From Clostridiales bacterium Firm_05 (lineage in GTDB: Bacteria > Bacillota > Clostridia > Oscillospirales > Ruminococcaceae), in NCBI GenBank assembly GCA_001604035.1, contig LVAK01000260.1, positions 1 to 38,947 of the forward strand: 38,947 bases of DNA. The letters run 5' to 3'. The notes below the pieces were generated by a model. It was not told the DNA's origin and did no database searches. It saw only the letters and a program-made list of their open reading frames with translations. Position numbers and translations under genes: made by a program. Shown one piece after another: positions 1 through 38,947 of the stretch. Every line of letters begins with the position of its first letter. The first letter of the stretch is position 1.

Positions 1-5
1 CGCAG

Positions 6-21
6 CGCGGGCATGCCCGCG
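6..21. repeat. 16-bp perfect palindrome at the GC-rich left edge
   Basis: CGCGGGCATGCCCGCG reads the same on both strands. It lies in a run of about 55 bases far richer in GC than the rest of the window and just before the first promoter. No coding frame is convincing here. It may be the tail of an upstream gene's terminator, a protein site, or part of a genome-end region; the window edge prevents a decision. Confidence 0.5.
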
Positions 22-89
22 GGGGGAACAGGCGCGCGGGCCCGGATCCCCCCTTACCCCTCTTTACACCCCAAAAAATAAAAAAGCCC

Positions 90-118
90 TTGACAGGAAC
101 AAAAAAACATGTTAATGT
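90..118 (+). promoter_or_regulatory. Sigma-A promoter for the HTH gene
   Basis: TTGACA at 90-95, a 17-base spacer, and TAATGT at 113-118 preceded by TG (extended -10). The -10 is poor but the -35 is perfect and the spacing ideal. It would start transcription about 25 bases before the ribosome binding site of the gene at 150. Confidence 0.5.
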
Positions 119-149
119 ACCAACAGAACAACAACAGGAGGAAATGATT

Positions 150-473
150 ATGGAGGCAAAAGAAGTCGCAAAAACGGTGATGAAGGTCACTGGTACGAGC
201 CAGACGGACGTGGCGAAGAGAGCAGGGCTGACCGGACAGAGCAATGTGAGCATGTACCTTCAGAGCAAGAGCATGCGTGTCGAAGCGCTGACGACCATCC
301 TGAACAGCTGTGGATACGAACTGGTAGCGCGTGACCCGAACGGAAAGCTGCCTGAGTATGTGATCGGCCAGGAGATTGCACCGGAGAAAAGAGCCGACAC
401 GGACATGGCGGCAACGATTCGAGCCATTGTCGCCGAGGAACTGGCGAAGGCGACCGGCAGAGAGAAGGCCTGA
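150..473 (+). CDS. XRE-type helix-turn-helix DNA-binding protein
   Basis: A 107-residue protein. Residues about 4-55 fit a lambda-repressor-like HTH: a TSQTDVAKRAG helix, then a QSNVSMYLQSKSMRVEALTTIL recognition and support segment. The C-terminal 50 residues are polar and may form a helix. The start was set at ATG 150 because AGGAGG at 136-141 is 8 bases upstream; the frame is open further upstream to about 90 and an ATG at 144 is too close to the Shine-Dalgarno site. It sits where many phages carry the small terminase subunit, which is also a DNA-binding HTH protein, but the sequence looks more like a regulator. DNA binding is a family-based call; the role (late-gene regulator or atypical TerS) is inference. 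Confidence 0.7.
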   Translation: MEAKEVAKTVMKVTGTSQTDVAKRAGLTGQSNVSMYLQSKSMRVEALTTILNSCGYELVARDPNGKLPEYVIGQEIAPEKRADTDMAATIRAIVAEELAKATGREKA

Positions 474-483
474 CCGGGTGAAG

Positions 484-645
484 ATGACCAAAGAGGAGAA
501 AGAGCGCCTGGTGAACAGTGTTGCGGATCTGTCGTTACGGGACGTTCTGCAGCAAGATGACATGGTAAGGATACTGCAGATTTGCCGGGACGCGTGTGAC
601 CGGCGGATTAACGACCTGGAGAAACCGACCGGGAGCGTGCAGTGA
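484..645 (+). CDS. Small conserved-looking helical phage protein, unknown function
   Basis: A 53-residue polar, charged protein beginning MTKEEKERLVNSVADLS. It starts 10 bases after the HTH stop. The ribosome binding site is weak (GGGTGAAG), so translation is probably coupled to the upstream gene; an in-frame GTG at 478 is an alternative start. It is predicted all-helical with no signal or membrane segment. No family recognised. The longer frame running back to 376 overlaps the HTH gene out of frame and is not believed. Confidence 0.5.
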   Translation: MTKEEKERLVNSVADLSLRDVLQQDDMVRILQICRDACDRRINDLEKPTGSVQ

Positions 646-724
646 CGAACCGATCCGGAAAAGTTGTTTCCGAAAATTCCCGAAAAAACAAAAAAGGCGT
701 TTTCGGGAAATGGGAGGTGGTAAG

Positions 725-931
725 ATGCTTGGACTGATCCTGCTGGTCGGTGCGGTGTACCTGATAGGCACGGAGTTAGGGGACGGTGTAGGCGTAGCGG
801 CAACGGCCATAGCGGTGCTGATTGTCCTGGTTCTGTTCTGCAAGGGCTGGGGAGACACGTCCCGGGCATTCGGAAACTGGGTGCGGTACTGGGACAAAGG
901 GATACCGCCGGAAAGGAGAGACCGAAAGTGA
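725..931 (+). CDS. Small membrane protein, unknown function
   Basis: A 68-residue protein with two hydrophobic stretches (residues about 2-15 and 22-40, the latter rich in Ala, Val, Ile and Leu), then a basic tail ending PPERRDRK. ATG 725 follows GGGAGGTGG. It probably spans the membrane once or twice. It overlaps the next gene by 4 bases, indicating coupled expression. A holin is unlikely because the lysis genes are far away at 31-35 kb. Role unknown. Confidence 0.6.
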   Translation: MLGLILLVGAVYLIGTELGDGVGVAATAIAVLIVLVLFCKGWGDTSRAFGNWVRYWDKGIPPERRDRK

Positions 932-1107
932 AGGGCATGACAAACAAGCCGGAGACGAAGTGTGACAGATGCGAGCGCCAGGCGGAATGCTACAAAGAAG
1001 GCAGGCTGGTAGGGTACACATCGCTTTCTGACATTTATGTGTATTCGGAGCTTGGTGGACACGGGCACGCAATGAAAGGGATCGGGGAAACGTGCCCGGC
1101 GAAATAA
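928..1107 (+). CDS. Small cysteine-rich protein, possible zinc-binding
   Basis: A 59-residue protein starting at GTG 928, within the stop of the previous gene and behind GGAAAGGAGAG. Four cysteines are present: a CDRCERQAEC cluster near residue 12 (C-x2-C-x6-C) and a late Cys in GETCPAK. This spacing suggests a metal-binding finger. Small cysteine-rich proteins are common just upstream of phage terminase genes, where their role is unknown. It was found by reading the frame directly; the start codon and the good ribosome binding site support it. Confidence 0.6.
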   Translation: MKGMTNKPETKCDRCERQAECYKEGRLVGYTSLSDIYVYSELGGHGHAMKGIGETCPAK

Positions 1108-1131
1108 CTGAATAACTGAGACGCATTATTG

Positions 1132-1165
1132 CGGGAATGGGACGAAAGTCCTGTTCCCGTTTTTT
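1132..1165 (+). terminator. Intrinsic terminator upstream of terL
   Basis: CGGGAA pairs with TTCCCG, then a symmetrical TG/TG internal loop, then GGAC-GAAA-GTCC, followed by six Ts. It would end transcripts of the small-gene cluster before terL, so terL is probably expressed by read-through or antitermination; no promoter is visible between it and terL. Confidence 0.7.
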
Positions 1166-1185
1166 ATTGAGAGGAGTGATATGCA

Positions 1186-2835
1186 GTGCCGAATGCTCTG
1201 GTGGACAACATCCAGAAGGCGATACGCCGGAATCCTGATGACGTCGTAGCGTACGATGACCTGGTGAGCGCGTACCAGAACCTGATTGACCAGGGGTTTC
1301 AGTACTACCACGCGGAGAATAAGCGGCTGCGTGGAATGATCAGCAGGGAGATGAAGGTGATCGCGGAAACGGGACGCGCGGACGACCTGCGGAGACTGGA
1401 TGATGCGTACTGGCACAGCGCGCTGGTAGACGCGCCGGTGGACTTTGATGCGTACTGTCTGTACATGGAACGCGACCGGGAGCCACGGAAGCGGTTCTAC
1501 GCCCCGAGACGGAAACAGCTGTTGATGGTGGTGAACAGGATCCAGAAGCTGCTGGATGATGAGCTGGATATCCTGGGCATCAGTCTGCCGCCAGGCGTAG
1601 GAAAATCGACTTTGGCGATCTTTCTGCTGACACATGTGGCCGGCAGGTGGCCGGATGAACCGAACCTGACAGGATCCCACAGCAACGCCTTTGTGCGCGG
1701 TGTGTACGATGAGTGCCTGCGGATCATGGACAAGAACGGGGAGTACAAATGGAACGAGGTCTTCCCGAACGTGAGCATCAGCAGCACGAACGCGAAGGAC
1801 TACCGGATCGATGTTGGCCGGCGGAAAAGGTTCGAAACGCTGGAATTCACCTCGGTGGGCAGCGGGAATGCCGGTCTCTATCGTGCCAGCAGACTGCTGT
1901 ACTGCGACGACCTGATTCCAGGACTGGAGGTCGCACTGAGCAAGGATCGGCTGGATAAACTGTGGGAACAGTACACCACAGACCTGCGGCAGAGAAAGCT
2001 GGGTGACCACTGCAAGGAGCTGCACATAGCGACCCGGTGGAGTGTCAATGACGTGATTGGCCGGCTGGAGAGACAGTATGAAGGATCTGACCGCGCGGAG
2101 TTTATTGCGGTTCCGGCACTGGATGAGAACGAGGAAAGCAATTTCGACTACATGTACGGCCTGGGGTATACAACAAAAGTACTGCATGAACAGCGGGATG
2201 TGATGGACGACGCGAGCTGGCGCGCGCTATTTATGAACCAGCCGATCGAACGTGAGGGATTGCTGTACCATCCGGACGAGCTGCGGAGGTTCTTTGATCT
2301 GCCGGAACGCGAGCCGGATGCAATCCTGTGCGTCTGCGATACGAAGGACCGCGGCACGGACTACTGCAGCATGCCGATCATATACCAGTACGGCCAGGAT
2401 TATTATTTGCCGGACGTGGTATATGACAACAGCAACCCGGAGATCGTAGAGGCGCGGCTCGTGCAGAAGTGCCTGCAGCATAAGGTCCACATGGGCAGGT
2501 TTGAGTCGAACAGTGCCGGCGGCCGGGTGGCACAGTCTGTTCAGGAAGGCATCTGGAAGGCAGGCGGAAGGACGAAGCTGACCACAAAGTTCACTACCCA
2601 GAACAAAGAGACGAAGATCATTATGGCCAGCCCGTTTGTGAAGGAGCACTTCCTGTTCCTGGATCCGTCAGTAATCAAGAGCAAGGAGTACAGGAGTTTT
2701 ATGAACAACGTGTGCAGCTGGACCATGGGCGGAAAGGTAAAGAACGATGACGGCCCGGATAGTCTGGCCATGGCAGCTGATTATGTGCAGAACCTGGCCG
2801 GGAGCATGGTACAGGTATTTGCGAGGCCGTTTTAA
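1186..2835 (+). CDS. terL: Terminase large subunit (DNA packaging ATPase/nuclease)
   Basis: 549 residues, the usual size for TerL. The protein docks on the portal, pumps DNA into the prohead using ATP and cuts the concatemer. The ATPase half has a Walker A motif PPGVGKST (about residues 135-142) and a Walker B stretch LLYCDD (237-242), with Asp where many TerL proteins have Glu. The RNase H-like nuclease half shows an acidic triad pattern: D385 in CVCDTKDRG and D525 in DDGPDSLAMA, with a further acidic residue between. The start is GTG 1186 with GGAG upstream; the nearby ATG 1181 is out of frame. An N-terminal 100 residues precede the ATPase core. The position directly before portal is canonical. 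Confidence 0.93.
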   Translation: MPNALVDNIQKAIRRNPDDVVAYDDLVSAYQNLIDQGFQYYHAENKRLRGMISREMKVIAETGRADDLRRLDDAYWHSALVDAPVDFDAYCLYMERDREPRKRFYAPRRKQLLMVVNRIQKLLDDELDILGISLPPGVGKSTLAIFLLTHVAGRWPDEPNLTGSHSNAFVRGVYDECLRIMDKNGEYKWNEVFPNVSISSTNAKDYRIDVGRRKRFETLEFTSVGSGNAGLYRASRLLYCDDLIPGLEVALSKDRLDKLWEQYTTDLRQRKLGDHCKELHIATRWSVNDVIGRLERQYEGSDRAEFIAVPALDENEESNFDYMYGLGYTTKVLHEQRDVMDDASWRALFMNQPIEREGLLYHPDELRRFFDLPEREPDAILCVCDTKDRGTDYCSMPIIYQYGQDYYLPDVVYDNSNPEIVEARLVQKCLQHKVHMGRFESNSAGGRVAQSVQEGIWKAGGRTKLTTKFTTQNKETKIIMASPFVKEHFLFLDPSVIKSKEYRSFMNNVCSWTMGGKVKNDDGPDSLAMAADYVQNLAGSMVQVFARPF

Positions 2836-2863
2836 ATTTTGCGTGTTGATACTACGAAATGCG

Positions 2864-2892
2864 TTGACAACAATCGGAATCGTTGTTATAAT
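2864..2892 (+). promoter_or_regulatory. Full-consensus sigma-A promoter ahead of the portal gene
   Basis: TTGACA (2864-2869), exactly 17 bases, TATAAT (2887-2892), with TG one base before the -10. Every base of both boxes matches consensus. It is placed to drive the head genes independently of terL. A hairpin leader follows it. Confidence 0.9.
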
Positions 2893-2945
2893 ACGCCCAG
2901 GGACATTTGTCCGCTTATTTGCGTACCCTGCGATGAGCGGGCTGG

Positions 2946-2991
2946 CGAAAAGACGCTGAGTAGCGAGAAATCGTTATTTGGCGTCTTTTCG
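2946..2991 (+). promoter_or_regulatory. Leader hairpin E1 (nested stem with GAAA tetraloop)
   Basis: CGAAAAGACGC (2946-2956) pairs perfectly with GCGTCTTTTCG (2981-2991). Inside it TAGCGA and TCGTTA pair around a GAAA tetraloop. It lies in the untranslated leader between the strong promoter and the portal ribosome binding site. The loop region GAGAAATCGTTAT closely resembles GAGAAATCTTAT in the hairpin at 30844. The U-tract is short, so full termination is unlikely; an mRNA stabiliser, attenuator or protein-binding site are the options. Confidence 0.65.
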
Positions 2992-3017
2992 TTTAACGGT
3001 GAAAGGAGGAGTCCGGC

Positions 3018-4775
3018 GTGGCGGTAAACCTGGAGGCTTACGACACTACAGTCACCGAGGGTGACAAAGCGATCGAAAGGCCCACAAAGCTGCACGGCCG
3101 CCGGATGATCTACACCGGCGAGAAGGAGATCACGCGCGCGAACGTGGTCCAGGTGCTGGAGAAGGCGTATGCCATTCACTGCCTCAACCGCAGGGAGATC
3201 ATATACCTCCAGAACTACGAGAAGGGTCTGCAGCCGATCCAAAATCGGACGAAGACGTATAACGACTATGTCTTGAACAAGATCGTGGTGAATATCGCCA
3301 ATGAGATCGTCACATTTAAGAGCTCCGAGTTTGCTGGTGAGCCCATCCAGTATGTAAGTCGTCGCGGGAACAGCGGAGTCGAAAACGAGGACAAGGATGT
3401 CCCGAAGAAGATTTCCAGGATCAATGACATGATGCTCTCCGAGGACAAGCAGGCATGGGACTATGAGCTTGCGTACAGCATGTTCACATGCGGAGTTGCA
3501 TACCGCCTTGCATGGCATGACAAAGGGAATGGGCCGGTTGCGGATTACCTGGACGAGGCGCCCTTTGAACTGGCGGTACCGGACGTGGAGAACACCTTTA
3601 TGGTGCGGTACCGGGACGTGAAGAAGACCAAGGCGATGGGCGTCACCTACGTGACCAAGGACGATCCGAAGGGCGAAATGGAGTTCACCGTATATACGCC
3701 GAACGTGACATACACGATCACGGGAATGCCGTCCAAGGGTACCGGGAAAGGCGGCCTGAAGATCACCAATGAAGTGAAGCACAACTTCGGGATGGTAAGC
3801 CTGATCGAGTATCCGTGCAACCCGGATCGGATCGGCGCATTCGAGATCGTAATCGACCTTCTCGACGCCATTTCCACAACCTTGTCGAATCAGGAAGATG
3901 GCATCGAACAATTCATCCAGGCGCTGATGGTGTTCGATGGTATCGATATCTCCCGGAATGATTTCCTGTCACTGAAGGACCTGGGAGCGATTAAGCTGCC
4001 CCCGGCACCTGCCGGAAGCAGCGGAAGCGGCCGGAAGTTATATTACCTTACGGAGCAGCTGGACCAGAGCCAGACCAACTCCCTGGTAAACAACATGAAG
4101 CAGATCGTCCTGGAGATCGTCGGTATGCCGAGCCAGGGCAATGCGAGCACCGGCGACAGCAGCAACAATGGCGCCGTGATCATGCGCAACGGTTGGTGGC
4201 ATGCAGAAGGCCGCGCGATGCAGACACAGAACATGTGGAAGCGCTCCGAGACCGAGCTGCTGAAGATCATTCTGAAGATCTGCAATGACACGAATGAGCT
4301 GACGGGCCTGAAGATCAGCGACCTGGAGCCGAGGTTCTGGCGGCAGAGTTATGAGGATCTGCTGGTGAAGACCCAGAGCTTCGCGACGCTGCGTGCGGCC
4401 GGTATGCCGGCGGTACAGGCGTTTAAGTTCAGTCACCTGAGCCGCGATCCGGAAAGCGACGCCATCATGTATGACGAATACCAGGAGAAGCTGGCGGAGG
4501 AGCTGGATCGGATGAACGGAATCGGAGGCGACGGCGATGAGCTGCCGCTGAACGAGGACAACACCGTCAACCCGGAAAGCGCGGAAGGGATCCAGGCGCA
4601 GGTGGAAGGGGAGGAAGAACCCCCGAAGCAGACGGACTCGGAAGGCAAGAAGGGCCAGGTAGCGCAGTGCCCGGTCTGCGGCCGGAAGTTCATTAAGAAG
4701 GAGTCCAACCAGATCTACGATTCACTGAGCTGCGCGAACCGCGGGCGGAGAAGCACTCCGAGATACGGAGGCTAA
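3018..4775 (+). CDS. Portal protein (SPP1 gp6-like)
   Basis: 585 residues. It forms the dodecameric ring at the capsid vertex through which DNA passes. The call rests on overall character (NDYVLNKIVVNIANEIVTF near the start, VSLIEYPCNPDRIGAFE, then a long helical region with TLSNQEDGIEQFIQALMVFDG), the length and the position between terL and a MuF-like gene. GTG 3018 follows AAAGGAGGA closely. The acidic C-terminus (NGIGGDGDELPLNEDN) ends in an unusual CPVCGRK...SLSC tail, a half zinc-ribbon with three cysteines, which is not a normal portal feature and could be a docking element. Confidence 0.88.
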   Translation: MAVNLEAYDTTVTEGDKAIERPTKLHGRRMIYTGEKEITRANVVQVLEKAYAIHCLNRREIIYLQNYEKGLQPIQNRTKTYNDYVLNKIVVNIANEIVTFKSSEFAGEPIQYVSRRGNSGVENEDKDVPKKISRINDMMLSEDKQAWDYELAYSMFTCGVAYRLAWHDKGNGPVADYLDEAPFELAVPDVENTFMVRYRDVKKTKAMGVTYVTKDDPKGEMEFTVYTPNVTYTITGMPSKGTGKGGLKITNEVKHNFGMVSLIEYPCNPDRIGAFEIVIDLLDAISTTLSNQEDGIEQFIQALMVFDGIDISRNDFLSLKDLGAIKLPPAPAGSSGSGRKLYYLTEQLDQSQTNSLVNNMKQIVLEIVGMPSQGNASTGDSSNNGAVIMRNGWWHAEGRAMQTQNMWKRSETELLKIILKICNDTNELTGLKISDLEPRFWRQSYEDLLVKTQSFATLRAAGMPAVQAFKFSHLSRDPESDAIMYDEYQEKLAEELDRMNGIGGDGDELPLNEDNTVNPESAEGIQAQVEGEEEPPKQTDSEGKKGQVAQCPVCGRKFIKKESNQIYDSLSCANRGRRSTPRYGG

Positions 4776-4778
4776 CGC

Positions 4779-5426
4779 ATGCCGGAGAAGATTGACACGG
4801 TCTACAGTGCATGTGACCGGGCGATCAAGGTCATGAACCGGGAGAACCTGAAGCTGTTTGGCCAGCTGAAGGCATCGAGGTTCGACGAGCTGAACGTGAT
4901 CCGGAAAGTGACGGAGCTGTACCGGACAAGCGCGGAAAACGCCAGAAAACGGTACTACGAGGTCGCGTTTGAAGTGTACGTGCTGATTCTCATGTGGTGC
5001 GGCACAGACGCGAAGACGGCCCACGAAATGGCGGAAAGAACCATTACGGAGAAGTGGGTTGCGTCGATTCTGAAGGATCCGGACCTGATGACGCTGTACA
5101 GCTTCGATGCGGAGGCGGAACGGAAAGCCCAGCGGCTGGTGGAAGCGCTGAGCGCTACCGAGTGGAAGATCCGCGAGATCGATAAGGCGCTGAAGCTCTG
5201 GAGCAGGCAGCTGGGACAGTACGCGATCAACGTGACGGACTACGCGGCGATGCAGGCGTATGAGGACGCCGGGATTGAGAAGGTCCAGTGGGTGACCCAG
5301 AAGGACGAAAAGGTCTGCGCGGATTGCGGACCGCTGGACGGAAAGGTGTTCCTGTTGCAGGATGTACCGCTGAAACCACACTGGGGATGCAGGTGCTTCT
5401 GGATCGCGGTACTGGAAACAGACTGA
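4779..5426 (+). CDS. Minor head protein, SPP1 gp7 / Mu gpF-like
   Basis: 215 residues, starting three bases after the portal stop with GGAGG at the end of the portal gene. The last 45 residues carry the MuF-type signature: DEKVCADCGPLDGKVF, then KPHWGCRCFW, with paired cysteines and the conserved His/Cys-Arg-Cys. Such proteins enter the prohead with the portal and help DNA exit or ejection. The N-terminal 170 residues are helical. It lacks any extra toxin domain of the kind sometimes fused to MuF proteins. Confidence 0.85.
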   Translation: MPEKIDTVYSACDRAIKVMNRENLKLFGQLKASRFDELNVIRKVTELYRTSAENARKRYYEVAFEVYVLILMWCGTDAKTAHEMAERTITEKWVASILKDPDLMTLYSFDAEAERKAQRLVEALSATEWKIREIDKALKLWSRQLGQYAINVTDYAAMQAYEDAGIEKVQWVTQKDEKVCADCGPLDGKVFLLQDVPLKPHWGCRCFWIAVLETD

Positions 5427-5434
5427 AGTCGGTT

Positions 5435-5544
5435 TTAAACGGCAATGCCGTTTAAGATACGTCAGAGAAGACGTTAAAACGCAGAAGTGCGGAGATGCAC
5501 TATAAAAGCGCAAAACAAAGTGTCAGAGAAGACGATAAAACGCA
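5435..5544 (+). promoter_or_regulatory. Structured leader before the scaffold gene, with a 23-bp direct repeat
   Basis: TTAAACGGCA-A-TGCCGTTTAA (5435-5455) is a near-perfect palindrome. A 23-base direct repeat with one mismatch occurs at 5461-5483 and 5522-5544 (both begin GTCAGAGAAGACG). The first copy can fold as ACGTC-AGAGAA-GACGT. Between the copies, AGTGC and GCACT can pair. The block precedes the ribosome binding site of the scaffold gene. Function unknown; processing or stabilising of a high-copy mRNA is possible. Confidence 0.55.
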
Positions 5545-5559
5545 AAGGAGAAAGTGAAC

Positions 5560-6240
5560 ATGAATTCGGAGATTCTGAACAGGCGTATGAAGCTCTTCCT
5601 GCAGCAGTTTGCTGAAGACGGTGCCGGTGCCGGCGGAGAAACTCCTCCCGGTGCTGATTCCGGAACGGACGGTGCCGGTAGTGATGCCGGCAAGGCTGGA
5701 GACCAGAATGATCTGGCGTCTCAGCTGGAGACAGCCAAAGAAGAGCTGGCAAAGATGAAGGCCGCATTTGACCGTGCGAGCCATGAATCCAGCGAACGCA
5801 AGAAAGCACTCGACGAAGCACAGAAGACCCTGAAGGCCAAGATGACCGCTGAGGAGATCGCAGCCCAGGAGAAAAAGGAAGCCGATGAAAGGGCTGCCCA
5901 GGAGCTGGAAGATCTTCGGAAAAAGGTCGCCCGCGCTGAGAACACCAAGTCGGTGATGAGCAAGCTCGGCGTGGATGAGGACGCGGCCGGAAAGATCGCG
6001 GAAAGCCTGCACGGATGTGAAAACATCGAGAATGCGCTTCTGCTGATCCAGAAGGCATGGACGGCCAAGGAGAAGGCCCTGCGTCTCGAGTTCGGCAAGA
6101 TCCCCGGTCCTGGTACCGGTGGTGGCAGCGACGAGACCTCTGAGGAAGCAGCGGCGATCGAACGGGGCCGGAGACTCGGCAAAGAACGCGCTGAATCGCA
6201 GGCGGCTGTTCAGAAAGGCATGGAAGTGTTTATGCGGTAA
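5560..6240 (+). CDS. Capsid scaffolding protein (GP20/DUF4355-like)
   Basis: 226 residues. After a Gly/Ala/Asp-rich N-terminus the middle (about residues 48-135) is a long charged coiled coil (LETAKEELAKMKAAF, KKALDEAQKTLKAKMTAEE), and the C-terminal part holds short helices. This is the standard shape of a scaffold that shapes the prohead and is then lost. ATG 5560 is chosen over GTG 5554 because AAAGGAG is 10 bases from the ATG but only 4 from the GTG. Its place between minor head protein and capsid genes fits. Confidence 0.83.
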   Translation: MNSEILNRRMKLFLQQFAEDGAGAGGETPPGADSGTDGAGSDAGKAGDQNDLASQLETAKEELAKMKAAFDRASHESSERKKALDEAQKTLKAKMTAEEIAAQEKKEADERAAQELEDLRKKVARAENTKSVMSKLGVDEDAAGKIAESLHGCENIENALLLIQKAWTAKEKALRLEFGKIPGPGTGGGSDETSEEAAAIERGRRLGKERAESQAAVQKGMEVFMR

Positions 6241-6249
6241 AGCCGAGAG

Positions 6250-6271
6250 GGTTCAGCCTAACGGCCGAACC
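6250..6271 (+). promoter_or_regulatory. Intergenic hairpin before the decoration gene
   Basis: GGTTC-A-GCC-TAAC-GGC-C-GAACC: eight base pairs with one mismatch and a four-base loop, no U-tract. It lies 44 bases before the decoration-gene start. It is likely an mRNA-stabilising or processing element. Confidence 0.45.
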
Positions 6272-6314
6272 GTTGGACACAATATAAAACTCTTTTGAAA
6301 GGAGAGACAAACCT

Positions 6315-6719
6315 ATGAAGTATTCCGTAACTTCCATTGGTGGCGGTGTAGAGATCCTCGCCAGCAAGGACTTCCAGGCGATTCCTGTGAAGGTGGCCAC
6401 CCCCGGCAGCGGCACGGTTGTAAAGGCCGGCACCCCGCTGAACGCGAGCGGTGAGTCCACGACCGGTTCCGGCGCCATCGGTGTTCTGCTGTATGACGTG
6501 GATACCGCGGAAAACCCGAACGGCGCGGCCGTTGTGCAGGGCATCATCAACGCGAAGGTTGCCCAGTCCCACTCCGGCGTGAGCTACGTGGATGCGCTGT
6601 ACGCCGCTCTGCCCGGAATCATCTTCCGCGGCAACATCTGCGTGCAGGGCACCGGCGCGACTGGTGCTACCGGCGCGACTGGCGAAACCGGCGCTACCGG
6701 CGAAACCGGACAAGGCTAA
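6315..6719 (+). CDS. Head decoration-like protein with a collagen-like C-terminal tail
   Basis: 134 residues. The first about 110 residues (VTSIGGGVEILASKDFQAIPVKV, then KAGTPLNASGE and TGSGAIGVLLYDVD) fit head decoration proteins that cap capsid three-fold axes: a beta barrel with a KAGTPL-type motif. The last 22 residues are Gly-X-Y triplets, largely GAT and GET, ending GQG, which resembles a short collagen-like stalk. Position (scaffold, this, then capsid) supports a head role. ATG 6315 follows GAAAGGAGAG. The Thr-rich stalk could carry glycan; two transferase genes follow at once. Confidence 0.75.
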   Translation: MKYSVTSIGGGVEILASKDFQAIPVKVATPGSGTVVKAGTPLNASGESTTGSGAIGVLLYDVDTAENPNGAAVVQGIINAKVAQSHSGVSYVDALYAALPGIIFRGNICVQGTGATGATGATGETGATGETGQG

Positions 6720-6722
6720 TCC

Positions 6723-7667
6723 GTGAAACCGGTTCTGTTTGCATCAACGAAACCGTTTGACAGGGCGGAAAATCTCCGAACGGTATTTGAAGCGTACGAT
6801 GGAGAGAAGGTCCATGTTCAGGTTAATCCGTGGAGAAAACACCCTGAGATCCGATCCGGAAAGTATGATCTGATGGTCATCGACGAATATCCGACGGAAT
6901 CTCCCGGGAAGACCGTGTTAATCGGTCACGGAATCGACGGCGGAAAAACCTGCGGACTCGATCAACCGCATCCGTATTACAGGAGAGAAGAAAGCGGGCT
7001 GATCACGTACCATGTAAGCGGCGGAAGCAGGATGACGGAAACCGTTGCGAGGTTCGACGGAATCCCAAAGGAACGTGTCCTGCCGCTCGGACTCCCGCGT
7101 ACAGACATGTACGCAAAGGCGAAGAAGGGCGACGGAAAAACGTTCCTGGCAGAGAAACGGTCATACCTGTACGCACCGACATACAGGGCGAAAGAGGAAA
7201 CACCGCTTCCTGAGATCGACTGGGACTGGCTGGACGGAGCGCTGAATCCGGATGAGCTGATTCTCGTAAAGGCCCACACAATGACCGGCAAGATTCTGAA
7301 AAGGACTTACACGCACATTGTGGAAGTGGATCCCTACGAGCCGACAGCCCCATACCTGATTGACTGTGACGTCGTGATATCAGACTACAGCACGATCATC
7401 TTCGACGGTTACCTTCTTGGGAAACCGGCCGTCCTGCTGGAAAAGCAGAAAGGATATACGGAAACGCGCGGAATGTACCTAAGCTATCCCGGACAATATT
7501 CGTCGATGTACTGCACGGATGAGCGGGAAATGCTGGAGATGCTCCGAACCGCAAACGGCCTGGGTGAAACAGAAAAAGAATGTCTCCGTCTCGTGGCAGA
7601 CGCCTGTGACGGACACGCAACCGAAAGAGTGTGTGAACTGATCCGGAAACTGGCAGAATGCCAATGA
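6723..7667 (+). CDS. CDP-glycerol glycerophosphotransferase-like (TagB/TagF-type) transferase
   Basis: 314 residues. Family features: IGHGID near residue 68, GLPRTDMY near 122, YAPTYR near 150, and VVISDYSTIIFDGYLLGKPAVLLEK split across residues 217-241, which is the signature SDYSS-IIFD-LLGKP block of teichoic-acid polymerases. Known members move glycerol- or ribitol-phosphate from CDP-polyols. It is shorter than TagF and lacks a membrane segment, so it is a soluble GT-B-like enzyme. GTG 6723 is three bases after the decoration stop, with only a weak ribosome binding site, so it is translationally coupled to that gene. A virion or decoration-protein substrate is inference. Confidence 0.8.
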   Translation: MKPVLFASTKPFDRAENLRTVFEAYDGEKVHVQVNPWRKHPEIRSGKYDLMVIDEYPTESPGKTVLIGHGIDGGKTCGLDQPHPYYRREESGLITYHVSGGSRMTETVARFDGIPKERVLPLGLPRTDMYAKAKKGDGKTFLAEKRSYLYAPTYRAKEETPLPEIDWDWLDGALNPDELILVKAHTMTGKILKRTYTHIVEVDPYEPTAPYLIDCDVVISDYSTIIFDGYLLGKPAVLLEKQKGYTETRGMYLSYPGQYSSMYCTDEREMLEMLRTANGLGETEKECLRLVADACDGHATERVCELIRKLAECQ

Positions 7668-7682
7668 GATGGAGGAGATTCC

Positions 7683-8327
7683 ATGAAGATACTCATTGCC
7701 GTACCGACATTTGAAACGATCTACCCTGATACCTACAAGGGGATCTGGGATCTCGACAAGTGCGGACATGAAGTGTTGTTCGACTCCGTACGCGGATACG
7801 ACGTAGCAACGGCCAGGAACCGTATCGCACAGAAAGCGATTGACCTGGGTACCGACTACGTGCTGATGGTGGACAACGATGTGACGCTGCCGAAGGATGC
7901 GCTGAAGCTGCTTCTGGAGAACGCACACGAAGTCAACCTGGGGTATTACGCACACCGGGATACCGACAACATCTACCGTGGCAAAACGTGCATCTGCAAG
8001 AAGTACGATGCGCACGGCAAGGAGTATTACAACTTCCCGCTTGAGTCTGAATACACGGCAGCGGAGATGCACGGCATGGCCGATGCCGGAGTAAAGAAGA
8101 CTGAGGTCCATGGGGGCGGAATGGGATGTGCTCTGATCAGCACGGACGTATTCCGCAAGATACCGTATCCGTGGTATGACTGGGTAAACTACGGAGATGC
8201 CAACAGGGGGATGCTGAGTGAAGATCTCTTCTTCTGCGTCCTGTGTCGGAACTCCGGGTACAAGATCTACGCGGATGTGCGTGTCGGGTGCGGTCACCTG
8301 CTTCGACATGTGCAGTGGCCGGACTGA
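7683..8327 (+). CDS. GT-A fold glycosyltransferase-like protein
   Basis: 214 residues. The N-terminus MKILIAVPTFETIYP, the VATARNRIAQKAI helix and a DND metal/nucleotide motif (residues 64-66, in VLMVDNDVTLP) fit GT2-like GT-A enzymes; GGGMGCALISTDVF and SEDLFFCVLCRNSGYKIYADV resemble the acceptor-side region and the ED motif of that fold. ATG 7683 follows GGAGGAG. It lies between the CDP-glycerol-type transferase and the capsid gene, in the same direction and with tight spacing. Sugar donor and acceptor are unknown; capsid or decoration protein is suggested only by location. Confidence 0.75.
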   Translation: MKILIAVPTFETIYPDTYKGIWDLDKCGHEVLFDSVRGYDVATARNRIAQKAIDLGTDYVLMVDNDVTLPKDALKLLLENAHEVNLGYYAHRDTDNIYRGKTCICKKYDAHGKEYYNFPLESEYTAAEMHGMADAGVKKTEVHGGGMGCALISTDVFRKIPYPWYDWVNYGDANRGMLSEDLFFCVLCRNSGYKIYADVRVGCGHLLRHVQWPD

Positions 8328-8341
8328 GTTTTCATTTGCCG

Positions 8342-8365
8342 GTCACTACAACGAAATGTAGTGAC
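8342..8365 (+). promoter_or_regulatory. Hairpin before the major capsid gene
   Basis: GTCACTACA-ACGAAA-TGTAGTGAC gives nine perfect base pairs. No U-run follows, so termination is unlikely. It stands between the low-abundance transferase message and the capsid gene, where an RNA stabiliser or processing site would raise capsid mRNA relative to its neighbours. Confidence 0.55.
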
Positions 8366-8399
8366 TGCACACAAAAAATAGCGAAAGGAGATAAATCCT

Positions 8400-9473
8400 A
8401 TGAATCTTATTGAGTTTCGTAAGCTGGTATCGCCCAAGGTAATCGCGGCGAACTGGACCGAGGCGATCAGCAACCAGATTCCCTACCTGGGTGAAACCCT
8501 GTTCCCGTCCAAGCAGAAGGCCGGTCTCGACCTGAAGTGGATCAAGGGAGCCAAGGGCCTGCCTGTTTCCCTGATGCCCAGCGCGTTTGACGCCAAGGCG
8601 ACCTTCCGGAGCCGTGAAGGCTTCAAGTTCACCGAGACCGAGATGCCCTTCTTCCGTGAAGGCTTCAAGATCAAGGAGAAGGATCGTCAGGAAATCCTGC
8701 GGATCCGCGAGGCGAACGATCCCTACATGAACGACGCCCTGAACCGGGTGTTCGACGACGCTGCCAACCTGCTGGACGGCGCCCTGGTCGTGCCGGAACG
8801 CATGATCATGCAGCTGCTGTTCCCTGAGAACGGCGATGCCGGCATCACCATCGAAGCCAACGGCGTGTCCTACGTCTACGACTACGATCCCGGCGACACC
8901 TGGAAGACCTCCAACTACATGGAGATCTCGTCCTCCTACACCTGGGATAAGCCGGAAGCGGCGGATCCTCTGGGCGACGTTCAGAGGGCCCAGGACAAGA
9001 TCAAGGCGCAGGGCGGTGTTGGTACCATCCTGGCGATGAACAACAACACCTTCAAGCTGTTCCGCGCCATCAAGCAGATCAAGGACCTGTTCCTGACCAT
9101 CAACGGCCAGGCGCTGGGTGTCCTGACTGATCCGCAGATCGTCAGCGTGCTGAAGTCCACCCTGCAGCTGGATGGCATTGTCGTGTACGACAAGCAGTAC
9201 AAGGACGAAGACGGCGTGACCCACTCCTTCGTGCCGGATGGCTACGTTGCCGTTCTGCCGGCCGGCCCGCTGGGCAACACCTGGCGCGGCACGACTCCCG
9301 AGGAAGCTGACCTGATGGGAAGCGGCCAGGCGGATGTCGCGGTGGTCAACCAGGGTATTGCGATCACCCAGATCGTGGACGCCCATCCCGTCAACATCAA
9401 CACCTTCGCTTCCGAGATCGTCCTGCCCAGCTTTGAGCGGATGAACGAGGTTGCCGTCATCAAGGTGAAGTGA
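8400..9473 (+). CDS. Major capsid protein (HK97-fold, phage capsid E-like)
   Basis: 357 residues. Character of the capsid E family: LVSPKVIAANWTEAISN at the start, IKEKDRQEILRIREANDP for the spine-helix region, GVSYVYDY, then VYDKQYKDEDGV, FVPDGYVAVLPAGPLGNTWRGTTPEE and VLPSFERMNEVAVIKVK at the end. Strong ribosome binding site (GAAAGGAG) before ATG 8400. There is no N-terminal delta domain, in keeping with a separate scaffold gene. It is flanked on both sides by strong hairpins. Confidence 0.9.
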   Translation: MNLIEFRKLVSPKVIAANWTEAISNQIPYLGETLFPSKQKAGLDLKWIKGAKGLPVSLMPSAFDAKATFRSREGFKFTETEMPFFREGFKIKEKDRQEILRIREANDPYMNDALNRVFDDAANLLDGALVVPERMIMQLLFPENGDAGITIEANGVSYVYDYDPGDTWKTSNYMEISSSYTWDKPEAADPLGDVQRAQDKIKAQGGVGTILAMNNNTFKLFRAIKQIKDLFLTINGQALGVLTDPQIVSVLKSTLQLDGIVVYDKQYKDEDGVTHSFVPDGYVAVLPAGPLGNTWRGTTPEEADLMGSGQADVAVVNQGIAITQIVDAHPVNINTFASEIVLPSFERMNEVAVIKVK

Positions 9474-9481
9474 TGATTTTC

Positions 9482-9511
9482 CCCGGCGGCATGGTAACAC
9501 GTGCCGCCGGG
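9482..9511 (+). promoter_or_regulatory. Strong hairpin after the capsid gene
   Basis: CCCGGCGGCA pairs perfectly with TGCCGCCGGG around TGGTAACACG, starting nine bases after the capsid stop. There is no U-run. It can protect the capsid mRNA from 3' decay or cause partial termination to lower downstream genes. Confidence 0.65.
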
Positions 9512-9538
9512 ATAACCCATAGAAAGGGGTATTTAACC

Positions 9539-9805
9539 ATGAAGGTTAGAGCCAAGTGGTCGATCAAAGACGCTTCCGGATGGCACGATGCCGGTGAAGT
9601 GTTCGATACGGAATCCGATCTCGGAAACGCGGTGGAGGTGCTGGATGCGCCAAAGAAACCCGCGCCCGTGAAGAAAGCGGAACCGGAACCTGAACCCAAA
9701 GCGGAACCGGAACCCAAATCTGATCCGGAAGAAAAGCCGGAAGCGGATCCCGTAAAGGAACCCGCGAAGCCGCGCAGCACCACACGGCGCAAGGCCAGCA
9801 AGTAA
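9539..9805 (+). CDS. Small head-associated protein with a Pro/Glu/Lys-rich tail
   Basis: 88 residues. The first about 37 residues (MKVRAKWSIKDASGWHDAGEVF) look like the small beta domain found in short phage proteins next to capsid genes. The rest is a low-complexity run of Pro, Glu, Lys and Ala (PEPEPKAEPEPK) ending in a basic TTRRKASK tip. Start at ATG 9539 behind AAAGGGG; the frame open back to 9470 runs through the hairpin and is not used. Structural or assembly role unknown. Confidence 0.65.
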   Translation: MKVRAKWSIKDASGWHDAGEVFDTESDLGNAVEVLDAPKKPAPVKKAEPEPEPKAEPEPKSDPEEKPEADPVKEPAKPRSTTRRKASK

Positions 9806-9823
9806 CGAAAGGAGGCGGACAGA

Positions 9824-10147
9824 ATGACGGACGCGGAAAAAATTTCCCGGCTCAGGCTGATGATTGACAGTCCGGAGGAGGATTCTGAAACTCTGTCCGT
9901 TTACCTGAAGCTCGCCGGCGATGCGATACTCAACCAGATGTACCCATTCACAGAGGATTATACCGGGCTGGCTGTTCCGCCACGGTATGAATCAGTGCAG
10001 CTGAAGATAGGTAGCTACCTATACCTGAAACGCGGTGCGGAAGGGCAAATCCAGCATATCGAAAACGGAATCCACCGGAATTACGGTTCGGCGGACGTTC
10101 CGAAAGACATGCTGAAGGATGTCATTCCATACTGCCACGTGATCTGA
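9824..10147 (+). CDS. Head-tail connector protein (gp6/adaptor-like)
   Basis: 107 residues, mostly helical: KISRLRLMIDSPEED, LKLAGDAILNQMYPF, then an ESVQLKIGSYLYLKRGAEGQ helix and a short C-terminal tail. This matches phage adaptor proteins that bind beneath the portal. AAGGAGGCGG precedes ATG 9824. It starts a canonical series: adaptor, head closure, HK97 gp10-like, tail terminator, tail tube. Confidence 0.8.
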   Translation: MTDAEKISRLRLMIDSPEEDSETLSVYLKLAGDAILNQMYPFTEDYTGLAVPPRYESVQLKIGSYLYLKRGAEGQIQHIENGIHRNYGSADVPKDMLKDVIPYCHVI

Positions 10148-10159
10148 GGCGGTGACTGT

Positions 10160-10573
10160 ATGGGACGGAAAGGAATGCATCTCCTTCGCAGGAATGAGAC
10201 GGTATTCGAGTATCTGCCGCCGGACGGCGTAACGTCTGACCTGAACGAATTTGGGCAGCACACGGGGGAAAGATACCCGGTACACAGGGATCCTGTTCAG
10301 TACCGCGGGAACATCTCCACGCCGAGCGGAGTCGTGAGCAATGAGTTCTTCGGAACGGACACGAGATACACCCATGTTCTGGTGATGAGCGACCCGGACG
10401 TTGATATCAGCGAGCTGGGGATGATTCGCTGGAAAGGGGATCTGTATGAGATCCGCGCGGTGCGGCCCAGCATCAATACATTCAGCGCCGCGCTTCGCAA
10501 GAAGACGGCAAACCGCGCTGAACCCTGGGAGGATGAAACTCCTGCGAATAGTGGATCGGAGGTAGGCGGATGA
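10160..10573 (+). CDS. Head closure (stopper) protein
   Basis: 137 residues. A small beta-barrel-like sequence (RRNETVFEYLPPDG, YPVHRDPVQYRGNIS, MIRWKGDLYEIRAV) with an acidic disordered tail. In this gene order the second connector is the stopper that keeps DNA in the head and docks the tail. GAGGCGGTG lies before ATG 10160. It overlaps the next gene by 4 bases (ATGA). Confidence 0.7.
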   Translation: MGRKGMHLLRRNETVFEYLPPDGVTSDLNEFGQHTGERYPVHRDPVQYRGNISTPSGVVSNEFFGTDTRYTHVLVMSDPDVDISELGMIRWKGDLYEIRAVRPSINTFSAALRKKTANRAEPWEDETPANSGSEVGG

Positions 10574-11079
10574 GCTACAAAGTGCTGAAATCCATCAACA
10601 TGGAGCTCAGCACGCAGTCCATCAACAACGCGATCCGTGAGATCCGCGAATTCAGGAAGCAGCTGAAAGACATCTGCTGGGAGCTCGTAAAAGTACTGGC
10701 CATGGAAGGCGTCGAGATCGCAAAGATGCAGGTTGCCTCCCTGGAAGCAGTGGACACAGGCGAGCTGGAAAACAGCATCCAAGGCCTGTTCTTTCCGCAG
10801 GAACGTGTGGGATATGTGATTGCCGACTGTAAGTACGCCATCTACGTGGAGTACGGAACAGGCATAATCGGCCAGAGCGCTCCGCACCCGGAAGCGGAAG
10901 GAAAATGGGACTACGATGTACGCGGCCACGGTATCGAAGGATGGGTGTACAAAAGCGACAAGGATGGGGAATTCCACTGGACAGTGGGTTATATCTCCAG
11001 GCCGTTTATGTACAACACCATGCGATGGCTGGAAGAAGCTGCTCCGGATAGAATGGCTGCTTTACTGGCACAGATGTAA
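10570..11079 (+). CDS. HK97 gp10-like head-tail joining protein
   Basis: 169 residues. An N-terminal helix is followed by AKMQVASLEAVDTGELENSIQ (the family's TGxLxxSI motif), YAIYVEYGTG (the YAxYVEYGT motif) and RPFMYNTMRWLEE near the end. These three blocks in order are diagnostic of the HK97 gp10/tail-completion family. The start overlaps the upstream stop, so the two are translated together. Confidence 0.87.
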   Translation: MSYKVLKSINMELSTQSINNAIREIREFRKQLKDICWELVKVLAMEGVEIAKMQVASLEAVDTGELENSIQGLFFPQERVGYVIADCKYAIYVEYGTGIIGQSAPHPEAEGKWDYDVRGHGIEGWVYKSDKDGEFHWTVGYISRPFMYNTMRWLEEAAPDRMAALLAQM

Positions 11080-11091
11080 GAGGTGATTGGA

Positions 11092-11487
11092 ATGAACGAT
11101 TTTGAAGTTGAAATCTTTAATGAGGTTTATTCTGTCGCCGCTCCGCTGTGCGCAAAGAATCATTTTATCAGCAAGCGCGTTGTGAATCCAGTTGGTCTTC
11201 CGGCCGGATCCATGATCGAGATCGGGAACGATACGGTCCGGGAACGGCAGAGCTCCACACCGAAGGAAAATTACTCGCTGATCACTTACCAGTTCGACGG
11301 GTACGCGCTGACGAAGCGCGAGTGCCGGCAGCTGTTCAAGGCTGTTGACGAAAAAATGATCAGCATGAATTTCTCCAGGATCAGCGGGCAGTACATTGAT
11401 AACCCCGGGAATCTGGATGTCGTAAGGTACACGGCCAGGTACCAGGCAGTAATCGACCAGAACGGAACGATCTACCGCAGGACATAA
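11092..11487 (+). CDS. Tail terminator-like protein
   Basis: 131 residues of mixed alpha/beta character (LITYQFDGYALTKRECRQLFKAVDEKM, NLDVVRYTARYQAVID). Its place between the gp10-like and tail-tube genes is that of the ring protein that ends tail polymerisation. ATG 11092 is preferred over GTG 11083 because AGAGGTGAT lies just upstream and overlaps that GTG. Sequence alone would not identify it. Confidence 0.65.
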   Translation: MNDFEVEIFNEVYSVAAPLCAKNHFISKRVVNPVGLPAGSMIEIGNDTVRERQSSTPKENYSLITYQFDGYALTKRECRQLFKAVDEKMISMNFSRISGQYIDNPGNLDVVRYTARYQAVIDQNGTIYRRT

Positions 11488-11513
11488 CTACCTGGCAACT
11501 CGATATCCCGAAG

Positions 11514-11559
11514 ACGCATGATTGCGAGTTTGGATTCTATCCACGCATCCATGCGTTTT
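11514..11559 (+). promoter_or_regulatory. Compound hairpin before the tail tube gene
   Basis: ACGCATG (11514-11520) pairs with CATGCGT (11550-11556); inside, TGCG pairs with CGCA and GGAT with ATCC around TCT. TTTT follows. It may be a leaky terminator or a stabilising 5' element for the abundant tail-tube message. Confidence 0.6.
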
Positions 11560-11592
11560 CACAAAATCCTGAAAGAAAGAGAGGTTGCGAGC

Positions 11593-12039
11593 ATGTCTAA
11601 CTCTGTACAGGGAATTTCCACTTATCAGACTTACCTGATGGTGAAGACCACGTCTGCGGGCAGTTACGAGAAGGTCGTTGACATCACGTCCTTCCCGGAT
11701 CTGATTCCCCCGAACGAACGGATCGACATCACCACTCTGTCCGATGCGATGCGGAAGTACATCAAGGGCATCGGCGACACGTCCGAGCAGACCTACGGCG
11801 CGAACTACACGCCCGAGAACTACGCGGCGGTGGAAGATCTGGCGGACCACCAGTACGACTACGCTCTCTGGTTTGGCGCGTCCGGTTCTGCCGGCTCCGA
11901 GGTTCCGGATGGCCACAACGGCAAGTTCGAGTGGACCGGCGACATCTCCGTTGGCATCAACGGCGGTTCGGTCAACGAAGCTGTCGGCATGACCATCACC
12001 TGCGTGCCCAGCACCGTCATCACGGCGGACGTCGACTGA
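11593..12039 (+). CDS. Major tail tube protein
   Basis: 148 residues. Begins MSNSVQGISTYQTYLMVKTT, then VVDITSFPDLIPPNERIDITTLSDAMRKYIKGI and a beta-rich end (NGKFEWTGDISVGINGGSVNEAVGMTITCVPST). These match tail-tube proteins of Firmicutes siphoviruses. Start chosen at ATG 11593 with GAGAGG 8 bases away; the frame back to 11518 runs through the hairpin. Followed by a strong hairpin, as expected for a high-copy product. Confidence 0.85.
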   Translation: MSNSVQGISTYQTYLMVKTTSAGSYEKVVDITSFPDLIPPNERIDITTLSDAMRKYIKGIGDTSEQTYGANYTPENYAAVEDLADHQYDYALWFGASGSAGSEVPDGHNGKFEWTGDISVGINGGSVNEAVGMTITCVPSTVITADVD

Positions 12040-12045
12040 CAATCT

Positions 12046-12080
12046 GCACAGGGAGGGAGGTAACCCCTTCCTCCCTGTGC
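12046..12080 (+). terminator. Strong hairpin after the tail tube gene (attenuator-like)
   Basis: GCACAGGGAGG pairs with CCTCCCTGTGC, eleven base pairs, six bases after the tail-tube stop. No clear U-run follows (GGGTGTCACA), so complete termination is unlikely; it probably reduces transcription into the low-copy chaperone and tape measure genes or protects the tube mRNA. Confidence 0.55.
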
Positions 12081-12160
12081 GGGTGTCACATATATGGCTG
12101 GCATAGATATGCCGAAAAATAAAAGTGTCTGAACACCAGACGAGAAAGGAAGGCAAGCCA

Positions 12161-12508
12161 ATGGCTGCGATTACTGAAAAGGATTTTACCCGTGTAACAC
12201 TCCGGGACAATGAAGGCAACAAGTACACGCTGGAATTCAACGCCCGCGTGGTGAAGAGCATGGAACGGAACGGGTTCGTGATCAACTCCGACTATCCGTA
12301 CACCATGGTCGAGAAACTGTTCGTCGGTGCTTTCCAGATGCACCACAAGGGTATGCCGCCAGAGAAGATCATGAAGATCTGGGACGAGCAGAACAAGAAG
12401 GAAGAGCTGCTCGGCGCACTGATCAAGCTCTATCTGAAGCCCGTTGAGGACCTCATGAAAGACGGCGCCGTGGATGAAGATGAAGACCCTACGTGGGCGA
12501 CCGACTGA
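12161..12508 (+). CDS. Tail assembly chaperone, first frame
   Basis: 115 residues. Its position between tail tube and tape measure, its small size, helical content (KSMERNGFVIN, VEKLFVGAFQMHHKG, PEKIMKIWDEQNKKEELLGALIKLYLKPVEDLM) and an acidic end mark the first tail assembly chaperone. The start is ATG 12161 behind AAAGGAAGG. It overlaps the next frame by 16 bases in the -1 direction, like the gpG/gpGT pair of lambda. Confidence 0.78.
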   Translation: MAAITEKDFTRVTLRDNEGNKYTLEFNARVVKSMERNGFVINSDYPYTMVEKLFVGAFQMHHKGMPPEKIMKIWDEQNKKEELLGALIKLYLKPVEDLMKDGAVDEDEDPTWATD

Positions 12509-12975
12509 TTTGGGAGGAAGAACCCCAGCAGGCGGAGCCCAGACCGTATGGTGATATTTTCGATCAATTCCTTCCGGAGTATATGGCTATTGGGATGACG
12601 TATGACGAGTACTGGGACGGCGAGTTTGGAACCAAACGCGCGGCCCGGAAAGCGTACGAAATCCGGATGAAGAATGAGCAGATGATGGTGGACCGGCAGA
12701 ACTGGTACATGGGACAGTACATCATGTCCGCCCTGAATGCCACACCGCTGCTCGTGGCAGGGTTGAATGTAAAGCCTTCCACGAATCTGCCAAAGTACAT
12801 CGAAAAGCCGATCCTCGAAACAGCCGAGGACAAGAAGAAGGAAGAAGATCAGAAAACCAAGGAAGAAAACCAGCAGAAGATGGCAATGGCAATGTTCCAG
12901 GCGATGGCCTCCCAGTTCAATAAGAGGTTCAGGAAGAAGGAACAGGAAGCCAAGGCGGAATCTGCTGAGAAGTAA
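12493..12975 (+). CDS. Tail assembly chaperone, second frame
   Basis: 160 residues with FLPEYMAIGMTYDEYWDGE near the N-terminus, typical of second-frame chaperones, and a basic, Gln- and Lys-rich coiled coil at the end. It can start at GTG 12493 inside the end of the first chaperone, or be made by a -1 frameshift: the frame is open from 12484. No canonical X-XXY-YYZ slippery heptamer is visible in 12484-12508, which favours coupled restart, but the ribosome binding site for the GTG is weak. Together the two proteins chaperone the tape measure during tail assembly. Confidence 0.75.
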   Translation: MGDRLIWEEEPQQAEPRPYGDIFDQFLPEYMAIGMTYDEYWDGEFGTKRAARKAYEIRMKNEQMMVDRQNWYMGQYIMSALNATPLLVAGLNVKPSTNLPKYIEKPILETAEDKKKEEDQKTKEENQQKMAMAMFQAMASQFNKRFRKKEQEAKAESAEK

Positions 12976-13005
12976 AATGGGCGCGTCAGCAAGGGAGGAA
13001 AGACT

Positions 13006-16000
13006 ATGCCGGATGTAGGAGTACTGAATTTACAAATCCAGGAGAACTCTGAATTAGCAGTACAAGGTCTGAACAAACTTGATGACGCGCTCATTCGTAT
13101 TAAGCACGCGGTATCTGGCGGAATTAAGCTTTCTCCGGTTGCAACCAGCATTGCGAAGCTCGGCAAGGTTATCAATGACGAAATCAGCGGTTCTACGATC
13201 ACAAAGATCGGCCAACTCGCAGACGAACTGAGCAAACTGAAGGGCCTGGAGAATATCAATATCAAGATCAACACCGGTACCAGCGTAGAAAGCGTCCGGC
13301 AGGCTGTTGAGAAAACAATGGAATCTGTTGGCGGCATCAACGAAGGATTCGACGACGTTGGGCAGCGAGCAGCAGAGACCACGTCGACTGTAAGCAACCT
13401 TGTCGACGAAATGCAGAAGTTGGATCCATCCAAGCTGCCGATCCAGTCTCTCGGCGAAGAGATGGGCGACTCTGCCCGGGATATGGTGCAGTACGGGGAC
13501 ATGATCAAGAAGTCCTTTGAAACCGTACGCGATTCCGGACACATGGGTAATGTTATCTCCCAGGTGCAGGAGTACGGGGAAACCGTGAATGCGATTATCC
13601 CATACCACGAAAACCTGGAAAACACCTGGGAACGGATTGCCGAGCGGATGTCGGAGGCAAAGCAGGAAGCTACAGCGGCAATGACGGCTGCGCCAACGGA
13701 CGGCGTTGTTCTATACAAAACCATCGAAGAAGCAGCCCGCTCCATGGGCATTACTGTGCAAGAAGCGAATAAATTGCTTCAGGAATCAATGCTTAAAGCG
13801 GGCTGGACCCCGCCGACCGTGAGTGTATTCAGCTCGGCTGAGGAAGCAGCACGGTATCTTGGAGTTTCTGTGAGAGAAGCAGAGTCCAATGTTGATGATC
13901 TTCAGCAGCGGGAAGAAGAGGCCAGCGAAGCAACACGATCACTGACAGAACGGCTGCGTGAGCTTGCTCATGCCGCGCGTCATACTCGTTTTGGAAATCT
14001 CCTTGCGAAGCTCGGCCAGATCGCAAGATACCGTTTCCTGCGTTCGATTATCAAGAATGTGACGGAAGGTTTCCGGGAAGGCCTGGAAAACGTATACAAC
14101 TACAGCAAGGCCATCGGAGGCGATCTCGCCCCGGCCATGGACAGTGCGGTATCTTCGCTGCTGCAGATGAAGAACAGCATCGGCGCAGCAGTGTCCCCGC
14201 TGATCCAGTCGCTGATTCCGCTGATGCAGACGCTTGTCGGCTGGTTTATTGAAGGCGTGAATTACCTGAACCAGTTCCTGGCACTCCTGCGCGGACAGAA
14301 AACCTGGACGCGCGCACTGCCGCAAACGGTATCTGCATTCGATAAACAAACGAAGGCAGCCAAGAAGACCGGGAATGCGATTAAAGACCTGTTGGCGGAC
14401 TGGGATGAACTGAACATCATCCAGAGTGAAACCAGCGGGGCAGGCAGTAATACGGGCAAGACCGTTGAAGACTACCTGAACATGTTTGAAGAGGTCAAGG
14501 AGTACGACAGCACGATCAAGGGTCTCGCCGAAGGAATCCAGGAACAGTTCGGCGGAATCATGAACCTTGTGGCCATGATCGGAACGGCAATCGCCGGCTG
14601 GAAGGTATCCACACTTATGACCGGAACGCTGGCTACGTTGGGCGGCCTTATCGCAACGGGCGCAATCATTGACCTGTCGTTCAACCTTACGATGATGCTG
14701 GACAAAGAATACTTCAAGACAGGGGACATTGGCTGGCTGATCGGAGATGTGCTGCAGACAGCAATTGGTGCTTATCTCGCAAACAGGGTAGTCTCTGGCG
14801 TAATCAGCAAGGGCGCCGGAAAGGTAGCCGCGGGTGTCACTCTGACATTGAGTGCGGTTGCGGATATCATCGCGCTCATCGGCAGTGCGGATGTATCTGC
14901 CCTGTCATTAGAAGGAATTCTCACAACAGTGAAGAGCGGCCTGAAGCTCGGCGGAGGATTCGCGCTGTTCGCAATGGCGTCCGGAGTTCCCACCGCAGAG
15001 GCTATTCTGGCCGGTGGTGAAGTTGCGGCAATCGGCATCGGCGCGGTAATTGCAATCAAGGCAATTGCCGATGCGGTAAATACCGGGGAAATCACATTTG
15101 AAACGGTAAAGTCCGGTGTGGCCGGTGCGGTTGCTGCAGGACTTGGCGTGACCGTATTCGAATTGATCGGCGGTGCAACGCTCGGTGCGGCACTTTCAGT
15201 AGGCGGTGTTGCAGCACTGGCAATCGGCGCAGGGTTTGCTGTTGCACTCGGCGTTGTTGCCATGATCCGGAAACAGGATGTCAAGTGGGGGGATATCACT
15301 CTCACAAATGAGCAGGTGCAGGAATTTGTGAACAGCAAGATGTTCACTGTCAGCATTCCTGTGACGGTCAGTATCATCGACGAAAGCCTGACCAACCTTT
15401 CTTCTGACAAGAAAGATATCGAAACGAAGGTTACGGAGGCGCTCGGAACGCTGAACGTAATTAAGCTCGGCGTTGCAAAGGACGAAGACTACACAGAACT
15501 GAAGAAGGCCATCCTGGGCGAGAATATGGATGGATCTGGCGGTATTGTGGGTGCCGTATCCGGATATATTGAAGATGCCAAGAACCTGGGCAAGCTGACA
15601 CTCCAGTTTACGCCGAGTCTTGCCGGATCCGACACAACGGATGCGAGTACATGGTTCACATCCTATACATCCGGCTGGGACAAGGTGGACGAATTCGTCA
15701 AGGCAAAGGGCGCTGCGATCGGTAAGTTGCTGACCACGGAAGAAGGAAAGAAGATCATTGAAAGCACACCCGAAGTACTGGCTGCCCTGATGCAGCAGGT
15801 GTCTGATGTGACGAACGCCATTGCCGGCGCGAAGATCTCTTCGGAAGCATTTGCCAATATGCAGATCCAAATCGGGGACCTGGATAAGGCAAGCTACCAG
15901 CAGGTCATTTCCGCATACTCGGATTATGTCAAAGAACTGACCGAGAAAGAAAGACAGCTTGTCATGCAGCAGTACACCACGCAGGGTGAGCTGGTTGCCG

Positions 16001-16815
16001 CGCTGATTGCGACCGGAGCGAACGAAAATGAGGAGCCGCTCAAGTCTGCTATCGCGAAGTACAAGTACATGGGTGAACACATCAATGATGCGATCGAAGA
16101 AGGCGTGAGGCAGTACAGTAAACCCGGCGCAACCATGGTGCTTGAGTTCCTGCAGGATCGGTACAGTGAAACGCTGAACAAGTTCAAGCTCGATCTGGAC
16201 GATGTGGAAAACCTTATGGGTCTGGGTACTTATCTGAAGAACGGTCTGCTTGGCGGGCGCTACGACATAAACCAGGTCATAACCGGACTTATCAGGAGAA
16301 CCAACAGTGACCTGGCGGATGCAATTGAAAAATCCGGAATTTACGCATGGAATGTTATGGGCGAAGACGCACAGGCAAAGATCCGTGAGGCCATGGAAGA
16401 AGCATTCGGCGTTGCTGAAACAGAGGACCTGATCAAGAAGTGGGAGATGCAGACGAAGGATCAGATCGATGAGAGCATCAAGAACGTGACCAACGGCAAG
16501 TCTGTCTACACTACAGGCATCGACAATTTCGCGGCCGTCGGAGCGAAATCCATCAAACTCCCGAACTCGATCGTCATTCCGCCATCCGGAGGAACCCAGG
16601 CCACACCGGAAGAGAGCAAGGCGAACATTTCCGGAGGAGTACGCGACGGCATAAGCAGCATGCAGATTGAAAACCGGCAGCTGATGAACCAGCTGATTAC
16701 AGCGGTCAACCGGATTGCCGGCAAGAAGTGGTCCATCAATGTTATGCCGAACTCGGCCTGGGGTGCTCACAATGCCAGGAGCAACGATGAATACAATGTC
16801 GTTGTCGGCGGATAA
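13006..16815 (+). CDS. Tail tape measure protein
   Basis: 1269 residues, the longest tail-core gene. The N-terminal 450 residues are helical and coiled-coil. Three hydrophobic blocks lie between residues about 510 and 765 (for example LIATGAIIDLSF, AAIGIGAVIAIKAIA, GGVAALAIGAGFAVALG) and may line the membrane channel at infection. The C-terminal 500 residues are mixed. No lytic transglycosylase or peptidase motif is visible, so host wall entry must rely on another protein. By the usual 1.5 angstrom per residue rule, a tail of roughly 190 nm is expected. ATG 13006 follows AAGGGAGGAAAG. Confidence 0.93.
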   Translation: MPDVGVLNLQIQENSELAVQGLNKLDDALIRIKHAVSGGIKLSPVATSIAKLGKVINDEISGSTITKIGQLADELSKLKGLENINIKINTGTSVESVRQAVEKTMESVGGINEGFDDVGQRAAETTSTVSNLVDEMQKLDPSKLPIQSLGEEMGDSARDMVQYGDMIKKSFETVRDSGHMGNVISQVQEYGETVNAIIPYHENLENTWERIAERMSEAKQEATAAMTAAPTDGVVLYKTIEEAARSMGITVQEANKLLQESMLKAGWTPPTVSVFSSAEEAARYLGVSVREAESNVDDLQQREEEASEATRSLTERLRELAHAARHTRFGNLLAKLGQIARYRFLRSIIKNVTEGFREGLENVYNYSKAIGGDLAPAMDSAVSSLLQMKNSIGAAVSPLIQSLIPLMQTLVGWFIEGVNYLNQFLALLRGQKTWTRALPQTVSAFDKQTKAAKKTGNAIKDLLADWDELNIIQSETSGAGSNTGKTVEDYLNMFEEVKEYDSTIKGLAEGIQEQFGGIMNLVAMIGTAIAGWKVSTLMTGTLATLGGLIATGAIIDLSFNLTMMLDKEYFKTGDIGWLIGDVLQTAIGAYLANRVVSGVISKGAGKVAAGVTLTLSAVADIIALIGSADVSALSLEGILTTVKSGLKLGGGFALFAMASGVPTAEAILAGGEVAAIGIGAVIAIKAIADAVNTGEITFETVKSGVAGAVAAGLGVTVFELIGGATLGAALSVGGVAALAIGAGFAVALGVVAMIRKQDVKWGDITLTNEQVQEFVNSKMFTVSIPVTVSIIDESLTNLSSDKKDIETKVTEALGTLNVIKLGVAKDEDYTELKKAILGENMDGSGGIVGAVSGYIEDAKNLGKLTLQFTPSLAGSDTTDASTWFTSYTSGWDKVDEFVKAKGAAIGKLLTTEEGKKIIESTPEVLAALMQQVSDVTNAIAGAKISSEAFANMQIQIGDLDKASYQQVISAYSDYVKELTEKERQLVMQQYTTQGELVAALIATGANENEEPLKSAIAKYKYMGEHINDAIEEGVRQYSKPGATMVLEFLQDRYSETLNKFKLDLDDVENLMGLGTYLKNGLLGGRYDINQVITGLIRRTNSDLADAIEKSGIYAWNVMGEDAQAKIREAMEEAFGVAETEDLIKKWEMQTKDQIDESIKNVTNGKSVYTTGIDNFAAVGAKSIKLPNSIVIPPSGGTQATPEESKANISGGVRDGISSMQIENRQLMNQLITAVNRIAGKKWSINVMPNSAWGAHNARSNDEYNVVVGG

Positions 16816-16824
16816 GGAGGGCAT

Positions 16825-17529
16825 ATGAGTCAATCATATGTTGACACAATCGGTCGTTGGGGTCAGGGAAACATCGACCTCAACAACCGGATTGTGGTCC
16901 ACAACCCAAACGGAAGCATCAGCACGGAGCTGAGTTTCACGGTAGGGATTGACAATGAGGTCGTTCTTCTGCCGAGCATCGTGAACGGTGTGATCCTGAG
17001 CGATGAGGCTGCGATCCAGCACTACCTGGACACCGGCGAATACCTGGGGAAGTTTACGACGGATGCAGCTGCGGACGCATATGCGGAAGCACTGCATCTT
17101 CGCCAGGAATGGTTTTATACCGAAAGGGTGAGAGACTTGCTGCAGTACAACGAGATCATGGGGATTCAGGTGACGAACAACGGAGTCACCACGACCCTGC
17201 CGGACCCTTCCAGCTGGACATACCAGGTGGGCGACCTGGACACAAGCGGTGGCCGGGACGCGACCGGATATCTCCACCGCGCGTACGTGGCATCGAAGAT
17301 CAATTATGAATTTGAATGGCACGGGCTGGAATGGGAGAAGCTGGCGCAGATCCTGGCAGCAATAAACAGTCCGAAGTTTACGCTGAAGGCACCGGATCCG
17401 CGGACGTTCCAGGATACCTATACCGGGCAGTACTACGTGGGCGACCGGACCGGCAAGAACCATTACTACATCCCGGAGAAACCGAACATCGCACTGTTCG
17501 ACCTGAAACTGAAATTCATTGAGTACTGA
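16825..17529 (+). CDS. Distal-tail-region protein: VVHNPNGSIST domain fused to a DUF6711-like domain
   Basis: 234 residues in two parts. Residues about 20-105 (NRIVVHNPNGSISTELSFTV, VLLPSIVNGVILSDEAAIQHYLDTGEYLG, TDAAADAYAEALHLRQEWFY) match a small domain scattered through phage lytic and internal virion proteins. Residues about 110-234 (GIQVTNNGVTTTLPDPSSWTYQVGDLD, TFQDTYTGQYYVGDRTGKN) resemble the DUF6711 tail family, which normally stands alone at about 120 residues. An internal ATG at 17158 has no good ribosome binding site, so one fused product is expected. ATG 16825 follows AAGGAGGG. It takes the usual distal-tail (Dit) slot after the tape measure. Confidence 0.7.
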   Translation: MSQSYVDTIGRWGQGNIDLNNRIVVHNPNGSISTELSFTVGIDNEVVLLPSIVNGVILSDEAAIQHYLDTGEYLGKFTTDAAADAYAEALHLRQEWFYTERVRDLLQYNEIMGIQVTNNGVTTTLPDPSSWTYQVGDLDTSGGRDATGYLHRAYVASKINYEFEWHGLEWEKLAQILAAINSPKFTLKAPDPRTFQDTYTGQYYVGDRTGKNHYYIPEKPNIALFDLKLKFIEY

Positions 17530-17547
17530 GAAGGAAGTGAATCAGCA

Positions 17548-18696
17548 ATGTACAGCTGCAGCAACGCATTCCATGCGGCAATCGCAAACGGCAATGAGCA
17601 GAAGGCATTGCTGATTTTCTCTGACTGCGTGTTCACGGATGAGGACATCATCGTTGACGATGGTATCGTCTTCAGTGACAACTTCAACATGGAAGAAGAC
17701 CTTTCCATCGGTCAGGCTACCAGCAATGAGATCCAGTTTACGCTGGCGAACGATGAACGGCTGCTGAACAGTTACGAATTTGGCGATTTTCAGGCCCTGA
17801 TTGGCGTTTCGATCAGCAAGACGGCTTACAGTTCATCCACAGGCGAGACGGCCCGTGTGGTGGCAACAAACACGTATACGGCGTATTCTACGTACCCGTA
17901 TGTAAAAAGGAACAACGTATCGCTCTCCTCCCAGCCGGCATACGCGGTGAAGAGCATCGTGCTGTATGACGGGAAGGTGTACTGCTTCGACTGTAACGGA
18001 CACTACAACGTGTACGACGATGCGACCGGAAATGAGATCACGTCCAGCAACCTGCTGAACGGATTCATCATCAATAAGAGCAGCGAATGGGCCGGAAAAG
18101 GAATGCATTATGCGCCCGGTACCCATCTGCTGAAGGTATGGAAGGCCGGCACGCTGGAACAGTTTGAGTACTGTCCTCTTGGATGCTTCGTTGCAAAGCG
18201 GCCCAAAGCACCGGATGTCATCCAAATCGACATGACGTGCTACGACTTCATGACGAAGTTCGACAAGGACATCAACGACATTACGGTGACATTCCCGGCT
18301 ACGATCTCCGAGCTGTTTGTGCAGCTGTGTACGCAGATCGGAGTGGAGTACATCCTGCCGGATCCGTTTATCAACGGTACCGCGACGATTGCTTCCAGAC
18401 CGCAGGACTTTGACAATGCCACGGTCCGCGACGTGATCAAGTGGATTGCGGAGGCTGCGTGCAGCAATGCCCGGTTCAACCGGGATGGGAAGATGATCCT
18501 GGACTGGATCCGGGATGGAACAGGCCAGGTCCTGGGCGCCGGGAACTACAGCGAGTTCACCCCATACTGGTATGAAACCAAGCAGGTGACGAAGCTGTAC
18601 AACCGGGATACACAGGGCAGTTCGCAGACAACATACGGAAGCGGAACGGAAGGATACCTGATCCAGGACAATCCGCTTTTAAGGGGGGTGGGATGA
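17548..18696 (+). CDS. Tail hub / baseplate protein, N-terminal part
   Basis: 382 residues. DLSIGQATSNEIQFTLAND is typical of the hub's first domain; TISELFVQLCTQIGVEYILPDPF and NATVRDVIKWIAEAACSNARFNRDGKMIL are typical of the central hub domain in Firmicutes tail proteins. It ends YLIQDNPLLRG then VG and stop, exactly where such proteins normally continue into the last hub domain. That continuation is the start of the next gene in the +1 frame. A G6 tract (18683-18688) lies at the break. So the hub is either split into two coupled genes, broken, or joined by frameshifting. Confidence 0.72.
   Translation: MYSCSNAFHAAIANGNEQKALLIFSDCVFTDEDIIVDDGIVFSDNFNMEEDLSIGQATSNEIQFTLANDERLLNSYEFGDFQALIGVSISKTAYSSSTGETARVVATNTYTAYSTYPYVKRNNVSLSSQPAYAVKSIVLYDGKVYCFDCNGHYNVYDDATGNEITSSNLLNGFIINKSSEWAGKGMHYAPGTHLLKVWKAGTLEQFEYCPLGCFVAKRPKAPDVIQIDMTCYDFMTKFDKDINDITVTFPATISELFVQLCTQIGVEYILPDPFINGTATIASRPQDFDNATVRDVIKWIAEAACSNARFNRDGKMILDWIRDGTGQVLGAGNYSEFTPYWYETKQVTKLYNRDTQGSSQTTYGSGTEGYLIQDNPLLRGVG
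18683..18688 (+). repeat. G6 homopolymer at the hub gene break
   Basis: Six Gs end the first hub frame and also form the Shine-Dalgarno site (AAGGGGGG) for ATG 18698. Loss of one G would remove the stop at 18694 and join both frames into one protein reading RGWDEMANVTG across the junction. A UAA in the second frame at 18680-18682 shows that any shift must occur inside the G run. Confidence 0.7.
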
Positions 18697-18697
18697 A

Positions 18698-20542
18698 ATG
18701 GCAAACGTTACAGGCGCATCGCTGCAGCCGATCTATAACCGGCTGAACAGTGCGCTCCGGTATCATCCTCTGGAGGCGAACACGTTCGCGGATCCGAGTC
18801 TGGAAGCAGGCGACGTTGTGACGGTTGTCCGGAACGGAGTCAATTACAGCAGCCCGGTCCACAAGGCCAAGGTAACCTGGCGGAAGGATACCCAGGTGCA
18901 GATCTCCGCCGGCGGAAACGAAGAGCGGCCGTCCATCCCGAAGATGAGCGGAAAGAAGTACGGCGGCGGGCGCAGCGGACTGCGGAACAGCGAGTACCTG
19001 CACTACTACGTGGAGGATCAGTACCAGCAGATGCGTGCCGGACTGGAACTGACACTCAGCTCCGCGAGACTGTACATCGAAGACAAGTACACCCAGATGC
19101 AGTCTGGCCTGGCGCTCTCCACCAGCTCGGCAATGCTCTACGTGGACAATAAGTATACCCAGATGCAGTCCGGGCTTGCATTGTCCACAAGCACCGCAAA
19201 GCTGTACGTGGAAAACAAGTACACAGAAATGCAATCCGGCCTGGCACTATCCACCAGTACTGCAAAGCTGTACGTGGAAAACAAGTACACAGAAATGCAA
19301 TCCGGGCTGGCACTATCCACCAGCACTGCGAAGCTCTACGTGGAAAACAAGTACACGGAAATGCAGAGTGGATTGGCACTATCCACCAGTACCGCAAAGC
19401 TCTATGTGGACAATAAGTACACGCAGATGCAGAGTGGACTGGCACTTACATCCAGCAGCGCGGCATTGTACACGGACAACCATTCCACCCGGGCATATAT
19501 CCTGACACGGATCAACGCAAGCGGCGAAGGTGAAACGCTGATTGCCGCTGATAAGGTCAGCATTACCGGTACCACAACCGTGAACGGATCCCTGGAGATC
19601 GACGACGGCAACCTGGTGGTCAAGAAGAGCGCTGTATTCCGCGGGAACATCAACCTGACCACGGCCAACAGCTATGTGCAGGCACCGATCTTCAGCGTGA
19701 CGAGCGGCGGACATATTCGGCTGATCGGAACGCAGAGCGGTGAGTACTACGACATAACCGCAACAAACATCAAGGGCGCGATCAAGAGCGCGAGTGTAGC
19801 GAACAATGTGCTGACCCTTACGAAGTGGGACGGGGGAACAGTAACTTTTAGTAAGGCTACCACCCAATCGTCGTCATGGAGTGGTAGCGTGCTTACGGTG
19901 ACGGCGAAGCAGGTGAACGACAGCACGACTACCAACGTGTCCAGCTTTACCCTTGGAATCGGCGGAAACTATGGCGACCATGATGTGGACCTGGTCGTTG
20001 CGCAGAACGGCAGCCCGACGGTGTACAGCAGCACGCAGATCACCGTTCCGTTCTACATCGGATCCCAGAACGGTGGCGGAGCGAACCCGACATCCCGGTA
20101 TACGACGACCCTGCGGTATACGGTTTCCAGCATTCTCCAGGAAAAGACGGTTTCGTCCAACGGAGCGGTATATCCGGACAGCGGGTACATCGGACTATCA
20201 AAAGTTACTGTTTCCACAACAGCGGGTGGAGTATCAGGAATGGATTTTGAAGCATCGTCCCCTATGAGTTCACGATTTTTTGTGAATGCATACGGAAGCG
20301 ATGGTAGTTCGACGTACAGAACCGTATGTCTTACATTGGAAAATGGACAATTCAGCGCAAGGCAGTCCACAAACTCAGGTACAATATACGGTTATCTTCC
20401 AATGCCATCTCTCGGCAATGTGTATGCAAGTACAAGCACCGCATCGTCATACGATTCCCAAGTGACCATTTCATCAAGCATAAAACACATCTACTTTACT
20501 CTTGGTGGGAAAACATACAGGATTCTTATAAGTCATGTTTAA
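18698..20542 (+). CDS. Tail hub C-terminal domain plus repeat shaft fibre
   Basis: 614 residues. Residues 1-75 (YNRLNSALRYHPLEANTFADPSLEAGDVV, SPVHKAKVTWRKDTQVQISAGG) look like the last domain of the upstream hub. Residues about 103-256 are seven 22-residue units of the type LYVENKYTEMQSGLALST with STAK, then a partial eighth; 22 is two hendecads, so a trimeric coiled shaft is plausible. Then a beta-rich head (VNGSLEIDDGNLVVKKSAVFRGNI and several Ser/Thr/Gly-rich strands). The 66-bp DNA units are nearly identical. It begins one base after the hub stop and is likely both tip shaft and part of the hub. Confidence 0.72.
   Translation: MANVTGASLQPIYNRLNSALRYHPLEANTFADPSLEAGDVVTVVRNGVNYSSPVHKAKVTWRKDTQVQISAGGNEERPSIPKMSGKKYGGGRSGLRNSEYLHYYVEDQYQQMRAGLELTLSSARLYIEDKYTQMQSGLALSTSSAMLYVDNKYTQMQSGLALSTSTAKLYVENKYTEMQSGLALSTSTAKLYVENKYTEMQSGLALSTSTAKLYVENKYTEMQSGLALSTSTAKLYVDNKYTQMQSGLALTSSSAALYTDNHSTRAYILTRINASGEGETLIAADKVSITGTTTVNGSLEIDDGNLVVKKSAVFRGNINLTTANSYVQAPIFSVTSGGHIRLIGTQSGEYYDITATNIKGAIKSASVANNVLTLTKWDGGTVTFSKATTQSSSWSGSVLTVTAKQVNDSTTTNVSSFTLGIGGNYGDHDVDLVVAQNGSPTVYSSTQITVPFYIGSQNGGGANPTSRYTTTLRYTVSSILQEKTVSSNGAVYPDSGYIGLSKVTVSTTAGGVSGMDFEASSPMSSRFFVNAYGSDGSSTYRTVCLTLENGQFSARQSTNSGTIYGYLPMPSLGNVYASTSTASSYDSQVTISSSIKHIYFTLGGKTYRILISHV
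19004..19465 (+). repeat. Seven tandem 66-bp repeats in the fibre gene
   Basis: Unit starts: 19004, 19070, 19136, 19202, 19268, 19334, 19400. The middle three units encode identical proteins; outer units diverge, which is typical of recent unit duplication inside a shaft. Length change by unit gain or loss is possible. Confidence 0.85.
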
Positions 20543-20555
20543 GGAGGAAAAATAC

Positions 20556-20825
20556 ATGAATGAGGAAAAAATGTACACAGACATTGATGTGATCCAGGAC
20601 GCTGTGAACAGTCTCGGACGGACGACGGTCCGGGTAGACCAGGTAGACACGCTTGGCTTCGAACTGAACCGGATCATGAATAACCTTCGGGCCGTTCTGG
20701 AAGCGAAGGGTGTTGTCGGAGTCGAAATTGCCCCGCAGGATCCTGGCAACTGCCAGGGCGTACCGGATAATGCGGACGTTGAGATCGTCAACGAGGGGGT
20801 CGCAAACGATGAAGGAGTGGATTGA
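20556..20825 (+). CDS. Small tail-region protein, unknown function
   Basis: 89 residues. Start at ATG 20556 behind AGGAGG; the earlier in-frame ATG 20535 lies inside the end of the fibre gene. The N-terminal half (IDVIQDAVNSLGRTTVRVDQVDTLGFELNRIMNNLRAVLE) is likely helical; the C-terminal half is acidic. It overlaps the next gene by 17 bases. Small proteins of this type often follow fibre genes, perhaps as chaperones, but no family is recognised. Confidence 0.6.
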   Translation: MNEEKMYTDIDVIQDAVNSLGRTTVRVDQVDTLGFELNRIMNNLRAVLEAKGVVGVEIAPQDPGNCQGVPDNADVEIVNEGVANDEGVD

Positions 20826-21069
20826 ACTCTCCGACGGAACGAAAGTTCAGGACGCGTACGTGGTGAAGCTCGGCGATGACAACATTGCCATTTACATGGC
20901 CGGCGGACGCAGTTTCATTGACCTGTATGCGCTGTTCGGATCCGCTGAGAAGACCGCGCACATGGTATCCAATCAGTACGGCGACGTGGCCGAATGGGAT
21001 GGGTTCACTGTTCTGACAAGTATCCAGGTGGATGTGGGCGGAAGCTCCGTAGTCTGCCTGACGAAATAA
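20809..21069 (+). CDS. Small beta-rich protein, unknown function
   Basis: 86 residues beginning MKEWIELSDGTKVQDAYVVKLGDDNIAIYMAG. ATG 20809 follows GAGGGGG within the previous gene, so the pair is co-translated. It reads as alternating short strands, like a small beta-barrel. Similar short proteins occur after tail fibre genes in Clostridia phages. Function not known. Confidence 0.6.
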   Translation: MKEWIELSDGTKVQDAYVVKLGDDNIAIYMAGGRSFIDLYALFGSAEKTAHMVSNQYGDVAEWDGFTVLTSIQVDVGGSSVVCLTK

Positions 21070-21077
21070 CAAACCTC

Positions 21078-21106
21078 TTGAAACATAAGGGTTTGTTTGA
21101 TACAAT
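21078..21106 (+). promoter_or_regulatory. Sigma-A promoter for the host-recognition operon
   Basis: TTGAAA (21078-21083), 17 bases, TACAAT (21101-21106). It starts nine bases after the last tail-core stop and would begin transcription just before hairpin E3. Confidence 0.8.
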
Positions 21107-21126
21107 AAGAAAGAACCGAATATCCC

Positions 21127-21172
21127 AAAGGCATCGAATGATGAGAGGACTTTTCATTCGATGCCTTTTTTT
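21127..21172 (+). promoter_or_regulatory. Leader hairpin E3 (15-bp stem followed by seven Ts)
   Basis: AAAGGCATCGAATGA pairs perfectly with TCATTCGATGCCTTT around a 12-base loop; seven Ts run from 21166 to 21172. It begins about 14 bases after the expected transcription start. As drawn it is both a strong intrinsic terminator for upstream reads and a promoter-proximal attenuator. Its 5' arm and loop start share 18 of 20 bases with hairpin E2 at 30844. Confidence 0.8.
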
Positions 21173-21202
21173 GAATTGAATATGTGTGAAAGGAGAAGGA
21201 CA

Positions 21203-21562
21203 ATGTTTAAAGTAGAAGGTGACAAGATTACCATCAGCAGGGGCGATACCGGCGAGATGACGATCCATGCGAACAATGCGACATTCGCGACCGGTGACCG
21301 TGCGGTGTTCACCGTTGCCCCACGCGGAGGCGGAGAACCCCTGTTCTATCAGGAGTATCCGCTGAACAACGGATCCTTCACAGTCGTGTTCACCAACGAC
21401 CAGACGGACGACTGGCAGCCCGGCACGTACAAGTGGCAGGTCCGGTATGTCTGGGAACCCACGTATGATTCCCAGTCCGGGAAGATCAACGGCGGTACCC
21501 GCGTCAAGACCCCGTGGGAAGAAAAGGACTTTGTGGTCCAGAAAGTGCTGAGTGACTTCTAA
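21203..21562 (+). CDS. Baseplate-like protein (BppU N-terminal-like beta domain)
   Basis: 119 residues. KITISRGDTGEMTI, GDRAVFTVAPRGG and QPGTYKWQVRYVW fit the small beta-sandwich found in Firmicutes baseplate and fibre-anchoring proteins. AAAGGAGAAGG precedes ATG 21203; the upstream frame to 21161 includes the terminator and is rejected. It is the first gene after hairpin E3 and directly precedes the giant fibre, so it probably anchors it. Confidence 0.65.
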   Translation: MFKVEGDKITISRGDTGEMTIHANNATFATGDRAVFTVAPRGGGEPLFYQEYPLNNGSFTVVFTNDQTDDWQPGTYKWQVRYVWEPTYDSQSGKINGGTRVKTPWEEKDFVVQKVLSDF

Positions 21563-21595
21563 TCAATCCAGACAGAAAGGCAGGTGAGAAGCAAC

Positions 21596-24500
21596 ATGGC
21601 ACCAGATATCGAATTGGATCTCCAGAGCAATGAGAACGAGGTTGAACAGAACGTAGACCAGAATGACCAGGAAAGCCTTTCTGTGGATGTGACCGACAGT
21701 GAAGGCGAGCAGGTTGATATTTCTCCGGAGAGCCAGGAGCAGACCGTGGAAGTGTCGGTTGAAGCTGACGATGAAGAGATCGCACAGACCATTGCCACGG
21801 CTGAAAACGCGGCTGCTGCAGCCCAGGAAGCGGCGAGACAGGCAGCACAGGCAGCAAACGACGCCGAAACGTATGCCATGCAGACCCGCTCCGCCGTCAA
21901 CAACATCAACAACAACCTCGGTGAGGTTGAAGATGCGGTAATGGGAATCCGCAACCGCGTGAATGCCCTGGAAAGCGGGGCGGCAAACCATGTTGCAAAC
22001 GGCGATGTGGAAGACGGCGTAGCCTACTTCTACAATGAGGCCGGAGACACGCTGTTTACGATTACCGGAATCGGCGGTGGCGGATCCGGCGGTGGCGGCG
22101 GAGACGTGGCTGGCAGTGTGGTGACGCTGACGAATACCACCGGCTGGGCCAGCACTACCGTTGCTGAGAATGTTGATGTCATCCTGAGCTTCACCTGGAG
22201 CAGTATCGAAGACGGCAGCCCGACAGGACAGGGCGTCATGACCGTTGAGATCGGCGGCATAACGAAGGAAAGCCGCAATATTGCCCAGGGCAGCTTTACG
22301 GTGAACGTGAAGGACTACCTGAACCGCGGCGACAACCGCGTGGTGGTCCGCGTGACCGACGGTTACGGCAAGAGCAAGTGGAAGCAGTTCAACGTGACGG
22401 TTGAGCAGCTCCGGCTGGAAAGCACATTCGATGACAGCGAGATCCAGAGTGGCGCGCTGACCTTTACATTCACGCCTTACGGTGCGTTCAGCAAGACGGT
22501 TCACTTTGAGCTGGACGGTACTGAGCTGGATCCGATGGTAACCACCATCAGCGGCCGGCAGATGAGCCAGATTATCAGGCAGCAGACACACGGAGCGCAT
22601 CAGCTTCGGGTGTGGTTTACTGCGTCCATCAACGGCCAGACCGTTACCAGTAACGTGCTCACGTACGACATCATGTGGGTGACGGCCGGCAACAATACCC
22701 CGATCATTTCCTCCAGCTTCAGCCAGAACATCGTGGATCAGTATACCACGCTGACGGTGCCATTCATGGTGTACACTCCCGGCAGCCAGGTGAGCAACGT
22801 GACCATCAAGAAGGACGGCATCACGATTCTGACTCTGCCTGACATTGGACGTGAAATGCAGAGTTTCCAGACCCGCATGGACACCACGGGCAATCACACC
22901 CTGACCATCCACAGCGGAACGGCTGTGAAGACCATCGGCCTGCAGGTGAACGAGGCTGAAATGAATGCTGAGGCGGAGACGGAAGATCTGAAACTCTTCC
23001 TGACCAGCCGCGGCCGGAGCAACCTGGAAGCGAATCCTGCCGTCTGGGAATTCATTGATGCAGACTCGAACACGATCAGCGCGACGCTTTCCGGATTCAA
23101 CTTCGTCAGCAACGGATGGGTCCGGGACGATGACAACGCGACCGTACTGCGCGTGAATGCAGGCGCAACAGTCACGATCCCGTTCAAGCCGTTTGAGAAC
23201 GACTTCCGGAACACCGGTTATACCATTGAGCTGGAATTTGCTGCCCGGGATGTACGGGACTACAACAATGTGATCATCCAGTGCTTCACGGATGCCAACC
23301 GCGGCTTTATGGTGGGCCCGCAGATTGCGTTCATCCGAAGTGAGCAGAGCCAACTGAGTGTGCAGTTCAAGGATGAAGACCACGTCCGGGTCAGCTTCGT
23401 GATCCAGAAGCGCAGTGAGAACCGCCTGCTGATGGCTTACATCAACGGCATTCCGAGCCGCGTGGTGCAGTACCCCAGCAACGATGACTTCACCCAGGTT
23501 GGCCCGGTGAACATCGTGATCGGAGGAGAAATGGCGACGGTGGATATCTACAATATCCGCGTGTACGCCAATGACCTGACCGGCGAACAGATCCTGAACA
23601 ACTGGATTGCCGACACGCATGACGGCGAACTGATGCTCCAGCGCTTCAGCCGGAACAACGTTTACGATGCGTACGGAAACATCGCGATTTCCAAGCTGCC
23701 CGGCAACCTCCCGTACATGGTGATCGAGTGTGAAGAGCTGCCGCAGTACAAGGGTGACAAGAAGACCTGCTCCGGCCGGTTCGTGAACCCCATTGACCCG
23801 ACCAAGAGCTTCGAGTTCACCGGCTGCCAGATCAACGTTCAGGGTACATCTTCTGCCGTATACCCGCGCAAGAACTACGACATGCAGTTCAAGAACGGGT
23901 TTGAGATGTCGAACGGACAGCACGAATCCGACTTCCAGATGGTGAGCACCGTAAAGCCGTTCAACCGGTTCGTCATGAAGGCAGACGTTGCCTCCTCAGA
24001 AGGTGCGAACAACGTGGAGCTGGTGAAACTGTACTGCGACATGACCCCGTACAAGACCCGCGAGATGCTGGCAGACAGCCAGGTCCGCCAGGGTATCTAC
24101 GGTTTCCCGATCGTCATCTTCTGGACGAACACCAGCAACAACCAGACCACGTTCATCGGTAAGTACAACTTCAACTTCCCGAAGCGCGCGCCTGCCCCGT
24201 ACGGATACCACGATGAGATGGAATCCTGGGAGTTCCAGAACAACACCAGCAACCTGATGCTGTTCAAGAGCGACTACTTCGATGAGACCATGCGCGAGGA
24301 TCCGACCACCGGCGATATCAAGGAAACCTGGCGGTACGACTACGAAGCCAGGTTCCCGGATGACACCTGGACGGACTACACCAAGCTTCAGGAGCTGCAG
24401 AGCTTTATCTACAGCACCTACCGCGAAGAAGCGACCGGCGATGCGATTACGCCAGTGACCATCGACGACGTGACGTACGAATACGATACGGCCGCGTACC

Positions 24501-27500
24501 GACTGGCCAAGTTCAAGGCGCACATCGGCGACTACGCGGAGATCGACTCCCTGGTCTTCTACTACATCTTCACAGAGTTCTTCCTGCTGGCGGACAGCCG
24601 CGCAAAGAACCTCTTCATCGGTTTCAGCGGAAGCGACACAGATCCCAGCCTGAACCTTGCGATCGACCGGAAGGCCGTGTGCGAACCGTACGACATGGAC
24701 ACCGCACTGGGTATCAACAACGAAGGCAGCCTGACGTTCACCTACAGCCTGGAGGACACGGACCATACCGGAAACGGCCGGGACGTGTTTACCGGACAGA
24801 GCAGCGTACTCTGGAACAACCTGCGTGATGCGTTCCCGAATGAGATCCGCCGGATGTACCAGTCTCTGCGGAGCAACGGCATCCTGACCTACGCCAACGT
24901 GGAGCAACGTTTTGAGGACCACCAGGCATTCTGGCCTGAAGCGGTGTGGATTGAGGACAGCCAGTACAAGTACATCTACCCGCTGACCAGCCCGGATCCT
25001 GGGAAGGAACCGACGGATGCATACCTGGAAATGATGCTCGGTTCCAAGATGGAACAGCGTCGCTGGTGGCTGAGCAACCGCTTCAAGTACATGGACAGCA
25101 AGTGGTCCAGCGGCGACGCCCTGAGCGAGGTAATCCAGTTCCGCGCGTACGCCCGGAGCAGCCTGACCATTACTCCGTACAGCGATCTGTACGTGACCGT
25201 GAAGTACGGCAGCTATACCGGCCAGGAAAAGACACCGCAGGGCACCCCGGTAGAGATCGAGGTTCCGATCGACAACCTGAGCGATACAGAAACCTACATC
25301 TACTCCGCGACACAGATTGCGGACGTTGGTGACCTGAGCGCGTTCAAGCTGGGCTGGGCGGACTTCAGCCATGCCACGCGGATCCAGAACATCAAGATCG
25401 GCGACAGCGCGCAGAACTATGAGAACCTGCCATTTGAGCGCCTGACCCTGGGCAACAACCGGCTGCTGAAGAAGATCGACTGCCGGAACTGCGTGAACCT
25501 GGGTGCCGGCGAAATGAAGAGCGTGAACATGACGGGCTGCACTTCCATTGAGGAAGCGTACTTCGACAACACGCAGATTACGGCCGTGGACCTGCCGAAC
25601 GGCAGCCCGATCCGCAAGCTGCACCTGCCCGGCACGGTCACAAACCTGACGCTGCGGAACCAGACGAGCATGACCGAGTTTGTCTGCCCGGACTACACGC
25701 ACATCACGACCCTGTTCCTGGAGAACCCCGCAAGCTGTGTGGATACCCTGGACATCGTGAGTGACCTGCCGACCGGCTGCCGTGTCCGTCTGTACAACTT
25801 CACATGGAACCTGAATGACCTGGACGACGTCAGCACGATGTTCGACAAACTCGACACCATGCGCGGTCTGGACCAGAACGGCAACAACACGGAAAATGCC
25901 CAGGTATTCGGCAACATCCACGTTGTGACTGCGGAAGGCAGCCAGATTGCTTCCATCCAGGCCCGGTACCCGGACGTCCGGATCACCTACGACCACGTGA
26001 CCAGCAACGTGTACTACTACAGCTGGGACGGCGAGACGCTGATCGCCACGAAGTCCTATGTGGACGGCGTCGGCGAGCTGTACACCGGATCCCCGAGCCG
26101 GACGAGCACAGAGCAGTACACCTTCACATTTGTTGGCTGGGCACTGAGTACGGATGCCCAGGCAGCGAACCCGAGCGCATTCGACAACGTTGCTGCCGAT
26201 CGGCGCGTATACGCTGCCTACAGCCGCACGCTGCGTGAGTACACGGTCACATTTGTGCGTGCCGCTATCGACGGTGGCGGAACACTCCAGACCATCCAGA
26301 ACGTGCCGTACGGAACTACCCCGGTATACACGGGCAATACGCCGACCAGCACGAATAGCGACGGCGGCATCTACACCTTCGAGGGATGGACGCCTTCCGT
26401 TGGCCCGATCACCGGAAACACCACCTATACGGCCGTGTTCTACGACAGCTCCGTGCAGATTACGTACATGGTCGGATCCTCTCAGTACGCAATCGAGAAG
26501 ATCCAGAGCGGTACGAACGCACAGGGCCCGTCCAGCAACCCGACCAAGGCCAGCACAGTCAGCACAACCTATACGTTCTCCGGCTGGAGCTCAAACCCGA
26601 ACTCCACTACGCCTGACGCCAACGCGCTGAACAACGTGACGTCCAACAGAACGCTGTATGCGGTCTTCGCAGAGAGTGTCAGACTATACACGATCACGTT
26701 CGTGAAGGCAAACGAGGACGGCGGCGGCACGCTGCAGACGCTGCAGGTTGCCTACGGAACGGTTCCGGCATACTCCGGATCGAACCCGACATCCTCCAGA
26801 ACCGGGTATCTGTTCACCGGCTGGGCACCCTCTATCGCGGCCGTTACCGGAAGCCAAACCTACACGGCAACATTTGCACTTGATGTTGGCTTGACGCGGC
26901 CTTTAATTAAGAAAACTATTTCCGGAGCAATTGAGAACAGCGAAATTACAACAATTGGTCCATATGCGTTCACAAGCTGTACTAAACTCACCACAGTATC
27001 GTTCCCTGCGGCTACGACGATTGGAGCCAGTGCGTTCGAAGGATGTACAGTACTCACCACAGTATCGACCCCGTCCGTTACAAGCATTGGAGCCAGTGCG
27101 TTCACAAACTGTTCTTCACTCACCACAGTATCGTTCCCTGCGGCTACGAGTATTGGCAGCTATGCGTTCTATAACTGTACTAAACTCACAACAGCATCGT
27201 TCCCTGTGGCTACGAGTATTGGCCAGTATGCGTTCGCAAACTGTCGTTCACTCACCACGGTATCGTTCCAATCCGTTACAAGAATTGACCTCTATGCGTT
27301 CCAGGGCTGTTCTGCACTCACCACAGTATCGTTCCCGGCGGCTACGACGATTGGCAACTATGCGTTCGCATACTGTACTTCACTCACCACAGTATCGATC
27401 CCAGCGGCTACGACAATTGCCCAGTATGCGTTCCAGGGCTGTCGTTCACTCACCACGGTATCGTTCCCATCCGTTACAAGAATTGACCACTATGCGTTCC

Positions 27501-27895
27501 AGGGCTGTTCTGCACTCACCACAGTATCGTTCCCTGCGCTTGAGAGTACTGGCGCATATGCGTTCAGAGAATGTTCTGCACTCACAGCAGTATTGTTCCC
27601 AGCAATTATTACTATTTCCACAGGTACGTTCCAGAGCTGTTCTGCACTCACCACAGCATCGTTCCCGGTGGCTACAACGATTAGCAACTCTGCGTTCTAC
27701 AACTGTCCTGCCCTCACCGCAGTCATCCTTGCAAACAGCTCCATCAGGGCTTCGTTTGGGACAAACGTGTTCAACGGTGCAAGCTCCGCCATCCTATATG
27801 TTGCAGACGAGCTGCTCGCCAGCTACAAGGCCTACGGGAATCTTGCCAGCATGAGCGCGAGCCGAATTAAACCAATCTCCGAACTGCCGAGTTAA
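21596..27895 (+). CDS. Giant fibre with LamG-like, CotH kinase-like, InlB-like and BspA LRR domains
   Basis: 2099 residues; ATG 21596 behind AGGTGAGAAG. Order: acidic start; Ala-rich coiled coil (about 55-125); Gly-rich linker near 160; Ig-like strands; a LamG-like jelly roll (about 475-680); a CotH kinase-like region (about 700-1150) with QGTSSAVYPRKNYDM near 745 and PYDMDTALG near 1031, the family's nucleotide and metal motifs; LRR-like strands (to about 1400); three or four InlB B-type repeats (about 1480-1760, each ending YTAVF, GWTPS or similar); 12 BspA-type LRRs of 22 residues (from about 1782); and an ANSSIRASFG...SELPS end. It is the likely receptor-binding protein. Kinase activity is a family inference: CotH phosphorylates spore-coat proteins. 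Confidence 0.82.
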   Translation: MAPDIELDLQSNENEVEQNVDQNDQESLSVDVTDSEGEQVDISPESQEQTVEVSVEADDEEIAQTIATAENAAAAAQEAARQAAQAANDAETYAMQTRSAVNNINNNLGEVEDAVMGIRNRVNALESGAANHVANGDVEDGVAYFYNEAGDTLFTITGIGGGGSGGGGGDVAGSVVTLTNTTGWASTTVAENVDVILSFTWSSIEDGSPTGQGVMTVEIGGITKESRNIAQGSFTVNVKDYLNRGDNRVVVRVTDGYGKSKWKQFNVTVEQLRLESTFDDSEIQSGALTFTFTPYGAFSKTVHFELDGTELDPMVTTISGRQMSQIIRQQTHGAHQLRVWFTASINGQTVTSNVLTYDIMWVTAGNNTPIISSSFSQNIVDQYTTLTVPFMVYTPGSQVSNVTIKKDGITILTLPDIGREMQSFQTRMDTTGNHTLTIHSGTAVKTIGLQVNEAEMNAEAETEDLKLFLTSRGRSNLEANPAVWEFIDADSNTISATLSGFNFVSNGWVRDDDNATVLRVNAGATVTIPFKPFENDFRNTGYTIELEFAARDVRDYNNVIIQCFTDANRGFMVGPQIAFIRSEQSQLSVQFKDEDHVRVSFVIQKRSENRLLMAYINGIPSRVVQYPSNDDFTQVGPVNIVIGGEMATVDIYNIRVYANDLTGEQILNNWIADTHDGELMLQRFSRNNVYDAYGNIAISKLPGNLPYMVIECEELPQYKGDKKTCSGRFVNPIDPTKSFEFTGCQINVQGTSSAVYPRKNYDMQFKNGFEMSNGQHESDFQMVSTVKPFNRFVMKADVASSEGANNVELVKLYCDMTPYKTREMLADSQVRQGIYGFPIVIFWTNTSNNQTTFIGKYNFNFPKRAPAPYGYHDEMESWEFQNNTSNLMLFKSDYFDETMREDPTTGDIKETWRYDYEARFPDDTWTDYTKLQELQSFIYSTYREEATGDAITPVTIDDVTYEYDTAAYRLAKFKAHIGDYAEIDSLVFYYIFTEFFLLADSRAKNLFIGFSGSDTDPSLNLAIDRKAVCEPYDMDTALGINNEGSLTFTYSLEDTDHTGNGRDVFTGQSSVLWNNLRDAFPNEIRRMYQSLRSNGILTYANVEQRFEDHQAFWPEAVWIEDSQYKYIYPLTSPDPGKEPTDAYLEMMLGSKMEQRRWWLSNRFKYMDSKWSSGDALSEVIQFRAYARSSLTITPYSDLYVTVKYGSYTGQEKTPQGTPVEIEVPIDNLSDTETYIYSATQIADVGDLSAFKLGWADFSHATRIQNIKIGDSAQNYENLPFERLTLGNNRLLKKIDCRNCVNLGAGEMKSVNMTGCTSIEEAYFDNTQITAVDLPNGSPIRKLHLPGTVTNLTLRNQTSMTEFVCPDYTHITTLFLENPASCVDTLDIVSDLPTGCRVRLYNFTWNLNDLDDVSTMFDKLDTMRGLDQNGNNTENAQVFGNIHVVTAEGSQIASIQARYPDVRITYDHVTSNVYYYSWDGETLIATKSYVDGVGELYTGSPSRTSTEQYTFTFVGWALSTDAQAANPSAFDNVAADRRVYAAYSRTLREYTVTFVRAAIDGGGTLQTIQNVPYGTTPVYTGNTPTSTNSDGGIYTFEGWTPSVGPITGNTTYTAVFYDSSVQITYMVGSSQYAIEKIQSGTNAQGPSSNPTKASTVSTTYTFSGWSSNPNSTTPDANALNNVTSNRTLYAVFAESVRLYTITFVKANEDGGGTLQTLQVAYGTVPAYSGSNPTSSRTGYLFTGWAPSIAAVTGSQTYTATFALDVGLTRPLIKKTISGAIENSEITTIGPYAFTSCTKLTTVSFPAATTIGASAFEGCTVLTTVSTPSVTSIGASAFTNCSSLTTVSFPAATSIGSYAFYNCTKLTTASFPVATSIGQYAFANCRSLTTVSFQSVTRIDLYAFQGCSALTTVSFPAATTIGNYAFAYCTSLTTVSIPAATTIAQYAFQGCRSLTTVSFPSVTRIDHYAFQGCSALTTVSFPALESTGAYAFRECSALTAVLFPAIITISTGTFQSCSALTTASFPVATTISNSAFYNCPALTAVILANSSIRASFGTNVFNGASSAILYVADELLASYKAYGNLASMSASRIKPISELPS
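26938..27715 (+). repeat. Twelve 66-bp LRR repeats in the giant fibre gene
   Basis: Units of 22 codons with consensus TIGxYAFxxCxxLTTVSFPAA. The spacing is one residue less than the standard 23-residue BspA repeat. Variable positions cluster at the residues just before and after AF and before C, the exposed part of an LRR. A segment of about 94 bp (27320-27413) is identical to 28050-28143 in the next gene. Confidence 0.9.
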
Positions 27896-27914
27896 AAAGG
27901 GGGTGCAATAGAAA

Positions 27915-29615
27915 ATGCCAGAAAATACGATTGAAATTGTTGGTGATTCCAATGCATTTAAATTTGTTGTAGAGAGGTCCATATCTGAATTTTACGATAC
28001 TGTCATTGGTTTAGTTGGAGCGTATGCATTTGCAGGCTGTTCTGCACTTACCACAGTATCGTTCCCGGCGGCTACGACGATTGGCAACTATGCGTTCGCA
28101 TACTGTACTTCACTCACCACAGTATCGATCCCAGCGGCTACGAGTATTGGCCAGTATGCGTTCGCAAGCTGTACTTCACTCGCCACAGCATCGTTCCAAT
28201 CTGTTACAACGATTGACCAGTATGCGTTCAAGAACTGTTCTTTACTCACCACAGTATCGTTCCCATCCGTTACAAGTATCGGCAGCTTTGTGTTCCAAAG
28301 CTGCTCTGCACTCACCACAGTATCGATCCCAGCGGCTACGAGTATTGGCCAGTATGCGTTCGCAAACTGTCGTTCACTCACCACGGTATCGTTCCCATCC
28401 GTTACAAGTATCGGCGCCTATGCGTTCTATAACTGTACTTCACTCACCACAGTATCGATCCCTGCGGCTACGAGTATTGGCAGTGCTGCGTTCCAGGGCT
28501 GTTCTGCACTCACCACAGCATCGTTCCCGGCGGCTACGACGATTGGAGCCAGTGCGTTCCAAGACTGTTCTGCACTCACCACAGTATCGATCCCAGCGGC
28601 TACGAGTATTGGCCAGTATGCGTTCCAGGGCTGTCGTTCACTCACCACGGTATCGTTCCCGTCCGTTACAACTATCCACGAATCTGCATTCGCAAAATGC
28701 TCTGCACTCACCACAGTATCGATCCCAGCGGCTACATCGATTTATACCTATGCGTTCGTAAACTGTTCTGCACTCACCACGGCATCGTTCCCATCCGTTA
28801 TAAACATCTGGAGCTATGCGTTCCAGAGCTGTACTTCACTCACCACAGCATCGTTCCCAGCGGCTACAAAAATCTACAGTGCTGCGTTCTTTAGCTGTAC
28901 TTCACTCACAACAGTATCGTTCCCATCCGTTACAAGCATTAGCCAGTATGCGTTCGCAAGCTGTACAGCACTCACCACAGTATCGTTCCCTGAGGCTACA
29001 GATATTGGCCATTATGTGTTCCAAAACTGTTATGCACTTACCACAGTATCGTTCCCGGTGGCTACAACGATTGGCCAGTGTGCGTTCCAGGGCTGTCGTT
29101 CACTCACCACAGCATCGTTCCCGGTGGCTACAACGATTAGCAACAATGCGTTCCAAAGCTGTTCTGCACTTACTACAGCATCGTTCCCTGCGGCTACGAC
29201 AATTGCCCAGTATGCGTTCCAGAACTGTTCTTTACTCACCACGGTATCGTTCCCGGTGGCTACAGCGATTGGCGCCTATGCGTTCCAGAGCTGTACTTCA
29301 CTCACCACAGCATCGTTCCCTGCGGCTACGACAATTGCCCAGTATGCGTTCCAGAGCTGTTCTGCACTCACCACAGCATCGTTCCCGGCGGCTACGACGA
29401 TTGGCAACAATGCGTTCGCAAACTGTCCTGACCTCACCGCAGTCATCCTTGCAAACAGCTCCGTCAGGGCTTCGTTTGGAACACCTGTGTTCGCCGGTAC
29501 AAGCTCCGCCATCATATATGTAGCAGATGAGCTGCTCGCCAGCTACAAGGCCCAGGCGAATCTTGCCAGCATGAGCGCGAGCCGAATTAAACCAATCTCC
29601 GAACTGCCGACATAA
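27915..29615 (+). CDS. Second BspA LRR protein / LRR cassette
   Basis: 566 residues. A unique 35-residue N-terminus (MPENTIEIVGDSNAFKFVVE) is followed by 22 LRRs of 22 residues and then the same closing module as the giant fibre (ANSSVRASFG, YVADELLASYKA, SASRIKPISEL). It has its own ATG and GGGGGTG ribosome binding site, 19 bases after the fibre stop, and no signal peptide or membrane segment. It may be a second tip subunit, a shed adhesin, or a donor of LRR units to the fibre by recombination. High repeat identity also makes it prone to misassembly. Confidence 0.85.
   Translation: MPENTIEIVGDSNAFKFVVERSISEFYDTVIGLVGAYAFAGCSALTTVSFPAATTIGNYAFAYCTSLTTVSIPAATSIGQYAFASCTSLATASFQSVTTIDQYAFKNCSLLTTVSFPSVTSIGSFVFQSCSALTTVSIPAATSIGQYAFANCRSLTTVSFPSVTSIGAYAFYNCTSLTTVSIPAATSIGSAAFQGCSALTTASFPAATTIGASAFQDCSALTTVSIPAATSIGQYAFQGCRSLTTVSFPSVTTIHESAFAKCSALTTVSIPAATSIYTYAFVNCSALTTASFPSVINIWSYAFQSCTSLTTASFPAATKIYSAAFFSCTSLTTVSFPSVTSISQYAFASCTALTTVSFPEATDIGHYVFQNCYALTTVSFPVATTIGQCAFQGCRSLTTASFPVATTISNNAFQSCSALTTASFPAATTIAQYAFQNCSLLTTVSFPVATAIGAYAFQSCTSLTTASFPAATTIAQYAFQSCSALTTASFPAATTIGNNAFANCPDLTAVILANSSVRASFGTPVFAGTSSAIIYVADELLASYKAQANLASMSASRIKPISELPT
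28011..29434 (+). repeat. Twenty-two 66-bp LRR repeats in the second LRR gene
   Basis: Same unit as in the fibre gene. Long open shadow frames appear in other frames because the repeat has no stops in them. Several units are almost identical to one another over more than 40 bases. Confidence 0.9.
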
Positions 29616-29623
29616 AATCGGTA

Positions 29624-29652
29624 TTGAAAGTTAACACGTACTGTGGTATCAT
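29624..29652 (+). promoter_or_regulatory. Sigma-A promoter for the GT2 glycosyltransferase
   Basis: TTGAAA (29624-29629), 17 bases, TATCAT (29647-29652) with TG one base before the -10. It follows the LRR gene stop by nine bases. No leader hairpin is seen after it, unlike the three other late promoters. Confidence 0.75.
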
Positions 29653-29699
29653 GAAAGCGAATCGTAGTACTCACAACCAAAGTGAAAAGGAGAGTGTTT

Positions 29700-30677
29700 A
29701 TGAAGCTTCAGATCCTGGTACCACAGTATCACGAGACAGATGAAGTGATACGGCCGCTGCTGGACAGCATTGCCATCCAGCAGTCCGTATCCTTCGACGA
29801 CATCGGCGTAATCATCTGCAACGACGGCAGCAACGTGTTCCTGACAGACGAATTCCTGCAGTCCTATCCGTTCAAGATTGAGTACTACAAGGAACTGCAC
29901 AGGGGCGTATCTGCCACCCGAAACGCGTGCCTGGACCACGCTACGGCAGACTATGTGATGTTCTGCGACGCGGACGATATGTTCTACAACGCCTGCGGTC
30001 TTTGGATCATCATGCGGGAAATGCAGGCCGGTTTCGACTCCATGGTATCCATGTTTGTGGAAGAGTCACGGCATCCAGAAACCAAGGAGGTTGTGTACAT
30101 CAACCACGAAATGGACTCCACGTTCGTTCACGGCAAGGTCCACCGGCGGCAGTACCTGATCGACAACGACCTGCGGTTCAACCCCAAGCTGACGATCCAT
30201 GAAGACAGTTTCTTCAACATCCTCTGCCAGAACATCGGCAAGGAAGTGAAATACTGCCAGACCCCGTTCTATCTGTGGAAGTGGCGCGATGAATCCGTAT
30301 GCCGGCACGATCCGAAGTACATCCTGAAGACGTACAACAACATGATCGACAGCAACGACGCGCTGATCGACGAGTTCCTGTCCAGGGGGATCATTGATAA
30401 GGCGACGTTCTTCACCGCGTTCATGGTTTTCGATGCCTACTACACGATGAACAAACCCGAGTGGGTAAACCAGGAGAACCAGATCTACAGGAAGAAGACT
30501 GAGAAGCGGTTCTCCGTGTGGTACAAAAAGCACAAGGACATGTGGGAAGGCATTCCGGCGAACGACAAGATGGTGATCAGCAGCCAGGTCCGGAACCGGT
30601 CTGTGATGGAAGGTATGCGGATGGAGGCAGTTACCATCGACGGATGGCTGAAACACATTGAGAAACTCACGAAGTGA
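29700..30677 (+). CDS. GT2 family glycosyltransferase
   Basis: 325 residues. MKLQILVPQYHETDEVIRPLLDSI, ICNDGS (about 39-44), GVSATRNACLDHA and a DADD metal motif (90-93, in YVMFCDADD) are classic GT2 signatures; ED in HEDSFFNILCQNI is the probable catalytic base region and LWKWRDESV follows. No membrane segments, so cytoplasmic. ATG 29700 follows AAAGGAGAGTG; the in-frame GTG 29682 is rejected. It has its own promoter directly after the LRR fibre genes, suggesting it modifies the fibres or the host surface; target unknown. Confidence 0.88.
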   Translation: MKLQILVPQYHETDEVIRPLLDSIAIQQSVSFDDIGVIICNDGSNVFLTDEFLQSYPFKIEYYKELHRGVSATRNACLDHATADYVMFCDADDMFYNACGLWIIMREMQAGFDSMVSMFVEESRHPETKEVVYINHEMDSTFVHGKVHRRQYLIDNDLRFNPKLTIHEDSFFNILCQNIGKEVKYCQTPFYLWKWRDESVCRHDPKYILKTYNNMIDSNDALIDEFLSRGIIDKATFFTAFMVFDAYYTMNKPEWVNQENQIYRKKTEKRFSVWYKKHKDMWEGIPANDKMVISSQVRNRSVMEGMRMEAVTIDGWLKHIEKLTK

Positions 30678-30697
30678 GGACGAACGGGGGAATGATA

Positions 30698-30790
30698 ATG
30701 CCGGTTTTGACGGCAGCATTGCTTCTTCTGCTCGGTGCGGCGTTCGGCGCGATTGTCGTTGTGGTCATCATGGGCGGCAACGATAAATAA
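30698..30790 (+). CDS. 30-residue single-span membrane peptide
   Basis: MPVLTAALLLLLGAAFGAIV then VVVIMGG and a short NDK tail: one long hydrophobic helix with almost no polar residues. ATG 30698 has GGGGG 7 bases upstream, and the stop is TAA at 30788. It fits neatly between the GT2 stop and the next promoter. Short hydrophobic peptides of this kind can be holin-like, toxin-like or accessory membrane factors. Function unknown. Confidence 0.5.
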   Translation: MPVLTAALLLLLGAAFGAIVVVVIMGGNDK

Positions 30791-30795
30791 TGCTA

Positions 30796-30825
30796 TTGAT
30801 TTTCCAAAACAAATCGTAGTATAAT
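30796..30825 (+). promoter_or_regulatory. Sigma-A promoter for the lysis operon
   Basis: TTGATT (30796-30801), 18 bases, perfect TATAAT (30820-30825). It begins six bases after the membrane-peptide stop. Confidence 0.75.
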
Positions 30826-30843
30826 AATCCGGAAGTGAATATG

Positions 30844-30885
30844 AAGGCACCGAATGGTGAGAGAAATCTTATCGTTCGGTGCCTT
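30844..30885 (+). promoter_or_regulatory. Leader hairpin E2 (19-bp stem with GAAA tetraloop)
   Basis: The 19 bases at 30844-30862 pair throughout with 30867-30885, including three G-U pairs, and close on GAAA (30863-30866). The RNA would begin about 12 bases before the stem. 5' arm AAGGCACCGAATGGTGAGAG matches hairpin E3 at 18 of 20 positions. One difference (T to C in the 5' arm) is matched by A to G in the 3' arm, so pairing is kept. Few Ts follow (TTTACT), so this copy is probably not a terminator. Confidence 0.85.
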
Positions 30886-30910
30886 TACTAATTCAGAAAG
30901 GAGAGCAGCA

Positions 30911-31228
30911 ATGGACAAGGTGCGGATCGACCCGCGAAAACAGTTCAGCAAAAAGCTGGCGCGGTGGACGGCGGTATTCTGGTTTATGTACATGACCTGG
31001 TTGTCCGTCCTGCTCCTCCTGCGGCCGGAATCTGCCCAATACAGCGTGTATATGGGCGTGATTGCCACGGCCGTGATGATCCTGAATGTTTGGGCATACA
31101 CCCGAAATTCCATCTATGAGAAGGGTGTTTTTGCCATGCTCGACAGGGCAAAGATAGAGATGAAGATGAAGAAGGGAAGCGACGCCGATGAAGAAGTGCC
31201 TGTGACGGAAGAAGGTGGCAACGGATGA
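30911..31228 (+). CDS. Membrane protein with two transmembrane helices
   Basis: 105 residues. Basic N-terminus (DPRKQFSKKLARW), helix one about 19-38 (AVFWFMYMTWLSVLLLL), helix two about 45-63 (VYMGVIATAVMILNVWAY), then a charged cytoplasmic tail rich in Lys and Glu. ATG 30911 follows AAAGGAGAGCAGCA; the frame back to 30854 runs through hairpin E2. It overlaps the endolysin start by 4 bases. Two-helix proteins next to an endolysin are often holins or holin partners. Confidence 0.65.
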   Translation: MDKVRIDPRKQFSKKLARWTAVFWFMYMTWLSVLLLLRPESAQYSVYMGVIATAVMILNVWAYTRNSIYEKGVFAMLDRAKIEMKMKKGSDADEEVPVTEEGGNG

Positions 31229-32064
31229 GTGTGATCCTGAAGATTGCCGGGCTGCTGATGGACATCTACTTCCAGATGGTGGACGTGTTCATCAGCATGG
31301 TTGCAAAGATCAAATCCCTTAACCCGGTGTATAAACAGCCGGGTGACGGGAGCAACGGAGAATGCGATTGTATTGGCCTGGAAATCGGTGCTCTGCGGCG
31401 TATGGGGATCAAATGGGTTGGTATCCACGGAAGCAATTACGCGGCCCGATACGCCACATATAACCTGGAATACATTGAAGAGGTATCTGCCCTGAAGAAG
31501 GGCGACATCGTATATAAGGCGACTGATGAAAAAGGCATCGTGAAGCTCGCCTGCAATGCCGGAACGAAAAAGCAGAAATGGAAACTTCCGGACCGGTACA
31601 AGAAAGGAAACGCATACTACAACGGCGACATGAAGGATTACTACCATGTCGGAATTGTGACGAAGGTTGACCCACTTAACATCACCCACATGACCAGCCC
31701 CAGGATGAAGGTCGATACTTCACTGAGCGGCGGATGGAACTATCACGGCCAGGCGAAACCGTTGGTCGACGCGGCGGAGAATAAAGCGAAGACCGAAACG
31801 GCAACGCCTGCACCGGTCCCCACTGAGCCGGTACCGAGCACGGGCAGTGAGGCAATTGTTGTAGCGGACAATGGCAAACCGGTGAAGATGCGGCAGTACC
31901 CAAGCACAGACTGCCGGACATGGGAGAATATCCCATGCGGAACCAAGGCAACGATAGTTGAACCCGGTGAGGAATGGGCAAAGATCAACTGCGGTAGGCG
32001 CAGAGGCTGGTACATGATGGCAAAATATCTCGATGTCGTTGGAGACGGCAAGGGTAAGTATTAA
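31225..32064 (+). CDS. Endolysin-like NlpC/P60-type peptidase with SH3-like C-terminus
   Basis: 279 residues. A DCIG motif (C49, in ECDCIGLEIG) gives the catalytic Cys and H141 (in YYHVGIVTK) the catalytic His of NlpC/P60 or CHAP enzymes, which cut wall peptides. After a Pro/Thr linker (about 195-210), residues about 215-270 (VKMRQYPSTDCRTWENIPCGTKATIVEPG and GWYMMAKYLDVV) resemble a bacterial SH3 cell-wall binding domain. The N-terminal about 28 residues are hydrophobic or amphipathic (ILKIAGLLMDIYFQMVDVFI), with no cleavage site; membrane association is possible. Fully coupled to the preceding membrane gene. Confidence 0.8.
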   Translation: MSVILKIAGLLMDIYFQMVDVFISMVAKIKSLNPVYKQPGDGSNGECDCIGLEIGALRRMGIKWVGIHGSNYAARYATYNLEYIEEVSALKKGDIVYKATDEKGIVKLACNAGTKKQKWKLPDRYKKGNAYYNGDMKDYYHVGIVTKVDPLNITHMTSPRMKVDTSLSGGWNYHGQAKPLVDAAENKAKTETATPAPVPTEPVPSTGSEAIVVADNGKPVKMRQYPSTDCRTWENIPCGTKATIVEPGEEWAKINCGRRRGWYMMAKYLDVVGDGKGKY

Positions 32065-32076
32065 GGGGTGAGAACG

Positions 32077-32559
32077 GTGGAGGAAAAGAAAGCGATGCTG
32101 CTGGAAGGGCTGCTGCCCGTTGACGTGTGGAACACGATCGTCGTGCTGCTGATCATGTTCGGCGTATTCATGGCCATTTTCAAGGGAGTGGTGGCCATAC
32201 GCGACGAGATCGACAAGGGCAAGAAGAAAAGGCAGCTGGCGAACACGGACATTACAGACCAGATTGCAGACAAGGTTCTGGCGAAACTGCAGCCCAAGCT
32301 GGACGAGCAGATGACCGCGATCGATGAACGGTTTAAGGAAATCGACCGGAAGCTGGACTGCGATAATGAGACATTGAAGGAACATACCGACCAACTTAAC
32401 GACCACGAGTACAGAGTGAGCGAGTTGGAAGGCGGCAATAAGGCGTTGTGCCACGGCATGCTTGCTCTGCTCGAAAGGGATCCCACCCTGAGTAAGGCGC
32501 AAACCGCTATGAAGAACTACCTGATCGACGGCACGTACAACGAAGGCGACTGGAAGTAA
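32077..32559 (+). CDS. Membrane-anchored coiled-coil protein of the lysis region
   Basis: 160 residues: one transmembrane helix near residues 15-37 (VWNTIVVLLIMFGVFMAIF), then a long charged coiled coil (DKVLAKLQPKLDEQMTAIDERFKEIDRKL) and a short helical end. Similar proteins follow endolysin genes in Clostridia prophages. Start placed at GTG 32077, 8 bases after AAGGGG, rather than GTG 32068. It may help lysis or be a structural anchor; function not established. Confidence 0.6.
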   Translation: MEEKKAMLLEGLLPVDVWNTIVVLLIMFGVFMAIFKGVVAIRDEIDKGKKKRQLANTDITDQIADKVLAKLQPKLDEQMTAIDERFKEIDRKLDCDNETLKEHTDQLNDHEYRVSELEGGNKALCHGMLALLERDPTLSKAQTAMKNYLIDGTYNEGDWK

Positions 32560-32580
32560 TCCGGAAAAGGGGTCGATACC

Positions 32581-34230
32581 ATGAAAGCATTTCCATATGC
32601 GGTTCCTCTTCTGAAAGAAGAACTCATCAACCTGGGCAAGGTTGGCGAGAACGGCCGCACACAGATCGTATTCCACAGCAAGGAAGTGTTCGATGAATAT
32701 CCGAATGCCATACCATCCCTGACGGTTGTGAACCCGGCAGGAACGGCATACCCCGCTGTGGTTACCCGCGAAGGGGATGACGTGGTATGGACCGTGACGA
32801 GCGCTGACCTTACGAATCACGGCGACGGCAAGCTGCAGCTGACGTTCTCCGACAACGGCGTTGTGGTGAAATCCTACATTGCCATGACCTGGACGGACAA
32901 GTCCATCGTGCCGACAGGACCGGTACCGGATCCTGTTGGCAACTTTATTGAGCAGGCCGGTACGGTCCTGGGCGAAGTGCAGCAGGCACTTACCGATATC
33001 CCCACCACGATTGAGACTGCGCTCACCGAAGCGAAGGCAAGCGGAGAGTTCAATGGTGCGGATGGTGCTCCCGGCCGTGATGGACAGGATGGTGCTCCCG
33101 GCCGTGATGGACAGGATGGGGCGCCGGGCCGTGACGGACAGGATGGCGCGCCCGGTCAGGACGGCAAAGACGGTGCTGACGGTACTGACGGTAAGGACGG
33201 TAAGGACGGTAAGGACGGTCAGGACGGTCAATCCGCCTACGTTTACATCCGTTATGCCGCCAACCAACCTACTGCTGACTCTGACATGAAAACCACACCG
33301 GATGCGTGGATCGGTTTCCATTCCGGGTCTGAAGCGTCTGCACCGACGCACTATACCGAATACGACTGGTACAAGATCAAAGGTGAAACAGGGGCAAGCG
33401 GGAATGTGCAGGATGTTCAAATCGATGGCACAACCATTCTGAATCAAGGCGTTGCAAACATTCCGAAAGCATCTACTTCAAATGCTGGAGTTATTATTCT
33501 CGGTACGGGCCTTTATCTTGACGGAAACAACACAGGGAAAGTTGTTGTAGATTACGGAAGCTCAAACCAAATCAAAGCAGGGACGTCGAATATAGGCGTT
33601 CCCATATCAAGGCAGCACGTCTCCGCTTTTTACGCCCTCGCGAAACTTGCCGGAGTCGACCTGGCAAACCAGACCGTCACCCTTGGCGAATACCCGGCAG
33701 CAGCCCTGGCCGCGATTCAGAAAATGCTGGGAATTTACGAAGCGCCCTGGGAAATCATCAACGAGGAAACGTTCACCAATGCAGAAGAAGCAGACAAGAT
33801 CATTACAACCGACAAATATGGGCAGTCATTCGAATTAACCGAAGTAATGATGCTTTTCGAGCTTCCGAAATTGGCAACCGGAGACGTTGACTCTTCGAAA
33901 GGGCAGTATGGTCAAATTTGGTTTAATTACGACAACGGAACAAAATCGATACAACCGGAACCTGGAGCTTTTTCCAGAACGGTAGGCGGAGACGCAAAGT
34001 GTGCCTGGTTTTACATTCAGAACAATAAAGGGCTGATCGTTTCAATGGCGACTTCTGCGATATCCAACACGAACTCGGCCTCAATACGAATGAGATATTG
34101 CCAGGGGAATTACGATCAAATGGGCGTTTTCATTGACGATGGGTCATTTGCCATTACATCGGTGAATATTAAGAAAGTCACCGGAAACGGCCGATACAGA
34201 CTATACGGAAGACGAAAATGGAGAACATAA
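32581..34230 (+). CDS. Collagen-like receptor-binding fibre
   Basis: 549 residues. Residues about 1-110 form a BppU-like beta domain ([22 protein letters not shown]); about 120-155 are helical; about 158-218 are 20 Gly-X-Y triplets ([18 protein letters not shown]) predicted to form a collagen-like triple helix; then a beta-rich trimeric tip with [25 protein letters not shown], typical of phage side-fibre tails, and a C-terminal lectin-like domain. Triplets in the stalk are coded by near-identical 27-bp and 9-bp repeats, allowing stalk length change. ATG 32581 after AAAAGGGGTCG. It is well separated from the giant fibre, so the virion may have two adhesin systems. Confidence 0.78.
33061..33222 (+). 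repeat. Collagen-coding tandem repeats (27-bp and 9-bp units)
   Basis: Two exact 27-bp copies (33061-33087 and 33088-33114) and a third diverged copy (33115-33141), then GGTAAGGAC three times near 33190. They code GAPGRDGQD and GKD triplets. Confidence 0.85.
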
Positions 34231-34251
34231 CGAAAGGAAGGGAAACAAACC

Positions 34252-34479
34252 ATGGGAGCATCCATCATTGAGATCCAGAACGGAATCACGGTAACACCCA
34301 TCCCACACTACACCGCAGCCGAAGTACAGAACCGGACCGCCCTGGCAGCCTGGTACACGAAATGCGGAGTCGCTGTTAACTCCGGCGTGCAGAACCATGC
34401 GATTGTTCTGCTCTCCGATGACGGCACAGTCATCCGCCGGGAACTGTTCAATCCGCCTGCCGCGCAGGCTGAAGAGTAA
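34252..34479 (+). CDS. Small protein following the collagen fibre, unknown function
   Basis: 75 residues: MGASIIEIQNGITVTPIPHY, a possible helix (EVQNRTALAAWYTKCG), two strands and an acidic PPAAQAEE end. AAAGGAAGGG precedes ATG 34252. Its place between fibre and holin is like that of small fibre accessory proteins, but no family is recognised. Confidence 0.55.
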   Translation: MGASIIEIQNGITVTPIPHYTAAEVQNRTALAAWYTKCGVAVNSGVQNHAIVLLSDDGTVIRRELFNPPAAQAEE

Positions 34480-34496
34480 GAGAGGAGGATGTCAAC

Positions 34497-34739
34497 ATGA
34501 TCGACTGGAAAAAGAAACTGACCTCCCGGAAATTCTGGGCAACCCTGGCTCAGTTCGTCACCGGACTGATCGTAACCTTTGGCGGAACTGAAGACGCTGC
34601 CGTCAAGATCACCGGACTCATTATGTCCGGCGCTGCCGTGATCGCCTACATCATCGGCGAAGGACTGGTTGATGCAGCCAGTGCCAACACCATCGTCGAG
34701 ATCGAACAACCGCCCATAGAGGAGAGCGGAGAGGAGTGA
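34497..34739 (+). CDS. Holin
   Basis: 80 residues. MIDWKKKLTSRKFWATLAQFV at the start, two hydrophobic helices (about 15-29 and 37-55, LIMSGAAVIAYIIGEGLVDA) and an acidic tail. This DWKKKLTSRKFW...YIIGEGLVDA pattern is widespread among small Firmicutes phage holins that open the membrane for the endolysin. AGAGGAGGATG precedes ATG 34497. It lies 2.4 kb after the endolysin, with the fibre between, an unusual separation. Confidence 0.82.
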   Translation: MIDWKKKLTSRKFWATLAQFVTGLIVTFGGTEDAAVKITGLIMSGAAVIAYIIGEGLVDAASANTIVEIEQPPIEESGEE

Positions 34740-34743
34740 TGGG

Positions 34744-35094
34744 ATGAACGAAGAGTCCTGCAATGAAAACAAATGCGAAACCTGCAGCAACAAAAGCAGC
34801 GTCGCATGCATCAGTTTTTTTGCCCATGAAAATGCGATGATGCACAAGGACCTGGACAATGAGCGGCTGCATGAAACGATCAAACTCATGAGCGAGCAGC
34901 ACACCAAGGACATCGAGCGCATGAGCGAGCAGCATTCCATGGACATCCGCAACATCCTGATCGGATTCTTCGTTGTCATCATGCTCTTTGTCGTTACGTA
35001 TACGATCCGGACAAATATCTGGAATGATACCGTAAAGTACATGAACGCCGCTATAGTGGAACTGGCCCATGCCACGAGTAACCCAGCTCCCTAA
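34744..35094 (+). CDS. Cys-rich, single-span membrane protein with an MSEQH repeat
   Basis: 116 residues. Cysteines at the start (NEESCNENKCETCSNKSSVAC), a charged helix holding two copies of MSEQHxxDI about 11 residues apart, a transmembrane helix near 78-96 (ILIGFFVVIMLFVVTYTI) and a short end. ATG 34744 is four bases after the holin stop, with GAGGAG inside the holin gene. It could be an antiholin or holin partner. Cysteine spacing suggests metal or disulfide, unproven. Confidence 0.6.
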   Translation: MNEESCNENKCETCSNKSSVACISFFAHENAMMHKDLDNERLHETIKLMSEQHTKDIERMSEQHSMDIRNILIGFFVVIMLFVVTYTIRTNIWNDTVKYMNAAIVELAHATSNPAP

Positions 35095-35290
35095 GTATGA
35101 GAATACCCAAATAAAAACGCTTATTATGGAGCACATCCATGATAAGACCGACCGTAAGATGCTCTACTTGAAACTGGTGGACGGCGACACCCTTGGAGAG
35201 ATTGGAGCGAAGGTCGGTTTGGATTACAAAACCGTCTGGAGACGGATCCACGAGGGTGAGAGAGAACTGTTCTCCCACCTGCCCGGCTGA
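35069..35290 (+). CDS. Small HTH protein (sigma-70 region 4-like)
   Basis: 73 residues. LYLKLVDGDTLGEIGAKVGLDYKTVWRRIHEGERELFSHL fits a sigma region 4-type HTH. It overlaps the previous gene by 26 bases; GTGGAA upstream is a modest ribosome binding site. Its stop lies in the first arm of a terminator. Small region-4-like proteins in phages often control late transcription, which would suit the strong late promoters here, but that link is inference. Confidence 0.65.
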   Translation: MPRVTQLPKYENTQIKTLIMEHIHDKTDRKMLYLKLVDGDTLGEIGAKVGLDYKTVWRRIHEGERELFSHLPG

Positions 35291-35308
35291 AGAGGCCGGG
35301 CTTTTTTT
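35281..35308 (+). terminator. Intrinsic terminator after the lysis operon
   Basis: GCCCGGC-TGAAGAG-GCCGGGC followed by seven Ts. It includes the last codon region and stop of the HTH gene. Confidence 0.9.
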
Positions 35309-35345
35309 GTCCGCAAAATTCCATAAAAACGCCACAAAAGATACC

Positions 35346-35375
35346 GCCTTCTGCCATCGTCAGAAGGCTTTTTTT
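35346..35375 (+). terminator. Second intrinsic terminator in tandem
   Basis: GCCTTCTG-CCATCGT-CAGAAGGC followed by seven Ts, 38 bases after the first. Two in tandem imply tight separation of the lysis operon from the next cassette. No promoter was found for the following genes, so they need read-through. Confidence 0.9.
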
Positions 35376-35410
35376 ATTGGACAATTTTAACCGAAGGAGG
35401 TGATTGCCGG

Positions 35411-35602
35411 ATGGCGGTGATGCTTATGTACCCACGGAAATACTGGAAGAATATCAAGAGGCTGGTGGATCTGATCGGAGTCAGCGTGGAAACCGCATAC
35501 GCAATGATGCTGATGACGGCAATGCTGATGGATCTCCATCCAGACGATGAGCAGGTGACGGACATGATACTGAAAGACTGCGGAATGGAGGAATACACGT
35601 GA
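35411..35602 (+). CDS. Small prophage cassette protein 1, unknown
   Basis: 63 residues, Met-rich and helical: KRLVDLIGVSVETAYAMMLMTAMLMD, then an acidic end. AAGGAGGTGAT, a near-perfect match to the 16S anti-Shine-Dalgarno complement, stands 6 bases before ATG 35411, so translation should be strong. The stop overlaps the next start (GTGA). Part of a five-gene cassette seen at the lysis side of Clostridia prophages; role unknown. Confidence 0.6.
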   Translation: MAVMLMYPRKYWKNIKRLVDLIGVSVETAYAMMLMTAMLMDLHPDDEQVTDMILKDCGMEEYT

Positions 35603-35982
35603 ACGGATTTCAGAACCCCTATATAAACCCGTACGGACCGGGCAGCTTCAACCCATTCCAGCAGCCGGCGGCACAGCCGGCACAGCAGGTGACCCGGGTG
35701 AACGGTGAGAACGGGGCCCGGGCATACCAGATCGGCCCGAATAGCAGCGCGATGCTGCTGGACGAGAGCGGAACGGTTGTATGGCTGGTAACAACTGACG
35801 GCGCCGGGTACAAGACCGTTGCACCGTACGACATTGCACCGCACCATGCGGTGCCGGTACCGGACTATACCAGCCTGGAGAGCAGAATAACGAAACTGGA
35901 GGAGATCATCCATGGAAATACCGGCGATTCTTCAGCAACTCGGAAGAAGTACGGCAGCAAACCCGATGCTGGAAATGATTAA
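35599..35982 (+). CDS. Small prophage cassette protein 2, unknown
   Basis: 127 residues. Starts at GTG 35599 in the previous stop. The first 30 residues are Asn/Pro/Gln-rich (NPYINPYGPGSFNPFQQP); the core GARAYQIGPNSSAMLLDESGTVVWLVTTDGAGYKTVAPYDI is a recurring block in Clostridia prophage proteins; a coiled coil (SLESRITKLEEII) follows. It overlaps the next gene by 71 bases. Structural or surface role possible; unknown. Confidence 0.65.
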   Translation: MNGFQNPYINPYGPGSFNPFQQPAAQPAQQVTRVNGENGARAYQIGPNSSAMLLDESGTVVWLVTTDGAGYKTVAPYDIAPHHAVPVPDYTSLESRITKLEEIIHGNTGDSSATRKKYGSKPDAGND

Positions 35983-36163
35983 ACAGGCCAGGTCCGTACT
36001 CGGATCCGCGAGAAACCCGGAAGCACTTCTGAACCAGATTGTGCAGAACAATCCGATGGTTTCCCAAACAATCCGTCAGTACGGCAGCGTAGACGGGGCA
36101 ATTACCGCCCTGTGCAGACAGAAAGGTATAAATCCCCAGGAATTTATCGACGCGCTGAAATAG
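35912..36163 (+). CDS. Small prophage cassette protein 3, unknown
   Basis: 83 residues, all helical: MEIPAILQQLGRSTAANPM, SARNPEALLNQIVQNNPMVSQTIRQYG, GINPQEFIDALK. ATG 35912 lies inside the previous gene in another frame, with CTGGAGGAG upstream. The long 71-base overlap is unusual, but both frames keep good coding character and this block recurs next to cassette protein 2 in related prophages. Confidence 0.6.
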   Translation: MEIPAILQQLGRSTAANPMLEMIKQARSVLGSARNPEALLNQIVQNNPMVSQTIRQYGSVDGAITALCRQKGINPQEFIDALK

Positions 36164-36245
36164 GGCAAAAACGGCGAATATCGACCGGTCGTAGTGGCCA
36201 GACGAATCGGTTGGTAAATAAAACAAAACGAAAGGAGAAATGATT

Positions 36246-36839
36246 GTGGACTCTACTGGTATCACTCCCGTTATGAATATGGGAGACAACGGAGGACTGG
36301 GACTCAACGGCATGGGCGGTATCTTCGCGCTGCTCATCCTGCTCGGCATTTTCAACGGAGGCTTCGGCGGATGGGGAGGCGGAAACAATCAGTACGCGAC
36401 TTCCGCAGAAGTGCAGCGCGGATTCGACACGCAGAACCTGCAGTCCAACACGGCCGGGATCCTGGCTGCCGTGAACAACGGCACGGCCCAGACGATCGCC
36501 GCGAGCACTGCGAACGCGACCAACGCGATTACTGCCATCAAAGATGGCAATAGCTCGCTGATCCGTGAGTTCGGGAATGTGGAAACCGCACTGACCGGTG
36601 TTGCCGGCCAGATGCAGAGCTGCTGCTGCGAAATCCTGAGGTCCATCGACGGTGTGAACATGAACACCACCATGCAGGTACAGAAGGTGCTGGATGCAAT
36701 TGCCGGCAACCGTATCGCGGATCTCCAGCAGCAGGTCAACGCTCTGCAGCTGCAGGCCGCCACGTCCAATGTGCTCAGGTTCCCCAGCAGCTGGTCTTTT
36801 GCAGGCGGAGTATTCCCGCCGGCCCAGGCGGCCGCGTGA
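36246..36839 (+). CDS. Gly-rich membrane-anchored cassette protein with a CCCE motif
   Basis: 197 residues. N-terminal hydrophobic helix (GGIFALLILLGIFNGGF), a GGWGGGNN linker, then long helices: SAEVQRGFDTQNLQSNT, ANATNAITAIKDG, and a conserved SCCCEILRSIDGVN block, ending in a Gln-rich helix. The pattern (membrane helix, Gly-rich stretch, CCCE) is a known but uncharacterised prophage family. Start GTG 36246 is 8 bases after AAAGGAG; ATG 36240 is only 2 bases away from it. Confidence 0.65.
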   Translation: MDSTGITPVMNMGDNGGLGLNGMGGIFALLILLGIFNGGFGGWGGGNNQYATSAEVQRGFDTQNLQSNTAGILAAVNNGTAQTIAASTANATNAITAIKDGNSSLIREFGNVETALTGVAGQMQSCCCEILRSIDGVNMNTTMQVQKVLDAIAGNRIADLQQQVNALQLQAATSNVLRFPSSWSFAGGVFPPAQAAA

Positions 36840-36861
36840 TCAGTGACAGGAGGTATCCTGG

Positions 36862-37170
36862 ATGAAGCTGATTAAATGCCTGTCCGAGAAAATCGAGGAC
36901 GAAATTTGCGACGCCGGCGAGTATATCGACATGGCCATGAAGTGGAAGAATGATGAACCGGATACTGCGGATCTGTTTTACGAACTGTCCGTGTGTGAAA
37001 TGGAACACATGGACAAACTCCATAATGAGGTCGTGGAACTGATCAATGAGTACCGGCAGGAGCACGGCGAACCGCCGAAAGAAATGATGGTCCTGTACGA
37101 TTATCTGCACCAGAAGCACATCGGTGACGCAACGCAGGTGAAGATCAAACAGGGGATGTACAAGGCATGA
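36862..37170 (+). CDS. Small ferritin-like helical protein
   Basis: 102 residues. Helix one (SEKIEDEICDAGEYIDMAMKW) and helix two (ADLFYELSVCEMEHMDKLHNEVVELI) resemble a half of a rubrerythrin or ferritin-like fold; EMEH gives an ExxH-like pair of iron ligands. It is half the usual length, so a dimer would be needed for a four-helix bundle. ATG 36862 follows ACAGGAGG. It closes the small-gene cassette. Metal binding is inference. Confidence 0.6.
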   Translation: MKLIKCLSEKIEDEICDAGEYIDMAMKWKNDEPDTADLFYELSVCEMEHMDKLHNEVVELINEYRQEHGEPPKEMMVLYDYLHQKHIGDATQVKIKQGMYKA

Positions 37171-37173
37171 AAA

Positions 37174-37204
37174 AAGGCCCGCTCAGTATTGAGCGGGTCT
37201 ATTC
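37174..37204. terminator. Bidirectional terminator between convergent genes
   Basis: CCCGCTCA-GTAT-TGAGCGGG. On the minus strand it is followed by GCCTTTTTT, a good U-run, so it ends the gene at 37218-37484; on the plus strand the T-run is poor. Confidence 0.85.
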
Positions 37205-37217
37205 CTGTTGGCGGTAG

Positions 37218-37484
37218 TTACTGATTGTTCGCCAGGAAGCATTTGTACAGCATGTCTACCCGGGTTTCCCAACGTTCATCGGACATGATCGCATTGTATG
37301 TCACGGAGTCCTCGAGCACATCCGGGTGTTCACCGATGAGTGCGATGATCGCATCTGCTGCATCTCCGTACAGGGTGAGATACGGAGTGTTACTGTACCC
37401 ACAGAGAACCATCGAAGAGTCGAGTGTCTTGGCATGATCGGCAACCTTGAGCATCCTGTCCAACGCTTTCCTGACATCTGGCAT
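37218..37484 (-). CDS. Lysogeny-region protein divergent from the repressor, unknown function
   Basis: 88 residues, reading leftward. Start ATG at 37484-37482 with AAAGGAG eight bases upstream. Helices: VRKALDRMLKVADHAKTL, a central YSNTPYLTLYGDAADAIIALIGEH region and a final ERWETRVDMLYKCFLANN. It is in the Cro position but has no helix-turn-helix. Its promoter is a strong sigma-A site with an operator at the start of transcription. It may be a lysogeny accessory or an early gene. Not recognised. Confidence 0.7.
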   Translation of the reverse strand: MPDVRKALDRMLKVADHAKTLDSSMVLCGYSNTPYLTLYGDAADAIIALIGEHPDVLEDSVTYNAIMSDERWETRVDMLYKCFLANNQ

Positions 37485-37515
37485 ATGACCATCTCCTTTG
37501 CGTGTTTAATGGGGC

Positions 37516-37532
37516 GTATCTTTTAACGATAC
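37516..37532. promoter_or_regulatory. Operator O1 (GTATC-N7-GATAC)
   Basis: GTATCTTTTAACGATAC: perfect 5-bp inverted arms. It begins three bases past the -10 of the leftward promoter, where a bound repressor blocks transcription. Confidence 0.75.
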
Positions 37533-37534
37533 AG

Positions 37535-37563
37535 ATAATACCACGCTTAGTGTAACTTTTCAA
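37535..37563 (-). promoter_or_regulatory. Leftward promoter of the 88-aa gene
   Basis: On the minus strand: TTGAAA (37563-37558), 17 bases, TATTAT (37540-37535) with TG one base before the -10. Confidence 0.8.
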
Positions 37564-37591
37564 GACTCAAAATGTTAAGATTCCATTAAAT

Positions 37592-37608
37592 GTATCTTTT
37601 TACGACAA
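37592..37608. promoter_or_regulatory. Operator O2 near the repressor promoter
   Basis: GTATCTTTTTACGACAA matches O1 at 14 of 17 bases, with one poor arm. It sits about 20 bases upstream of the repressor -10, covering the -35 region, which fits autoregulation. The two operators start 76 bases apart. Confidence 0.65.
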
Positions 37609-37623
37609 ACCTTGTAATTTTTG

Positions 37624-37632
37624 TGCTATACT
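37624..37632 (+). promoter_or_regulatory. Extended -10 promoter of the repressor
   Basis: TGCTATACT (TGn then TATACT at 37627-37632). A clear -35 is missing, so it is an extended -10 promoter. The start codon follows 22 bases later behind AAGGAGG. Confidence 0.6.
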
Positions 37633-37654
37633 CAGGGTCCAAGGAGGCGATTGA

Positions 37655-38632
37655 ATGACTTTCGCAGAACGGCTGAGAGACCTTCGCGCAGAGAGTGGCA
37701 TGTCGTATGAGGACGTGGCGAAGCAGCTTGGATGCAGCCGGGCCAACATTTATAAATACGAACATGGCATCGTGACGAACATCCCACCGGAACGTGTACA
37801 CCAGCTGGCAAATCTGTTCGGCGTGACACGGCCGTACCTGATGGGATGGACCGATGAACGAAACCAAGATCCGGCCAAGAACCTGGACACGGTTGCGGAT
37901 AAACTGTCAATTCCTGTGACCAACCAGCTGCTGTCGAAGAACGGGAAAGTGTACTGGAAAAACATCCCAGCAAAAAACGCTGACTGCACAACAGCTGCAA
38001 CACAGGCCGCCCGGGCACTGATCAAGTACAAAGTATCCAGGACGCCGATTTATCCGCAGCAGATTATCCAGTCAGCAGACCGGACAACGATGGTTTCATT
38101 CGGGGATCCCGATGAGATGGATGACATCCTTTGGACGAATTCAGTTGTCACTTTGGAGGCAGGAACGCTTGTGTGGATCTCCGTTGTTGCTGAAGAAGAC
38201 GGGAGAGACAGTTATCTGTTTACATTCAACCGGAACGCACCGATGGGTGATCTGAAGCTGGAGCTGGCAGTCGCACTTTCTCATGTGTACCTTGGCCATG
38301 CACTCAACAATATCGGATCCCGAAAGTGCATGCGCGAATCGGAGTGTTTCGCACTGCATCTTCTGTTCCCACGGCCCATGATAAAACTGCTGCAGGAACG
38401 CGGCGTCGTGCTGACGAAGCAGATGTTCTCCAGGATATTCGGCCATTGTGATGAATGCCTGGACTTTCTCCTGGACGCAGAACCGGTTACAGTATCGCCG
38501 GATCTGAACCGTATTGTGAAGGATCAGTTCACGCCATATGTCGATAAGCTGGAAGACATCGGAATATTCCTGGCGGATCCGCACGGAGAAGAATTGGACA
38601 TGAGTAAATACATGGCAGGATACGAAGACTGA
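37655..38632 (+). CDS. XRE repressor fused to a degenerate ImmA/IrrE-like domain
   Basis: 325 residues. Residues about 3-62 form the HTH (FAERLRDLRAESGMSYEDVAKQLGCS; RANIYKYEHG recognition part). The C-terminal half has an ImmA/IrrE-like core: VALSHVYLGH (206-215) lies where the family has HELGHxxLGH, and ESECFALHLLFP (228-239) where it has the ExEAxxFAxxLLMP block. The first His and catalytic Glu are replaced by Val and Ala, while H210 and E228 remain, so no protease activity is expected. This is the likely lysogeny repressor. Strong ribosome binding site (AAGGAGG) before ATG 37655. Confidence 0.85.
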   Translation: MTFAERLRDLRAESGMSYEDVAKQLGCSRANIYKYEHGIVTNIPPERVHQLANLFGVTRPYLMGWTDERNQDPAKNLDTVADKLSIPVTNQLLSKNGKVYWKNIPAKNADCTTAATQAARALIKYKVSRTPIYPQQIIQSADRTTMVSFGDPDEMDDILWTNSVVTLEAGTLVWISVVAEEDGRDSYLFTFNRNAPMGDLKLELAVALSHVYLGHALNNIGSRKCMRESECFALHLLFPRPMIKLLQERGVVLTKQMFSRIFGHCDECLDFLLDAEPVTVSPDLNRIVKDQFTPYVDKLEDIGIFLADPHGEELDMSKYMAGYED

Positions 38633-38646
38633 TCCTGCGATATGAT

Positions 38647-38675
38647 ACCGTCTGGTAACAGACGGTTCTTTTTTT
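38647..38675 (+). terminator. Terminator of the repressor gene
   Basis: ACCGTCTG-GTAA-CAGACGGT followed by TCTTTTTTT, 15 bases past the stop. Confidence 0.9.
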
Positions 38676-38680
38676 GCCGT

Positions 38681-38853
38681 GGAGTAGTATGGGAAAATAC
38701 CACTCCCTGCGGTGGGGAGTAGTATGAAAAACCAAAAAATGTTTCCGCTATGTCAGCAGTAGAAATCAGATTTACGTCAGCAGTAGCGTCAGCAGTAGGG
38801 AACAATTTTTGGCAATTTACTACAATTTGTTGTGTACATACAACGGCATACGA
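38681..38853. other. Probable attachment-side region with short repeats
   Basis: 173 bases with no gene. GGAGTAGTATG occurs at 38681 and 38716. GTCAGCAGTAG occurs at 38752, 38776 and 38788. GTTGT-GTACAT-ACAAC at 38829-38844 is an inverted repeat. Short repeated sites next to a tRNA 3' end are typical of arm-type integrase sites at a phage attachment locus. A 63-codon open frame here is repeat- and tRNA-derived and not coding. The integrase and the other att copy are outside the window, so this is inference. Confidence 0.5.
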
Positions 38854-38884
38854 AAACCCTGGAACCGTTGAGATTCCAGGGTTT
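38854..38884 (-). terminator. Hairpin 3' of tRNA-Ser
   Basis: AAACCCTGGAA pairs with TTCCAGGGTTT around nine bases. Reading leftward, it starts five bases after the tRNA 3' end and ends with GGGTTTT, a likely terminator for the tRNA. Confidence 0.65.
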
Positions 38885-38888
38885 CAAG

Positions 38889-38947
38889 CGGAGAAGCCGG
38901 GATTTGAACCCGGGCTGCCATCACTGACACTACTCCCTTAGCAGGGG
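38889..38947 (-). tRNA. tRNA-Ser(GCT), 3' part cut by the window edge
   Basis: Minus strand: anticodon loop CTGCTAA (anticodon GCT at 38942-38940), a long variable arm (TGTC with GGCA) as in class II tRNAs, T-stem CCGGG-TTCAAAT-CCCGG, acceptor CTTCTCC and discriminator G. CCA is not encoded. The 5' part (acceptor, D arm) lies beyond base 38947. Discriminator G and the long variable arm fit serine. The tRNA 3' end faces the phage, as at a tyrosine-integrase attachment site. Confidence 0.85.

Follow-up and report, generated by a model that had tools for sequence, protein, structure and literature searches.

A recurrent promoter-hairpin cassette at late operons of a Clostridiales prophage and its relatives

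What does a long hairpin do in the leader of a phage operon that already starts from a strong promoter? To our knowledge, few studies have addressed how phages of gut Clostridia control their late genes. We analysed a stretch of 38,947 nucleotides from Clostridiales bacterium Firm_05 (contig LVAK01000260.1; hereafter the window), in which an earlier note had described three strong promoters, each followed in its untranslated leader by a hairpin (sites E1, E2 and E3). That note offered three hypotheses: 5' stabilisers of mRNA, RNA elements that make RNA polymerase ignore later hairpins, and attenuators or sites for a phage regulator.

Three promoters and three hairpins in the window

All three promoters proved real, with the consensus matches given in Table 1, and so did the hairpins. 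As 61-nt pieces, E1, E2 and E3 have folding energies of -34.2, -24.9 and -36.5 kcal/mol (z of -7.6, -5.4 and -10.1, respectively), and 0/200 shuffles folded as well for each of them. Every hairpin has its promoter on the 5' side and an RBS and start codon on the 3' side. A covariance-model search of the window at E up to 10 returned E1, E2, E3 and their reverse-strand shadows only; model R1 scored the three at 56.5, 61.6 and 56.0 bits and model R2 scored E1 at 58.7 bits, with E1 in the training set of both models and E2 and E3 likewise training sequences. As had been noted, the 5' arms of E2 and E3 agree at 18 of 20 bases, and the change from T-A to C-G between them is compensatory; a plain promoter at 29624 (10/12) is also present as described, with no family hairpin after it. 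Two details required correction. The GAAA loop and the shared GAGAAATC-TTAT, ascribed to E1 and E2, are common to E1 and E3, the loop of E2 being AGGA, and the seven Ts ascribed to E3 lie 3' of E2, while E3 has TTTACT.

Table 1. Coordinates of promoters, hairpins and genes discussed in the text (positions in the window)
Feature	Position	Strand	Remarks
XRE-type HTH gene ahead of terminase	150..473	+	Candidate late regulator (putative)
Strong terminator-like hairpin, non-family, before terminase	1131..1160	+	d-score 39.0; no scanned promoter between
E1 late promoter	2864..2892	+	TTGACA-17-TATAAT, 12/12 consensus match; relatives have a promoter in the same place
E1 leader element A, structured stretch before family hairpin	2893..2947	+	From position, partial sequence likeness and single-sequence folds
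E1 family hairpin with U-run, predicted leader terminator	2949..2993	+	d-score 7.7
Portal protein, first gene after E1	3018..4775	+	PHROG 64 portal, E 6.6e-56
E2 promoter	21078..21106	+	TTGAAA-17-TACAAT, 10/12 match
E2 family hairpin with seven-T run	21127..21173	+	d-score 27.7
First gene after E2, PHROG 1084	21203..21562	+	Function not assigned by PHROG
E3 promoter	30796..30825	+	TTGATT-18-TATAAT, 10/12 match
E3 family hairpin	30843..30891	+	d-score 5.8
First gene after E3	30911..31228	+
Two strong terminator-like hairpins in E3 gene block	35281..35368	+	d-scores 48.5, 25.2

One RNA family across related phages

The promoter-hairpin observation is confirmed, and it is larger than first noted: the same conserved hairpin follows a strong promoter at late gene blocks of the prophage and of dozens of related phages. 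In many of these phages the covariance model located the hairpin in the interval from terminase to portal, and other copies precede genes resembling tail, tail-fibre, holin and endolysin genes. In 74 loci the model made 45 matches in the sense direction with E no higher than 0.1 (7 of the matched loci hold training sequences of the model), and 44 of these precede the portal match by no more than about 140 nt. We counted 51 copies, 34 portal and 17 non-portal, which are related to each other, so that counts over them are not independent. Left out were duplicates (L078, L081, L098, L102, L112, L146, L147, and L007, a copy of L012), reverse-strand shadows, and the matches L134, L135 (29.9 bits), L110 and L113 (23.1 bits), which are not family-like.

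Covariation in relatives, which the earlier note had named as a check on its proposal, is present. In an alignment of 10 copies, 7 of 19 pairs had changed on both sides (score 0.469, versus 0.322 when shuffled); with 34 copies the figure rose to 12 of 19, and the score of 0.398 compared with 0.262 for shuffled alignments (0/500 shuffles as high) and at most 0.127 for slid alignments. In the 34-copy alignment the loop-side arm GYGAG is kept beyond what pairing requires, and across all copies the loop is GNRA in 27/51 and UNCG in 0/51. Rfam 15 yielded no match in the window at the gathering threshold; for nine loci at E up to 1 it gave two matches, neither on a leader. Judged by sequence, E1, E2 and E3 belong to a single RNA family, for which Rfam gave no match.

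A sigma70-type promoter lies shortly upstream of the hairpin in 49/51 copies: 33 of the 34 portal copies have one of at least 10/12 within 160 nt before the hairpin, and 16 of the 17 non-portal copies have one of at least 8/12. The exceptions, L105 and the pre-terminase copy in L104, lack a good promoter and were skipped in promoter-based tests. Counted separately, 30/34 portal loci have a promoter within 220 nt of the portal match (five loci are too short upstream), as do 7/22 other loci; a promoter of at least 10/12 occurred in 44/1500 random 220-nt windows. In the non-portal copies with a promoter, 16-23 nt separate the -10 from the hairpin, which places the hairpin about 9-16 nt past the expected start site (taken as 7 nt after the -10); in portal copies this distance is 29-95 nt. 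Requiring at least 8/12 together with the 16-23 nt gap, we found 162/6000 random positions and 36/2972 RBS-preceded starts.

The cassette stands before different late genes, and one endolysin-like cassette is identical at 39/39 nt to a tail cassette from a different phage. Genes with an N-terminus like that of the first E2 gene follow the same kind of cassette in two other records (G115 and G108), and a gene with an N-terminus like that of the first E3 gene does so in a third (G110).

Beyond these phages, matches at E up to 0.01 occurred in 18 of 99 related genomes, and at E up to 1e-5 in 9 of 394 genomes of the order, the window's own genome included in both counts; none in the 393 other genomes of the order scored above 39.9 bits. 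Once the window's three copies and reverse shadows are removed, 21 weak matches remain in the related genomes and 8 in the order, at most 39.9 bits. None of these 29 carries G[CT]GAG in its 5' half, and 8 have a promoter of at least 8/12 within 60 nt (versus 674/6000 random positions); from their sequences we read them as ordinary terminators. Two of the weak host matches, L054 and L354, do show a promoter, a hairpin and then a start codon, without the conserved arm; hence, the bare promoter-hairpin-start layout is not unique. A named phage collection held no match to any of the three leaders. Sequence patterns were searched as well: for GCAYCGAAYGRTGAGAG, five of the seven non-window contigs had no such hairpin; GGCAYCGAATGRTGAG was found in 41 stretches, one of them the window's own, of which the model matched 8 (E up to 0.1) and did not match 32; and AGRCGCTGAAYRGCGAG was found in at least 120 stretches, among which model scoring covered 7, all on contigs already shown to have the element.

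A predicted leader terminator and its rivals

The hairpin has a GC-rich stem and a U-run in the sense direction, as intrinsic terminators do, and a stop of transcription is predicted there. Using a terminator d-score, we obtained values above 0 for 47/51 copies in the sense direction, 0/51 on the reverse strand and 1/300 random windows. Directly 3' of the GC stem, four alignment columns carry a T in 34, 32, 33 and 32 of the 34 copies, and the first three of these columns also pair with the 5' side. Four copies (L343, L344, L121 and L142) have poor U-runs and d-scores below 0.

The anatomy of the unit, its conservation, covariation and orientation, and its recurrence before different late genes are established at the level of sequence. 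We propose that the three sites are copies of a modular late-promoter cassette, in which a strong promoter and a leader terminator would together gate late operons through regulated read-through; we put the probability of this reading at roughly 0.55. The order of parts is a sigma70-type promoter, a short transcribed stretch, the conserved hairpin with its U-run, an RBS and a late gene. Unmodified polymerase would halt after about 55-60 nt at E2 and E3, or about 100 nt at E1, and therefore the late genes would be silent even though their promoters are strong. Particle production and lysis would then require the phage to overcome this stop signal: a factor encoded by phage or host would read the conserved hairpin arm or its loop, or else the initially transcribed DNA, and would let polymerase through at all late operons together. 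Among the three hypotheses of the earlier note, an attenuator-type leader terminator fits best, given the conserved U-run, a terminator score in one direction only and the upstream promoter in 49/51 copies. Weighing against gating are the run of E3, only TTTACT, the four copies with poor U-runs, the two copies that lack a good promoter, the look-alike layouts in host genomes and the promoter spacers, in which no dyad is enriched; being long and GC-rich with a U-run, the hairpin could instead be a leaky terminator without regulation.

If the cassette reading is true, the logic of lambda, with the promoter on and the terminator as gate, extends from one late operon to a regulon of several. A cassette defined by sequence makes late operons and their likely starts findable by computation and offers a target in the search for an antitermination factor; it also illustrates how near-consensus promoters could persist in a temperate phage without expression of its lysis genes. 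We suggest, more tentatively, that the cassettes may represent an antitermination class new for phages of Clostridia-type hosts, in which one factor would read arm and loop as an RNA tag and open all late operons at once, the terminator would double as loading site and the promoter-hairpin unit would move from one late gene to another as a cassette.

A put- or nut-like RNA would work differently: the hairpin would bind RNA polymerase or a factor, which would then ignore downstream terminators so that long late operons are read. HK022 put, an RNA that acts in cis on polymerase and needs no protein, is likewise a leader RNA structure directly after a phage promoter, and it is not known to have a terminator U-run. 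The promoter-proximal position of our hairpin, the GYGAG arm and the frequent GNRA loop would suit such an element, as would the additional structure ahead of the hairpin in E1-type leaders and the strong terminator-like hairpins within the late blocks after which no scanned promoter follows (1131, 35281 and 35346). However, a put-like element requires no U-run, and here almost every copy retains one and the terminator score holds in one direction only; we regard this alternative as unlikely. A leader terminator that also recruits a factor would account for the put-like features and the U-run both.

The short distance between start site and hairpin in non-portal copies would suit a 5' stabiliser that shields late mRNAs from RNase J or a similar enzyme, but this leaves the U-run, the conserved arm sequence and the wide portal gap all unexplained, and we consider it distinctly unlikely. 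A processing site for RNase III or a similar enzyme, giving late mRNAs a uniform 5' end, would explain why stems are long and many nearly perfect; since it needs neither the conserved sequence nor the U-run, it is very improbable. Least probable of all is that the hairpin simply ends the upstream operon as an ordinary 3' terminator and that the promoter before it has no role, the case that the earlier note had set against its own view: sites at operon borders and terminator-like scores agree with it, but in 49/51 copies the promoter precedes the hairpin on the 5' side, which puts the hairpin in the leader of the downstream operon, and all 29 host-genome matches that read as ordinary terminators lack the GYGAG arm.

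Known systems, candidate partners and the initial transcribed stretch

The order of late promoter, predicted terminator and late genes is that of the lambda Q-type layout, and on the proposed reading the cassette would resemble PR'-tR'-Q, but at several operons. Lambdoid PR' combines a late promoter, a -10-like initial transcribed sequence and a terminator before the late genes (PMC4604602, PMC6266700). In contrast to the lambdoid arrangement, several late operons of one phage each have a copy, the hairpin itself is conserved in sequence and the relatives come from Clostridia-type hosts. The PeSLs of T4 are described as composite conserved promoter-terminator motifs and mobile cassettes (PMC4503421); by that description, they too are conserved promoter and stem-loop units before different genes. 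However, PeSLs are promoter-early elements of T4-like phages, whereas our cassettes belong to another phage group, whose genes include terminase, portal and head protein families, and precede structural and lysis-side late genes, unlike early T4-like promoters. In cluster K mycobacteriophages, ESAS are conserved inverted repeats before many start codons of one phage, paired with a 13-bp start repeat and located in the non-structural half (PMC3203893); here there are late genes, promoters and a U-run.

In Bacillota, LoaP and dfn link a leader hairpin with read-through at intrinsic terminators (PMC12691694); dfn is a UNCG hairpin apart from the terminator, whereas ours is often GNRA, never UNCG, and is itself terminator-like. 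LoaP is an unlikely partner because the host genome, 98.65% complete, has a single NusG match (PF02357) and there is no UNCG loop. The earlier view of a promoter-linked family of leader hairpins with covariation on late operons is supported, and the attenuator idea is the best fit among its hypotheses; its proposed regulator, the 73-aa region-4-like protein at 35069, finds no support as a general partner. A relative occurs in just 7/29 phage records, 5/24 with the element and 2/5 without a clear element, these records being partly fragments. The XRE-type HTH gene has matches in 24/28 records. Operator dyads in the promoter spacers were considered and rejected: ACAAC...GTTGT in E1 is striking by eye, but over 33 portal and 16 non-portal promoters the longest arms equal those of shuffles.

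In the initial transcribed stretch, GAATA occurs in 7/16 non-portal copies (0.8 in shuffles) and ATACT in 14/33 portal copies (1.0 in shuffles), where it overlaps the stem of element A; both motifs were chosen post hoc, in a test of six motifs against single-base shuffles made after the motif had been seen. GATACT occurs in 0/16 non-portal copies. GAATA could correspond to the -10-like pause elements described for lambdoid late promoters (PMC4604602).

The E1 leader has extra structure ahead of the family hairpin, at about 2893-2947, that the earlier note had not mentioned. RNAalifold on a MAFFT alignment of leaders gave no consensus structure for this element A. In single-sequence folds the E1 leader has a z of -1.4 and 12/27 leaders fall below -2; a long stem, judged by eye, is visible in about 18/27. 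Other portal leaders have their P1/P2 hairpin where E1 has element A.

Covariation in the hairpin ahead of the portal gene

The earlier note had described strong promoters, each followed by a leader hairpin, ahead of three late operons (cassettes E1, E2 and E3); the first gene after E1 is that of the portal protein. All of its promoter and hairpin positions are correct, and the E1, E2 and E3 hairpins are much more stable than shuffled sequences (z of -7.6, -5.4 and -10.1); its account confused E2 and E3 in two details, namely the loop with the shared motif and the run of seven Ts. We fetched portal relatives: in all 7 loci besides that of the window, the interval separating terminase from portal contains a promoter, a hairpin, a U-run and an RBS. 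A covariance model of this family hairpin (R1), built from 10 copies, has both-sided changes in 7 of 19 pairs, and paired cells make up 93.2%. Neither figure is equalled by any shuffle and slid versions score much lower, although 55 of 500 shuffles equal the number of further pair types, and kinship among the sequences inflates such tests. A wider search for portal relatives yielded 73 viral and 2 genome loci. Run on 74 of these 75, with the window's own excluded, R1 gave 45 sense matches at E <= 0.1, 44 of them upstream of the portal match at a distance of at most about 140 nt; a covariance-model search was the check that the earlier note had suggested. In an alignment of 34 copies, fitted to the R1 structure, 12 of 19 pairs have changed on both sides. 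The 5' arm consensus is approximately GRCRYYGAAYRGYGAG, of which G, C and a loop-adjacent G-A-G are conserved in 30 to 34 of the 34 copies. Among 51 copies (34 portal, 17 elsewhere), 27 have a GNRA tetraloop.

In portal leaders, among them those of the window, L075, L088 and L097, the stretch from the promoter to the family hairpin holds an extra structure, element A. Its stem is approximately ACTGTTCTGC/GCAGGACAGT and often encloses a UUUCUUUGCGACC-like stretch; RNAalifold made no call of element A in portal leaders. Some more distant phages have a different single hairpin (class 2) ahead of portal, with UUGYGCAGACC in most, which perhaps stands in for the family hairpin (class 1). One such locus, L104, combines class 2 at portal with a class 1 copy ahead of terminase. 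The same related phage has an Rfam match to int-alpA RNA (52.3 bits).

Pairing with promoters and recurrence ahead of other late genes

Judged from sequence, promoter and family hairpin belong together. An upstream promoter matching at least 10 of 12 bases precedes 33 of 34 portal copies, as against 44 of 1500 random 220-nt windows, and one matching at least 8 of 12 precedes 16 of 17 non-portal copies. As controls, a promoter of the latter strength with a gap of 16-23 nt occurred at 162 of 6000 random positions, and the same arrangement preceded 36 of 2972 starts that have an RBS. Two copies lack a good upstream promoter: L105 and, in L104, the one ahead of terminase.

A second model of the hairpin, R2, matched 23 of 29 phage records at E <= 0.01. 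Leaving aside portal copies, reverse shadows, a duplicate in record G002 and a pre-terminase copy in G129, we read 14 non-portal copies from 9 records in full. All 14 have a promoter of 8-11 of 12, with the -10 ending 16-23 nt ahead of the hairpin; shortly downstream of the hairpin there is a likely start codon. By eye, from N-termini, the genes that follow resemble the first gene of E2 (2) or of E3 (1), or tail (2), tail fibre (1), holin (2) or endolysin (5) genes, and one is of another kind. Portal copies are mostly of the type GACGCYGAATRGCGAG, preceded by TTGACA promoters; non-portal copies are mostly GGCAYCGAATGRTGAG, with TTGCAA or TTGTAA promoters in 9 of 16. The cassette before an endolysin-like gene in G111 is identical across 39 nt to that before a tail gene in G007, and the promoter stretches of G111 and G113, ahead of different genes, are 83% alike over 94 nt. 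Thus, the comparison of cassettes indicates that the promoter-hairpin unit recurs irrespective of the gene after it.

Predicted termination and a candidate read-through factor

A terminator score of the d'Aubenton-Carafa type is above 0 for 32 of 34 portal and 15 of 17 non-portal copies, for 1 of 300 random windows, and for 0 of 51 copies on the reverse strand. Because the U-run is conserved and the score is one-way, the family hairpin is predicted to terminate transcripts that start at the promoter directly before it. Other strong terminator-like hairpins lie directly ahead of terminase, with no scanned promoter after the hairpin (two relatives have a similar hairpin in this place), and consecutively within the E3 block, where later genes have no scanned promoter.

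A strong promoter reaching a terminator within 60-100 nt would be sensible if read-through were regulated. In lambdoid phages, Q carries polymerase past a terminator behind the late promoter (PMC6266700), and -10-like DNA after the start site causes an early pause (PMC4604602). GAATA or ATACT is enriched in the initial transcribed stretch of family cassettes, which may agree, if weakly, with a pause element of this type. In the window and in four relatives, a gene of an XRE-type HTH family is found before terminase. Of 28 records, 24 have a match to this family, including 22 of the 23 that carry a class 1 copy and 2 of 5 others; in 23 of the 24 the match is located upstream of the portal-side hit, at a distance of 1.4-8.3 kb. 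The protein is no more than a candidate read-through factor, and its co-occurrence with class 1 copies could reflect shared descent.

Coordinates of features in the window and related records
Feature	Record	Position
XRE-type HTH gene	window	150-473
Hairpin ahead of terminase	window	1131-1160
Hairpin ahead of terminase	G007	35001
Hairpin ahead of terminase	G006	3264
Element A	window	2893-2947
Glycosyltransferase-like genes	window	6723-8327; 29700-30677
Tail-region gene with tandem repeats	window	18698-20542
Long repeat protein	window	27915-29615
Hairpins in E3 block	window	35281-35301; 35346-35368
tRNA-like right contig end	window, minus strand	38888-38947
int-alpA RNA	L104	5247-5312
Class 2 hairpin	L104, L106, L107, L108, L110, L113, L129	upstream of portal, often after strong promoter
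Weak match L054	G038	331457-331504
Weak match L354	G403:C6	4165-4210

Distribution and the phage of the window

Outside these phages, 99 relatives (the window's own genome included) and 393 other genomes of the order gave weak matches only, none with the conserved arm. Two of these, L054 and L354, have a similar layout: a terminator-like hairpin lies 13-15 nt after a good promoter, and a start codon is found farther on. Both lack the GYGAG arm. Named phages gave no match to the three leaders, Rfam gave none on the leaders, and among the matches listed in the open-licence literature we found no paper on such a promoter-hairpin element.

The window is one complete contig (G000:C151) of a 2.97 Mb bacterial genome, 98.65% complete, and is equal, in length and in the stretches searched, to viral contig IMGVR_UViG_2751185649_000002. 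Protein families of terminase, portal, major head and tail are represented in it, together with one holin-like and one repressor-like gene. The window therefore holds the late half of a phage that is tailed and probably temperate. Two relatives lie within genome contigs, of uncultured Clostridiales RUG095 and uncultured Lachnospiraceae; many related viral contigs are presumably of rumen origin, judging from their names. At the right end of the contig, the minus strand looks like a tRNA fragment, a possible attachment site; ARAGORN found no tRNA. By eye, glycosyltransferase-like genes occur in the head block and in the host-recognition block, the latter with a weak PHROG match. A tail-region gene has near-identical tandem repeats (YVENKYTEMQSGLALSTSTAKL), and a long protein among the tail genes has repeats of YAF.NC.SLTTVS.
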